Below, piece after piece: positions 1-64,000 of a stretch of DNA of 64,000 nt. A program made the position numbers and the translations under genes. This stretch comes from Gracilariopsis chorda (taxonomy: Eukaryota > Rhodophyta > Florideophyceae > Gracilariales > Gracilariaceae). Every line of letters begins with the position of its first letter. Within the stretch, counting starts at the first letter, position 1. The notes under the pieces are model-generated. The model made no database searches, was not told the origin of the DNA, and was given only the letters and a program-made list of their open reading frames with translations. The stretch lies in assembly GCA_003194525.1 (NCBI GenBank), contig NBIV01000175.1, forward strand, positions 62,001 through 126,000. Reading direction: 5' to 3'.

Positions 1-968
1 TATTGCAAGATCTCTGGTGGGCGAAATCTTTGCAGAATTTCCCCACTGAGAGGGTTAGCACTCCCGAAAGGCTGAAGTTGGTGCACGGCTCAAATTGGCA
101 CGGCAATTTGTTTCATGACACTGAAATACTGGTCTTGAATTGACAGAACAAGAGCCCTCACAGACAGCCACACCGCGGTAGTTAAAAGAAATGGCTTGTT
201 TCGCACACAATCCGAATCCAAATGACAACCAAGGACCATCACGCCGCGTTCTATGCCAGTTATGTCCAGGGTATACAAGCGACAGCATGAAGAACGAAAA
301 CTAGAACGATAAAGACGTCAAAAATCACTAAAACCTCTTGGAAAAGTCCTATCGAGTCGCAAAATAGCAAGAGAGTCCAACTTATTGCTATCCACTGTAC
401 AACGCTTCCACCAAGCTCTGAACAGTAAAAAAAACGCACACAAGATAAGCTGTTAGATCGAAATAGTCATTATGCGGGCCAGACGTTTGTGGTAGTAGTA
501 TCTGAACTACTCCTTATTGAAAACCAAACATACAGAGCGGCCCAAAGAAGATCTGCAATCCATTATTCTCAACTGAGAATGATTCTCGGCGGTACTGCAG
601 CAGATGGTAAAGTTAGATACAAAGAAGAACTTTTATCAAATGATATCTTTAAACGGCTGTGAGCACGACACAGCCAACCAACGTCTCAAAATGCAGAAAA
701 CAGCACCGGAGCCAGAGTTACAGCTCCGTTTTCTCATCCTGTAAAATATTTGAACAACATTTGAGTCGAAATTGATAAGAAGTACCCGAGACTTTTGGAG
801 GATCCGAGTCGTGTCTGAATCTACGATGAAACCAGCATTCTGCCGGAGTTCGGGAAGAGAGTGAAATGTCTCTGCCCATCGGACATTCACCATGAAGGAA
901 CTCTTCTTTCGATTAAAGAGAATGGAGAACACGCTATTGCGTGAATTGCTGTGTTACCGGCAGGCTAC
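1..968. other. No gene recognised
   Basis: Only short unrelated reading frames occur here (longest about 98 codons, minus strand, 636-932). None shows a recognisable motif. I see no promoter, RNA gene or clear repeat. It may be decayed flank of the pogo-like remnant that begins near 970. Confidence 0.5.
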
Positions 969-969
969 A

Positions 970-2090
970 AAGCTACGTTGGTAATGATTATCGCAGGTAA
1001 ACGAAAAATATCACAATGACTTGAACCGCTACACCGTGATGACTTTCTGGAAGAAGATGTTTGATCCCACTGGCTTACCATGAGTTACTGGTTTTCTGAT
1101 GACACATGTTTAATGATGACCGAGAATGGGTATGTAGACTCCAAGAATATGCCGCTCGTTTTCAAGCATATAAACCAGTATATAAGAACGGTGGTACGGG
1201 ATATGAAGCATTTGTTACTGATATTAGATGGGCATTGCTCTAGAGAGAGCATTCAATGGCACAGGGTGTGTGCGTTAGTGGATTTTGAGCTCGTGAAGTG
1301 GCCTGCAGAAACGACAAACATTTTACAACCATGCAGCAATGCTGTGAACAAACTATTCTAGGTCAGTATCAGGAAAACACCGAACGAGTTTATGCAACAG
1401 TGCTACATCTCGCAAGCTAAAGTATCCGTTATGATAAAAATGGGCATTGCAGGATTCCATGTGATAACTCCAGCTGTTGCGAAGAAAGCTTTCGAAAAGG
1501 CTCAAGTCCGGCCTATGTACTACAAATTCAGGGACCCACTCCAAGCATCACGACGAATTATCGTTTCCTACCGCACTTTAGGCAGTAGATGTGTAATTGA
1601 TCACGGCAATTTTCACCTCGAGAGTAGAGAAGCTCACTATAATCAGCACCGCAGCTGGTTGCTCATGATCCAAATTCATTTCATGACACTTCCTGGTAAT
1701 AGGCCCTCATTAGGTCTTACCAAGATAGCCCTACCTATGCGTAACTCTTACTTTGTGATCAAATTGATAAGAGAACGTGTTGGACCTCTGTTCGAAGCTA
1801 GTAAACCATCGACGAAAAACAGAGCAGCTGGTGAGGGTAATGAAGCCAAACTGCTAACAGTACGCTCAATGAAAGAGAAACTGGCCTCCATGAGGAATTC
1901 AAAGGCTTCCAGAGCAGTATTTAAAATTTCCAAGAACGTGTCCTTGGACGTGGTGCATGTGGAAAGGAAAACCTTGCAGTCGAAGGACATGAAGCTAAGG
2001 AAGACTATGGAAGAGGTTGAAGACGATTTCTTCGATAATCTTATGATAGCGAAGCGGCCAAGGCGCAAAAACAGGAACAAAGGAACGTAG
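970..2090 (+). pseudogene. pogo/Tigger-like (DDE_1) transposase, 3' remnant
   Basis: Remnant of a Tc1/mariner-superfamily transposase of the pogo/Tigger (DDE_1) type, a nuclear cut-and-paste enzyme. The segment 1080-1361 reads LLLILDGHCSRES and then TTNILQPCSNAVNKLF, matching the family blocks around the second catalytic Asp (LLLDGHxSH) and LQPLDxGVxxxF. The Asp is kept in the first block but the LQPLD Asp is lost. A second frame from 1392 continues the family C-terminal region (GIAGFHVITPAVAKKAF). Upstream bases near 970-1010 encode an MIIAGKR-like strand, so decay and frameshifts run through the copy. No terminal inverted repeats were found. It is a separate copy from the split gene at 2600-6744. 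Confidence 0.72.
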
Positions 2091-2599
2091 AATGCCCTCA
2101 GCGTTGTGTAATTGAATAGTAATGCGGCGGAAACATTGGTTCGGCGTTTTGTGAGGGGCAGGAGCCAAGAAGGCGGTTGAGAGAGGTGTTTCCAATTGAG
2201 CCTGGCGGTGTAAATCGCCACTTGTATGGTTTCCTGGGTATGGTAGCACACCTTTGATTTTGAGCACGTAAATGAACACATCGTTCTGAACAAAACTGTT
2301 TCAGATTGCACCGATGAAAGCCGTAACTCTCACAAGGGCTGAATTTGGCAATGGGCTCAATTTTGCAGAGCCATTTTTACAGCCAGTTAGCATCAAACAG
2401 GTTCCTGTTCGTAGTGAGCTTGCAGATCTCCCACTCCACTTTGGGTCTACATCTCTCAGTCTCATTCACATTTCCGAGACTACAAACAGCACCATGCCCC
2501 ATTCCATGCGACAACAGACGGCCAAACTAAAGGCCGGACAGAATAAAAGGAAGGATTTACAACTTCGCCGCCTACAAGCCCCTTTGCTTACATGAGACC
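2091..2599. other. No gene recognised
   Basis: Short reading frames only. 2314-2595 encodes about 93 codons with no recognisable domain. Possibly flank of the downstream pogo-like element. Confidence 0.4.
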
Positions 2600-2887
2600 C
2601 TCACACCATTACAGGTGTTGCCGCCGCCACACCGATAAGTCAACGGCCATTCTGTCGCATCAAGAAGGCCATCAGAGACCACCAAGAGCAGAAGTTGAAC
2701 CACCCCCTTAAACCAATTGAGCATTATCCATGTTCCAAGTCAGTTCTTACGTCTGCAGAAGAACAAAAACTTGAAGACCGCGCAATATTTGCTTCCGAAC
2801 GTGCGTCCACCTTAAGATAGTATGAAATGCGTTCACTGATGACCCAGGTTGCTAACGTTGGCCGCCCAACCTTCAAAAACGGCTTTC

Positions 2888-3825
2888 TGTGAGGCAACGC
2901 GAAAGGCATGGAAATCGCGATGATAATACTCATAGGAGTGTGAGGTGGTTACCGTGACGGCTCTACCGTGTATGATTTGGACCCGTACGAGGTGATGCTA
3001 ATGGGATGGTTTGATTTGTGAAGTTTCTCCTAGGAAGGTAGAAGTCTGGAATGGATTGCAGGATGAGTGGACGCGTATGCGCGTGTGCGACAGCACCATG
3101 CTGTAGTGTTATGTTTTATTCGGGATGACCCCTCAGGGTGCCTGACACTGGGTTGGCCACGTGTATGGGCCTGAGGAGGGTGCAATACTGTAGTTAATTA
3201 TTTTTATTTATTATGGTATTATACCTAAGGTGAGCGCGACTTCGTCGTCGTGAGCACTAAGTAAAGGTAACCCGAGCCTTCGGTTTTTCATAACTGTTTA
3301 GTTTGACCTGAGGTATCTGGCTCTGGATTGTGCGGTCGTTGTGCCGTGTACTACTGCTCGCGGAGGGTCACCGCATTCGGTTCGCTCAATTCAACCACTC
3401 AGTAAGCATACCGATACTCTGTATTATAATTGTCGTGTGACATGTTTCTGCCGTGTGGTACTGATATTGCCCCTGCATTGGGTAGTTTGTCCGCTACATC
3501 CCGTGCATATATACCCCCCGTCAGGTCTGTTTCCGCTTTCCGCGCGACCTATCGGGTGGTTTTTCTCTGTCCTCGGAAGGCACCCTTCACCGGTTATAAT
3601 CTAAACCGCCGCATCGCGTGACACACCGGTCTCTGGTTTTACCATCTTTCTTGCTCTGGTTCACCTTTCTTTATCCAACTCTGTTGTCAATCCGAAATAA
3701 CTATGGACTTACGCCCGTAGTACAGGTATACAGAGGGCTCTGTCACTGGGTCTGCCTCCACAGGGAGCAAGGCCCTGGACATCTTGGGTGTGATACCCAT
3801 CCTTCGGGTTTTGCACTATAATTAC
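2888..3825 (+). repeat. Repeat unit S1 (solo-LTR-like), plus orientation
   Basis: About 938 bp starting TGTGAGGCAACGCG and ending near TTGCACTATA. It is flanked by CTTTC (2883-2887) and CTTCC (3826-3830), an imperfect 5-bp duplication. It is closely similar in inverted orientation to S4 (7252-8151 plus 10823-10865) over nearly its whole length. It contains the family hairpin GCGACTTCGTCGTCG followed by CACTAAGTAAAGG near 3235-3265. It interrupts the pogo-like transposase between its N-terminal and DDE regions. The right boundary is uncertain by about 5 bases. Confidence 0.75.
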
Positions 3826-4545
3826 CTTCCGTTTATGGTTTGCGGTCGTTTCGGTCCCGCATAGTCCTCTCAACATGCGTCGCACACAAAATACTGTGCT
3901 CAAACGAATCATTGCACAAAACCCTGAACATATGAAAATGTTTGTGGAGATCATAGAAAACGTCAAAGCAAAGATGCCACAATTATTCACGGACCCCCAA
4001 AAGGTAGGAAAGCTGGATGAGACGGTAATTTCTGCGTCATACGGTCTTCGCTATCGAGGCTTCAACTCTGTAAACTGTAGAAACGGAGCCATCACAATGA
4101 CAATGAAAGACAGCAGAAAGCACCTTACGTCTGTCATCATGAGTTGTGCTGCTGGGCATATTGCCCCAAGTTTTCTCATCGTGCAGGGAAAATATCCTGT
4201 TGGAAATTGGACGAATCCCTTTCCCCCACATATCACCGCAAAAATCCGGGACGAGCACATATGGCTTGGAGAATACGAGAGGCTCCCAATTGGTACCGAT
4301 GTCGTATGCGGCTCAAAAAGGACAGTAACGAAAGAAATTCTGCCCAAAGTGATAGAGAATTTCGATTTCTTTGCTCGCAAGTTTGTACAACAGGAAGAAA
4401 AGATTCTTCTTTACATCAATTGCTACCGCTCCAGGAAAGGGACAGAGTGGATTGCAGTGGCACTGGTCAAAAACATTGAAATAATTCAGCTTCCAACGAA
4501 CAAGCCCCACTTTCTGCAGCCTCGCAACTATCGCATAAACAATTT

Positions 4546-5477
4546 CGTAGTGCAAACCTCGGGAGAGGGGAGGCACTCAAGGTTTTCGAAGCCTTGCTCC
4601 CTGGGTGAGTAGCCCAGCTGGTAGAACCCTCCATATCACACGGGTGTAGGGTGTAAGAGCAACGGCGACTTCGGATATACTACGGAGTTGGGCGTTTTAG
4701 TCCTGGAGTGCGTGAAGGTATGGTGAGTTTGGCGTGGAAGCCGTAGATACGGAAGCCCAGAGAGGAATAAAAGAGAGACGAAAAAGGAAAAGAATCCGTA
4801 AGCACGGCGCTGTACAGATCCCAGAAAAGGAGGTTCTTGTAGCCACGAGAGAGACCAAATAACAAAGAAACAACCCTGTACAGGAGGGCAGAAGAACGTC
4901 CTAGATACACAGGAAAAACCACAGTGAAGAAAAGTGATAAAGTGGTACACTTTGGTCCAGTCTTGCCTGGATGACCCTGAGAGATTGTTACTACCGTGAC
5001 CAGCCGTGTTTCTTCCCACGCAGGATACGGAAGCTCACGTAGGCGGCAAGTATCAGGTCCGACACTCTGCAAAGAGTAATCCTCAAGGGTGAGCCTCCGC
5101 TCCTTTTACAAGGAAGCGGTGATGGCGAGGAGCCATCACCTAAGTAGGCACGACCCCGGAGTCTGACACTAGGGTTTGCAGCTTACATCACGTGGCACTT
5201 CTCAGATCGGGAGGTGCACGAGCCTCCTAATGAGGAAAATACTATAAAAGTAAAAATTAAAATAGCCGAAAATACTGGGAAAATCATACACACCCATCCA
5301 TCTATTCCGATATCCTCTGGGCTACCAAGTATTGGTACACGTCAGACACGTATCCACTGCCACGTTTCATGCCAGCAGGGACGCTGTATCCCATAACCAC
5401 CGTTACCAATGCGCACGGGATACATGCGATATATGATCCGCATCTTCGCTAAGTCGCGAGAAGTGCATTGCACTACA
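4546..5477 (-). repeat. Repeat unit S2 (solo-LTR-like), minus orientation, TSD AATTT
   Basis: 932 bp bounded on the plus strand by CGTAGTGCAA (4546) and TTGCACTACA (ending 5477), a near-perfect 10-bp inverted terminus. A perfect 5-bp target duplication AATTT lies at 4541-4545 and 5478-5482. It interrupts the pogo-like transposase just after its LQP motif, and excision restores the frame into the 5483-5640 piece. The hairpin block near 5126-5155 (GATGGC...GCCATC, then CTAAGTAGG) corresponds to the one in the other units. Confidence 0.85.
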
Positions 5478-5640
5478 AATTTATTCAAAGAGAATGCCAA
5501 AAACGCTTTGGATGTGTTCCTATACAGGAGTGCTTACCTCAACGCCAACATCCCTGTGAAAATGAAACTTTCGACAGCAACCTACAGGTCCTTGAATGCA
5601 AACCTTTCTGTCAAAAGTTTTCTCAATTGCAATCTGTATC

Positions 5641-6473
5641 TGTGGTGCAATGCCCCAAAAGGGGAAAAACACCGAAAGACGTTCGGGATCTTCCTCTCAC
5701 GAGGTGAACCCAGTTGGGTAGAGCCCTCCCAGAGGTGTCACGGCGAAGCCGGTTTGTAAGACCAGGGACACCAGTCGCGACTTGCGCAGGGAGGTGAAGG
5801 CGAAGAATCGGTATCCGCGTGAGCGGGGTGTGATCCTCAGTAGAGGTGTGTTTCCACGTTAGTGGGGAAGTGTGAGCGGGTGCACACAGGAAGGGCCGCG
5901 GGTAGCTGGATGTACTACCCTGAAAGGGGAAAAAGAGAAGAGTGAAGGGAAAGGAGGAAGAGTGGGCGAGGCTGAGTCGCGAGAGCGACGAACAAATACG
6001 GCAATGCCGGTGGACAGGACGCCCTATACAGGGCGAAACACCAATGTTATTGGAACAATTATACTCCCAAGGATGGGCCTCTTTAGATGTGCAAGGGGGT
6101 TAGATGTCCCGTGGTTCACGGCGTTTCCCTCCAAGGAGGAGTAGAGTACGCGCGCAAGCGGTAACAACTAGAGCGAATTCCCCAGGTTGGGGTCCCTTGT
6201 TGGGGAAGGTTTACTGGTGCGACGGTAGTGCGCCGTCGCACTAAGTACTAGCTTCCCAGAAATGGGTGTGAAAAAATAAATAAAATCAACTAAAATACTC
6301 CACATTTCGTGGCAACATCCACTACTGTGGCCAACCGCCAATTGACCCAAAACGGTGTCCCACGTGTCCATACCCACCATTGTGGTGCGTAGTTCATATA
6401 CACACTACACAACCGATAATATCGGGAAAACAATCAAGTACCAAGAATCCCTTCCTGAGGGCGTTGCACTTCA
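5641..6473 (-). repeat. Repeat unit S3 (solo-LTR-like), minus orientation, TSD GTATC
   Basis: 833 bp from TGTGGTGCAA (5641) to TTGCACTTCA (6473), with a perfect 5-bp duplication GTATC at 5636-5640 and 6474-6478. It is the third insertion into the same transposase gene and sits only 163 bases from S2. The hairpin GTGCGACGGTAGTGCGCCGTCGCAC (split across 6212-6240) is followed by TAAGTAC. Long stretches match S7 (49.1-49.75 kb) in inverted orientation. Confidence 0.87.
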
Positions 6474-6744
6474 GTATCCTCTTGACCCACCTAAAATCAT
6501 GAGCTTTGCGATGCCTCCAAAGCCAAATCCGGAACTTAGCACCCAGGTGATTCTCCTCACGGAAGAAAGGTCCCGACTTGCTGGTGATGCGATTGCGACC
6601 AAAATGCGAAAAATCGCGAGTGAGTTGAAGTGCTATAGTGACTGTTTACTTCAAATAGGGAATGCTTTGCAACAGAACCCGTCAGCAAATTGCGTAATCT
6701 GGACCTTAGAAGCAAGTTCTTACTCAGACAAAAGCGAAGCCTAA

Positions 6745-7251
6745 CACAAACCACTGTGCAACTCCTGCGCATTGGTTGACAGAAAAACTAATCACTCGTA
6801 GTGCGCACAGTAAACTCCAGGCTCGTCATTATCTTTGTCTTTCTTTTGTTGGAGCTTAAAGGAAGGGAGAGCAAGTGTCACAAGAGCGAGATAAATGCTT
6901 TTGCGGGTAGCAAACAAAGGATCCTGACGACATATCTCTCGAAGTTTGGCCTAAATTAGAAAAGAAGGTTTGTGATGATCGCTTTCAGACAGTTGTGTGG
7001 AACAAAGCCACTATGGCTTTGAAGAAGTTTTACCTGTACCACTACTGCTCAGAAGCTGAGGATAAGCGCGTGGTTCGGCTGTCAAATTGAGACCTTGTCG
7101 ACCACTCCAGCTTTTGCGCAATAAACATATGAAGCAGAATCAACATTTACGCGTCTGTTTTGGGACGTTTCTGAGACGCATGAATGTCTGCCAAACTAAG
7201 CTCTTGCAAGGGTTACCACCATACTTTGTAGGGTTTGATTCTTAAAGGGTT
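6745..7251. other. Intergenic, no gene recognised
   Basis: About 500 bases between the end of the pogo-like frame and unit S4. Short open stretches near 6940-7090 could be decayed coding DNA, but no motif is recognisable. Confidence 0.4.
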
Positions 7252-8151
7252 TGTTGTAGTACAAAGTTCGAAGGATTGGTATAACACTCAAAGTGTCCGG
7301 GACCTTGCTTCCTGTGAAGGCATACACAGTGACAGAGCCCTCTGTATACTTGTACTACGGGCATAAATACATAGGTATTTCGGATTGACAACAGAGGTTG
7401 ATAAAGAAAGGTGAACCAGAGCCACAAAGACTGTAACACAGAGACCGGTGTGCCACGCGATGCGACGATTTAGAATATAGTCGGTAAAGGGTTTCTTTGG
7501 AGAAAGGAGAAAAACCACCCGGCGGGTCGTGCAGAGAGCTTGAAATGGTCGGGAGGAGGGTGCATGTGCATAGGATGTAGCGGAAGAACTACTGAATACA
7601 AGAACGCTACCAATGCTACGCTGTAGAAAACTTTGACGCGACAATTATAATATAGAGTATCCGTATGGTTACTCAGTTGTTGAAAGGAGTGAAACGAATG
7701 CGGTGACCCCTGCCAGCAGTAGTACATGGTGCAACAACCTTACAATCCAGAGCCGAAGACCTCAGGACAAACTAACCAGTTATGAAGAACCGAAGGCTCG
7801 AGTTACCTTTACTTAGTGCTCGCGAAGACGAAGTAGCACTCACCTTAGGTGTACTACCATAATAAATTAAAATCATTAACTACAGTAGTGCACACCTCCT
7901 CAAGCCCACACACGTGGCCAACCCAGTGTCAGGCACCCTGAGGGGTCAACCCGAGTAAAACATAACACTAAAGCATAGTGCTGTCGCACACGCACGCACA
8001 CGCGTCCACTCATCCTGCAATCTATTCCAGATGTCTGCCTTCCTAATAAGTGAAAATTCACACATCAAACCATCCAATTAGCATGATCTCGTAGGTGTCC
8101 AACTCATACATGGTAGATTCGTCATGGTAACCACTTCACACTCTTATGAGT

Positions 8152-8174
8152 GGGTCGCTCCGAAAAACACAAAT
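8152..8174 (+). repeat. Harbinger left terminal inverted repeat
   Basis: Starts GGGTCGCTCC and runs into the A-rich block AAAAACACAAAT. It mirrors 10800-10822. Confidence 0.88.
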
Positions 8175-8262
8175 TTGTACCAGCACTCAAATATCAAACT
8201 ACGTATTGACAGATTTGATACGACTGAAATGGGCACGAAAAGTCCGTACCAATTCGGCAACT

Positions 8263-8284
8263 CTCGCACACAATTGTGTGCGAG
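8263..8284. repeat. 22-bp perfect palindrome in Harbinger 5' region
   Basis: The half-site CTCGCACACAA is followed immediately by its reverse complement, giving a perfect 22-bp palindrome about 110 bases inside the left end. Subterminal palindromes can be transposase or Myb-partner binding sites; that role is inference here. Confidence 0.7.
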
Positions 8285-8309
8285 TACGACACCGAGTACG
8301 AGCGTCCCT

Positions 8310-9487
8310 ATGCCTTCTATATCTGCACTCTTGCTCGCGATGCTGGCGCACCGTCAGCGCCAGGTGCCACGGATCGGCTTACGAAATCGATTAACGATTG
8401 CAGGAAGAAGACGTCGAGACCGCAGAGTAACTCGCCGGGCTTTACAAAGTCCTGCCATTTCCCCGTTTATGGTGCTGCTTCAGTCAATGTGCGATCAATC
8501 TTTGATAACGGTGACCGGCTTTGACCATTACACGTTTGTTGCTATACTACAGCAGTTTGCTCCACTATATCGCAGATTTACTCCCTACTCGGAAGATGAA
8601 GTCATCAGAATCATCGCCTTAACGAATCGCACAAGGGGGAGGCCGAGACGTATGTCCGCGACTCAGTGTTTGGGGTTGGTTCTTGCATGGCACAGAACAC
8701 GGAGATCGATGTTTACGTTATGCATGCTCTTTGGCATTACATCGTCTGTGTGTTCAATTTTCATTCGCTTCGGGAGAAGGCTTCTACTTCGTGTACTTTC
8801 AAGGGGCAGCCGGGCACAAGTACGGATGCCGGATCAGCACGAGATGGAACAGTATAAGACTGCCTTTTCCACTAGGTACATGTCTCTACAAAATGTGTAC
8901 GCTGTAGTGGATGGCCTCAAGCTGTACTTAGAGCAGTCTGTGGACTTCGTAATTCAAACATTTTTTACAACGGCTGGACTCATGACCACTACATTGGTAA
9001 CGTCTTTGTTTTTGCACCGTCGGGGACTATCGTATCATGCGCAATAAATGCACCTGGATGTATGCATGACTCACAAATAGCAGAATGGGGCGGAGTATAC
9101 AAAAAACTTGAAGATTGCTACACGACTTACGGGGGCCGATGTGTGGTAGATTCTGCGTTTTCAAAAGGAGACTATCCGTTTCTCATCAAATCCGCTCAAG
9201 ATGAAACTAGGGCAGATGGTGCGGCCGAAGTCGTTCTGTTGAGACAAGCAACTTCTGCAAGACAAGCGTCGGAGTGGGGTATGAGGGCTTTTCAAGGCTC
9301 ATTCCCAAGAATGAAGGATCGACTCGTTTATGAAGAACACGGAGAACGAAAGCCAAATCTATACTGTACCGTCCTACTCTTCAACTTGAGAGCTCGTATG
9401 GTTGGTATCAATCAAATCTTATCATCGTATATGCCGCATCTTAGTGCAGAAGCTAACTTTTTCTTGCACGAATCGCTACATATCTAA
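8310..9487 (+). pseudogene. PIF/Harbinger (DDE_Tnp_4) transposase, one frameshift
   Basis: Nuclease of the PIF/Harbinger family, which acts with a Myb-like partner to cut at the terminal repeats. Visible blocks in order: basic N-terminal segment, helical block GRPRRMSATQCLGLVLAWHR, first catalytic Asp in YAVVDGLKLYLEQ, then after a frame change FYNGWTHDHYIGNVFVF, NAPGCMHDSQIAEWGG, second Asp in CVVDSAFSKGDYP, and the Glu block SEWGMRAFQGSFPRMKDRL. The only visible damage is a missing base in the CAAAC run near 8955-8958 (frame 3 to frame 2). Start chosen at 8310; an upstream Met at 8229 is possible, and anything before 8152 lies outside the element. About 392 codons. A sequencing error could explain the shift. 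Confidence 0.87.
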
Positions 9488-10521
9488 AGTTTTTTAGCGC
9501 GAGCGTTTTGAGCTACAAGCATGGTCATCATTTCCATAAGCTGCTGGTGTCGTGTAGCCTCTTCTTGAGCTCTCCTTCTGTTCTCTTCTCGATCCTCTCG
9601 ACGACACCTCATATCGTCCTCTCTACGCTGTGGCTCTTGCAACAGCGACATTTGAAAAAGCTGGTAAAAATTATCTCCTTCGGTTTCCCTTGATGTGCGT
9701 GAGAGACGAGCTTGGGACCTCTTGAAGACGATGGGGCGCACTCCCATAGTCGGGCGTGGACTATCAACAGAATCAGCGAGAATGTTGCTCGGGGTGGCGG
9801 GAACGTGCTCAACATTTGGCGAGTTCGGGGCAGCGAGCTCGTTTTCATCGGCGTCCATTGTGTCATCAGCTTCTTCATCACTGCTCGGTAAAATTCCACC
9901 AATAGTCTCTTCTGCACCTGCACCTTCGCCTATGTCAGCTCTCTCGCACATACGCAAGCGTAGAGGCTTGGCTCGTCGCACGTCATCCGGCATCCGTGGA
10001 TCGTCTGTTGGAATTTTACGACTGTGGAGTGTAGCAAACTTACGCTTGATACTATCCACAGTGCGGTTTTCTACGAAAAATGTCTCGCCGTGCTCTTTTG
10101 CAACCATATCCCACTCCTCTTCACAAAGAGTTAGATACTTTTCAATTACATTTAATACACTTTCGACTTCTTTTTGCGTGAAGCCGGTACCTCGACTAGA
10201 ACCAGAACGGCGGCCGCCTCGCTGACGAGGTCGCGGTCTCAGGCGATGAGCAATGGTAGGAATATGACCACTATTTCTAAGTCCATATGCCTGGAAACGA
10301 GACTGCAAAGCCGCTGTAGAAGTTGCGCGTGCAGAAGGCGCATTCTGCGTAAACACGGCACCGGCAGTGCGTGAAGGCGGTTGAGAATCGCCCAGCAATG
10401 GCGCCGGGGTAGTGGGGGGCTGCGGAGAAGAATTGACAGATAGAGGTGCTTCAACGGGAGTGGTTGAAGCAAATCCGGAAGTCGGTGAAGCGGAGTGAAA
10501 AGGGATGTCTGCTGGAGCCAT
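9484..10521 (-). CDS. Harbinger-associated Myb/SANT-like protein (DUF6818-like)
   Basis: 345 aa, the DNA-binding partner usually found beside Harbinger transposases; it helps import the transposase and recognise the ends. Residues ~1-110 are Pro/Ser/Ala-rich, then a basic stretch (RPRPRQRGGRRSGSSRG). A Myb/SANT-like helical region (~115-180) contains TQKEVESVLNVIEKYL and the recognition-like segment VDSIKRKFATLHSRKIP, resembling DUF6818 proteins of oomycetes and red algae. An acidic patch follows (SSDEEADDTMDADENE), and the C-terminal ~60 residues form a charged coiled coil (QRREDDMRCRREDREENRRR). The frame is intact. Its stop codon overlaps that of the transposase in the opposite direction (9484-9487), so the two genes converge with no spacer. 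Confidence 0.82.
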   Translation of the reverse strand: MAPADIPFHSASPTSGFASTTPVEAPLSVNSSPQPPTTPAPLLGDSQPPSRTAGAVFTQNAPSARATSTAALQSRFQAYGLRNSGHIPTIAHRLRPRPRQRGGRRSGSSRGTGFTQKEVESVLNVIEKYLTLCEEEWDMVAKEHGETFFVENRTVDSIKRKFATLHSRKIPTDDPRMPDDVRRAKPLRLRMCERADIGEGAGAEETIGGILPSSDEEADDTMDADENELAAPNSPNVEHVPATPSNILADSVDSPRPTMGVRPIVFKRSQARLSRTSRETEGDNFYQLFQMSLLQEPQRREDDMRCRREDREENRRRAQEEATRHQQLMEMMTMLVAQNARAKKL

Positions 10522-10799
10522 CTGAAGGGCAACGGTTCCGGACGTGAAACCGCAGGGAGGCGGGAGGGGGAAGGGAGGGGCGGGTGTTTGGTGGTAAATG
10601 GTACGTAAGCCCGCCTTTCAAGAAGGTCGTTCTCAACGCTCAGAGTATGCGTAGCGCGCTTTCTCTTATTGCGCGCCAAAATTTGATATTTGCTACATTG
10701 TAGCAATCTGTCTGACGAGTGGGTGGCATATCTACTTCGAGCGGTTTGCGCACACTCTTTTGGTGCAAATGCTATCAATTTGAGTACACGCATTTTGCG

Positions 10800-10822
10800 A
10801 TTTGTGTTTTTAGGAGTGACCC
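10800..10822 (-). repeat. Harbinger right terminal inverted repeat
   Basis: Reverse complement starts GGGTCACTCC, then TAAAAACACAAAT. Followed directly by AGT, the second copy of the target duplication. Confidence 0.88.
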
Positions 10823-10865
10823 AGTAGCATCATCGCGATTTGCACGCATTTCGCGTTGCACCACA

Positions 10866-13537
10866 ATTTTATTCGAATTAGGTGTGCTGCTGTATCTTAT
10901 TGCATGTTGTACACACAAAACACCTTATTCCAGTTTCTAGGTAGAACTACCTCCAGAGAAGTAAGTCGCTCTCCTAAGGAAAGCCAAAGACATTTCTGGC
11001 CACCCTCTAACGATTCTGACTATACTGTCTCCATTTCGTTGGTGGGTCTGTAATTCTTTTATCAGTGTATCACTTTGTTTGATTCGGTCGTTATTGTTCT
11101 AAACTGTTGTGTGATAGCCGCAGATGGCAGCAATGGTGACTTGGGGCGAGTAGGTAGGCAAGCGACTGTATAGATAATGATGAGTCAGAACACACTTCCT
11201 GTGCTTTGGAGCTCTCCTATTGCTCCTCTGCGATCGCTTTACGTTGAGGCCTGTTGCTCGCCTACTTCTTATGATTCTGGCCCAAGCCCATTCGCATGCT
11301 TGCGTCTCTGTCTTTTGCACTCAATTGTTCTTTCGCAACCTTTTGCACTCAAGATGTTGCTGACAATTTGTGACTTGGCTCTATTCATTAATCTCAGTAG
11401 TCAAGACATAGCTTAAGTCTTCACCGTCTTAAAAATGTTTTTTTAAACACTGAAGTTGTGTTTGTCTTTTGCTTTCGTTGCCTTTAAAACGATGTTGTTA
11501 CAATTGTGCTCTACGCATCTGACTTCTTGTTCTCCTTCTTTTTTATGGGCAAACATTGTCTAATTCCAACGCTATGGTAGAGGCTATCATAATTTCTTCT
11601 CAATATATCAACTACTAAGGTTAACCGCTAACAACTCTTCGTAAATGACAAGTTCTCTCTGCCCCGTTACACCAGTTTTAACTTCCGACTCACAATATTG
11701 TTGATGGCTGTCGCTTGCTCCCACTCTGCTGTAGCCGAGTTACGCTCTCCAACTAGTATTGCAGGACATAGTAGAATGATACAAAACTTCTGCGGGGAGA
11801 CTGTAATGTATAATCCATTTTGTTCTGGCGCGTTTCGCCTCGTCCAGACTTTGCTCTTCTAATTCTTCCTCAACTCGAGAGAACGCCAGGTAAGGGATAC
11901 AACACGACAAATTGGTTTTCATGTACCACGTTCGTCCCACCCAGAAGATCTGGTGATATCTTACCCTCCCTTTTCTCTTTATTCTTGGCGATATAGGACG
12001 GTAAGACCAGGTTGGGGCCCTTGTGTGTCGTAGATCTCAGCGTGAGTCCAGAAAAACCCTGTATACCCATTCAGATTCTTGTACAGGCGGTTTTGTTGCG
12101 TCCGTAAATTCCTGGTCTCCGTTAAAGACCTACTGTAATCCCGCCAGAATGTTTGTGGGAACCTCCATGGTCCATCTAGAAAAGGTTAGGGAAAGATTGG
12201 TAAGATCCGCACTGTTGCACGTTCCTTGTCTTTTCTGTTTGGCACAGATAAGCGGGGGTACATTTTCGACGCTACCGCCTAGGTCTTCAGGCTGTCAGTG
12301 TCCCGACTGTCGGGGCTCTTTCACGTACATCCCGGATTCGTGGAGGCAACCAATTTGCCGACTGCCTGAGCAATGTTCACGACCTCTTGGGTCGTATCTG
12401 ACTTCGACTGTATTTATCTCTTACTTTGTTGCGCAAGTATGTTTACAGACGACAACTTTCTTGCTTGTGCTGTGTCTTTCGTTCTTAGAACTTTGCCACA
12501 TCAACAACAACGTTTCCCACAGCCGCTGTTATGTGATTTTGAAATGCGGCCTCCCCTACATCTAAATGATTTGCACGCATCACTTATCGTCGTCTTTTGC
12601 CTGGGTTGTAAAGGTTATGCGTTTCCCAGTCGAGTTGCCTTGCAGCCGCTTATTACTGCGTTATATTCTTTCCTTTAAAAAAGAACTCTAAAAAGTCGAT
12701 CGAATACTCTCAATTTGAGTCTCAAGACGGTTTTGTACTACAAGTTTTGAACAGAGTGTACAGCACGCAGAGCTGTACTAGCTGGCGCTCTAGGGCCACC
12801 TAGTACAGCATGTGCAGGGACATGTCTACAGCGAATACTCAGTGATCCAATGACGCATGTGCACCGCTGCACTCGGAATGACGTCGCGTAAGCATCTGGC
12901 CGAAGTGGAGGTTGCCAACGCGATGTTGCCTGGTCGAGACGAAACCACCGATGATGAAACCCGTTCCTTACATTGATCCTGCTGCCCGCAGGAATGAGAA
13001 TGAAATTCACCACAGCATAGCGGTGACGTGAAAGAATTTGATAGCGAAAGAGGCTCTTTGGAAGCAGCTCTTTGCCTGCTGCAACGGGCAATATTGGCCT
13101 ACTGGTAGCTCATTAGATACGGTTCGCAGTTTCCTTTTCTTTGAGCTGGTATCCATCTACCCCTGATTTCCCGTCGGAACATACTGGATCGGTAGTATTT
13201 ATTCTCTCAAGTTGTCACATTTCGAAGTTGTACGGCTCAATATCATACCAACCAGGGAGTATCCTCATAACTTTAGGGATTCCCAATAACATCACCCTGA
13301 TACTGTAACTTCGTTTCTCTTGTTGCCTACAGAAATGCATGCGTTGTTTCTGATGCTGTTTTGGTGAGGGGAGCGTTTACAGATCTGATCTTATCTAACC
13401 TTACTGGTGATGTTCGCTGTCAGAAAATCTTACGTGCAGTGAGTTGACCAGTCATGCACACCAAGGGTAGGATTGCTAGCTGCTACCATGCCAATCAAGC
13501 AACACTTGAAAATATGCCAAGCAAGAAACAATCTAAT
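10866..13537. other. Gene-poor stretch, no gene recognised
   Basis: About 2.7 kb with short frames in all phases. The longest (12023-12565 +, ~180 codons, and 12738-13091 -, ~117 codons) show no recognisable domain. 11400-11600 is T-rich on the plus strand. Treated as non-coding or long-decayed DNA. Confidence 0.45.
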
Positions 13538-13612
13538 GTTAACCCTTTAACACACGTCCGCACGGTATGGTAAAGGGTTAGCGATTGCTAGATCTTAACC
13601 CTTACCGTTGTA
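13538..13612. repeat. AACCCTTTA inverted-repeat cluster upstream of peroxidase
   Basis: TTAACCCTTTAACAC is followed by its inverse GGTAAAGGGTTAGC and then again CTTAACCCTTACC within 75 bases. A related hairpin lies just 3' of the peroxidase gene at 16209-16273. Function unknown. Confidence 0.6.
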
Positions 13613-14271
13613 GTTCTGAAACTGGACCAACAAGGAGATCATGTTAATGCTTAACAGCACTTCATGTTGAACGGCAAGCCTATGTCAAACCAAGAGTCCA
13701 GCCATTACGGCTGGTTATCGCTGTACCTCCTGACCCTTAACATTAATCGCTACCTACATAAGATCCGCATTACATACTCACACCAGAGCTCACTGAACTT
13801 GTTCACGTGTTTGGCACATGCGTGTATGGAATGCGCGCATTTTCCATCTCGAAAACACTGCCGACATTTGACTAGTGGATTAGCTCACCAATTCGATGGT
13901 CGAATACCCTTGTGATGGAAACAATATGATAACATTATCAAAGTTCTTGTGTTGACATTTGTGGTGTCTGCCCTAATGTGATGATTCATCATCCCCGGTG
14001 TTACGTTTATACCTCACCAATTTCTTTATCCTGGAGATGACATGATGTGTGATGAACTACCAGAATTACGTCGTGGCAACTATCGGAGTAGAGATCCACA
14101 TTGGCATGCGGTGCCACATGGTCCGAAAGCGCCTGTTTCAAAGATTAGGTTATAGTACATATCCTAGGCCCGCGCCCTTCATGGGTAGTACTTGAGATGT
14201 GCATGGTCACATGCAACTCTGAAGCAACCGAGACCTACTTCTCTCAACTCGAACGCATCACTACCAAGAAG

Positions 14272-14278
14272 TATAAAA
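14272..14278 (+). promoter_or_regulatory. Probable TATA box of the peroxidase gene
   Basis: TATAAAA, 80 bases upstream of the peroxidase ATG, followed by a C/T-rich leader. Position and sequence fit a core promoter; inferred. Confidence 0.5.
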
Positions 14279-14357
14279 CATACCCAGTGTGTTCACTGCA
14301 TTCCCCTCCTCTGACAACATCACCAATACCTCAGCTTGATCTCTCACAATCTGTAAC

Positions 14358-16055
14358 ATGAGGTCTCTCATCGCCTTTTGGGTAATCTGTGCCTTGTTTT
14401 CAAACACTTTTGCTCAACCCCCTCGCGGAAATGGGCGAGGAGCAGGTTTCCTTCGTCCTGCACCCCCTCGCAGTTCGTTCTTCACTCTGCAGTCAGGGCC
14501 AATAAGTGATATAAATCCAGAATGCGCCGCCCAAACAGTCCGTGGCCTTACTGGCCGCTGCACCTCTGCGTTGGATCCTAATCTAGGTGAGGCCCGTCGT
14601 CCCCAGTTCAGCTACCTTGACGTCAATTCTGTCAATTTTGCGGACGACGGACTCCGTAGTCCGCGAGAAATATCGAATATTGTGTCCGATCAGAGCGGAA
14701 ACACCCTCAACTCCAGGCGTTTGAACGAACTCTTTGTCTTCTTCGGTCAGTTTATTGATCACGATTTTGCTTCCTCACCTATCACCGACGAAGAAGAACC
14801 TATCGAAGTCCCATCCGATGATCCTGACCTTGGCGTTAGCACTTTGGGATTCGAACGCAGTCTTCGCAGTCGTATCAGCGCTGACTCCACTATCGAGCGC
14901 CCCATTACGGTGTTGTCCTCTGCTCTAGATCTTTCTACGGTCTATGGTGTAGACTTGGAAAGAAATGATTTCTTGAGGGTACCCAACTCCTGCCGTATGA
15001 AAACTTCTTCCGGAAACAACCTTCCATTCAACTCTGGCGGCTTCACCAATGCCCCATCCTCATCTAGGAACTTCTATATTGCAGGTGACACTCGTGTGAA
15101 CGAACACCCAGTGCTTACTACGATGCACACTATCTTTTTGCGTGAACACAATCGGCTTTGTGAGCTTATTGAAGGCGCTTTACCAAACATGGCGGCGAAC
15201 GACATGTACGAAGCCGCCCGTGCGATCAACATCGCCCAGTACCAGAAAATCATCTACGAGGAATGGCTTCCGGCTATTCTTGGTCGCAAGCTGCCCCGTT
15301 ATACCGGCTACAAACCCGAGGTCGATCCAACCATCAGTCTGGAGTTCACAACTGCTGGATTCCGTCTTGGTCATACTATGGTTGGCAATGGTGTGAGCAG
15401 AATTGATGCCAACGGAAGGCGCCTGCCTCTAATTACAATGGAGCAGATGTTCTTCCGTTCGAGTAATCTGCAGGAGGGTGACATCGAGAACTTCATTCGT
15501 GGAGCTGCTGGAACACGTGCCCAAGAAGTGGACGCCCTTGTGGTTGATGCACTGAGGAACTTCTTGTTCAGGAATGTGCCAGAGGAAGGTGGAATCGATT
15601 TGATTTCGCTCAATTTGCAACGTGGCCGCGATCACAATGTCCCGCGATTCAACGAACTTCGCCGATTCTTCCTTGGCTCTTCTGCCAGATCCTTCCAGGA
15701 AATCAGCCGTGACAGGACAGTTCAGAGAAAGCTGCAAGATGCGTACGGAAGCGTCGATAACGTTGAGGCATGGCCTGGTCTTATGGCAGAAGACAAGTCT
15801 GGTGCGGCTGGAATCGGCCGAACCAATGCGGAGTTATGGAAGAGAGAATTTACGCGTCTTCGTAATGGAGACAGGTTCTTCTATCTGGACAATGCTCGTC
15901 ACAACCAAATTCCACAGAATGTCCTGCGAGCTCTTCCTGAAGTGGATCGTGAGATCTTCTCCAGCCAGACAATGTTCAGCGCTATCCTTCAACGCACTAC
16001 TTCCATTCCAAGAAGCAGACTCTCGTCTGGTGTGAATATCTTCCGTGCGTCGTAA
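14358..16055 (+). CDS. Secreted animal-type haem peroxidase (peroxinectin/peroxidasin-like)
   Basis: 565 aa, single exon. Member of the peroxidase-cyclooxygenase (animal haem peroxidase) superfamily: haem enzymes that use H2O2 to oxidise halides or phenolics. Residues 1-19 are a signal peptide ending ...NTFAQ. The distal His lies in FFGQFIDHDF (~135). DLSTVYG (~191-197), GDTRVNEHPVLTTMHTIF and LREHNRL (~251-267) are the family core. The proximal His is in AGFRLGHTMV (~339), and LNLQRGRDHNVPRFNELRR (~419-437) is the C-terminal signature. No LRR or Ig domains, so it is the short secreted form rather than a peroxidasin. A TATA box sits 80 bases upstream and short AAAGGGT hairpins flank the gene. 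Red algae carry expanded families of these enzymes, used in halogenation and oxidative defence; the substrate here is not predictable from sequence. Confidence 0.95.
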   Translation: MRSLIAFWVICALFSNTFAQPPRGNGRGAGFLRPAPPRSSFFTLQSGPISDINPECAAQTVRGLTGRCTSALDPNLGEARRPQFSYLDVNSVNFADDGLRSPREISNIVSDQSGNTLNSRRLNELFVFFGQFIDHDFASSPITDEEEPIEVPSDDPDLGVSTLGFERSLRSRISADSTIERPITVLSSALDLSTVYGVDLERNDFLRVPNSCRMKTSSGNNLPFNSGGFTNAPSSSRNFYIAGDTRVNEHPVLTTMHTIFLREHNRLCELIEGALPNMAANDMYEAARAINIAQYQKIIYEEWLPAILGRKLPRYTGYKPEVDPTISLEFTTAGFRLGHTMVGNGVSRIDANGRRLPLITMEQMFFRSSNLQEGDIENFIRGAAGTRAQEVDALVVDALRNFLFRNVPEEGGIDLISLNLQRGRDHNVPRFNELRRFFLGSSARSFQEISRDRTVQRKLQDAYGSVDNVEAWPGLMAEDKSGAAGIGRTNAELWKREFTRLRNGDRFFYLDNARHNQIPQNVLRALPEVDREIFSSQTMFSAILQRTTSIPRSRLSSGVNIFRAS

Positions 16056-16208
16056 CTGTGAACTCATTTTGCGATAACTTGCTCTCACTATTCTCAACAC
16101 TAGTGCCATGGTTATTGGTAGCTGTACACTCCAGACCAGCTTCCAAGTAAAACCATTACCCCTTCATTACTAGCACATCGCCGGAAGCTGCAGGTCCGCT
16201 GGCAACGT

Positions 16209-16273
16209 TGAAAGGGTAAACCCGACTCAACGAACTTGCAAATGTAGTTCGTTGATTACGTTAACCCTTTACA
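16209..16273. repeat. Nested hairpin 3' of peroxidase gene
   Basis: Two nested inverted repeats: the outer arms are AAAGGGT and AACCCTTT, the inner arms CAACGAA and TTCGTTG around a ~9-base loop. It lies about 150 bases after the peroxidase stop. Could be a transcript 3' structure or a tiny MITE-like relic. Confidence 0.65.
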
Positions 16274-16886
16274 TAAATAGAAGTACACAAAGGGTATGGT
16301 AGGCACCATGCGGTACTGCTAATCTTCGCTCCTGCCCCATAGAAGAGGTTTGTTACGTCTGTACGGGTACCGTTGGTACACGATCTTCCTTGCGGAAAAG
16401 GGCCAGAAGATGTAAGGCGAAGCGCTTGGAAGAACAAGCACGAAATGATGCTCGATATTGTAGCCTGGTCTCTTCATTTCTTAGACTGCACGAAACAGAT
16501 TGAAATCGCCTAGGAAACATTCGACGCGGGCGATGAGACGTAGGTATCATAGGAAGAGGTTTGGCCTGCGCCTTGAGAAACAACACACGACTGTACAATA
16601 GATATTGCTATATGCGATACAAGAGAAGACTAAAGCGCATCATGTGCATTCGTCAATGATTGTCTTGGACTGGTCTCAATGACCTTGACGGTTCTTTCAT
16701 GGATTGCATGGTGTCGGTTTCAAGCACTTTAACACATTAACAAACCTCATTAATCAAATCTGGACTGCTGAGTGGTGTCGCCCCTGAGCAGATGTCACCG
16801 CAATGGGTGACTGCATTTCATCCCCTTCCAGTTTGATGATGGCATGGATAAGGTACAATCAACTAATTTAAAATTGATTTCACAGT
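16274..16886. other. Intergenic between peroxidase and MSP gene
   Basis: Two convergent genes end on either side. A 81-codon minus frame (16353-16598) shows no recognisable feature. No other element seen. Confidence 0.45.
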
Positions 16887-18368
16887 TCACAAGCGGTTGT
16901 GGATCTGAATAGGGAAGCTAGCCTTCATAATGTCTTCCTCAGGAATAGAAGACCACATGTCTTCCAGATCATTCTCGTCTTTGTTGAAACTCCCTTCAAG
17001 CTTCACATGAATCTTTGCAACTTCTATCGAAGCTTTGTCCGAGAGGGAAACCCAGTTGTCGCACATAACCGTGAGGTTCTGCACGTTGACACTGATGTTG
17101 ACGGAATCGTATGCTGGGATGAGGTCCATCTGGGGAAAGAACTCGTATAATCCGGTATTGGGCGTCTTGATGCGATACAACAGAGTCTTCTCAGAAATAT
17201 TGCTCAGATGAAGAATGGATGCCTGTTGACCTGAGTCATTTTGAGCACGAAGCCGTAGTGTCTTGGGCGTCCAGAACAAAATATCTTCCAGAGTGTCCAC
17301 AAAGGAACCCGAACGACGTATCCTGCTAGATCCGTTTAGCGCCAGTGAACTATCGATATCTGCTTGAAGACGATGAGCAGCACGGTCGGGAAGCTCGGAA
17401 GGGCTAAGCTTGCGCGGGTCAGCGTTTCTCAAAACGGGGAAAACCACCGTGCTGACATCACCGGGAAGAACTCTGGGCCAAAGATCCTGAGGTGTGACAT
17501 TACCAAGGAGACTCTCGCTCTGAACGGCTGTCACCTCTAGCTTGAACTTGTCATGAGAAGTAGGTCTGCTGACTGGAACAATGGGGTTGGCAGTTATTTC
17601 TCCGTTGGCGTCCATGCGTTTCGACTTTGGCTGCGATGAAAGCTCGATGCGATATGTTTGCTTGGGGTCTAAGATACCCACCCGAGGTCGAACGACGTAG
17701 CCCATTTGGTTGGTCGTCTTCATTTTGAACAACACAGGAAAGTCGGAAATATTGGTGACGTCGAGATGGGAACAGCACGAACCATTTGGATCCTGTGATG
17801 GGACGAAAGCGAGTATGGACGGTTTGAAAGTGATAAGTTGGTCTACTGGGATGTAAAAGGCGCTCTGCTGTACTATAACTCCTAGCGTACGTTTGATGAC
17901 AGAAGCGGCAGGAACCCGGCTCCATAACTCAGTGGCATTATCTGGTTTACCAATGCCGCCAGTAGACACGGCGCTTATCGGAGCAGTAACGACCAAGAAA
18001 CGGTGACGGGCAATATCCTGGGGGCGTGGGAAAACGCGCAGAGCTCGCTGGATGACTTCCACCTCGACAGAGCAGTCTGGCTCAACAATACCGCTACCGA
18101 ACTTGACAACGTATGTTCGATGTTCGTTGGTCTTGACCTTGTACAGCAACGGTTCTGTGGAAGTGTTGGTGATTTTCAGGGTCTGCGCAGAATGCTTGTC
18201 CAGTGCCGAACGGAAGATGAGGCGGCGGGCGGGATGACATTTGAAAAAGGTATCGGGGTCTGTCTGCGTGGACTCACTGGAGCCATTGGGCTGTGACGGT
18301 TTGATGGGGGGTGGGGTCTTTGGCGCTGGGGCCGAACCTGAGGGTGGAGTGCGCAGGATAGTAGGCAT
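16887..18368 (-). CDS. Triple MSP-domain (VAP/motile-sperm-like) protein
   Basis: 493 aa, single exon. Three MSP-like immunoglobulin folds are visible: ~40-135 (HPARRLIFRS, QTLKITNTSTEPLLYKVKT), ~170-275 (ITFKPSILAFVP, SHLDVTNISDFPVLFKMKT) and ~365-465 (LFWTPKTLRLRAQ, ILHLSNISEKTLLYRIKTP). Each keeps the MSP core pattern 'L-x-NxS-x-LxxKIKT'. VAP proteins use one such domain to bind FFAT motifs at ER contact sites, but this protein has no C-terminal membrane helix, so it should be soluble. The N-terminal ~35 residues are Pro/Ser-rich. Domain 2 ends in a longer Pro-containing linker. Partners and role are unknown. The gene converges with the peroxidase and faces away from the oxidoreductase. 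Confidence 0.85.
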   Translation of the reverse strand: MPTILRTPPSGSAPAPKTPPPIKPSQPNGSSESTQTDPDTFFKCHPARRLIFRSALDKHSAQTLKITNTSTEPLLYKVKTNEHRTYVVKFGSGIVEPDCSVEVEVIQRALRVFPRPQDIARHRFLVVTAPISAVSTGGIGKPDNATELWSRVPAASVIKRTLGVIVQQSAFYIPVDQLITFKPSILAFVPSQDPNGSCCSHLDVTNISDFPVLFKMKTTNQMGYVVRPRVGILDPKQTYRIELSSQPKSKRMDANGEITANPIVPVSRPTSHDKFKLEVTAVQSESLLGNVTPQDLWPRVLPGDVSTVVFPVLRNADPRKLSPSELPDRAAHRLQADIDSSLALNGSSRIRRSGSFVDTLEDILFWTPKTLRLRAQNDSGQQASILHLSNISEKTLLYRIKTPNTGLYEFFPQMDLIPAYDSVNISVNVQNLTVMCDNWVSLSDKASIEVAKIHVKLEGSFNKDENDLEDMWSSIPEEDIMKASFPIQIHNRL

Positions 18369-18979
18369 GGCTTTGGGGGGGGGAGACGGCTTGGAACGAG
18401 ATGCTTAGAGTTCGAAACGAGGAGAGTGTGTGAACTTGTAAAGTTATAGGAGCTGGCGTTGGGAAGGGGGACGGCTGAGTGGTGGTTGCGGACGGGCGGA
18501 TGTCATGGCGAAGGTGGCTGGCGGGGATTGCATCTGTGATTTACGCTGTTGTATGAAAACAGGCATGGGTGGTTGCAGTGAACCCAGCCTCCTTTGCCAG
18601 TCGACGCAGCGTCAGTGCGTGGTTTTGGTGAAGCATGATCTCGTTTTTTTGTGTAATGAGAACCACTGTTGACAAGATATAAGAGACGATGTATATCCGC
18701 AGAGCGCTTAGGAAACATGAGTACTTATCGCTCAGTAACCTTAGGATGCCCGCTTCCCGCCCCGTATCCTTCGTAACCCTATCATTATCCTGGACCTGAG
18801 AGATGGTCATGTTTCTCTGCTGGATCTGGTCCATTCAGAATGTTAGTTGTGTCTGCAATCGGAGGTATTGAAGATCAACACCATTCCCTTCACTCACCCA
18901 GGATGGTATTTAAGCGGGAGGCACACCTCTCCCGTGGTGCCTTGATCCACAAACTGTTTGTACTAAATCGCGATTCATC
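18369..18979. other. Intergenic between MSP gene and oxidoreductase
   Basis: The two genes are divergent, so this holds both promoters. A 97-codon minus frame (18541-18834) contains one hydrophobic stretch but no recognisable domain, and I do not call it a gene. A TATTTAAG box lies near 18906, about 75 bases before the oxidoreductase ATG. Confidence 0.45.
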
Positions 18980-19897
18980 ATGGCCCCAACAACGATGAAG
19001 GCTTTCATGCAGATTGAAAAGGAAGGCTTGGACAATTTTGTGTTGAAAGAGGTACCCACCCCGCAGCCCGCAGCGGATCAAGTGCTCATCCAAGTACGCG
19101 CCGCAGCTCTAAATCCCGTCGATCTGAAACGAGGGCATCTCAATGAGGAATATCCCATTGTAGTTGGCTATGACGTGGCCGGCATCGTCGTGGCCATCGG
19201 AGAAGCTGTGCAGAATGTTTCCGTGGGAGATCGTGTGTTTGGTGATATCATGCGTGATAGTATGGGCTCGAAGTTTTCAGGAACCGTAGCAGAATACTGT
19301 GTTTCACCGGCAGACCTGGTCTTTCCTATTCCGGATAACACCACATTTGAACAGGCAGCTGCACTCCCAGTTGCTGCACTTACCGCAATACAATGTTTCG
19401 AATATTGTAGTTGTAAAGAGGGAGATAACGTCTTCATTAGCGGCGGAGCAGGAGGTGTCGGTATTCATGCCCTTCAGATTGCAAAGCACGTATTCAAAGC
19501 CGGTTCTGTGGCTACCACTGCGTCCTCTGCCAAGTTCGACTTCGTCCGGCAGTATGGTGCCGATGTGATTGTGGACTATCGCAATGAGGACGTGGCGCAA
19601 AAGCTGAAGGGCTGGGCTGATGTGGTCTTAGACTGTGTAGGCGACGTTGAAGCAGCACAGCAAGTTGTGAAACCTGATGGCAAAATGTCGACCATCGTGG
19701 ACGGAAGCTCCTCTTCCTTTCAGATGCTGAAGCCTACGAACGCACTGATGCAAAAGCTTGCAAGTCTACTGGAGGAAGGAAAAGTTTCAACAGTGATTGA
19801 TACCGTGTATCCTTTGGACCAAGCACAAGAGGCATTGAAGAATCTCGCTGGCGGCCGGGCGAAAGGAAAGTTTGTGATTACTGTGTCGTCCAAATGA
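18980..19897 (+). CDS. Quinone oxidoreductase-like MDR enzyme (NADPH alkenal/one reductase type)
   Basis: 305 aa, single exon. Medium-chain dehydrogenase/reductase of the zinc-free quinone-oxidoreductase branch, which reduces alpha,beta-unsaturated carbonyls or quinones with NADPH. Residues ~5-130 form the GroES-like catalytic fold with the hallmark AAALNPVDLKRG and GYDVAGIVVAIG. The Rossmann nucleotide site is SGGAGGVGIHALQIAK (~154-169). Zinc-binding Cys/His are absent, as expected for this branch. VDYRNED and VLDCVG (~195-215), and the C-terminal AKGKFVI, match plant AOR / ceQORH-like proteins. There is no evident transit peptide (starts MAPTTMKAF), suggesting a cytosolic enzyme. Likely function is detoxifying reactive carbonyls; substrate inferred. 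Confidence 0.92.
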   Translation: MAPTTMKAFMQIEKEGLDNFVLKEVPTPQPAADQVLIQVRAAALNPVDLKRGHLNEEYPIVVGYDVAGIVVAIGEAVQNVSVGDRVFGDIMRDSMGSKFSGTVAEYCVSPADLVFPIPDNTTFEQAAALPVAALTAIQCFEYCSCKEGDNVFISGGAGGVGIHALQIAKHVFKAGSVATTASSAKFDFVRQYGADVIVDYRNEDVAQKLKGWADVVLDCVGDVEAAQQVVKPDGKMSTIVDGSSSSFQMLKPTNALMQKLASLLEEGKVSTVIDTVYPLDQAQEALKNLAGGRAKGKFVITVSSK

Positions 19898-21380
19898 AAA
19901 AGAAGCGGCACCCGGCGCAAGCGCAGGCACAGGCGCAGGTCCCGGAGTGCAGGAACAAAGTGACAGGGTTGGGTCCTCGCTGATGTTGTATGGGGTGTAT
20001 TGGGATAGCCTTCCAGCCTTCTCCCTGGGTGTACAATCTCCGTCAAATAGAGTAATCATTATGAACCGCGAGTAAAGCTTACTGGTGAACTTCGCGCCGC
20101 TGATGTGCCCCTATGACGCACTCGCGGTTTTTTCTAGTAACCTTTAGCACATCTCTAATACCCGCCTTTCCTGGTCTAAGTATCCGATTGCACAGAAAAA
20201 ATCGAGGGCACCTCACCGAGCCACCTTCGTGAAAGAGCCGGTTAACCCTTACCCTTATTTTTTTTGCAGTTGTATGACACACACAGCTGCGCCTGGTCTG
20301 TGGTGGCGCACAACCTGCGTTAAGTTCAATGCTCCGCAAGGCTCCTTTGAGCAGACTACTAAAGTGGCAGGATAGGGAACGCAACTCCGAGGGTTCCTCG
20401 GGAGAGGGGTGGGTGGGAAAGACCGAGAGCGGCAAGGTCTGACGACGTTGGGAGAGGAGCAGTTATGAGAGCAGCATAACTGCTCCTCACACTGGCGATT
20501 TTGATGAAGATTGTGACTTCAGAAGTCAACAACACGCCATCATTGCCGCCGAAATGCGTCAACCACCGCGGAAGCGGCTCCCAAAAGTCCTATCTCGAAA
20601 AGACAGGGAACTTGTCTGCGATAGTGAGGAACAGAGGTCAGACGATTTACTCTTCTGTACAATTCCAAAGTGCAGGGCTGGACAGCTGTATCAAATCACA
20701 TTTCTTCTCGGTCGGATGACTGCTTTGTCTCTTGACTAGACCCCTTCGTGGTTGTACCAACGGCACACGCTGCTCCTCTTTGGTGCGCACTGTTGGTTAT
20801 TCGGTGCGTCAAGTGTGCCACAGTCATTTGAGGCGTGGGCAGGCGTCCGTCTCTGCAAAGAAGCGTTCATTGTAGCTCATTCCTCATGAGATTGCGACGG
20901 CGGCCGTCCCAGCTTGCTGCATATGGTTGTTGCCTTTCACGAATTTCGGCTGGTTTTGGTGTGAGGTGCTCTTTTCCACACTGTTTTTCTGAAATACACT
21001 GGAGTATTTTTGACGCTATTAGATATGTGACGGAAATTCTGTGGTCAGAGCTATCCGCTCGAAGGCGCACGATGACTCACAGAAATGCGTTGTGCAGTCA
21101 AATTGTGATCGTGCTGACAGCACATCTAGAAGGGCACCAGTTGGCGGCTCTGAAATGCGATGGCAAATACTGAAGTCGCTGTTCGAAAGGCAGGACCTGC
21201 TACTTCTCCGCCTACTCGTCTTGTTTCAAGTCTCTACTCGCTGGCATCTGCGCCCGTCGCAACGGTGTTCTTTCTCTGTGTTTGCATCCTATCCCGCCGG
21301 TCCCTCCGCAATCTCACGCGCCTAGTTACCACTACTGAGCTTATACTCTGCTCTTCAGCGTCAACGACTAGCAGGCCGCG
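19898..21380. other. Intergenic between oxidoreductase and ENTH gene
   Basis: About 1.5 kb. Contains a strong hairpin (20064-20133) and a pyrimidine tract ending TTTTTTTTGCAG near 20275 that resembles a 3' splice site but has no recognisable exon after it. The longest plus frame (20835-21173, 112 codons) shows no recognisable domain. Confidence 0.4.
20064..20133 (+). terminator. Hairpin with 10-bp perfect stem followed by a T-run
   Basis: AACCGCGAGT (20064-20073) pairs perfectly with ACTCGCGGTT (20120-20129), which runs into TTTT. The loop is about 46 bases. The layout resembles the 3' end of a Pol III transcript or a transcript-end structure 170 bases after the oxidoreductase stop. Which of these applies is unknown. 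Confidence 0.35.
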
Positions 21381-22559
21381 ATGGACGAAATCTCGCGAAA
21401 GTTTCGCTCCATAGACTGGAAGTCCCTCCAGAAATCTGCACGCAAGGTGCAAGCTTCGACTGCGTCCGCGCTCAAGGATATGGTCATGACTGATCTTGAG
21501 AACAAAACGCGCTCGGCAACCGCGGACACGTCATGGGGCGCTTCTGTAACCGACTTGCACCAAATAGCCAGGGGTACATACAATCCACAGGACTATGTTC
21601 TCATCATGTCTATCGTCTGGCAAAGGCTCGGCAGTTCCCGGTGGCGATGTGTGTATAAAGGGCTCGAAGTCCTCAAGTACGTCATTATGCACGGTAGTTC
21701 ACGATGTTTGACTGAGGCTAGAGGAGCCGTTGGCCACTTGGAAGTGCTTCGGGAGTATCGAAAGATCTCTGAAGGGAGAGACGTCGGCGAGGGCGTCCGA
21801 AACCGCGCCGCTTTGGTTTGCGATATGTTAAATGACGACGAGCTTCTCGAAGCGGAAAAGGAGAAGAGCCGAGAAATTCGTGCCAAGATTGAAAGCAGTG
21901 GAGGTGGCGGCTCTATCAGCAGTGACCAATACCGATACGGTGGTATGGGCTCCACTGCAGGAACTAATGTTTCAACATCGGCCACAGCCACATTCAAGGG
22001 CTATGACGACGATGCGTACGACGAACAACCTGCTGGGGCTTTCAGCAAGCTGCGAATTGAGGAAAAGAAAGAAGTCGATCTTCTGGGCGATGATGACGAA
22101 TCTGCTCCAGCGGCAAGCAAGGCGTACGACGATGACGACGACGATGCGTTTGATCCGAGGGGGACGGGAACTTCCACCGCGTCACAGCTAAAAGAGGAGG
22201 ACGACTTGCTGGCACTTGCGCTGTCAGGGCCCGGTGTTGCCGCCCTGCCTGGTCCACCCGTCACGAATGGAGGTTTGAAGACTTCAGAGCTTGTGCAACA
22301 GCTAGCTGCACAAAGGTCCTTGGCACTCGTTCCCGCTCAACATTCGACGAACAACACTGAGGATGCGCCCCATGCTGAAGATTCGCATAGCCCGCTGACA
22401 ACAGGAGCTCCATTCCAAGCATTCGACGGATTTGGAGAAGGTTCTACTCAGTCTGACGTGAAAAGACCAGCACCAGTTCCAGTAAAACTTCAAAGAAAAG
22501 AAGATGCGGATCCGTTCGGCGATCTTCTCGACACGGCAAAGAAAAGCGGTGTAGTATGA
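21381..22559 (+). CDS. ENTH-domain protein, epsin-like clathrin adaptor
   Basis: 392 aa, single exon. Residues ~10-145 form an ENTH domain, which binds phosphoinositides and bends membrane during clathrin-coated vesicle formation. Visible blocks: TRSATADTSWGASVTDLHQIA, MSIVWQRLGSSRWRCVYKGL, VLKYVIMHGSSRC and LREYRKISEGRDVGEGVRNRA (the last two helices). The C-terminal ~245 residues are disordered and acidic (SKAYDDDDDDAFD), with short clathrin/adaptor motifs VDLLGDDD, DDLLALAL and a single DPFGDLLD near the C terminus. No UIM or NPF repeats are seen, closer to plant and algal epsin-like proteins than animal epsin. Acts at the trans-Golgi, endosome or plasma membrane; which one is not determinable. 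Confidence 0.93.
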   Translation: MDEISRKFRSIDWKSLQKSARKVQASTASALKDMVMTDLENKTRSATADTSWGASVTDLHQIARGTYNPQDYVLIMSIVWQRLGSSRWRCVYKGLEVLKYVIMHGSSRCLTEARGAVGHLEVLREYRKISEGRDVGEGVRNRAALVCDMLNDDELLEAEKEKSREIRAKIESSGGGGSISSDQYRYGGMGSTAGTNVSTSATATFKGYDDDAYDEQPAGAFSKLRIEEKKEVDLLGDDDESAPAASKAYDDDDDDAFDPRGTGTSTASQLKEEDDLLALALSGPGVAALPGPPVTNGGLKTSELVQQLAAQRSLALVPAQHSTNNTEDAPHAEDSHSPLTTGAPFQAFDGFGEGSTQSDVKRPAPVPVKLQRKEDADPFGDLLDTAKKSGVV

Positions 22560-24338
22560 AAGGGGTTGCATGTGTCTTATGATACAGGGCAGTTTGCAGG
22601 ATAGCTAAAAAAGTAGTGATACATCTAATTGACTACTGTTCTGAAGACGGACTCAAAAACTACGTCTCTCATAAACGATGGTCAGAATGCTAACAAAAGG
22701 TTCAGCTCTTGGTGCGATTTTCATATAGAATCTTACACTTGACGTATGGTGCTTAGCATGCGGTTGTTAAAGATGCTAGAGATACCTTGGATGCGGGGAG
22801 AGCTTTTCAGTCACACTGCATTCGCGCTCAGTATCAGAGTGAGATCCATGTTTAAGTTTAAGATCGCCTTCGGAAGAGCTAGTGTCTTGTGTTAAACAAC
22901 CAATGGGAAATGTCGTTTAAAGTGGTGGATTACCCTTACAGCAGTCCGGTTCCGGTTCAATATGGATGAGCGCCCGTTAGTCTGCAGCAAACTTGCCATC
23001 AGGTGTTTAGATTAAACCACAGTCTTGATCCTCTCTTGTCCATCTAGTTCAGGCAATCACCATTTGCGTGCGTTAACAAAGTAGTGGTCTTGATAAGGAC
23101 AACCTTGTAACTATTCCACCGAAGTAAGATAACATGTGCGCAATGAATGTAAAAGGGCACGTGCATCTCGCCTTCACGTGGTGTGCCTGACTCCGATCCC
23201 TTTTCACGGGGCCGTAGCGAAATGAGAACGCAGACGGATCTCCAACGGAGACCAAGGACGGATGTGAAATGTAAAAAGCCTGGTAGCTCATCAGATCGCT
23301 GATCGTCAGAGTTGGAATTGATAACTTTGGAATGCAAGGAAAAGCGTTGATTTGGACAGAATTACAAAGGGGAATCACCAGGAAATACCTACGTCTGGGC
23401 CTGGGGTAGCGATATGAGCGTTACTTGCTTTATCCCGTCCACCGTAGTGCGCCCAAATTCCTGCTGATGAGAATCAGAAGCACGAGCGAGAGGGAAATGG
23501 GTCTCCCTTGGGAATTTGCTTTCTAGGCAAAGACTAGCTCCTATCATCATTCAACGAACTCGCCATGAGCTGATGTGTCAATTCTACCGCTAATTGGTCA
23601 GGTTCCCGATTTGTTGGAAGAAAACGCGACGTTGACAACGGAGCAAACAGCTCTCTTTCAGATTTCGTCACAATATTGGACTTCACCCAGTCTTTGGGTA
23701 TGTGCAGAAGAGATAGAGCGTTTGCCCCCTAGAGCGCAGGCACAAAGTCGAAAATACTGTTGATCACTACGTCATAGGTGCAGAAGGCGCTCCACGGTCG
23801 GGCGAGAGGTTCTCCTCTCTACCCCAGAGCGCCACGAGCTTGGAGTAACAGTGATAGTGAAAAAACCGCCGGCTAGGACGTTAGAAGGCTGAAGTGAAAG
23901 CAGTTCTTTGATAAGAACTCCTATGTCCCATGCTTTGGAAGCAGTAGCGTGAGCTCGTAGAAATATATGCATCTTTGTGTGCCCACAACCAACCAACCAT
24001 ATTAATCTGAAGATGTCAGTGGGCTCTTCGTATTAGTCAGCAAGCCCCAACCGGCATGCGCCTGCGATTGTCTGATGTAGTAGCTGCTGCCTGTGGCATA
24101 ATTGAGGAATAATTGTTCTATGCGGTGCTCATATGTACCCGCTCTGACAGGAACTTATGGAGATGTAATGCAGAAATGCAAGACGGACACGTTTGGAAAC
24201 GAGAGGCATTTATAGATACAGCTGACGGATGACGGATGGTGGCCGTAAAGCTCCAAACACGTACTATTCCCGTCCTCTTCACTATTTCTGTAGCGGCAGG
24301 TTGATCTGAAAGACAAAAAGAAAAGGGCACAAATGCAG
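22560..24338. other. Intergenic, no gene recognised
   Basis: About 1.8 kb between two genes that both end here (convergent). Short frames only, none with a recognisable domain. The longest are two overlapping ~100-codon minus frames near 23044-23378. Confidence 0.45.
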
Positions 24339-25943
24339 TCACCCTTTAAGCCGTCGATCAAAATCGTCTACGATTTCTTGTTGAAGATTCTTTTGGTCTA
24401 GTAGATCCTTGTCACTGGAGTAAATGACATTACCAAGTGATGAACCTTCCTGTATTGCAAACTGCTCTGCTGCACGCACTTTGCGCCGAATCTCGGGGTC
24501 CGCTCGTGCCATGCGCTCAGCAGCGAATCTACGAGCGGCATTTCGTTTGCGGATTGCGGAATTGACACGCCTTTGACGTAACCAACGAAATAATGGGACA
24601 AGCACGAAGGATGTAGCATAAGCGGCTAAGGCTGGGTATAGAGACCTGACGAGAGAGATAAACGCGGCGGCGTCGGGGGTAACAGCAACTACGGTAGCGA
24701 GCTTGGCTCCAAGTGTAAGCACTCCTAATACATTCAATGCGCCCAAGGCGACAGCGAGAGCACTCTGGGTTGGAGTGGCTCTGGTAAGGGACAGAAGCTG
24801 TTCTTCCAGGGGCGACACCGGGCCAACAAACTCGACACTGGAAGTACCACTTCGTAGAAAATCGGGAAACACGTAGATGATATCGCCTTGCTGAGTTACT
24901 TCAGGATGTCCATTGAATCGTTGCAAGACGGGAAGAACGTAACTTTCGTCGACCACATTTCCATCACGGAAAGTGGGATCTAAGTATGGGGCTAACTGTT
25001 CAGCTGTGACGGCACCCTTGTTGGAACGAATTATGGCTGCTATAGTACGATATTGACGTGTTTCAAACTGTTCATTGGGATCCCCATCACCAAACACAAA
25101 AGAGTAGACGGCTTCGAGAAATGACATTTCGCCTGGCGGCTTCTCAGCGCGGTAGGAACGCGTTGCGCGAGTATACCAAATGATGTCGAATATATCCGGA
25201 GCGAAAAAACGAACGGGCATAACAGAACTCCGAGATGATCTTCGATCGTCATCGGAAGAACTGGCAGCACTTCCCAAGACTGCAATGGCGACAAAAGTGA
25301 CGACGATACTGATGATGAGCAGCGCTCCAAATGCGAGACGGGCAGCTGAATAGAGCGGCGGGAAAACTGCTTGCCAGGTCATACGGAGCTTTGCGCGAAG
25401 CGATGCGGCTCGCAACAAATTGCGCACATTCGACGGAAAACGATAGGCAAGATCGCCTGTCTCAGTTACGTCGATGGGGGTGCGTGTTAGGGCGGCGAGC
25501 TTGGCGGCTTGTGTGGCAACGTCGCTGACGGAGAGACCCGAGCGCGCGGCGATGTCCTGTACGGTGTGCCGCAACTGACGGGAAGATTCTATGGCGCGAA
25601 TAACTGCTTCGGGAACATCCTGCACGTTACCGGAATCAGAAAGGGTGGCGTGAGGAATGGGGCGGGAGTACGACAGCGCGGGGGTGGTACGCGGGGTGAT
25701 GCAGGGGAGGAAGAAGGTTTGTCGAAGTTGGACTGTAAAGAATGCATGGCGTACGCGAGAATGACGCGGTCGGCGAGGAGGAGAGAGACCGGAACGGAGG
25801 TACGCGGGCGCTCTGTGTGCGGGCGCGGAGTTCACGAAGGCGCTGGGCGGCATGGTTGCGACGCGGGTTCGATGGAGGAGGGCGACGGAGACAAGCGCAG
25901 CCAGAGTGAGGTCTCCGTGACGGCGTTCCGCTTTGCCGCTCAA
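24339..25943 (-). CDS. Plastid membrane protein, At5g03900 family
   Basis: 534 aa, single exon. Resembles the plant and cyanobacterial At5g03900 family, annotated in plants as iron-sulphur cluster biosynthesis family, chloroplast; biochemical role not established. The first ~110 residues are Arg/Ser/Pro-rich and lack acidic residues, like a plastid transit peptide; a second Met at residue 31 (25853) is an alternative start. A winged-helix-like segment (~115-175, SGLSVSDVATQAAKLA) is followed by a membrane helix (~200-225), the family signature YSFVFGDGDPNEQFETRQYR and IIRSNKGAVTAEQLAPYLDP (~285-330), a second winged-helix-like half, two more membrane helices (~405-465), and a basic C-terminal coiled region (KRNAARRFAAERMARADPEI). 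Probably an envelope or thylakoid protein. Confidence 0.88.
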   Translation of the reverse strand: MSGKAERRHGDLTLAALVSVALLHRTRVATMPPSAFVNSAPAHRAPAYLRSGLSPPRRPRHSRVRHAFFTVQLRQTFFLPCITPRTTPALSYSRPIPHATLSDSGNVQDVPEAVIRAIESSRQLRHTVQDIAARSGLSVSDVATQAAKLAALTRTPIDVTETGDLAYRFPSNVRNLLRAASLRAKLRMTWQAVFPPLYSAARLAFGALLIISIVVTFVAIAVLGSAASSSDDDRRSSRSSVMPVRFFAPDIFDIIWYTRATRSYRAEKPPGEMSFLEAVYSFVFGDGDPNEQFETRQYRTIAAIIRSNKGAVTAEQLAPYLDPTFRDGNVVDESYVLPVLQRFNGHPEVTQQGDIIYVFPDFLRSGTSSVEFVGPVSPLEEQLLSLTRATPTQSALAVALGALNVLGVLTLGAKLATVVAVTPDAAAFISLVRSLYPALAAYATSFVLVPLFRWLRQRRVNSAIRKRNAARRFAAERMARADPEIRRKVRAAEQFAIQEGSSLGNVIYSSDKDLLDQKNLQQEIVDDFDRRLKG

Positions 25944-26929
25944 CGTGTCCGCGTGGCTGGTTTTCGTTCAAACCCAGCTGCCGCCTCGCATTGTAAAATG
26001 TGTGACGTTCCATTTCAATTGTACCAAATCCCCCTTCCGGCGGTCCGGAGATATGGCCGAAATGAGTCCAATATGGCCCTATTGGACCTAAACCCAGAAT
26101 TGGAGCTCTGGGAATCTTTACAGCAATCTAAAGAACGTCAACACCACACCACACCCTCACCTTCCATGACCACAATGTCATTTGCCCCTAGCAGCACCGG
26201 AAGAAGGAAATCAATTGCCATCTTCTTCAGAGGGGTTCCAATTGTATTCCGAGGCGAAGTAGTCTTCCTTGAAGCCCGTTGTGTCCATATAGTAGCGCAT
26301 GATAATACTCTTCTTTAGATAACTGCTTTGGTTGCCCTCCTGGGCCGACGGGACACTTAAAAGATCTTTCGCAGACAATACATAATCCTTCAAAGTTACA
26401 CGAAAGGACGCAGCGAAGCAAACGAATGCATCAGACATAGAACGCTTCAATACTTGGAATGCACTCTACGAGTTTGATGCTGTTAGACGCTTAGCACGCA
26501 CAATCAGAGGTGAGCTGCAATCGATTGGATTGCAATTTATTGAAATCCAAGCAATACAATCTGAGATTACACTCTTTCTTTGGCATTTCAATCTAGTTGT
26601 AGGACAGCAAACATATCAACTCATCATAATGCAGATTTTCATGATTTCAAATGCAAAATGCTAACTATTATATGTAACCGTTACATAAAAAAGTTCACTG
26701 CTTCAAGTTGGCCCATTGGCACGAGATGGGTAAGCAAAATCTAACCTCTGTTACATAATGATCTTTCTTTCCATCTTGACCGCAAAACCAAATCACAATA
26801 ATACGAGTAGAGCGTTTTTCGGTATTCCCCCACCACAATCACGAACGAAAAACTTTCATTCCCATCAGAAAAACCGTCTCCATAACAGCTGGTTTGTGTT
26901 CTTGCTAAGTTTTTACGCACTGACTATAA
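25944..26929. other. Intergenic, start of an AT-rich region
   Basis: Promoter side of the plastid-protein gene, then AT-rich DNA. Short frames 26211-26450 (-) have no recognisable domain. Confidence 0.4.
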
Positions 26930-28472
26930 AACTATTAGGTGCAAACCAGGAAAAAATACGACTAAAGAGCATCTGGTGTTTCAATGCCCCAATCTTCATT
27001 CTTCATTACAAAGAGAAAGAACGAGAACTTCACTGTAAGAATAAAATCGGTTTGAACAACCCCGCTAGACATCTGAAGAAAGGCATTGCGCACAGCGATG
27101 AGGCGACCTGAAAGAATCTATATTATGATATGCTGACACAAACAGCATTGCGTCGACGGCAATCTTTAGCATCTACATTTTTTCTGAAAGTAACTTCAAG
27201 GGAAAAAGCTGTCAATGATCACATTCGTCTCATTGTGCTCAACAGTACGCTGTTAAATACTATTGAATATGAAAACATTCGAACAGTTTCCAAATATACT
27301 GAACGATTCTCAGGTAAGACAGTGAAAAGGGTGATCTTCAAACTGAATGAGCTTTTTGAGAAGCGAAATGCCTAGGAGCTTCAAGCAGCAAATCATAGCG
27401 CAGTTCTACACGATGGTTGGACGTCTGGTAGAGAGCACTACATAGGGCTCTACATATCCTACGTAACCTATATTACCAACGGCAGGAACGAAAACGGACG
27501 TACCTACCATGAGGATGTACAATTCGCCCTGCTGTCGTGCTCGACCAAAGCAAAGTTCGAAAAAATCCCTGAAGGAGAACATATGACATGCATAAACCTG
27601 GAGAAGGCCATTCCTTTCTGTGCAGAAACGCACAACCAACATATGAAGTCCATGTTCTTGTTTATAATCTTGGCGTACTCACATGTGCCCTATGTCAAAT
27701 TGCAGACAATTGCAAGGTGAACATGAAAGGCGCCAATTTACTTGGCATACCGCACTTTGCGAATAAAACTCATCTTTTAAACTTGGAGGTTAACCATATG
27801 GTGAAGATCGCAAGAGATCTTAAATTTAAATTGGCATCAGTTCATGAAATCATGTTGCAATGCAAACACTGTTTACGAAATGCAGCTCTTCTTCGCAACC
27901 TAATAGATCTACGTGCTGTAATTCACGATCAAACTCGTTGGTCTGGAATATTTTACATGTTAGAACGGTTTCTGAAGATCAGGGAAGAGTTGATTGAAAT
28001 CATTCAAGACGAGAAGTACGACTTGAACTTCAATGGTAGCCAAGCATTCAAGAACAAAGCGGTGCGATATTGTAAGCAAATTTTGCACATTGATATGACA
28101 ACTAAAGAGCTGCAGACACAAAAGATCTCCTTGTCGCACTGTCAGTATGCGTTTGATTTGCTGGTTGAAGAAGTTTGCACTGGTTTCAACGACTCTGATT
28201 CTCCTTTTTCCTTTTCTTTCTCAAGAACAGGTACATTTTGGACGATGCTGAGATCTTGCATAATCCTCTTTTTGAGAGTGGGGTGTACAAACGTCAAGAC
28301 AACTGTACTGCGGCTATGTCACATGGAGAGAGAAGTGCTTGTGAATCCTTGTTATTACCGGTGGAAGAAACTGACAATGACGATGGAATTGTTTTACACA
28401 GTATACAGGAGTATAGACAGCGTCTGCATCGTCGCGAGCACAGTAAGATTCGTTCGGAAACAAGATATATGA
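26930..28472 (+). pseudogene. hAT-superfamily transposase remnant
   Basis: A decayed hAT transposase read across several frames. A BED-finger-like piece (LHCKNKIGLNNPARHLKKG, near 27035) comes first, then ENIRTVSKYTERFSGKTVKR (27270-27340). Near 27395-27450 is the first catalytic Asp block AVLHDGWTSGREHYIGLYIS, typical of hAT proteins (DGWTxxxxHYxGL). The longest frame, 27588-28472, continues with DNCKVNMKGANLLGIPHF, THLLNLEVNHMV and the conserved HDQTRWSGIFYMLERF. The frame changes between 27375 and 27590 and the C-terminal dimerisation region is missing. The copy ends abruptly against the opposite-strand DUF7869-like remnant at about 28450. Terminal repeats were not found. Confidence 0.82.
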
Positions 28473-29629
28473 ACTGCTATTTTATTCTCTATTCTTGTTT
28501 TGGGCGTCACAAATGTCGGCGTGTAGACAAAGCTTCCTGAGATTACATACAGTAGGATCGTTTTTATGATTCTCAATACAGTGGACCAGCATAGACCCAA
28601 CCTCGTTCGTACTCTTCTTGTTCGGCCATTGGTCTTCCGGTAAACCATACACAAATATGCTGTTGAGATTACTGCTGTGAACTCTGAAACAGTCGAACTT
28701 GGAGCCGGTAACGAAATGGAGCTGTCCAGGCTGTCGAAGGAGGTGAGGCAGTAACATATTTTCTGCGAAGTCAAATGTGAAGTGCATATTACACCCTCCT
28801 TTGAATAGAGGTGCGTATGGCCTTGCAGGCATTTATAAAAGCGAAATTCTTGACCAGCTTCTTCTCTGTGCCTACTGTGCACGTGCGGAGGCGATTCACG
28901 AATCGTAGCATTGGTTGCCCCCGAAACAAGACCGGAGAGCTCAGTGCACGTGTCGCAGACATCACTCCGGCTCTTGAGAATGTGATGGCTTGGTGCGTGT
29001 GAACGCCAGACTTTTACGAAGCTGTTCTGCAATAGAGGTTGTGTTGGTAGAACAACACCTTGGTAGCTTGTACCATACAAGATGTCCCGCCACTCAAATC
29101 AGTACTTCTCATAGACATTCCCGGGCGTTGTGTCACTTGATCACCAGTGTATAGGGTCTTCGTCAGCAGAATCTCGGCCGGTAGGGCCCAACATGGCGTT
29201 CAATTCACTGTAGCGCTTCAGGAACTCAAGGGAAACAACGCTCTGTACTGTCAACTTCTCCTTGCAGTTGGTCTTAGCAACGCCATCGGCAAGCTGAAAA
29301 CTTTCGGAGCTTACCACCATCTTGCCGAGACGGTTGACAGTGCGTGGATGGATCTGAAATATGGCGGAAAGTACAGCTCGACGAACTCCTTTACCGCGTA
29401 TGCAATACCTCATAGTACAGTAGGCATCCTGATACGTGTTTCGACTGCGTTTCCGAGATGTTGTATCCCCCTGCAGCAGCTCATTCGTCTCGTGTTGACG
29501 TGAAGTAACTGCCAGTAGCATTTTGCGCACTGTATTCCTGCGGTCGGTTTCAGAGAGCAGCGCAAAGCTCTTCGCAAGCTCCATCATATCCAGAACGGCG
29601 CACGTAGATATACAGAGATACTGAGACAT
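28440..29629 (-). pseudogene. DUF7869-type putative transposase remnant
   Basis: One interrupted minus-strand coding region. The upstream part (29629-29141) holds a basic segment (TTSRKRSRNTYQDAYC) and a helical DNA-binding-like region (GKGVRRAVLSAIFQIHPRTV). The downstream part has SFVKVWRSHAPSHHILKSRSDVCDTC, then after a frame change MHFTFDFAENMLLPHLLRQP, GSKFDCFRVH and LCLHADICDAQNKN. These are the landmarks of the widespread DUF7869 proteins (FDYAQxxxLP, HxDNCxGQNKN), thought to be mobile-element encoded but poorly characterised. The HADNC Asn is lost and the region stops just after QNKN, so the C terminus is missing. The name is by motif recognition only. Confidence 0.68.
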
Positions 29630-31971
29630 TAGAGTGTCGAAGAAGCGTATCTGGTTGCAGATAGAAAGGCCATGGCATTCTTAGTCTTCATCGACAGCTG
29701 CAGGGACGATGTGCGCTACTTGATTGAGGTCGCTGCTCGGAAGAATCGGGAAGGTGCCATCATCGAGCACTTCAGAGATAGCGACAGGGGATGCCGCCAA
29801 TGTTCTTGTAACACCTCAAGGTTAAAGGGGTCGAGGGGCTGCATGACGAGTTTTGGGCGACGATGGAGCTTTCTGGAGTCGGTCCATTGTGGTGGGTGAA
29901 TGGACATTAAGAATCAGATAGAAAAATTCTTTCTACTGTTTGCCGGAAAATGCTAGCGTTTCGCAAATTTTTGTGGACGAAATATCGCGTGATTGTAACC
30001 GCCGTAGAATCTCCATTCAATTGGAGACAGCCATCAATATAAAGCTGAGATCTGCAGCTTTGCAGCGATGTATTGATCTCTCATCGGCCTTAATACTGTA
30101 TTTTGACTAATTGAAATAGAACAGCACAAAAATTGTTTGAGGTAATTTCCGAAAGTATCAATAAGCATGGCTTAACTTGGAACACATTCATGACCATAAA
30201 ATATGTAAAATTTTGCGCAGCTTTTGGTACGCCAGAATCGATGGTAGACGTATAAGTGGTTAATTTGAGACAAGGACGAGCTTTGCCTTTTTACGGTGTG
30301 TTTAAACCTGCATTCGGTTGCGCCATAGTTGCACGGGCTCTTGTTATTATGAACTTCAATGGAACAGACTATTGCAAAACTAACTAATTAGTTGTAGCAA
30401 TGTTGAGGTGACGTGCATTATTGCTTTTTTTAACGCAATGGGAGAGTGATGACGTTTGGTCCGCGTATTTTGAAAAAAAGGCAACAGCTAAACAAGAATC
30501 GCTTATCACAGCTCATATGCTTCTTTGCACAGTCTATCCACTTCTCCTTTTTCTTCGAAGAAAGCGAACGAGCTTCTAACTTTGGGTACTTCACTCTCAA
30601 GTTTCCATGCCTTTTAAAAGAACTACAGTTTTGACGATTCTGGCCTTTCCAAAAAACACAACGCACCTGACATTGACAATTTGATAGAGGAACCCCTTAA
30701 TTTGGATCTGCGGGAGAACTCTCAATTTTACAAAACCCAACCTTGGCTAATTAAGAAAAGGAAAAACAGGTTTTGCCGTACATTAGCCATTTTTTTGGCA
30801 ACTAACTCGTTTCAAAATAATCTATTTCTCACATAGAGCCTGTATGGTTGCAAAACCTCACCAAGGCTACATTTGGCAGAGAAACAAATGTCAGAACTTG
30901 GTTGTTTCTCGACAGATTTGGCTGTACTCATGAAAACGTCTCAAGGGCCTCATTTGGCAGGATGCTGAAAGGTATCTTTCGGGGCGAGTTTTAGTATTCG
31001 TAATCTACACAACCAATACTAGAAATTAAACAGAACAGTCAAGGCATTGCAATTTTGAAACAATGAAGTAAGAGGTTATTCAAAGTGGCTCTAAAAGTAA
31101 CATTAGAAGCAAAGATCACTAGTTCTACTACCAAGGTTGTGTAAGATATAAAAAATTATTTTGTTAAGTTTTAGTACTAATTTGCTGATGCAAAATCTTT
31201 AAAAATACATTTCTATCGCAATCTGCTATCAATTCTCACACTAGACAAAACTAATTCTTAAGAAAGTACGTACTTGAAATTTGCTGTATCAACAACATTC
31301 TTTGTATGCCAAAAAGACCTGCATCAAAACATTGAAGGCAAAATCCCAGAAACTATAGGAATAGAAATTTTTCATGGCTTGTGAACGACCCATTACAACG
31401 TGTTTGAGAATAAACTTTGGTTTTGTTTGCTGCTTGTACTGATTCACACATTCATGTAGTGCATGGATGTAGAAAGTATGAGAAAAAAACTATGAAGACG
31501 CCTGAAATCACAAATACATACAGATTTTGAGACCTTAAAAAAGAACAACTTTGGAGGAGTTCAGAATAAGTTTGTATCATTTCATTGCCTTCCAAATATA
31601 GCTCTATGCTGAATCAAGCTTGTATGAAGATTGGTCCATATAACTTCTTTACTTGACAGCGTTTTTCAACCGCAGAAATCCTGCAACATGCGAACAAAAG
31701 CTAGCATGTTTACAAGTAAATCTTACTTGAGATGAATAGAAAACCATACATGGCATATGTCCTGTTCTACACAAACCGCAGACACGTCACTTTATCTCAT
31801 TATTCCCTTTCCATTTTCCGAAATAGAAAAATATCTGTCTACGCGACTGTCTTCGCGCTGAGCCTTTCATGATTTCTGCGAAGGATAATAGAAGTGAATT
31901 TATTGGTAGAAATGAAAAAGAACTATATACAACCGGGAATGGTTTTTCAGTACGTAATGAGCATACAGTAT
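29630..31971. other. AT-rich stretch without genes
   Basis: About 2.3 kb, visibly richer in A and T than the rest of the window. Only short frames occur before 30700, and none over 60 codons from there to about 31970. No tandem repeat or known motif noticed. Confidence 0.5.
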
Positions 31972-32794
31972 TGTACTGAAATTCATATGCGCATATCCTC
32001 TAGGCGAGCTGGATCATGAATGACTCATTACCCAGGTGGAATCGGTTAAACTCAGTTATGAGCGGACCCTTGGAAAGTTTGGGGGAAACTCGATATGAAT
32101 TTTATTTGGTATATTTTTGGAACTTCCATGGGTTTTTTCTATGATATCTGGAATAGATGTACGCGTGGTAAGCGTATGGACATTATCCATTGCTGAAATG
32201 ATTCAGACGTGTCGTGTTGCGCCGTGGCCAGCCATGCCACTCAGTGACACAAAACATGTGGAACACACATGTGGCACATTAGAGTTATAGTATTCTCAGT
32301 TTATTATGACCCAATAGGACTCAAGAGAGGACTGCCCTGCTGGTTCACTCTAAAGTAGATCTAAGCTGTGACTCGGCTCTGAATTTATGGCCTTCACGAA
32401 GTGCTTAACTCCCTCCTGGTGTTTCACTGCGTTCGGTCTGGGTATACTCACCCGCACAGTATCAAATACAACCGCGGATCTGTCTTACTCCGTGGGTGCG
32501 CACACTATCAAATAGAACCGCGGATCTGTCTTACCCCGTGGGTGCGCCCAGTTTTCACTTTTTACCGTGTTGGTTCCCTTTTATTTTTGAGGAAGATAGC
32601 TGTTCGACTCAATATTGAGTCCTGCCATGCTGGCTGATAAAAGACATGCCCCCGCCGGCTCTTTTTCGGCTTTATGCATGACCGGCCGGGTTGTACTCTT
32701 TTCGTTGGTTCTTTCCCCTTTTTTTCTTTTCTCCCTTTTTCCCTGTGGATTCTTCGTGGACCAGAACATCACTTACACGGACATGTGCCCTACG
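31972..32794 (+). repeat. Repeat unit S5, first part (continues at 44009)
   Basis: Starts TGTACTGAAATTC after AGTAT (31967-31971) and matches S6 (45.02-45.76 kb) almost throughout. It contains an internal tandem duplication of about 48 bases (32455-32502 and 32503-32550; ACCGCGGATCTGTCTTAC in both) that S6 lacks. It breaks off at CTACG (32790-32794), where the chromovirus is inserted, and resumes at 44009. Confidence 0.8.
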
Positions 32795-33355
32795 TAGTAT
32801 CAACATTATTCCGTTTTAGGTAGCCGGTAGCTCTCGGTGATCTGCAAAACAGTCCTACAGGTATGGGTGCCACATGCGTTGGCGAAGTCCTATATATATT
32901 CTGAACGGCGGGTGCGCGATAATACGTGTGATCACGGGTAAAAGAGTATCGCGAGTGGTTTGCTTGGATGGACGCCGAGAACTGCAAGTCATTAACTAGT
33001 TTCAAAATTCTGAGTGAGGTTCCACGACTAGAAACTTGTGCTTATGCCCATGTGTCTGTCATTTTAATAAGGGGGTCCGAACGTCAGTGACTAAGGAGTG
33101 CGCGGACGGCCGCTCCTCGTTCCTGATGGTCATAAAATATCTAGATACTTTAGATGTGTGCGCCGCGGCAAGCACTTACTGTGCGAAAGCCAAATTAGTG
33201 GTGAAATCTACATATGAATGGCACCTTCGCATACGCCCACTCATAGACCATACGGGTAGCCCCGGTTACCCAGAACTACCAGACTAACACAAGAATTTGT
33301 CAGAGACTTAGGCAAAACCTGCATCTCGGATCACCGAATACTCTTGACGCCACAT
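32795..33355 (-). repeat. Chromovirus 3' LTR (short form)
   Basis: About 560 bases matching 42371-42838 and 43901-44003 in direct orientation (for example GGAGTGCGCGGACGGC / CTACTGCGCGGACAGC, TCACGGGTAAA, CAGAGACTTAGGCAAAA, GGATCACCGAAT). On the minus strand it begins near TGTGGCGTC, preceded by the purine-rich GAGGGGGATA, a plausible polypurine tract. Confidence 0.72.
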
Positions 33356-33581
33356 ATCCCCCTCGTTAAGAGCGGAGCTCGTCGACGCCAATCGTCTACT
33401 TTAGCGACGAACAATGGGGTCTTCCTTGACCTCTCCAGATCGGTCCCATACACAGTAAAACGAACCTATTGGGAACTCTTCACTCTAACAAAGAATAAAC
33501 ACATCTCTCAACGACCAACCTTTTCAACAGGAACAACAGCAGCCCTCTGCGTCAACTTCCGGGCCAGTACCAACTTCTCAG

Positions 33582-35107
33582 ATGGCACTATTGTGTCGAT
33601 CTCAGCCAGTCTTGCCGTTGTACATATCTAACACCGCGTTAATCCGTCCTTCTCAGCGCCTTCAACAGCGAACTTTTCTACACCCAGCGGTCTCGGTGGT
33701 TCAAACTCCAATCAACCAGCAGGGCGTCTTTACCGAAGCCCCATGGCTTTATCTACAATCTGTGGGAGACAAAGATCCCATCAACCACTATGTTCTGGTA
33801 GTGCAACTGCCCGATGGACTCCCATTTCATGTGGTTGACACCGACGATTGGCTCGTGCACTGTACGCTTCCGGACAGCGTGACAGCGCGATTTGGAAACC
33901 AGCGCATGAACGAATCGCATGTCCGCTTCACCAAGCTGATTTACCAGCGAGTGCGACGAATCATTGGAACTCTCCATCTAGAAGACACTCGGGAATTCGA
34001 CACATGGGTAGCTAGAACAAACAGTGAAGCGTAAGCCTACGAATTAGCACTCGGAGAAATCCGAAGTAACTGATGGCAGGGTATTCGCAGTGTGTGACAG
34101 GAAGCCCTGTGTTTCCAACAACCACTGCTTTGCGCGAAATTCCGGTATCTTCGCAAAAGCAACATCACCCTCTGGGAGTTCTCCCGTTGGGAACGCCGAA
34201 CCAGGTCCAGAATGGGGCATCTAGTCCCATATCGAATGGTTGGGGTTGATTCCGTCCGTCTGCTTCTCATGTTTGCCAATACGTTTCGATTCTAGGACAC
34301 TGGGCTGCGATCGAGTGCCCTCGTGGCTGCACGGTGGAGCTACCTCTAGTGCTGACATACTTAAAATCCCACCCAGTCAATGATCTGTATTCCGGACTCT
34401 GGGCGATGGCACTCACGGAATTCATCGCCACGATGGTGTTTTTCATCCTATGAGATGCGTATGACACCCACTGATTGTGGTACATGAGTCCAATGGCTTG
34501 TAGTTACGCGAGAAGTCTCGACCTTTCCGTCATGATTGGGTCACATGCTAAGCACGGGGATCTCGGTCACTTAATGGATTTTATCGACCAGGTTAGCTGG
34601 GATCTAGTTTCAGCTGAACATGTAGCACATGGGCGTTGCGCACGACAACGCGATTATTTTCCCGGACAGGGCGCAGAAGCTGGTGACTTCATATGGTATG
34701 ATCCATGGACGCGTCAACACGTGACATCCAATCAAGCTCGATACCTGTGACAGAATCCGCGTGCTCAGCTTTCCATTCAACTCACTGGCTACGTCTTCGA
34801 GCCGGAGGCCACGTCCATGGACTGCATCTTCGAAGAGGAAGACGTCGATTACCACAACAAGCCGTACGAGATGGAGACGGATGGTCCGGCGCCTCAAAAG
34901 AACATCCCGGAAGTACCGCAACCTTCACGCCTAGGTTATCAGCAACCTCAGCAAAGTACAGCCGAGAACGAGGCCGAAGCTGAGTTGCTGAGGTGGATCA
35001 TCGAGGATGCCAGCATTCCACCAAGCCCAGTTCGTGGCGATCGTCAGCAAATGCTTGGGCTCCTGCGCCAAAATCTGGGACAGCACCCAACGGACCCAAG
35101 CGTATGA
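33582..35107 (+). pseudogene. Antisense coding region in the chromovirus 3' end
   Basis: Plus-strand, opposite to the element's genes. 33582-34034 is open for 150 codons (QSVGDKDPINHYVLVVQLPD; VTARFGNQRMNESHVRFTKL). A second phase runs from about 34270 to 35107 with only a few stops (SWDLVSAEHVAHGRCARQRD; YVFEPEATSMDCIFEEEDVD). No domain recognised. Its position between the chromodomain and the 3' LTR, and its orientation, recall the antisense ORFs of some plant Ty3/gypsy elements (Grande1, Retand). Alternatively it is a separate nested element. Confidence 0.5.
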
Positions 35108-35339
35108 GCGTGTACCTGCAGCATCTTCATCGCAAAGCATTTTGTACCGGGGCTATGATCATCCCTGACCAATTTTAGTTTCCTCTCAATTTTTATAGCA
35201 CTGTGTTCAGTGTTTACTTCTACTCCGTGATCAGGAGCATTCTCTTCCGTTCCTGCTTGGTGTTCCATATTTCTCATGTATAGCATGTCAATTAACAGCC
35301 CGATGAGAGCGTCAATCAGATTTGCTAGTAACGGCAGTT

Positions 35340-35505
35340 TCTTCCTTCGATGATAGAGTGCCACATGCCACCGAGTAAGATTCGTGATAGATTCCCAAGT
35401 GTCCGCTTCCGGCGGGTAGCCGTACCATCGCACTCGATATGGCATCTTGAATTTATCCTCGTCTGGAGCGTTACCAACAATGCGGTCGATGACGTACTCC
35501 TGCAC
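35340..35505 (-). pseudogene. Chromodomain of the chromovirus integrase
   Basis: Reads YVIDRIVGNAPDEDKFKMPY, then RVRWYGYPPEADTWESITNL and a WHVALYHRRKK tail: the standard chromodomain core (YxVExIL...YLVKWKGY...TWEP). It targets integration to modified chromatin in chromoviruses. The frame continues to 35044 with sequence that is not part of the domain. Confidence 0.85.
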
Positions 35506-36191
35506 GCCTTAGCGTGTCGGTGCGTTCGAGGGTTCTACACCCATTGAGAGGTTCTGGCTTTCCATGGACGTCCGTGTGTCCTTAGACATTTCCGGGCTCT
35601 TCCCACTTGGACTTGAATTTTGGAGGATCAGAACGAGGTGGAGAGGACGAATCCCTTGTGCTTACTGTACGCCTCGGTAGTTCCTCTTCAGGAAGGTCTG
35701 TTTTGTTCAACTTTAGCTCGGGGTCGCCTCAGGATGAAGCAGTATCGGGAGTAACCGGTTAATTTTTGGCAATGACCTCTCAGGTCTTTTCCGGTTGGTC
35801 CCCAAACGCGGGGTACGCACTCACGATCTTTTCCCTTTGGAGTTCCTTCTCAATCTGAGGTGGGCCTACTTTTCACTTTTCGTGATGCTGTGATCGCCGG
35901 TTACGTCTTCTTCACAAGTTTTGGATGCTTACTGAGAACGCGCTTTCTGCGTGGATGTGGAACAGCGCTTGCGCCACCTTGAGCTGATCTATGAATGGTT
36001 TCCTCGGGATTTACTGGTGTCAAGTCGCGCGTGGCGGCGCCAGCAGCTGCCCTTGTCTGCAGGATGCTTCCCACGTGGCCACGTCCTGCCAATATGCGAC
36101 GAAGAGCCCTGCTTACAGTGCCAGTGAGTGGCGGTTGTGCACCGGCTCGGCCGGGAGGTGGAAAATCCAATACTTCTGGACTGCTGATGGG

Positions 36192-39100
36192 TTACGACGC
36201 AACCCTCATCTCCATGAATACAAGGTCGAGGTCCTCTCGCTGTGCAGCAATGGTTTGTACCTGAGTTCTGTGTCGGGCAGGATCGGGAGCTGCCATGACA
36301 CGATGGAGTGAAATTCGGGGAAGGTCATCGTCTCTACGGATCAAAATCATTTCGGAGTCTTCCTCGATGATTTGGAACGGACCAAATGCCGCTGGGGATA
36401 GCTTTTGCCTCCTTCGGAGCTCTCTCTTTCCCTGGGATGTCGTCCCGTCTGGACGTTGAAAACGCACAAAAACGTGAACGCCTACCTGCAGATCCGGAAT
36501 CATAGGGCGCAGGCTGGCGTCATAGTTCTGCTTTTCAGCGGATCTCGGCAATTTCTATTTCTCTTTCTGCCTGCTCCGCGCGTCTCCTTAGGTCGTCCCT
36601 TCCCTTCAGGTGGTTTTCAGCCGCTCTTGGGGGGTCAGATTCGCTGTCTTCTTCCAACTTCAAGGGTAGCGCCGGCGAACGTCGAGATAGAACCCGCTCG
36701 AATGGAGCGATCTTCGTAATCGAATGGACCTGCGTGGTGTAGGCGTAGCAAAGTGTAACTGTGTAGAGAGTTCCATCTTTTGGGCTTTTGGGTGGTCCCT
36801 GATATAGTTCCAAAAAGCGGCAATACTTGTGTGATTAAAACGCTAAACCGCCTGTCGGTTTGTTCGTGGTATGTCGTAGTAAACAAGTTCTTCACGAAGA
36901 GGATGCGGCATGTATCTTGGAAGAACTTCGCAACCAATTGCTTCCCATTATCTGATAGCAGATTAAACGGCGAGTCATACACAGAAACCCACTCCCTCAT
37001 AAACTCTTGTGCGATAACGGCAGCCAAGATCCGCTTAAGCGGGCCTGTTTGGGTTAGCTTCGAGAATCGATCCGTAATTACCAATAATTACTTACTTCCT
37101 GGCTTTGCACAAACCAGTTCACCCAAAATGTCGATGCTGACCTACTACAAAGGCGCTTTTGCCAGAAATAGTTTCAGTAACCGTTTTCTTTTCCACAACT
37201 TGATGCGATTTTTCGTGCATGACGTGCACAGCCTTGCCGTAGCATAGCAATTCATCCCCATTGCTGGCCAATATAGGTCCCTTCTGAGCTTTTGATAGAG
37301 CTTAGTTCCACTTGGATGTCCAGATAACTGGAAGTAATGAACTAGGTGCAAAACGCGACTCTTTAAAACGTGTGGAATCACGATTTTATCCGATAGTTCG
37401 ACAGTGCGAACTAGTACTCCTTGTCCATCAAGACAAAAAGTTAACCCTTGCCCCCGTTAGGATGGGAGCCTACTGAAGTGCATAAGTCGTCTACGAGTTG
37501 CTCACCAAGGAGATCTTCGTACGAGATATGCTCGAGCTGTTTTGACGGGTCCGTGTTGGTGGACTGCGCTAACAATAGGTCCAAAGTGAGGTTTTCATCG
37601 TTTATAGACGGATGGGTTTTTCCTAATGTATTTAGCAGCAAAAGCGCGTCTGTGTGCACATGGGAACGTCACTTCTTGTACTTGACATCGAAGTCAAATT
37701 ATGAAAGGCGTGAGTGCCAGTGCATTAAGCTTAAAAAGAGGTCAGAGATTGAAAGCTTACAGCGGAGGCAAGAATGATGCCTTTTGACGGTGGATTGTAC
37801 CCTCAGAAGGTAAGGAAGGAGCCTGGTGAGACCCCATACCACAGAAAGGCCTTCCTTTTAAAACAAAGGGTAGTTGCGTTCCGCTGTTTGCAATGAACTT
37901 GAAAAATAGCCAATTGGTTTCCGTTTACTGTCAGCATAGACCAAAAATATTGCCCAGTCCATCTGGTACTCATTTGTGTCGGTATTGACAACAACGTAAG
38001 GGAACACGAGTCTGGGGAGGGCCAGTATCGGTGCTGATACCATACTTCCTTTAGGCGTTCGAAGGCGTCCGTATCGGCTGGTCCGAATTCGTTCAACTGC
38101 GTTGAGTGGTTTTTCTTTTACGTTTAAAGAGGGGGCGATATTCTAGTAGCGCAGAACAAACCGTCGGCATACGTTACACAGGCCAAGATAAGCACGGAGT
38201 TGTGTTTTTGTCCCGAGAGGGACCGCCTTGCGAATTGCCCCAGTCAAGGCCTCTTCCTTCTTTATTCGTCGTAATTTGATCAGTTGTTCAAGCTACCGGA
38301 CCTTATCCGCAACCAATTTGCATTTCTTGAGATTCAAGGTGATTCCAGCTTCCTGGAGCGTGTTGGGTAATAGCTAAACGACCCTGAAATTGTCTCCGAT
38401 GTTCTTACTGAAAACGATGAGGTCATCAAGATAGGCCAAGGAGGTCTTCCACTTGTACACTCACAACATAATATTTTTAACACGTTGGCACATGGTAGGA
38501 GCATTTTTGAGTCTAAAAAGCATTCGTTTGAGTCGGTAGAGACCGGCGTGGCAGAAAAAGGCCGTTCTGTCACGGTGTTCTTTAGCCATAGGTACTTGCC
38601 AGTAACCGCAACTGGCGTCAAGTGTAGTGAATATCGTGGCATCACTTAAGCTATCGATGCACTCACACATTCTTGGTATTTGGTAAATGTCCCGAACAGT
38701 TGCTGTGCCCAGCGTCCGGTGATCCAAGCAGAAGCGTAGTGATCCATCGGCCTTGGGTGCCATAATAAATGAGGATGCCCAGGCTGACTGAGCTGGCTCG
38801 ATGACCGCTTTCTCCAGCATCGCGTCCACCTTCTGCTGCTCAATTTCCCGCGTTCGAGGACCCAACATGTAAAGATGTTGAGCTATGTGCCTTTTGCCCA
38901 GAGCGAGATTAATATGGTGTTCAGTGGCCACGATATAACCCAGTCTTCAACTCTACATAGAGGAATACTTTTGAAAGAACCTGCCTAAGCGTTACCGGTG
39001 TTGTTACGATACATGGGAAAGGTCCAAGTCAACAATGAACCATGGTAACTCTCCGGCCTTCCAGTTCTCTTGTGACGTTAGCTACTCTTCTTTTGCCGTT

Positions 39101-39740
39101 TCCAGGGACTGTATTTCAGCTGGTAACGAGGTACTCAAAACTCTCGCTAAGAAAGTATGCGTCGGCACCTCGGAGGCTGCATCTGAGCAACGCTGTTAGC
39201 GGCAAGTATACCATTACGTTCGTATGTACGAGACCGAGCCTGACTATCGATGAAGTCATGGAGCTGAGTGGTTACCGTAACCCATGTTTGAGATTCTGGA
39301 GGTATTTCTACTCCACGTGCAGTGTTGATCTTTGGAGATGTTCTCCTGCTCCTCCCAGCATTCTGGAAAGGTGGTAAGGGCACTGAAAGTGAAGCCAGCC
39401 TCATCGGTTTCTGAACGATTGAGAAGGTGCTTCCATTCTCCATCTCCACTTCCGGGGAACTATTGCTTCTACTAAGATGTCACAGTAATCGCATCCACCA
39501 ACACCTTTGGCAGCCAATATGGCACAGACAATGAGTTCCAATATGAGAACATGGCTTTATAATCAAACAGCAAGTCGAATTGTGCCCAAATTATCAAGGG
39601 GCTTCTTCTTTGCATCCTGGATATCCGGTAGTGGTCTGCATTGTATTCTGGTTCGATCAAAAGGGCTGAGTTCAGATACCTTGATAAAATTCGGTCCTGC
39701 GCTGGTATCCAATATCGCAAGACGTCGTTACAGTAAGTGT
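36192..39740 (-). pseudogene. Chromovirus pol: protease, RT, RNase H, integrase
   Basis: Broken polyprotein. Protease: AILDTSAGPNFIKVSEL near 39720-39670 (DTGA-type). RT: VIEPAQSAWASSFIMAPKAD, SLRFCLDHRTLG and TTLDASCGYWQVPM (38931-38461), with the catalytic YLDD just downstream at 38423-38434 in another frame. RNase H: NTDTNEYQMDWAIF and FSSSLQTAERNYPLF (38043-37858). Integrase: HHCC finger with HYFQLSGHPSGTKLYQKLRR...CTSC (37381-37145), core VITDRFSKLTQT and LLSDNGKQLVAKFF, and a tail with FGPFQIIEEDSEMILIRR (GPY/F module, 36551-36192). The integrase Glu block after YHEQTD is disrupted. Multiple frameshifts and stops; not functional. Confidence 0.88.
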
Positions 39741-40705
39741 CGATCGGTGCTGATATCTGCGTAGACCTTATGTGTATGTTTTGCCATAACCATAATGGGG
39801 TCAATCAGTCCCCCACATCACTGCTATCGTCGCCATGATGGACTTAGTTTGCAGTTAAACTGGGTTTGGGATGCAGTAAATCCGGAATTTCCTGGCCTAA
39901 GGAGAACCTTTGGCTCCCATACCGGGGAGTGAAGAAGACACTTCTCGTCAGCCACCACATTGAAATCGAGCTCTGCCGACTCCCCTGAGGCTCCTTCCGT
40001 TACATACCCGAATGCTTTTGTTTCTCTTTCGCCATGGTGGTTGCAGGCAAACTGCGTGACGGATGAGTCTCTGGTACTTCAGTGTAAAGCGCCGCAGTTA
40101 TTTTTTTTATACTGTATAGATCCACTGCAACAAATCCCTTAGCTTTCTAATACATCGTCGCTGGTATATGAGTTCGTTCAGCTTCGGGCAAAGCCGCGTA
40201 ATTTGCGATAACAGCGTGCAAATTCCTTGCAGGAAGAGTTCATTCAACTGCCATATTGGTGGCGTCCGTAGCACACATAAAACGGTATGTCTTCTGGTCA
40301 TAGGCGATAGTGAGTATAACATTGGTTAACAGCACGGCTATCTATCTATCAAGGCTTGCTTGGCTTGACCCCTCGGTGTGGGGGTGCCGTCACTGCGTAT
40401 GGTGGTCGCCTTCTCTTCATAATGGGAAATTGCGAACCTTCCGAAGGCCTAACTGTGGTACGCAATTCCATCGTTGGAACCTATGAGTCTGGATAGTCCA
40501 GGTACTATATTGCTTTCTCCGGCGTGTCCCTCTCATCCAGGTATAGAGATGACGAATAAGTAAAATTCTCGGTGCGCTTCTCATACTGCAATTTTATGGT
40601 CTCGGGCGTTTGTGTACGGGCTGGGCCATCCTTTTATGCCACGCAAGCCATTAATAAGCATTGTTGTCTGCGGGGGCGAACTCCAACGCCTTCGTCTCGT
40701 CGGAA

Positions 40706-41807
40706 CTATACTACTTCCATGAAAATCATGTTACAATGCATTTCTCGTGGTCTGGCGACCAAAGTCTTTATAACCAGATCCATTCCGTTCAAGAATAGCT
40801 TCATCTTCTCGTCAGTCGAGTGAAAACTTCCACACCTAGTAGCAGCCCTATTCAACCGAGACTTGAACTCCACGTCCTTATCTCCAGGTTTCTGGGTAAC
40901 ATCCCCGAGCTTTAGCATAGCCTTTCAAGTGCGGCTCGACGTCGCTTAATTTCGCGCAGAAAGTGCACAGCTTCTGGCCGGTTGGTGACTCCACCTTCTA
41001 CCACGGTTAGAGACCGGACACGGCGCCATTCTGGTCCAGGGCAAATACTGTCATTAAATGTAGTTTGGTAACATATGCTTGAGCTTCAGTCACTACTCAC
41101 ATATCCCATTCGGTCAGAAACCGAGAAAGAAAGTCAAAGATAAGGATGGGGTCCTTTCCATCAAATATGAGATCACTCATACCAACTTTAAGCCTCTTAA
41201 TCTGATCCATTACACTACCTGCTTCACGACTTGTTCGCTGCACCTTCCGCACTTTCAGACGGTAGAAGCGATAGTCAATGATCCTCCGATATACCTTATT
41301 CTTGCATGAGAGCATCTTCCGTGCCTTCTTGGACGGGTACTTCTTGCAGCGTACGCAAGCAGCAGTACTGCGTCTTTTCTTACTCTGTGTACGAGAATCT
41401 TCGTCACTGGACATAGCCTGTGATGCGTCTTTCTCATATTCTTCTGACCCAGAGCAATCGAGCTCCGAGTCCTCGACATCATCCGGATCTGAGTCTGAGG
41501 CGGGCTTTCGAAACTTCGTATGCTTTGTCTTTTACTTCTCCGAACGGGATTTACCAGGAGTAGGTGGTTCGGCATCGATCTCGATCGGACTGGTAGCAGG
41601 GATCTGTGTATAAACCATAGCTTCTAGCCTTTCCAGGCGAGGGTTGACACGCATGACAACCTTCTCCACGTTGATGGGCATTTCCGGTAGTAACCTGGAG
41701 GCATTTTCTTGTAGCTCCATCAATTGGGTCAGATCCCCTCGACTCATCCGAAATGTTGCAGTCATTTGCGCGCTTTCACTCTGGGTCACCAGTGCATGGT
41801 GATTCAC
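40706..41807 (-). pseudogene. Chromovirus gag remnant
   Basis: Pieces in three frames: an N-terminal acidic/helical part (41807-41532), a Lys/Arg-rich part with CVRCKKYPSKKARKMLSCKN (41414-41097) leading to MSDLIFDGKDPILIFDFLSRF, the capsid-like 'FDG...FL' motif, then GDKDVEFKSRLNRAATRCGS and STDEKMKLFLNGM (40918-40706), typical of retrotransposon gag. About 1 kb downstream toward the protease is too decayed to read. Confidence 0.65.
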
Positions 41808-42370
41808 ACGTAGGCGTCTAGCGACCTAGTCAGCGCAGCGAGCAGCATCCCCATTTCTGTGATATGGGTTCTGTGTCATCCCGAATCATTTCGGAGACGT
41901 TGCACTGTTTGTAGCCTGGTCTCTGATGAAGGTCCTGCGGGGCTTGCACCTCTTCGCACACCTGTGGTTTGACTGGTCTCCGTGGCCAGTACATCAGCTT
42001 CCACTGGGACGGCGTTTGTCTACTAGGCTATTGATCTGATAGCTTGCCTAACAAGGCGGTTCCCAGCTTCCACCGAAGTGGGTAGCCCTTCAATTTGTGA
42101 AGGTTGTGCAGAAGGACCATGCTGTCCGGAACTCAAACGAGTACAAGTCTGGACCATTCCAGGTATCTTATGTACAACAATTGCAGCAAATGTCCAGTCT
42201 TCTAAGAGTCACGTTATTATAATCCTTGTAGCCATAGCGAGTAGTATAGAACTCGAAATGGGGCTGATACCAGGCAATAAACTCGAGATGACTCTTTTCG
42301 CTTCTGTAATCGGAGTACCACTTTGTATCACAAAATCAAAGTCAACGATATCTTCTAGATTGGGAGAACC

Positions 42371-44003
42371 GAATTTCGGTATCAAAAGTATTCCTTTTGA
42401 GTCACTTTGTATCTGGCAGTGATCCGCAAAAAAACCTTACAGGTAGGGTTGCCGCTTGCAGTGGCAGAGTCTTATAGATATATCGAACGACTGTAGCGCG
42501 ATTATAAACTTTATCACGGGTAAACGAGTAGCGCGATTGGTGTGCTTGGATGGGCACGGGACACTGCAATTCACTAACTAAATTTGGAAATCCGAGTGAG
42601 GTTCCAAGAATAGAGGCTTGGGTTCATGCTCGTGTGCCTGTCAGCTTAATGAAGATGTCCAAATGTCAGTGACTAGCTACTGCGCGGACAGCCTCCCTTA
42701 CCTGCTGATAGTCATAAAATATGTAGATATTCTAGACGTGTCCACCGTGGCAACCACTTACTGTGCAAAAGTCAAATTAGTGGTGAGATCCACATATAAA
42801 TGGCACTGTAGCGCAATGCGCTACTCATGAGACCCGCCGCTATCAGCGGAGCAAACAGCAGGCAAAACTTGGTAGGAAGAGCCAAGCAGGTCCAGAATAT
42901 TCCGAATCCCTGGCTCGGTTCTACACTTCCGACGGAAGTACGATTACTGAGCGATGCCCATAGCTACCAAAAGAACAAGCGCCTAATAGACGTACAACAA
43001 AAATGTGTCGGGCTTGGCATAAGACCACTAGAACCACAGCGAACTTTGCCTGGCGACAGAAAACATGAGAACAGCCTCGAGATTGGACCAGTGCCCGGAC
43101 GAAAGCCTACGCCTAAATCTCCTACTAAGCTTCGATCGAATACCATACGTGTGCCACCAGGAGAGCATGGTATCCATGACATTGCGCCAGAGCCCAGAAT
43201 TGTACGTCTGCTACGGCTGCACCTTCTGGCACTCGAAGTGAGCGATGCTCACTAACCAGGGTTCGCGTTTCACCCAAGTATGGGGGTCGATACAATAGTG
43301 CGGCTGTCTACTCAGACAGCACGGTTGCCAGGAGCCCAACGGGAAAAGCGACAGCGCAACGAGTACTATTGGCGGCGGAAGGCCGGTAGCGACGAGGACT
43401 GAACGGGTAATACGCGGCGAGTGTGGGACCCAAGGTGGATCTCGACTATAGTTGCGCGAGCTATAGCCGGTTTGGTAGGCGTTTACACGGGAGTAAGGCC
43501 CCAAGGACTGGTGTTGAAATACTAGAACGGCAGTTCGGAAGCCATCAAGAGCTCGACTGGCTTTACTTAGAAGCTGGAGCGTGAGTTGAGCACACTAATA
43601 TGGCCGGGCGCTGGGACAGCTGTCCTAAAGTTAGTCTATTCTAATAAATAAAGTGCGTAGTGGTACAAGTGTACACGCGCCCGCGCGCGGCAGTCTACAA
43701 AGAACCAGTGCCACACTTGGACATGGCTACGCCTAATGGGTGCCAAGTGCAGGGCGGCAGTGCCGCCACAAACTAAAAAATTCAGGGCACCACCGTATAA
43801 AATAACAGTGTGGCTGCACCGTAATGGCTAGACCTCTGGCCTCTATATAAGGGCAAGGTCCACTGCGCTACAGGAACTTTCGCGTGCGCGCGCTAATAGC
43901 CCGTAAGGGTATTCCCAGTTACCCGGAATTACCTGCCTGGCATGAATTGTTTTCAGAGACTTAGGCAAAAACTGCACCTGGGATCACCGAATGACACCAT
44001 GCG
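42371..44003 (-). repeat. Chromovirus 5' LTR with ~1.06-kb extra segment
   Basis: Matches the 3' LTR at both ends but contains an additional 42839-43900 segment absent from it. No convincing tRNA primer-binding site was found next to it, consistent with decay. Confidence 0.68.
42839..43900. mobile_element. Possible 1.06-kb insertion in the 5' LTR
   Basis: Present in only one of the two LTRs. Ends GCTATCAGCG (left) and CGCTAATAGC (right) are inverted with one mismatch in 10. Contains a TATATAAG box near 43848 and a 142-codon plus frame (42827-43255) with no recognisable domain. No clean target duplication, so a deletion from the other LTR is an alternative. Confidence 0.4.
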
Positions 44004-44008
44004 CTACG

Positions 44009-44185
44009 TTGATCAGCTGGTAACACAATTTTCGGGAACATCTCCCGTGGTGTAACCCGAAGCCACCTCGGTTTTACACCCGAACACCGTGTTGTACATA
44101 GGGCCCTGTCGCTGAGTCTACCTCGTAAGAGAGCAAACCCGCAAAAACCTTGGGAGGATCTCCCGCCTAGGGATATTGCTCCACA
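44009..44185 (+). repeat. Repeat unit S5, second part
   Basis: Resumes S5 after the chromovirus (TTGATCAGCTGGTAACAC aligns with S6 AAGCGCTGGTAAACC) and ends TTGCTCCACA, followed by AGTGT (44186-44190), one mismatch from AGTAT before the first part. Total S5 length without the insert is about 1000 bp. Confidence 0.77.
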
Positions 44186-44279
44186 AGTGTGTCACAGCTG
44201 CCTTCTGAATCTGTACGTTTCGCATAACACACACACTTTCCTCTATATTGCGAACAATGCTACTACTCGTATTCAGTTA

Positions 44280-44812
44280 AAAACCGCTATGTTCGTTCCA
44301 CATTACCAACATATGTAGAACTGGCCGCATTCTTGATCTAAGTCGGAAGACCTACATGCAAAAGAACCGCATGTCAATTGGGGTTTCGCTCAAGTAATGT
44401 TAGGACAATAGTAACAGAATTGAACACGGCTCATTGCTATATATGTCAGAGCCACATCAGGTTTCTGGTTGAAGAAGAAGAGGAGGAAAGGCTGTGACAG
44501 GCGTTCAGGATTTAAGATGTCTGCAATGTTGTGTAGGAGTTGTAGATGGCACTCATATTAAGTGATTTCCATGACCAAAAGATCAGTACTACGATTACAG
44601 ATGCTACGAAGACTACCCAAGCGTAGTCATTTTTGCAATGGTGGCAGCATAGAGATAGTTTCTCCCGAGTGATATTGGGCACCCCAAAGTTCTTCGAGAA
44701 TCTTCCACATATTATCGATTGCCCTTAAAACACAAAATCTACCTGCTCAAGTGGTTAGGATAATATATGCCTGACCTGTTAATCGCAGATGTTCCAGTAC
44801 GTCCTTAATTGA
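44280..44812 (+). pseudogene. PIF/Harbinger transposase fossil
   Basis: Short decayed stretch in one frame with several stops: a helical THYVELAAFLI-like block, CCVGVVDGTHIK (first Asp of DDE_Tnp_4), DQYYDYRCYEDYPSVVIFAM, DIGHPKVLRESSTYYRLP and DLLIADVPV (second-Asp region). These are HARBI1-type landmarks, distinct in sequence from the element at 8152-10822. Enclosed between S5 and S6; the Glu region is missing. Confidence 0.7.
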
Positions 44813-44855
44813 TCGGAGACCATGCATTCAAGTTATATGTCAATATGGTCCAAAT

Positions 44856-45933
44856 TGCAAGTGCACGATGTAAACAAATGCGTGTGCGCATGCCCTCTGG
44901 AGGAGGTGAATCATAAGGATGACGTACCGACGTGGCATTGGCTCAACTCAAGTATGTTTAAACCCTTCGAATTTTGGGTGAAAGTCATGCAGAGCAATGC
45001 GTATGTGCATACCCTCAAGGCAATGTGGATCATGAATGATTCAGTACCCACGTGGCATCCGTTGAACTAAGAAATGAGTGGACCCTTGGAAAGTTTTGGG
45101 TGAAATGGGATATGAATTCTGTTTTGTATTTCTGGAACCTTCGTGCGTGATTTATATGATATCTGGAGTAATTGGATGCGTGGTAAGAGTATTCATGTTA
45201 TTCATGGCTAGCATGATTCAGAAGTGTTGTTTTGCGACATAGCCAGCCATGTCACTCAGTCACACAATCGTGTGGACTACACGTGTGGCATACTACAGTA
45301 GTAGTATTCTTAGTTTTATGATGACCCAATAGTAGTTAAGGGGGGACGGCCCTGGCTGGTCACCCTGAATTAGAGCTAAGCTGTGACTCGGCTCTGAATT
45401 TATCGCCTGCGCGAAGTGACCAACGCGTCTTCGAGTTTCACCGCGTTCTCTCTCATTATACTCACTCACAAAGTATCATGTAGAACCGCTGACCGGTCCT
45501 GCCTCGTAGGTTCGCCCAGTGTCAACTTTTATAACGTCTTGATTGCTTTCTGTTGTAGGAACAGATAATTATTCGACTCAGTATTGAGTTGGCCGTGCTG
45601 GCTGAATAAGCACCACCATCACCGTCGTGTGCTTTTCGGTTTTATGCATAACCCGTGGGGTTCTACTCCTCTCTCTGGTCTTTTCCCCCTTTTTTTATTT
45701 TTTCTTTGGACTCACCGTGGACTCGTACAACACTTTCAAAGACCTTTGCACTAAGTCAAAAGCGCTGGTAAACCGATTATTAATAACATTTTCGTCGGCA
45801 TAGCATTACGCCACCTCCGTTTTGCACCCCAATACCGTGTGGTACGGAGGGTCCTGTCATCGCGCCTACCACAAAGTAGAGCCAGGCCGTAAGAACCCCT
45901 AGTTAATATCCCTTCTAGGTCTATTGCTCTACA
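44856..45933 (+). repeat. Repeat unit S6 with internal tandem duplication
   Basis: About 1.08 kb starting TGCAAGTGCACG and ending TTGCTCTACA. It matches S5 from the GGATCATGAATGA block to the end. Its first part is a direct duplication of about 115 bases (about 44878-44990 and 44998-45105; both contain ACGTGGCAT and TTTTGGGTGAAA). No matching 5-bp duplication seen. Confidence 0.7.
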
Positions 45934-46159
45934 AAGCGTCACTGGACATTGTAATGTGCGAAAAGGGAAAGATAATAGAGACGAAGGCCAACGGAAGAAA
46001 ACTTTTGGAGAGTGAGATTTCTGACGAAATCTTGGCGTCGATGATAGTATCATGCTTTTGTAAATCATAATGCAAAGGTTTTAAGCATGCCTTGCGCATG
46101 AGAGTAAAGAGATTCATAGAAGCAGAAACCACATTACCTTTCCTATGGAGGATCTGCAC

Positions 46160-48498
46160 TTCTCATGCGATACGGGATGGAAGTAGAGAATTTTCTACAG
46201 CTAGTGGCAAACCTTCAGTAGCTTGTTCAGGTTTGGTTGAATTTCCCGAGAAATCAGGTTGCTTGCGCAGCCTAGAAAGGTGACTAAAGATTCTATAACG
46301 GTGGGTAGTGGGCAAGAATTTGACACCTTTATTGGGAGGCTGTTGGCTTTCAGAATCGTTCGCATAATTTTTAATAGGCCTAGAAGTGGTTTGGCGGTCC
46401 ATTCACTGACCAGTACTGTTAAGTCGTCTATAATGTGAAATAGCAGCGGCTGTTCGTATTCAAAGTTGAAAAGCGCAAAGTCTAGGAGAATTGGCATCAT
46501 AACGGATGCAGGGCTTGGAGATAAACGTGATTGGCAGAAGATGTTGTAAGATATTGGAAGGAGTTTGCTTGTGAAGGAATTTTAGCTATATAGGCTTCAT
46601 TTGAAACCCATGAACATGGCCCGTTGACACAGGCGTAGGCAAAGATCTGGGTTCAAAGCGTTGGGGACTTGGTAGGGAATATCAGCTTTGAGAGATGCAG
46701 GGAGACATGCATAGGATATTGGCAGTCCGGGACAGAGTTTGGACAGGCATGGCGGTAGGGAGATATTGTGAAACATGTTGGCTATATCCATTTAAATCGC
46801 TGTGATCTGCACTTATAGTAGTGTTATTTTGTCCAATAGACTTGGGTAGCAGAGTGATAAATTGGAAGGGTCGGTAAGTAGTTCGTTTTGAACGCGTGGC
46901 CATGTTATAAGCCTGGTCTCTATGGGCGTCTTCGATACTGCAAACAGCGTCATGATCAAATGCGGTGCAGCACAATGACATTCAGATGGCTCTGCCTCAA
47001 CAATAAACCAGAGCAGCATGCCAGCGTCTTGTGCACGCGATAAGAGTTTGAAATATTCGCCTTGAGAAGCAGGCAGTTTGTGAGGGGAGCGGTTGCAATC
47101 GTTGGGGTGATTGAGGGTCCGAATTAGTTCATGGGGCAGGCAGGTAAAGGAAGATAAAATAATATTGCTTGAAGAAAAGACGAAAGGAATTTTATCCAGA
47201 GATGACCGCGGTCGCGGTACTCTCGATTATGCTCGGGGAGTAGCGAGAGTATGAGGCATTTATGGGTTTGAAGATTCCTCGAGTAACCGCTGGTTCGGGA
47301 TTAGATGCTCCATGGTGGATAGCAGTTGTGAGGTCGAAGGAGGTGTTCGACATAAGAAATATCTCTGGAGGACGTTTGGGGAGTTGTGTATTATCATGCG
47401 AGCTTCGGCAGATTTTAGACTGCTGAAAGCGAGCCAGGATTGAGTTCTCGTTGGTAGAGTGGGCCGGTTAGGTGTGCTCGGTTTGCGTGCAGTGTTGGTG
47501 GGAAAACATGAGGGCGTAGTAGAGACGATTGATTGAGGAGATTACCTTGTTGGCATGAGAAGAGGGGGATCCTGTGAGCTGATTACTGGAAGAGGGAATG
47601 ACTTTGTTTGAGAAAAAGTGTGGGATATTATTTTTATTAGACGCTAGAGATTGGATGTGCTGAGCACTTTGTGGGTCTGATGGCGAGCGGAAATTTGGTT
47701 TTAAACGGTGTTTTGCATAGAACTGAGGGCTGCCATGCGCTTGCGTTGCAATGACATGCACGTGGTCATTTTCTCGAGTAGCTCTTGAGATTGCAATGTT
47801 CCCTGAGGAGGGGACTCGAGACTTTGGCATGCACAAGCCCACGTCTCTCGACGGTTCTTGTGCTCTCCAATAGAAAAGGCTACTTCTACGTACAAGATGG
47901 CGCAAAGGCGGCGAAGAGCTATCCCTGGTGACGGGTCTTACTCCAACCCTTCTTTAGTGTTAGAGTGAACGAGCCTTTCGATGTTTATCATACATCCCAG
48001 GGTTTGGGCCTCGATTTCGGCTGCCGGTGGCTTGCCTGAATGAGTTCGACGCCAGTGCCAAAACGACTCGGAAAGGAAGGTTGGGATTTCGCTTCCGGCG
48101 GCTATTAGAGAGCGGAGAATCGATGGGCCCATGAGTGCGTCCACCATGAGGCTGGTGGACGATAATCCTTTTCCCGAATAAATTTCCAGCCCTTGCGATT
48201 GGGCTAAAGAAAGGCCAACGGAGAACTCTTTGGGTTTGATAAGCTGTTTGCTTTCTTTCGTAGAAACACATCGTCTTCCTCCAAAGAATTGATACCGCAT
48301 TATTTTGCGGCGGAGGCACTGGCGAGAAGGTAGCAAGGAGTTGAGATAGTGTCTGATTGTTGGTTTGCTGTGGTTGCTACTGTTGAGCTGCGGAAACTTG
48401 AAGAGAAAGCCATGGAACAGATTTGCGGAAAACGGAAAACTGCCAAGTAATGGCAATTGCGGCGGGTTCAGAGGGGTGGTCGGGGACTGATGTGGCAT
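46160..48498 (-). pseudogene. Reverse-transcriptase pseudogene, DIRS/VIPER-like or unassigned
   Basis: One minus-strand frame runs from 48498 to about 46200, broken by several stop codons. RT landmarks in order: KTPIETRLITWPRVQNELL (finger), MDIANMFHNISLPPCLS (motif A Asp), a CQRAMFMGFKW stretch, LLFHIIDDLTVLVSEW (motif C, xxDD) and SLVTFLGCASN (motif E). Spacing is right for an RT, but the motif-A context is unlike Ty3/gypsy, Ty1/copia or common LINEs; it recalls DIRS/VIPER-type elements, by recognition only. The N-terminal part has PHQSPTTPLNPPQLPLLGSF and a helical FLSESFWHWRRTHSGKP. A separate frame at 48820-48530 (96 codons) may be upstream coding DNA of the same element. The 3' end abuts S6. 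No integrase or recombinase seen. Confidence 0.68.
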
Positions 48499-49117
48499 GG
48501 AGAGAAGGGTCCGCGATAAATCCAGATGGCTATAGTGACTTCAAACGGTAAGTTTTGTCTCCGAAAAGTTTGAAAATGTCACCGAAAGTCGTGTTGAGAA
48601 GGATATTCAGTTGTTTTGCATGATCTGTAGATCCTCCCAGGACTTCTTTAAGTTCTACATCGCGGAGGCGAAGGACGTCATTTACGAGTTCTTCCTTACA
48701 TAAGGTGATAGGGAGGTCTTTGCGGGTGCTCTGAGGTGCTATGGCGATCATTGCTTGCAGCTGGGAGTTAGAGAGCTTTGTGAGGAAAAAGAGGGGGTCT
48801 TTGGGTTCGAAGTGACCCATAACCGAGTACAGGTTGACATGTTTTGCTCGTGCCTGCCTGCGGCCTGGTGGGCGACAATTCCTTAGAAATATGATGACGG
48901 AAGACGGTTTTGTTGATGGAAAAAAGCAAGGACAGTGCGGTGAACGTTAGTGGTCGACGGATTCAAGGACTAAGGAGGCTGGCAAAGGCTCTTATAATAC
49001 CGTGAGAGAGGCATAAGAAGATGCAATAGACTATTAATGGAAATTGGCAGCAAAGAACATAGTTTCGGTACAAAAAATGAAAGTAAGTGGGATGGAGTTT
49101 TACATGAAGCAAAAAAT

Positions 49118-49755
49118 GAAACCCAAGCGTCGCCCTCATGTAGGTATTTTTGGCACTTGGTTGATTTCCCGAATGTTTCGGTAATGTTCTAATTGCATGA
49201 ACTACGACCAGTAATAGTGAATTAAACAGGTTGGACATGGAAAAATCAGTTGGTGGTTGACCACAGTAGTGCGCATGAACCAACGATGCGGAGTAATCTT
49301 AGATAATTCTAGTTCTTATTGTACACCCATTTCTGGCACGGTTAGTACTTTGTGCGACGGCGAATTGCCATCGCACCACTAAACGTTCTCCAGAAAAGGA
49401 CCCCAACCTTAGGAATTGGGCCAAAATCACGTGCTCTCTACTCCTCCTCGGAGAGAACGACCTTACTGTAGGGAAAGTCTATCCCCTTGCCCTTCTAAAG
49501 AACCCCAGTACTGGGACTGTTATTCCAACTGCTTTCGTGTTCGAATTTCTATAAGGGCTACTTTCTGGCATTGTCGTTTATCTTCGTCACTACTCTCGCG
49601 ACTCAGTTCCCCTTTTTTTCATCGCTTTACAGGGTGTCTTTCCAGCTGCCCGCGGCCCGTATATGCACCTGCCGCTTTCGTGGATGCGTAACCTCCCTCG
49701 AGGGCACTCAACCACATAAACCGCTTCGGTGGATAACCGATTCTTGCCTCAACCT
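49118..49755 (+). repeat. Repeat unit S7, 3'-truncated
   Basis: Starts TGAAACCCAAGCG and is an inverted match of S3's outer ~600 bases, including the hairpin GTGCGACGGCGAATTGCCATCGCAC (split across 49352-49376) and CCGCGGCCCGTATATGCACC. The similarity ends near 49755 without the usual TTGCACTACA end. Confidence 0.75.
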
Positions 49756-50205
49756 GAATACAATCCGTGTGGCAGAAGAGAGTGGCTCTGAAGAAATTGG
49801 GGAGGGAGATGTGTCTTTTTTTCACCACAAGAAAAAGATAGAACTGCTCAAAGAACGGAAAAGGAAGTGCAAGGTAGACTAGCAGGAGAGCGGGGATGCC
49901 ATGGACACTGAAACTCATGGAGGGCTTGAAAAAGTATCCGATTGTGTGATAGGAATTGAAAAAATTGGCGACGCGACGTAATTTGAACAGCGTTCTCATC
50001 CCTTGAGAATGGCTTTCCAATGAAAGATGGTAAGGCTCAAATAGATAGGAATGAGTCACGCAGAGGGTATCTAGAGGTAGTTCGGAGAAGAGAGGGGATG
50101 TGATATCGAAAGAAGTACGAAGAAGGTGTACTGCACTACTACCGACGAAGGCGAATCAGATTTAATGACTCAGCATCTTTTATTTCTAGTCTCATCGAAG
50201 AGATT

Positions 50206-52012
50206 ATGCAATCTGTGTGGAAGAGGGATGCTAACAGTACTAGGAACAGTGATGCAAACGCGAAGGGAAGAACGAGCAGGGGGAGAGGACGGAATATCGC
50301 ATGCATTTCGGGCGTCGTCAATGAGGTGGATAAGAAATGGGAAGTATTTGATCTGCTATTCTTCGTGTTTCAAATGTGTAGAACAGAGAAGAAGTTTGGA
50401 ATGCAACGCTTACAGAAGATAATCAGGACGTTCGTACAAGACCATCACCTCATTAACGCGCGTTTACGTTGTGTGCGCTACAAACGTCCCGATTCCTGTC
50501 GTGCAGTAATACTTGCGAAATTGCAGAGTTCTGCAATGATTTCGTCGTTTGCGAGAACGTCCAATCATTATCATGAACCATTGGTGGCTTCTGATACCAA
50601 TTCAATTAAACGGTATGATGCTTTTATCACATCAGTTTGTAATAGAATCAGAGAATGGAAAAATGACAAGGCTTTCATGGATGCAGCTGGTCGTTGGAAG
50701 TGTTTTGACGACACTTTGATTCCCTTTTATGATCAGAAACGCGACTTGTTACCAAAAACGTCGGTGAGTGAAGTGCAATCCTCAAGGAGGAAGACTCAGC
50801 GATGCCCTGTGGACTTGGTGTTTTTGCCGCTTTCGCGTGTTTATGATTACTACCGCTATTAGCGGGTGTCTCAGCCCTCAGCGGATCCGCGCTGTGCGCC
50901 AGGTGCACGCCTGTGCATGCGCCGTGTGCCGCCCAAGGCGTGAGTGGACCACGTGTGACACGGATAGTCAAGAGGAGGTTGGCACCACGGTGTGGAAATT
51001 TGGTTAACTTATATTTATTATTCATTATTTATCTAAGCTACAGTAGGGAGGTTACTACACTATATAGTGGCTCGGCGACCTCGCCCTGACACTGAGTAAA
51101 CTTCCCCAACCAGGGTTCTTGGCTCTAAGTCTTTTCCGCTTTCGCGAGTCTTCTACACTCCTCGGAGGTAAAGCCGCGTTACTAACGATAGACCTATCCA
51201 CCCTGCGTCACTAGGAGTATCACCGCCTTGGGCACTTGTCACTTAATTCACCACCGCCGTGTTCTCGCCCCTGTATAGGGTTCCTTTGTACCTTTTCTCG
51301 TGGTCCCGTTGGCCCACACCCCCGTCGCCCCCAATCGGGCATCCCCCGTATTTCCCTTACCCCACTCTCGTGGTTCCTACCCCTTTGTGTGGTTGCTCGT
51401 CACCGCTGACGCGTGTCTCTCGTGCCGGTATCCCGTGACGTCTTCCCCCACTCACGTGGACTCGTACACCTTGGAAGGGCTGTTTTCCCATTCGTGGTGA
51501 TCCTAATCCTACCGTTTCAACTCTCCCCGCTTGGCGTGAGGGTGAGCCTCGGCTTTACAACCCGACTTCGTCGTGCTCATCCGGAGAGGCTCCGTTCGCT
51601 GTGTTACGCTCCAGAGGGGAAGATTCCGAACGTCTTCGTGTGTTGTCCCGCTTGCGGGTATTGCACTACAGTGAGGGTTAGAAACGATCCTGTTCTTAGG
51701 GTCGTAACAGCTACATTACCACATAAGAATGCAATTCAGGAAGTGCCCCGTATTGATATAGAAGCAATGCTATGGAGTGGGGATGAACCTCGCTGTGCAG
51801 CGGGGCTGGACTCTGTGAAAAATTGTTTCAAAGATGTAGAATGCATGGAGTCTGGCAGCGAAATTATCGAAGCGCATGCAGAGGGATGTGGAAAGAGGAG
51901 ACCAGATATTGAATGCACGGTGGCCGAAGGTAATACAAAGATCAGCTTTGACAGATCCGACGATATCTCCGCTCTGCTTAAAGTATCAGACCACAGTGTG
52001 GTACAGTTGTGA
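50206..52012 (+). pseudogene. Unknown ~300-codon ORF split by repeat unit S8
   Basis: Two pieces, 50206-50768 and 51676-52012. The first encodes a helical protein (MQRLQKIIRTFVQDHHLINA; YDAFITSVCNRIREWKNDKA; YDQKRDLLPKTSV). The second continues RVRNDPVLRVVTATLPHKNA, later EAHAEGCGKRRPDIECTVAE, to a stop at 52012. Removing S8 plus one GTGAG copy (907 bases) joins the two in frame with no stop. No domain recognised. It may be a host gene or the 5' ORF of the Mutator-like element downstream. The start Met is the first in frame and is not independently supported. Confidence 0.6.
50769..51670 (+). repeat. Repeat unit S8 (solo-LTR-like), TSD GTGAG
   Basis: 902 bp, begins TGAAGTGCAA and ends TTGCACTACA: nearly perfect 10-bp inverted ends. 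A perfect 5-bp duplication GTGAG lies at 50764-50768 and 51671-51675. It carries the hairpin GGCGACCTCGCC near 51076 and a CGCTTGCGGG stem just before its 3' end. This copy defines the family's ends best. Confidence 0.9.
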
Positions 52013-52974
52013 AAACACGTACAAGAAGCACACGACGCAAGCCGATGACGTACAACTGACAAGAGTCGTAGGAGTTTAGAGTACGTGCTTAATCGATCCT
52101 AATAGCCGATAGGTCGCCTAGTATCCCTACTTAAGTAAAGCCTACCCACAGGAGACTCAAGAGGAAGACTCCTGGCAAGGTCTTGTGCCGACTCAGACTG
52201 TACCACTCCTCAAGTTGTTCACCGGAGAACCCCCCCACACTGCGTATACGTGATGGACTTCTCACACTTGAAAGAGGTCCAACCGATAACAGTACAAAAG
52301 CCTTACCATGGATAATTTCTTGGAGTACGATTCTGGTCTTTCCTATCATCTCTTTGGCAGTAACTTAGCGGAAGACCCTTTGCAGTATTCTCAGGATGTT
52401 AGAATCAGTTATTATTTACCTCTCTTGGAGTATAGTTGGCTCTAGCATCAGTTTTAACTTACACAAACCAGCTAGCTTTTATTCTACTCCATCTGCTGAA
52501 GAAAGTGGTTACCCATTTGCCATACAGAACTGGCCTCAAAGCCGAGTTGACATCTTCGTGACACCCTGTCAATATGCCATGACAACATGTTCATGTCAAA
52601 GAAGTCTTGGTTGATCACGTGGACATATTGGCTCTAGAGTACACGTTGCCTACTACTCACAACGTTGACAGACACTTCACACGGTACAGCAGGGATCGAA
52701 CGGTCATAAATGATTCCCGAGGGAGTCGTGCCCAGTCATCACTGGCACCCTGGGTTCATGCCAGATCATCAAGACCTTGTCTGATGACAAGAAATCAGCA
52801 TTGATGGAATTTGCCAAGTCACCAAACGACTAGATCTGGTACTGAACCCGGTAAACCAGTCACGTACGGATACCAGCACCAACGCCAAGCATCATACCGT
52901 TTAACCCGGACGAATTCTCATCGACTAGTGGAACTGATAGAACTAGACTAGAAACTCTATATAAACCCCAATGA
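52013..52974. other. Unassigned, possible decayed coding DNA
   Basis: Short plus frames (52183-52368, 52396-52614, 52607-52804) without recognisable domains. TATATAAACC near 52958 precedes the Mutator-like frame and could be its promoter. Confidence 0.4.
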
Positions 52975-54607
52975 GTGTTCCGAACTTCTAACTCGGATCA
53001 TCGCCATCGACATCCAACCAATTCAACCACTGCACCTCTGTTCCTAACACAGGATAGCTTTTTGGAAGCATCATCGGACAAGAGGTCAGAGAAACTAACT
53101 ACCGCAGCAGACGCCGCAAAGAAAGTTGGGGCGCTGTTTGTAGAATCTTTACTATCTTTTATATCAGATGTACAGGAGAACCCCTCGGGGTCATATAATC
53201 TGGAACAATTACACCGCATTGCATCTTCCTTCAAGTACAATCTTTTCAATCGCAAATCAACCTATCACACGCATCTAACTGCTGTCTCTGGTAGTGAAGG
53301 TACTACGAGGAACACTTCTGTGCTTGAAAGGGCAGCCATTAGGTGCAAGGGAAAATCTTGTCCATTCTAGTGCGTTATAAGGACTCGAAATGCGATGTAG
53401 AGTAAAGAGGGAGATGAGAGCAATGTTAAGTTGTACTCACGCTTAATGAAAGCTACGATGCACAGCCACGGTCCTGATCTCGCATCAGTGAGGAAGCACC
53501 TACCGCCAGATCTCCAGAATGAAGCTTCAGAACTGAAGCACGAGCTCCATATTCCATTTGGCGATATTATGCGGCTGTTGGAACGAAAGAATACCGTCGT
53601 AATCGATTGAAATTCTCTGTTTAGTAGACTATCGTATGTCCAAGACGCCGAAACACTAAATGGGGAAGAGTGCATTTGATTGTGTAAGGAGCTGCTACGT
53701 ATTCGCGATGAAAACACTGAGAACAAGGTCTTTCTTTCTATTACAGAGAATGTGAGGTTAGAGTCGGCCTCTTGGACCTACAAAGAATGGCTGATGACTA
53801 CGCTTGGTGCGGTTTTGTACCCGGAGTCAGCATTGACTGCAAAGCCCTTTCCAGCCGCTTGGGCTACCACTTCTTACTGTGAATGGCTGCCCCGACGACG
53901 GCCTGGTACTAACATTGTTTATGGGTCTCATTTCAAGCAAAACTGAAGAACGCTTCTTGCGAATACTGAAAGATTTCAGCTTCAAGATAAGCGTTTCACC
54001 CGCTCACCCGATGAAAGCTATGGATGAGAGCATAGCTTGTATTAATGCAACCAGGAAGGTATTTCCGCTATGTTACATATCGCGTTATGAGTTGCATCTC
54101 AACCAGAATTAGTTGAAGAAATTTACTAACTGGTGTTCCAAGATATGGAGAAAGTAGATGCTGCACAAGGACATACTATAAAAGCTTATACTAGATTATA
54201 AGTCTTACTGTCTTCAGAAGTTTGTGGATCCGAGTGTAACGCCCAGTAAGCAGTACGTAGTCCTCGATGCAAACTTCGAATTCGTTTCTGGAGAAAGGTG
54301 GCCGGATGTAAGGTTTAGAAATGAAGAATTTCTGGAAGAAGTTGTGGTCTTCAAGGTGAAATGGTTAGGGGAATCCAAGATCTCCAACTGTACACAACAG
54401 CTTAGAAACGTCTATGAGATTTATATGGCTCTTTGTGCCAATTCATTCTTCAGGTCTCCAATTCAAGATCCATTTGCAGCTTGCAGTTGCGGTCAGCACG
54501 CAGTGGCAGAGTTTCCCTGTCTTCATATAATCCGTTTTTTTGTAACATATCCCGAGGAACAGATTCTGAACAACGGCTTCAGCAGAGTATTAGGATCGCA
54601 GGTCTAA
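52975..54607 (+). pseudogene. Mutator-like (MULE) transposase remnant with SWIM finger
   Basis: Decayed Mutator-superfamily transposase. 52975-53370 is an N-terminal frame (LTTAADAAKKVGALFVESLL). From 53450 another phase reads KATMHSHGPDLASVRKHLPP and DIMRLLERKNTVVID, then CKELLRIRDENTENKVFLSI. The catalytic part (53879-54112) has LKDFSFKISVSPAHPMKAMD and ESIACINATRKVFP, then a basic 'RYELHLNQN' end, matching the MULE block with the second Asp, 'Ai..vFP' and 'CxxHxxxN'. The frame 54224-54607 carries CSCGQHAVAEFPCLHII, a SWIM zinc finger (CxC...CxH), diagnostic of MULEs. Several frameshifts. The terminal repeats were not identified. Confidence 0.82.
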
Positions 54608-55295
54608 ATTGAGCTTCTCTTTGATAATTATTGGAAGCACAATGCAGACGAAAGTACAAAGATCTACCTCTCTGACCTAAGGCGCACAATTGGAAACCAC
54701 CATCAGAAGAGCTAGCCTGCAAGAAAACATCCCTCAGTACGCTAAAGAACCTGAGGAAGATGGACAGTTAGATATAAGTAGCAAGGTACACGAAGAGGTT
54801 GAATCATACTTTTCATGGTCAGACGGTAAGGCAATGTTCAACACAATGCATTGATTGGCTACCGGAATAGGACTTGCAGCAGTTTGCAGCTTAAAAACTG
54901 TCTTCGAGCACGCCATCAACTCACTCTCCAAAGACCAATTCTCATTCCCCCATGCAAGAACACTCCCCAAACATACACTTGAGTGCGAAATCGTATCCCA
55001 GAACATGGAACAAATGCTGCATCCGGTTTACCACTAGTCAAGAATCTAAACCTGGCATACATTCGGAGCCGAGAGCAGAAATGACGGTGTCTGGAATCAG
55101 AGACAAAGAAGAAAACAATATCGGCAAAAAATAATCAGCCACAAACCATAGGATCGTAAACTTTGACTTTGATTCAATCAGCTATGGAATTTCAAACTCG
55201 TACACCATTGCAGCGTAGCGAGATCGTTAAAAAGCAATTGAAAAGGGTCTTGCTATCATATATAGTCAGTAGGCCGACATTCGTGGAGATGAACG
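54608..55295. other. No gene recognised
   Basis: Tail of the Mutator-like region and flank; short frames only. Confidence 0.4.
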
Positions 55296-55480
55296 TAGTG
55301 GCAGAAGATCTGTACCAGAAAGAAGGTTATGCTGCGTAGAAGGTGGTCATGCCTGCTCAATAGTTATGGTTGTGGCGGCAGACGTTTTGTACCAGAACGA
55401 AGGTTGTGCTGCATAGAAGATGTTTGTACCTGCGTGATAGGTATGGTTGTGGTGGCAGAAAATTTGTACCAGAAAGAAGA
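55296..55480. repeat. 77-bp tandem repeat, about 2.4 copies
   Basis: TGTACCAGAA recurs at 55311, 55388 and 55465 (spacing 77 and 77). Each unit contains GGTGGTCATG/GGTTGTGGCGG-like stretches with several substitutions. Not a multiple of 3, so not a protein repeat. Confidence 0.75.
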
Positions 55481-58260
55481 TTGTGCTCCCAAGCCTAAAG
55501 CAAGCTTCGAGTTTGAAACGACGGGAAAACGCGCTCTTTTTGGACTGTGGGTTGATTGGTTGGGAACATGAAAAGAGTGACCTGCAACGTCGTGGTTGGG
55601 TACTGGTGGAATCCGCAAGACATGAACCTGAACTTCGGGCTGTGACTAGTTCGATGCATGTGCTCTCTGCACCAGTCCGTACTCTGAGCTGTGATTGGGT
55701 ATGATTCTACTCAAAATACACCGTGTAGATTCAGCTCGTGCCCAAAATGTCACGCTTGGTTCCAAACGACTCTGATTTGTTTGTTTTGGTTTGGATCTAC
55801 TCAGAGGGATCCGAAAATTCTATATATGCGATGCTACCTGTGAGTGTCATGTTGCACGATTTCATGACACCGGACGACAACAGCCCTTTTTGTACCCTTC
55901 TTTGCTGGAGATTATCTTGAAAATATGTTCATAGCTCGAGAATACCAGCACTAGCGTGCAATCCCAATAGATGGTATACCAAAAATGGTTAGTAACCACG
56001 TGAGTACTGCGGCCACAGTCACAAGAAATCAACGACCTCGACTAAGGCAGGCAGAAATAGGTGATGATAGAAGCGTGTACAGGACAGCAGCCCACTAGTA
56101 GCGGTAGAAAAGAACAGTGGTGACAATAGATGAGTGACGAAAACCTTATGTCTAGTGCAATAGGGATAAAAATGTTTTCAATGAACGCGCAAGAACAAAA
56201 ACTTAGTTTTAGTGCGTGGATTAGAGCGAACTAGTACGCCGACTGATTTTGTAACAGACCAAGGCTGAGTCGCTCACGGTGTGCAAAACGCCGAGCTGCA
56301 CGGTGAGGCGGGTGACGGGGGATAGAGTAGTGTTGCGGAAAGGGGAGCAGACAACTCTAAGAGAAGGTGGGGGTCGCCAAAGGAAGGAGAAGTGGTCTGG
56401 CCTGAGTTGGATTGGCGGCAGCCGATCTCGGGCTTTTATTGGCAACTAGTCTAGGGGTAGAATCTCTAGCTATGCATACTACGTCTAAGCAACAACTCAT
56501 AATAATCTATCATGGGCCACATCCTTGCCATGATGGACCAGCTTAGCAAAAAGAATTATACCTTGGAGGGTATTGCTTATTGTGCCTTTGAGCAGACCAC
56601 ACCGCGAGCGATGCGACGTTTGCAGATGCAACAGGAGAATGAACATGGTGCCGACGAGCAGCGCGGGATTAGAGCTAGGAGGTCGGCGGCATTGGCGGCG
56701 GCGGATGCTGCTAGTGCGATGCGCTAACGGCCCCAGGCTGCGCGAAGGCGCTGGCGGCGAATGGTATTGCGCGTGGTTGCGTGGCGGCGCGGACGGCGGA
56801 TGGTGATGCGAATGGTGGTGATGAGTGGTACCTGAGGTGGGAAAGGCAAGAGGTGATGAATGGCACCTGAGCTGGAGAAGACAAGAGGGGGGTTGGCCTT
56901 TAAAATGAGATAGCATCTCATGTTGACTCCGCCTCCTTTCGGCCTTTTCCACCTAGGGCACGGATGGGGGGGGAATGCCTGACACTACCAGTGCAACGAG
57001 TATCTTTATTGGAGCTATTCTTGGAAGGTCACTGGTTGTTCTCCTTTCTCCAAACTTTGCGGTAGCAACGGCTTTTATGTGTACATCCGCACCCGTTTGC
57101 CCACAGTTTGTGGTACTTGTCGATATTAATTTGACTCATTACTCGCACAAATACACGCAAACGTGCTATAACAATTTTTCTTTCGGCTTCTCTCTCTCTC
57201 TTGCCCTTTCGTCTTCTCCGAAATCGAATTGTTGCAGGCGTCAAAGTTGTCGTAGTCCATATGGAACCACGATTCTAAATCGCCTTGCGCTGGATGCCTG
57301 CTATAGTGAGAGGAATCATTGCAATGTACTGGCGAGCCCCGCTAAGGGCACATGCAGTCCCCCCCGGCAAGGTGTGCCGACTGTGGGAGCTCACTACAAG
57401 TATCACTGGACACGCTCGCATCAGTGTCTGGCCGGACACTTCTGTAGCCCAGTCATCTCACACCGACCTTCCGAAAAGGCCAAAAAAAGTATATGAAGTT
57501 TCGCCGGATGAGGAAGCCAAATGGATATGCGATTGGGTCTACTAGGGGAATGTAGCCGTCGAATAGATAATTCGCCTTCTACGTCTTCTAGAATGTTAGT
57601 ACCGCTGCCTCGGAATCAGAGGCACGTGTCCGTAAACACACACATACACACTTTGATGTTGAAGTCCAAAATGACCATTGCCAACTTTGTAGCCATTATT
57701 GTGAAGGGGTCCTCGGGGGCCAAGTGGCGTGGCTGCAAGACTCCGCAGGCATTGCTGCACAGAGTAAGGACTCGAGAGTTGTAGGGTTGCGTGTTCTAAC
57801 GTGGACTGGGAAGGGAAAGTCCGGAGAACGTTAAAGTAGACCGTTCCCATGAGGGAGAAGTATCCAGAGACCGATTGAAGAAGGAAAGAATGGCTGTGGG
57901 GCTCTCCCGGAGAGCCCCACAGCCACGGAGAGGCTCTCCGTGTGGTTTCTCAAATTCCTTCAGCACTGACAATCCAGGCGGTGGTTTATATAGTGGTTAT
58001 GCATCCAGCTTACCCTGGATTTATCTAGGTGGAAAGACTCTAAATGATCAACGTCAGTGGACTATCGATAAGAATGGTCTGCCACTGTCTCTAGCAGATA
58101 GCAGCCAAGTGGTTGAAAACCCACAGGGCGTAACAGTGATGAGGCAAAGATCTAACCCAGTTTGCAAGATAGATGAATTGCCGAAGTCGTTGCGACCACG
58201 GAGGTGAATAATTGATAGTCGTTATGAGTCCGCATTGAAAAGCTTCGACTGTCGAACAAC
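55481..58260. other. Gene-poor stretch with palindromes
   Basis: Short overlapping frames (for example 56497-56952 - and 56975-57496 +) lack recognisable domains. 56810-56890 contains two imperfect copies of GTGATGA.TGG.ACCTGAG. A strong palindrome lies at 57891-57941. Confidence 0.45.
57891..57941. repeat. Adjacent perfect inverted repeats
   Basis: TGGCTGTGGGGCTCT (57891-57905) and its reverse complement (57911-57925) surround a 5-base centre; directly after, ACGGAGAG and CTCTCCGT (57925-57941) form a second hairpin around one base. Both stems are perfect. Confidence 0.85.
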
Positions 58261-58491
58261 TTAGCACCCTCCGCCACAGCCTCCACCTCCGCCACAGCCT
58301 CCACCTCCGCCACAGCCTCCACCTCCGCCACAGCCTCCACCTCCGCCACCGCCATCGCCACCACCACACCCTCCATCACCTCCGCCTCCGTACGCATCCG
58401 AGCTCAAAACTGAAGTCCGTGTTTTCTTTTTCTTCGTTCCAGACGTCGTATGAGTAGCTTTCTTTTTCTCAACTTCGAAGCAGTTCCCCAT
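58261..58491 (-). CDS. Small Gly/Cys-repeat protein with acylation-type N terminus
   Basis: 76 aa. Begins MGNCFEVEKKK: Gly2 followed by Cys4 fits an N-myristoylation plus palmitoylation signal, with a Lys-rich stretch (TKKKKTRTS) that would strengthen membrane binding. Residues ~34-76 are almost only Gly and Cys, ending in four GGGGGC repeats and a terminal GGGC. At DNA level this is an 18-bp tandem repeat (58270-58345). No family recognised; possible roles are metal binding or a membrane-anchored structural protein, both inference. An overlapping minus frame encodes an Ala/Glu/Val repeat, judged a shadow. The repeat could also inflate a spurious frame. Confidence 0.5.
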   Translation of the reverse strand: MGNCFEVEKKKATHTTSGTKKKKTRTSVLSSDAYGGGGDGGCGGGDGGGGGGGCGGGGGCGGGGGCGGGGGCGGGC

Positions 58492-58781
58492 GGTGAGTTG
58501 TTCTTGCGAATGGTCGGGTATCGAGCGGGAAGAGCAAAGGGTGTGACGTTGCTGCCGAGAAAGAATCCGGGGCGAGATGTCGGTCTATTTCTACAAGAAA
58601 AAATCCACGCGTATCTTTGTTAGAGAGAGAGAGAGGCCTACACTTGCTGGCCTATCCAAGGGTACAGTTGGATGGCTTCTTGAATACTGTCTACGCCATC
58701 ATATGCCAGTTACGACTTGGCTGTCCATACTGCCGGGCTACGATTGGTGCTGATGGAGAGCAAAAGGCTCGCACCATCCAA

Positions 58782-58877
58782 TTAGGCAGGAGCAGCAACA
58801 AAGTTTACACAGGAGAACAATGCTCTTCTCAGAACAATGTTATCTTCAGAGTTATCTTTGTTGCTGCTCCTGCCTAA
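58782..58877. repeat. 22-bp perfect inverted repeat around a 52-base loop
   Basis: TTAGGCAGGAGCAGCAACAAAG (22 bases, split here as TTAGGCAGGAG + CAGCAACAAAG; 58782-58803) and its exact reverse complement (58856-58877). Could be a small MITE or an RNA hairpin. The overlapping 86-codon plus frame ends inside it and is not called. Confidence 0.85.
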
Positions 58878-59458
58878 GTGGATGATGATGGACGCGTATC
58901 ATGCGCACACAAGAGCTTCATAATAAGAAGATTGTTGCGGATATCTCGTCTTCTTCTTCTTCTCTCCACATTTCTAGAGGACAGACATGTACCGTTGTAC
59001 TACATGAGTTTACTGGATGCATTTCCAAGAAGCTCAGGCCATATGAACCTCCTTTATGGCTTGTTTATGGATGAATAGAATTAGTTCGTCTCTCAAAAAT
59101 GGATAACGAAGAGACAACTTTGAGTTTTGGTGTTTTCTGGAGACGCGCAGTGAAGTTTACGAATCTATTTGGCCCAACAGTTCGTACCCTTGGTAGATCA
59201 ATTTGCGTCTTCTTCCACTGAAGTACAAAACGTGTTTTTCATATCTGTTTTGAATCAGGTCTGTTGTTGGTAATGGGGCTTTTGCATCATCTCTCAACAT
59301 TTGCATGAGCATTTCAGTGTTTCTGAGGGTAGTTCATTTGTTTCTGCGAAGCAATACCCGTTGTACGCAAGAGTGAAGCCGAGGAGCAAAAGCTTCTATC
59401 GATCTACAAAAAAGTTATGGATAATACAGTCTTAAATGGAACGACCGGTTGTACGTTG
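58878..59458. other. No gene recognised
   Basis: Short frames only; nothing recognisable between the inverted repeat and the broken minus-strand gene. Confidence 0.4.
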
Positions 59459-60571
59459 TCAGTGCTCGTTTCCTTTGTTCCAGTGAATTAAGAAGCCAGC
59501 CCATTTTCTCTCCAACCTCAACGTCAAAGTGAGGATTACTGACCATGACACGCTCCGAGTCATACAACTGATACACCGGTCACCTCCCTTCGTCCGGATT
59601 CCGATGCTATCACTGCGCAAGTCCCTTTGCATCAAAGTACTTTGCATCTTATAGCTCGAAAGCTTCCGACAGGCTTCTCGAACCGTCTCACATTGTTTGC
59701 GAGCCTCTAAAATCCACTCCAGGTCAACTTCAATAACAGCTCTAGAACCGGGTGGCATGGAATCCATTCAAACATCTCAGCCAACCAATCGCTGCCTACA
59801 TCTTGCACCCTTGCAGCTCGCAGCATGTCCAGATCAGCATTGGATATCGAATACACTGTAGCAAGTTGGTCTACCATTGTTTCCATTTCTACAATGTCTT
59901 TGTCTAGTCTCCCACCGTCTCGTCTAATCATGAGCTACGACCTCTGGGATATTGCCTCCCAGAGCCTCAGCTGTTGCGGCTGTTTTCTCCGCTTCTCGGA
60001 AAAGAGGTGGGTCGCTTCTGTGGAAAACGCTTGGCAGCGTCCCGACTTGCTACCATCATGCTCACTGTCCTTACACGCAGTGCATGTCCACGACACGCTG
60101 TGGTTTTGAAAGTGCACCAGTTCTAATCCTTCTCGAATCGTTATTCCTTTGGCGCTCAAGCACTCTCTCATCCACTTCTTCCTCTTTCCAGTCTACCGCC
60201 CACAATGCCAGGGTGCCAGTCCCACCCGCAGTTCTCCGTTGATCTCTTTGAAAGCCTTGCAACAACGGCTGATCGCACAACCCAAGCTTCTCATCAACTT
60301 CACTCCAGTTTGAAGTTGGTGCTCCATCTATCGACATTCATCCAGCTCTCTCACCTGTAGCGCAGTACTCCTCGATGAACTCTGCCAGCAGCTCCCGGTG
60401 CGAAGTCTGCGGAGTCCCGCAGTGCTCGAATACTTCAAATTTATAAGGATCACTACTTTTACGTTCAAGTTGAACGTATGATAACAGTAGTGATCCCGAT
60501 ACGGTTCGGTTCAACAATGTGACTTTAGCCAGCAGAGCGATTAAAACGGCAGAGAAGCGCAGCTCTGCCAA
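59459..60571 (-). pseudogene. Unknown gene with in-frame stops, broken or spliced
   Basis: Minus-strand coding-like DNA in alternating phases. 60571-60338 encodes EVFEHCGTPQTSHRELLAEF and is separated by a single TGA from 60337-60071 (TSNWSEVDEKLGLCDQPLLQ). 60171-59935 and 59931-59707 share one phase, separated by one TAG (WTCTACKDSEHDGS; LDKDIVEMETMVDQLATVYS). 59767-59459 continues in a third step (AVIEVDLEWILEARKQCETV). The pieces look like one helical protein. A CAG/GTGAGAG donor-like site sits just before the TGA, so introns could explain some breaks; otherwise it is a pseudogene. Family not recognised. It diverges from the CLC gene. Confidence 0.45.
60448..60496. repeat. 49-bp nested inverted repeat near the CLC promoter
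   Basis: The outer arms GGATCACTACT and AGTAGTGATCC (11 bp, perfect) enclose ACGTTCAA-G-TTGAACGT (8-bp perfect arms). It lies about 250 bases upstream of the CLC start. Confidence 0.8.
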
Positions 60572-60748
60572 CAGTTTTTGTACAGTAAAGAAAATTTTGA
60601 TTCAAAATGGCTTCTTAGCTGGGCAACGGAGGGATGCATTGTCATACCTTTGTACTTTTGCCACCTCTCTCTGCTGCTGTGTCAGTGTGTCTTTCGTCCA
60701 CCGCCTCTGCGCGGTCGTTTCCAAGACACACCGGCCCAGACGACATCG

Positions 60749-62854
60749 ATGATGCCCAAGTCCTCTCCGGTGCGCACCGCAGACCACGTTGACGAGGTCC
60801 ACTTCGCATTCCTTGACGGCCACGCCCATGCCACCCCCACGCTACGCGGCGCGCAGAGCCCCGCCACACCGCCGGTGCAGCAGATTCAACACCTCGCTGG
60901 TACCTCCGCGCCCACCACCATTATTCACCTCGCCCGACTCCTAGTTTTCCTCGTTCTTCTCGGAATCATTCCCTCTACCATTATCTTTCTCGTCGACATC
61001 TCTGTGCACAAGGTGTTCGACCTTAGAGAATCAATTATCGAACTTGACATTCACTCCCCTCTAGCCGTCTTTCTCTTCGCCCTTACTGGCGTTGCATTAT
61101 GTCTCGCCTCAACATTCGTCTGCCATCTCTGTTCTACAGAGGCGGAGGGTTCCGGAATTCCTGCTATGAAATCGCTCATGTCCGGTTTCTACGATAAGGT
61201 TAAGCCAGCCCTTTCATTGTGGGCGCTTCTTGCCAAAACCGTCGGTCTCGTATGCGCAATTGGCGGTGGTCTCCCCGTCGGATGGGAAGGTCCTAACGTC
61301 CATATTTCCTGTATCGTTGCCCACCATCTTTCGCGCCTTCCCCCGTTCCGAGCGCTGCGCAGGGATCGCGCCCTCCGTATGCAAATTATGGCCTGTGCAT
61401 GTGCTGTTGGATTGGCATCCAGCTTCGGTACTCCCATCGGCGGCGTTCTATATGCTCTGGAAACCACTGCTTCATTCTACCTTGTCCCTACCTTCTGGAA
61501 GTGCGTACTTGCAACTCTGGCGGGCTCCTTCGTGTACGACATGCTCTACAAGACTCCCCTTGTCGAAGCCTTTGCCAACACTTCTTTCGGTGACACTCCA
61601 TATCGCGGTCAGCTTCCCGCATTCATGCTTCTCGGCGCCCTTCTTGGTTTACTGGGTGCATTTTTCGTGCGATGTGTCCATACACTCTACCTACTGCGCA
61701 AGCGACGTTTACCGGGCACCAATCGATATGTATTGCTGTTTGTCTTCGGCTTGGTCGCTGCGCTGTTACAGTACCCTCTTCCGAACTTTCGACTCGATCC
61801 CCGTCTGGCGATAAACGACTTCTTCTCAGCTGAGAAAATGGATATGTTTTCACTGCCAGAGGTCGCCATACTCGTTCTTGTCAAGTTTCCACTTATAGTT
61901 ATTTCCATTGGACTTCCTGTTCCGGCGGGTGTCTTTATTCCGTGCTTTTTGGTCGGTGCAGGCTTGGGCCGCTTGTACGGCGAACTTCTCAACCTTCTGT
62001 TCGGCCAGAACGTCGTGGCTGGCGGATACGCTGTTGTCGGAGCTGCTGCGTTTACCGCAGGCGTAACTCGAGCTCTCTCAGTAGCTGTTGTCATATTTGA
62101 AGTTACGGGACAGCTCAAACATACAATGCCTACCCTCGCTGCCGTGCTCATTTCTGTTATCTTTGCGAACGGTATCAATCGCTCTTTGTACGACGCACTT
62201 ATTATCATGAAACGCCTTCCGTACATGCCGCACATGCGCAGAGACAGAACTCCAGAGCAAAAGGTGCATCACATCATGAGGACGGACGTTATATCTCTGC
62301 CTGAGTTTTGCTCCTTAGTGCAGATTCGAGAAACATTGGACAAGTACCAAAGCTTCGACTCTTTTCCCATAGTTACGAAGGACGGATTGCTGCTTGGCAG
62401 TGTTCGCCGCAGAAGCTTACTCAATTTGATCACGCGCGCAAACGCAAATATCCCGGCAGAAGCCCACACTGCAAAACCAATTGAACGCCATGCACAAGCC
62501 CCACAAGAATCAGAAGAGAGCCCTGACAAAGATTTATCAGTCCAAGAAGCCGACTTGTCAGTTATGGAGAGCGAAGATGAGCAAGCTCGAAAGCAACTAA
62601 TACCCCAGGACCAACTTACCATCAACCAGAGCTTTCGCACAAGATTGGAGCCCGATCTGAGCCCTCTGATTGTGACAGCCAATACATCATTGAGCCAGTT
62701 GCACTTCATGTTTGTTATGTTAATGCCAACACATGCTTATGTACTTATAGGCGGTGAGCTCCAGGGTATTGTAACTCGTGGTGACCTCGTTCAAAGCGGT
62801 GAACCTCCGAATTTGCCATCGCACCCTCACCTTTCAGAATTAGCGCCCACATGA
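60749..62854 (+). CDS. CLC-family chloride channel / Cl-/H+ antiporter with two CBS domains
   Basis: 701 aa from ATGATG at 60749; an in-frame Met at 60578 would add 57 unlike residues. The membrane core has the CLC selectivity motifs GSGIPAMKS, GWEGPNVH (gating Glu present, usual Lys/Arg replaced by Trp), GTPIGGVLYALE and PVPAGVFIPCFLVGAGLGR. The 'proton glutamate' position after LE is Thr (ALETTASFY). The structurally solved red-alga CmCLC also has Thr there yet is an antiporter, so transport mode cannot be read from this residue. Two cytosolic CBS domains follow (MRTDVISLPEF...DSFPIVTKDGLLLGSV, and SPLIVTANTSLSQL...LQGIVTRGDLV), separated by an acidic ~70-residue linker. Likely in an endomembrane or the plasma membrane. 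Confidence 0.94.
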   Translation: MMPKSSPVRTADHVDEVHFAFLDGHAHATPTLRGAQSPATPPVQQIQHLAGTSAPTTIIHLARLLVFLVLLGIIPSTIIFLVDISVHKVFDLRESIIELDIHSPLAVFLFALTGVALCLASTFVCHLCSTEAEGSGIPAMKSLMSGFYDKVKPALSLWALLAKTVGLVCAIGGGLPVGWEGPNVHISCIVAHHLSRLPPFRALRRDRALRMQIMACACAVGLASSFGTPIGGVLYALETTASFYLVPTFWKCVLATLAGSFVYDMLYKTPLVEAFANTSFGDTPYRGQLPAFMLLGALLGLLGAFFVRCVHTLYLLRKRRLPGTNRYVLLFVFGLVAALLQYPLPNFRLDPRLAINDFFSAEKMDMFSLPEVAILVLVKFPLIVISIGLPVPAGVFIPCFLVGAGLGRLYGELLNLLFGQNVVAGGYAVVGAAAFTAGVTRALSVAVVIFEVTGQLKHTMPTLAAVLISVIFANGINRSLYDALIIMKRLPYMPHMRRDRTPEQKVHHIMRTDVISLPEFCSLVQIRETLDKYQSFDSFPIVTKDGLLLGSVRRRSLLNLITRANANIPAEAHTAKPIERHAQAPQESEESPDKDLSVQEADLSVMESEDEQARKQLIPQDQLTINQSFRTRLEPDLSPLIVTANTSLSQLHFMFVMLMPTHAYVLIGGELQGIVTRGDLVQSGEPPNLPSHPHLSELAPT

Positions 62855-63053
62855 CTATCCGAGCCGTCTATGAACCCGTAACTGAATGTAATATTTCCCT
62901 CATGCTGTTTCGCAATCTACTTGACAATCTGAACATCAAGGCTTCTTCACTAACAACTTAGCTCTTGTATTTATCCACTACCGTGAGTACCTGTGGCATG
63001 GGCCTACTCTACTACATGCTGTCTCGAATGAATTGCAGCTGTACATCCTTACC

Positions 63054-63073
63054 CTCGAGAAGGCCTTCTCGAG
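63054..63073. repeat. 20-bp perfect palindrome in a convergent intergenic gap
   Basis: CTCGAGAAGG joined directly to its reverse complement. It lies between the 3' ends of the CLC gene (+) and the next gene (-), where both transcripts end. Confidence 0.85.
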
Positions 63074-63111
63074 ATTAGATATAGCCTCTAGTCCTCAAGA
63101 TATTATTGCCA

Positions 63112-63960
63112 TTAACGAAGCCATTTGAAGAGCCCAGGATTAAACGAACCACTGCTAGCTTGGCTGCCATCATCAGAAATGAGGTTCACCATGGGTATCT
63201 CATCTTGTCCTGGGTCCCCATGAGTATGTTCCGAGTAAGATCTTCGGCGATTATCAGCAGATCTTTGTGATGATCTGTTTGGTCGCTCACGGGTAACATT
63301 TTCGCGATCTTTGGTTATTGTCAACCTTGGAGTTGAAGGCCTGGAACGACTTCGAGCGGAAGCAGGCATATTGCCCTTAGGTTGTCTATTCAGGTGGGAC
63401 ACAACACCGCCTGTACGGTCCCTTGGCGTTCTTAAAGGTGAAAGTGATCCTTTAGGTCGACGTGGTGCACCATTTCCGTCCGCCGTTTCGTATTCTCTGG
63501 CGTTCCGGTGGGAGACAAACCTGCTTCTAATACCGTTTGGATTATCACGGGTGAACGTCATTGGATTTGTACCTTTCTTCGCGCCATTACGGATTGCAGA
63601 ACCCTTCTCTTTCTTCTTATGCAGCGGTGTTTCAAGTTGAGGCGCGTCAGCGCTATATATCCTGGGTCTACGCCTTTTCGCAGGTAATGACACGCTTTCA
63701 TCTCGCTCGTCAGAATCCAAGCGCGGGTTTTTGGATCGGAAATTCGTAGCTATTGGTGGTTCATCCTTGCATGGGGCCTCACTCCCTGGTTCTGCTGATG
63801 GTCCTTCGATATGTTCCTCGTGATCCGTTTCATTGTCTGAACCAAAGACTTCCTTCAGCCGCTTATTCCAATCGTTCGGCTTGTCTGGCGTCAAATTACC
63901 AGGGCTTATCCGATCAGGGCGGCTTGGTTCAATTGATCGACTTAACTCTCTCGACTTCAT
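63112..63960 (-). CDS. Basic, disordered protein of unknown function (5' end may lie outside)
   Basis: At least 282 aa. Rich in Arg, Ser, Pro and Lys with several basic clusters resembling nuclear localisation signals (PAKRRRPRIYS, HKKKEKGS, RRRSY). An acidic segment (KEVFGSDNETDHEEHIEG, ~37-55) and an SDDGSQASSGSFNPGLFKWL C terminus are the only distinctive parts. No domain recognised; composition suggests a chromatin- or RNA-associated protein, which is inference. The frame stays open upstream of the first Met to the window edge, so the true start may be further out. It converges with the CLC gene. Confidence 0.5.
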   Translation of the reverse strand: MKSRELSRSIEPSRPDRISPGNLTPDKPNDWNKRLKEVFGSDNETDHEEHIEGPSAEPGSEAPCKDEPPIATNFRSKNPRLDSDERDESVSLPAKRRRPRIYSADAPQLETPLHKKKEKGSAIRNGAKKGTNPMTFTRDNPNGIRSRFVSHRNAREYETADGNGAPRRPKGSLSPLRTPRDRTGGVVSHLNRQPKGNMPASARSRSRPSTPRLTITKDRENVTRERPNRSSQRSADNRRRSYSEHTHGDPGQDEIPMVNLISDDGSQASSGSFNPGLFKWLR

Positions 63961-64000
63961 CGTATTACCTACTCGTGCACCTTCACTGCTCCTGATGTCG

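Follow-up and report, generated by a model that had tools for sequence, protein, structure and literature searches.

The 64,000-nucleotide stretch of Gracilariopsis chorda DNA analysed here (contig NBIV01000175.1, positions 62,001 to 126,000; hereafter the window) contains eight related units, S1 to S8, lying in both orientations, as the original prediction had stated. Their limits, together with the inserts nested in S4 and S5, are given below, where C30, C38, C72, C180, C299 and C302 are loci in the host genome at which LTRs occur as pairs.

2888..3820, + strand: S1, single LTR of family S1/S4, 83% identical to S4; LTR pair C72
4546..5477, - strand: S2, solo LTR, duplication AATTT; full-length copies at 76-86%; LTR pair C299
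5641..6473, - strand: S3, solo LTR of the most abundant family, duplication GTATC; LTR pair C38
7255..8151, - strand: larger piece of S4, LTR of family S1/S4 (BLAST, left edge read)
8152..10822, no strand given: DNA-transposon-like insert in S4, inverted ends GGGTCGCTCC.../...GACCC, 3-bp duplication AGT
8124-9047 (+ strand, starting inside the LTR piece) and 9484-10521 (- strand): ORFs of the S4 insert
10823..10865, - strand: remaining 43 bp of the S4 LTR (BLAST)
31972..32795, + strand: first piece of S5, LTR of family S5/S6, 71% identical to S6
32796..44061 (limits approximate), - strand: old gypsy element nested in S5, with reverse transcriptase (RT) and chromodomain remnants
33738..34861, + strand: antisense-gene remnant of the nested element, in two frames (tblastn with the C30 antisense protein, E 2.7e-43, 28% and 34% identity)
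35299..35502, - strand: remnant of the nested element's chromodomain (ORF 35044-35505, - strand, Pfam Chromo 1.6e-8; tblastn)
38461..38931, - strand: RT remnant of the nested element (Pfam RVT_1 1.4e-7)
44062..44185, + strand: last piece of S5, LTR, 71% identical to S6 across 124 bp
44988..45933, + strand: S6, LTR of family S5/S6, left end corrected, left edge TGCAGAGCAATG
49131..49606, + strand: S7, decayed fragment of an S3-like LTR, 68% identical to S3
50769..51670, + strand: S8, solo LTR, duplication GTGAG; copies at 97-98%; LTR pairs C30 and C302 with gag-pol

Several of these limits differ from those first proposed. S1 ends at 3820 rather than 3825, the final five bases being flank, and S6 starts near 44988 rather than at 44856, because query position ~132-138 is where the alignment of most genomic copies begins. 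The span 7252-10865 given for S4 resolves into a unit of ~0.94 kb split by a 2671-bp insert, and the span 31972-44185 given for S5 into two pieces around ~11.3 kb, while S7 (49118-49755) matches S3 over about 49131-49606 and has no recognisable ends. Since both inserts carry coding remnants, the claim that no member carries coding DNA fits the units but not the spans assigned to S4 and S5. The S4 insert shows a weak DUF6818 match, below its cut-off. In the element nested in S5, BLAST identifies LTR-like direct repeats (32797-33224/42379-42806 and 33220-33339/43873-43992, 75-77%), and a purine tract adjoins 33355.

The ends TGNAGTGCAA / TTGCACTACA, proposed as common to the set, are clear in S2, S3 and S8, more diverged in S1, S4, S5 and S6, and absent from S7. 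Similarly, the 5-bp duplications are perfect at S2, S3 and S8, as predicted, and weak elsewhere: by reading, the flanks match at 4/5 bases in S5 (AGTAT/AGTGT), 3/5 in S1 (CTTTC/ATTAC; 4/5 under a script allowing the boundaries to slide), 3/5 in S4 (TTTGT/ATTTT) and 2/5 in S6.

The units had been described as a single family, which does not hold; judged by sequence similarity, they are several diverged LTR families, at least five in number (S1/S4, S2, S3/S7, S5/S6 and S8), within one retrotransposon group. BLAST within the window joined S1 to S4 (83%), S5 to S6 (71%), S3 to S7 (68%) and S3 to S8 (71%, across 119 bp only), and joined S2 to no other unit of the window. When genomic copies served as queries, similarity among S1, S2 and S5/S6 was confined to parts of the final ~140 bp (E 3e-5 to 4e-9), one stronger S2 row having been excluded because its copy, L067, ends in flanking sequence; between S3 and S8, similarity covered the 3' end and an internal block of 75 bp. 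Searches of the 91-Mb G. chorda genome returned 315 loose candidates for S8, 216 for S1, 41 for S2, 1924 for S3 and 337 for S6, far above chance, of which the best 40 per query were scored and counted as matches. For S3, the best 40 of the 1924 stand at ~95-96% identity; for S6, 7 of the 40 scored copies were read.

For each of these five queries, a same-strand LTR pair spanning 9-14 kb was found. The S8 search, which had been suggested as the decisive check, found gag-pol enclosed by two direct copies at both C30 and C302, as did the S3 search at C38, and pairs were also obtained for S1 (C72), S6 (C180) and S2 (C299). The two LTRs are identical at 894/902 positions in C30 and 897/902 in C302, and the duplications flanking the whole element match at 5/5 bases in C302, C38 and C72 and at 4/5 in C30 and C299. 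A primer site adjoins the left LTR on its downstream side and is complementary to a tRNA 3' end plus CCA, with 20/20 matches in the S8 (C30, C302) and S3 (C38) elements, 18/20 in S1 (C72) and 16/20 in S2 (C299); reading by eye showed two degraded S6 sites, at C209 and C26. Directly upstream of the right LTR lies a purine tract, which reads AGGAGGGGGATA in S8; a tract is also present in S3, S1 and S6 and, weakly, in S2. At C180, the left LTR is truncated, no primer site was seen and an edge reading gave no clear duplication.

RT, RNase H, integrase and a chromodomain lie between the LTRs of the S8 and S3 elements, the ones that were read. Pfam detects the integrase domains H2C2 and rve and Chromo in the S8 element (C30), and RVT_1 and RNase H in the S3 element (C38). 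The order RT - RNase H - integrase is pieced together from these two elements: the S3 element (L085) has RT followed by RNase H, and one S8 ORF (L010:34-1590) has an RNase H tail followed by integrase. The chromodomain follows downstream of the integrase (Pfam Chromo 1.4e-5, just above the cut-off, L010:1606-3237) and is homologous in L104 and L124. A gag-like ORF had no match in the Pfam search.

The primer tRNA is probably tRNA-Tyr, according to a hand reading. ARAGORN labels L108 as Asn(GTT) and L107 as Ser(AGA), with introns in both; we call L108 Tyr because a 13-base intron placed at the usual 37/38 position yields the anticodon GTA, with a TTTGA/TCAAA stem. L108 alone reached the Rfam tRNA cut-off, and three of the five 17-mer matches (L105, L106 and L109) gave no tRNA gene.

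LTR pairs, primer sites, purine tracts, coding domains, duplications and nesting can all be read directly in the DNA, and the units are almost certainly LTRs of a Ty3/gypsy chromodomain retrotransposon group, present in the window mostly as solo LTRs, which had been the first choice of the original prediction. From these features, we infer steps of priming, integration and recombination. RT would copy the element RNA from a tRNA primer, read as tRNA-Tyr, just downstream of the left LTR, and the second strand would be primed by the purine tract that borders the right LTR on its upstream side. Integrase would act on the common ~10-bp LTR ends and create the 5-bp target duplications; recombination between the LTRs would later delete the interior, leaving a single LTR flanked by the duplication. 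Newer transposons have inserted into some of the LTRs (S4 and S5).

Single LTRs with a direct duplication and neither primer site nor purine tract were indeed found. Among 79 copies classified by script, after dropping matches covering <90% of the query (19/20 S2 loci were kept), a perfect 5-bp duplication occurs in 19 of the 48 unmarked copies vs 0 of the 31 marked ones, that is, those with a primer site or purine tract under the script rule. A 4/5 match occurs in 13/48 vs 1/31, chance matches from sliding boundaries being favoured equally in both classes, and the remaining 16 of the 48 unmarked copies have fewer than 4/5 matching flank bases. These copies are the best-ranked ones, and the shares of solo and full-length copies are therefore not genome-wide. 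The window copy of S2 (L049) scored <4/5 only because its first base is C. L027 and L098, counted as unmarked with <4/5, show purine tracts by eye. In the S1/S4 family, 6/20 copies have a primer site and 2/20 a purine tract; under the script rule, the corresponding S2 counts are 1/19 (L051, 18/20) and 0/19.

The S2 units, and perhaps others, could instead be non-autonomous LTR derivatives mobilised by relatives and lacking coding elements of their own. This is unlikely, even if there are just 41 loose S2 candidates with a primer site in 1/19 copies, and the coding content was read in S8 and S3 elements rather than in the ~12.6-kb interior of C299: the C299 pair spans 14.4 kb, the length of a full element, and age and LTR-LTR recombination account equally for the scarcity. 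A MITE-like non-autonomous DNA transposon with its transposase encoded elsewhere, the second option of the original prediction, would fit the ~10-bp inverted ends, the 5-bp duplications and the many noncoding copies that stand singly, but it is scarcely credible given direct pairs that flank gag-pol, with primer site and purine tract exactly at their inner edges, and is already contradicted for S8, S3 and S1. Ginger1 and Ginger2 DNA transposons share TGTNR termini and a gypsy-like integrase; according to PMC2836005, Ginger1 has 40-270-bp inverted repeats and specific 4-bp CCGG/CCGT duplications, and Ginger2 an AT-rich RTATAY target, whereas the units here have ~10-bp ends and varied 5-bp duplications. 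The check named in the original prediction settles the LTR-or-DNA question, and a large part of the repeats at this locus can be explained as relics of one retrotransposon group.

LTRs of such elements are well known as a kind; the families themselves may be undescribed, as the original prediction suggested, since searches of openly licensed papers showed none that names them. According to the abstract of PMC3605345, chromoviruses occur even in red algae. The present elements share with chromoviruses the LTR pairs, the RT-RNase H-integrase-chromodomain arrangement (chromodomain at the integrase C-terminus) and TG..CA ends, and differ in two respects: the primer is read as tRNA-Tyr, and a long gene in antisense orientation separates the chromodomain from the 3' LTR. 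The solo LTRs, which combine perfect duplications with the absence of both primer site and purine tract, resemble those left by LTR-LTR recombination, with nothing special seen. Conservation of ~7-11 bp at both ends agrees with integrase attachment sites of Del elements (PMC4029996) and general LTR structure (PMC3601003), where the general ends are TGTTRNR..YNYAACA, compared with TGNAGTGCAA / TTGCACTACA here, and where an AT-rich block and hairpins inside LTRs are known features. The ends, primer site and purine tract can serve as markers when elements of this group are annotated in Gracilariales.

The antisense gene (~500-600 aa) is on the strand opposite to gag-pol and occurs in four element families, one of them in the window, and in Gracilaria, with dN 0.35 and dS 2.4. 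No PDB match was found for the protein at E 1, and its structure model, with a mean pLDDT of 37.4, is too poor to be of use. On balance, we favour the view that the chromodomain retrotransposons of red algae have an accessory gene of long-standing conservation that runs against gag-pol, is probably transcribed from within or close to the 3' LTR and encodes a protein of no described family; by analogy with some retroviral antisense genes, this gene may regulate the element, and the LTRs of the window would be relics of that group. The plant elements Retand, Grande and RIRE2 likewise have an antisense ORF, an extra gene that lies after pol and before the 3' LTR on the strand opposite to gag-pol and whose function PMC11963269 and PMC7264820 give as unknown. 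There, Retand belongs to a non-chromovirus lineage and has a TRP28 domain (PF04195), whereas a chromodomain is present here and 0/6 antisense proteins had a Pfam match at E 1, which sets this gene apart from the Retand type. Outside land plants, it offers a case, amenable to testing, of selection maintaining an accessory gene in chromodomain elements.

Only in S1, S2 and S3 is the predicted internal hairpin more stable than every other stretch; in S8 and S6 it ranks third. In a scan of 44-nt windows, it is the lowest position, with mean z of -2.7 (S1), -4.0 (S2) and -3.8 (S3), the window copies of S1, S2 and S8 being entered twice in their sets. The stem before the 3' end, also predicted, is weak in this respect, control windows being at least as stable in shares of 0.06 (S1, 18/21 units used), 0.25 (S2, 16/20), 0.12 (S3, 18/19), 0.18 (S8, 21/21) and 0.25 (S6, one copy, 1/1). 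Within families (20, 19, 15 and 14 distinct rows for S1, S2, S3 and S8), double changes occur in 1, 3, 0 and 0 pairs, no more than in slid controls. The hairpin pairing is kept in 71.5-95.4% of cells vs at most 58.9% in every slid control, but the structure was taken from one member, and this is therefore not evidence of selection. By eye, a TACTTAG - hairpin - AGTAAA frame recurs in S1, S2 and S3 with differing stem sequences, and one might speculate that it has a role in polyadenylation or RNA start.

The units S1-S8 of the window are solo and nested long terminal repeats (LTRs) belonging to several families of one group of Ty3/gypsy chromodomain retrotransposons. This is an ordinary kind of feature, here well resolved; in the congener Gracilariopsis lemaneiformis, LTR retrotransposons are reported to be the most abundant repeats, at 17% of the genome (PMC5970526). 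The original prediction had proposed that two direct copies around pol would identify the units as LTRs, and a search of the 91.3-Mb host assembly (1081 contigs, the window being C175:62001-126000) returned such pairs, with integrase between the S8-type copies on contigs C30 and C302 and reverse transcriptase between the S3-type copies on C38.

LTR pairs found in the genome search
C30:24353-36008, S8 pair, same strand, copies 97-98%, LTR-LTR identity 894/902
C302:5614-16629, S8 pair, same strand, copies 97-98%, LTR-LTR identity 897/902
C38:369383-380772, S3 pair
C72:133885-145584, S1 pair (plus others)
C180:82599-93799, S6 pair
C299:25483-39898, S2 pair

Reading the edges of these elements, we observe perfect flanking duplications at C302 (CGTTC), C38 (CCGTG) and C72 (ATTTT), four of five matching bases at C30 and C299, and an unclear duplication at C180. 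Coding content was read in the S8 and S3 elements and in the last ~3.2 kb of the S1 pair interior. In the S8 elements there is a gag-like ORF, which has no Pfam match but a CCHC motif recognized by eye, together with one ORF for integrase (Pfam H2C2 5.7e-15, rve 6.2e-10) and another for a chromodomain (1.4e-5). The S3 element has RT (9.2e-28) and RNase H (5.5e-36), and a chromodomain also occurs in the part of the S1 pair that was read.

The left LTRs are followed 3' by AAG or AG and then TGGTCTCCCGACCTAGAATC, the reverse complement of a tRNA 3' end plus CCA, which matches at 20/20 positions in S8 (C30, C302) and S3 (C38), 18/20 in S1 (C72), and 16/20 in S2 (C299; 18/20 in another S2 copy). 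With a search pattern excluding the following C, this tRNA end has five matches in the genome, two of them in tRNA-like genes; L108 scores 52.5 bits against the Rfam tRNA model and the second gene falls below the cut-off. The loci L107 (C117) and L108 (C119) are intron-bearing tRNA genes; ARAGORN labels them Ser and Asn, but both agree in sequence with tRNA-Tyr(GUA), and the D-loop of L107 apparently contains another insertion. Contrary to these labels, the primer tRNA anticodon, read by hand, would be GTA (Tyr). The purine tract 5' of the right LTR is AGGAGGGGGATA in S8, TTAGGGGGGGATA in S3, and AAGGAGGGGGAGA in S1.

We classified 79 copies (S1 20, S2 19, S3 18, S8 22). A primer site adjoins 6, 1, 4, and 9 of them, respectively, and a purine tract 2, 0, 1, and 8. 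Among the copies with neither mark, those with five, four, or fewer matching flank bases number 5/4/3 in S1, 4/6/8 in S2, 8/2/3 in S3, and 2/1/2 in S8. Perfect 5-bp duplications thus flank none of the 31 marked copies, each one end of an element, versus 19 of the 48 unmarked copies, the pattern expected of solo LTRs and the reading that had been favored. Seven S6 copies were read by eye: those on C209 and C26 have degraded primer sites, those on C243 and C197 perfect duplications, and those on C2 and C185 purine-tract-like left flanks, while the C106 copy has no primer site, purine tract, or perfect duplication.

The units had been described as one family. In pairwise comparison of the eight spans, S1 and S4 are 83% identical, S5 and S6 71%, and S3 and S7 68%; S8 matches S3 at 71% over only 119 bp, and S2 has no direct match to any other unit. 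When genomic copies serve as queries, alignments among S1, S2, and S5/S6 cover parts of the final ~140 bp; between S3 and S8 they cover the 3' end and an internal block of 75 bp. The units are therefore related, mostly at the 3' end, yet form distinct families (S1+S4, S5+S6, S3+S7, S8, and S2). The stretch 44856-44987, directly left of S6, may be a partial tandem copy, as it is similar to the initial ~110 bp of S5/S6.

The supposedly common internal hairpin holds for part of the units only. In a scan of 44-nt windows, with control windows from up to four copies per family, it is the lowest position in S1, S2, and S3, of which it is a stable feature, but ranks third in S8 and S6; double changes in it show no excess within families. 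The stem just before the 3' end is weak.

Two units are interrupted. A 2671-bp element (8152-10822) splits S4 at 43 bp from one end. It has inverted ends, a 3-bp duplication (AGT), two ORFs in opposite directions, and a weak DUF6818 match, and resembles an element of PIF/Harbinger type. S5 is interrupted by an old minus-strand gypsy element with LTR-like direct repeats (75-77%), RT and chromodomain remnants, and a purine tract adjoining 33355. Its primer-site match at 42370 (14/20) counts only by its place, since the window contains three more matches of 14/20. Elsewhere, an S8-type LTR at L013:501-1986 (C20:442151-443636) is directly followed by LTR positions 321-902 again, this second part beginning at the AGTAAA block 3' of the internal hairpin and being identical to the corresponding part of the first copy at 569/582 positions; TTAAC/TCAAC flank the two together. 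At L064 (C119:63609-65473), an S2 LTR has inserted into another of opposite orientation and is flanked by a perfect 5-bp duplication (TCAAC).

The part worth following is a predicted antisense gene, located between the chromodomain and the 3' LTR at each of the following places.

Antisense gene copies
L010:3682-5271, minus strand (S8-type element, C30)
L104:101-1657, plus strand (another element locus)
L124:1755-2945, minus strand (another element locus)
Window 33738-34861, plus strand

In the C30 element it is a 529-codon frame opposite to gag-pol, with the final stop only, whereas the three sense frames over this region have 13, 14, and 15 stops. A second S8 element (C302) has the frame broken. 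The S3 element (C38) contains a homologous region, and decayed ones occur in the S1 element on C72 and in the element nested in S5. The gene is conserved across four element families and has relatives in Gracilaria domingensis. Between S8 and S3, 156 residues are identical over 261 aligned codons, dN is 0.35 and dS 2.45 (saturated), and the differences amount to 81, 66, and 156 at the first, second, and third codon positions. The genome holds at least 84 match rows (82 of 1738 candidates scored), and 50 of these have no stop. Among the best 7999 candidates of 5.8 billion proteins there are at least four relatives, those named being one from Gracilariopsis chorda and one from Gracilaria domingensis. 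The protein has no Pfam or PDB match, and its structure model failed (mean pLDDT 37.4). Plant Retand, Grande and RIRE2 elements also have antisense ORFs between pol and the 3' LTR (PMC11963269, PMC7264820). Titles and abstracts of the openly licensed papers searched gave no red-algal or chromovirus case of such a gene, and in the main text of PMC7264820 no words start with chromovir or alga.

Two further long plus-strand ORFs of the window resemble, by eye from their translations, an animal-type haem peroxidase (14358-16055) and a ClC chloride channel (60578-62854).
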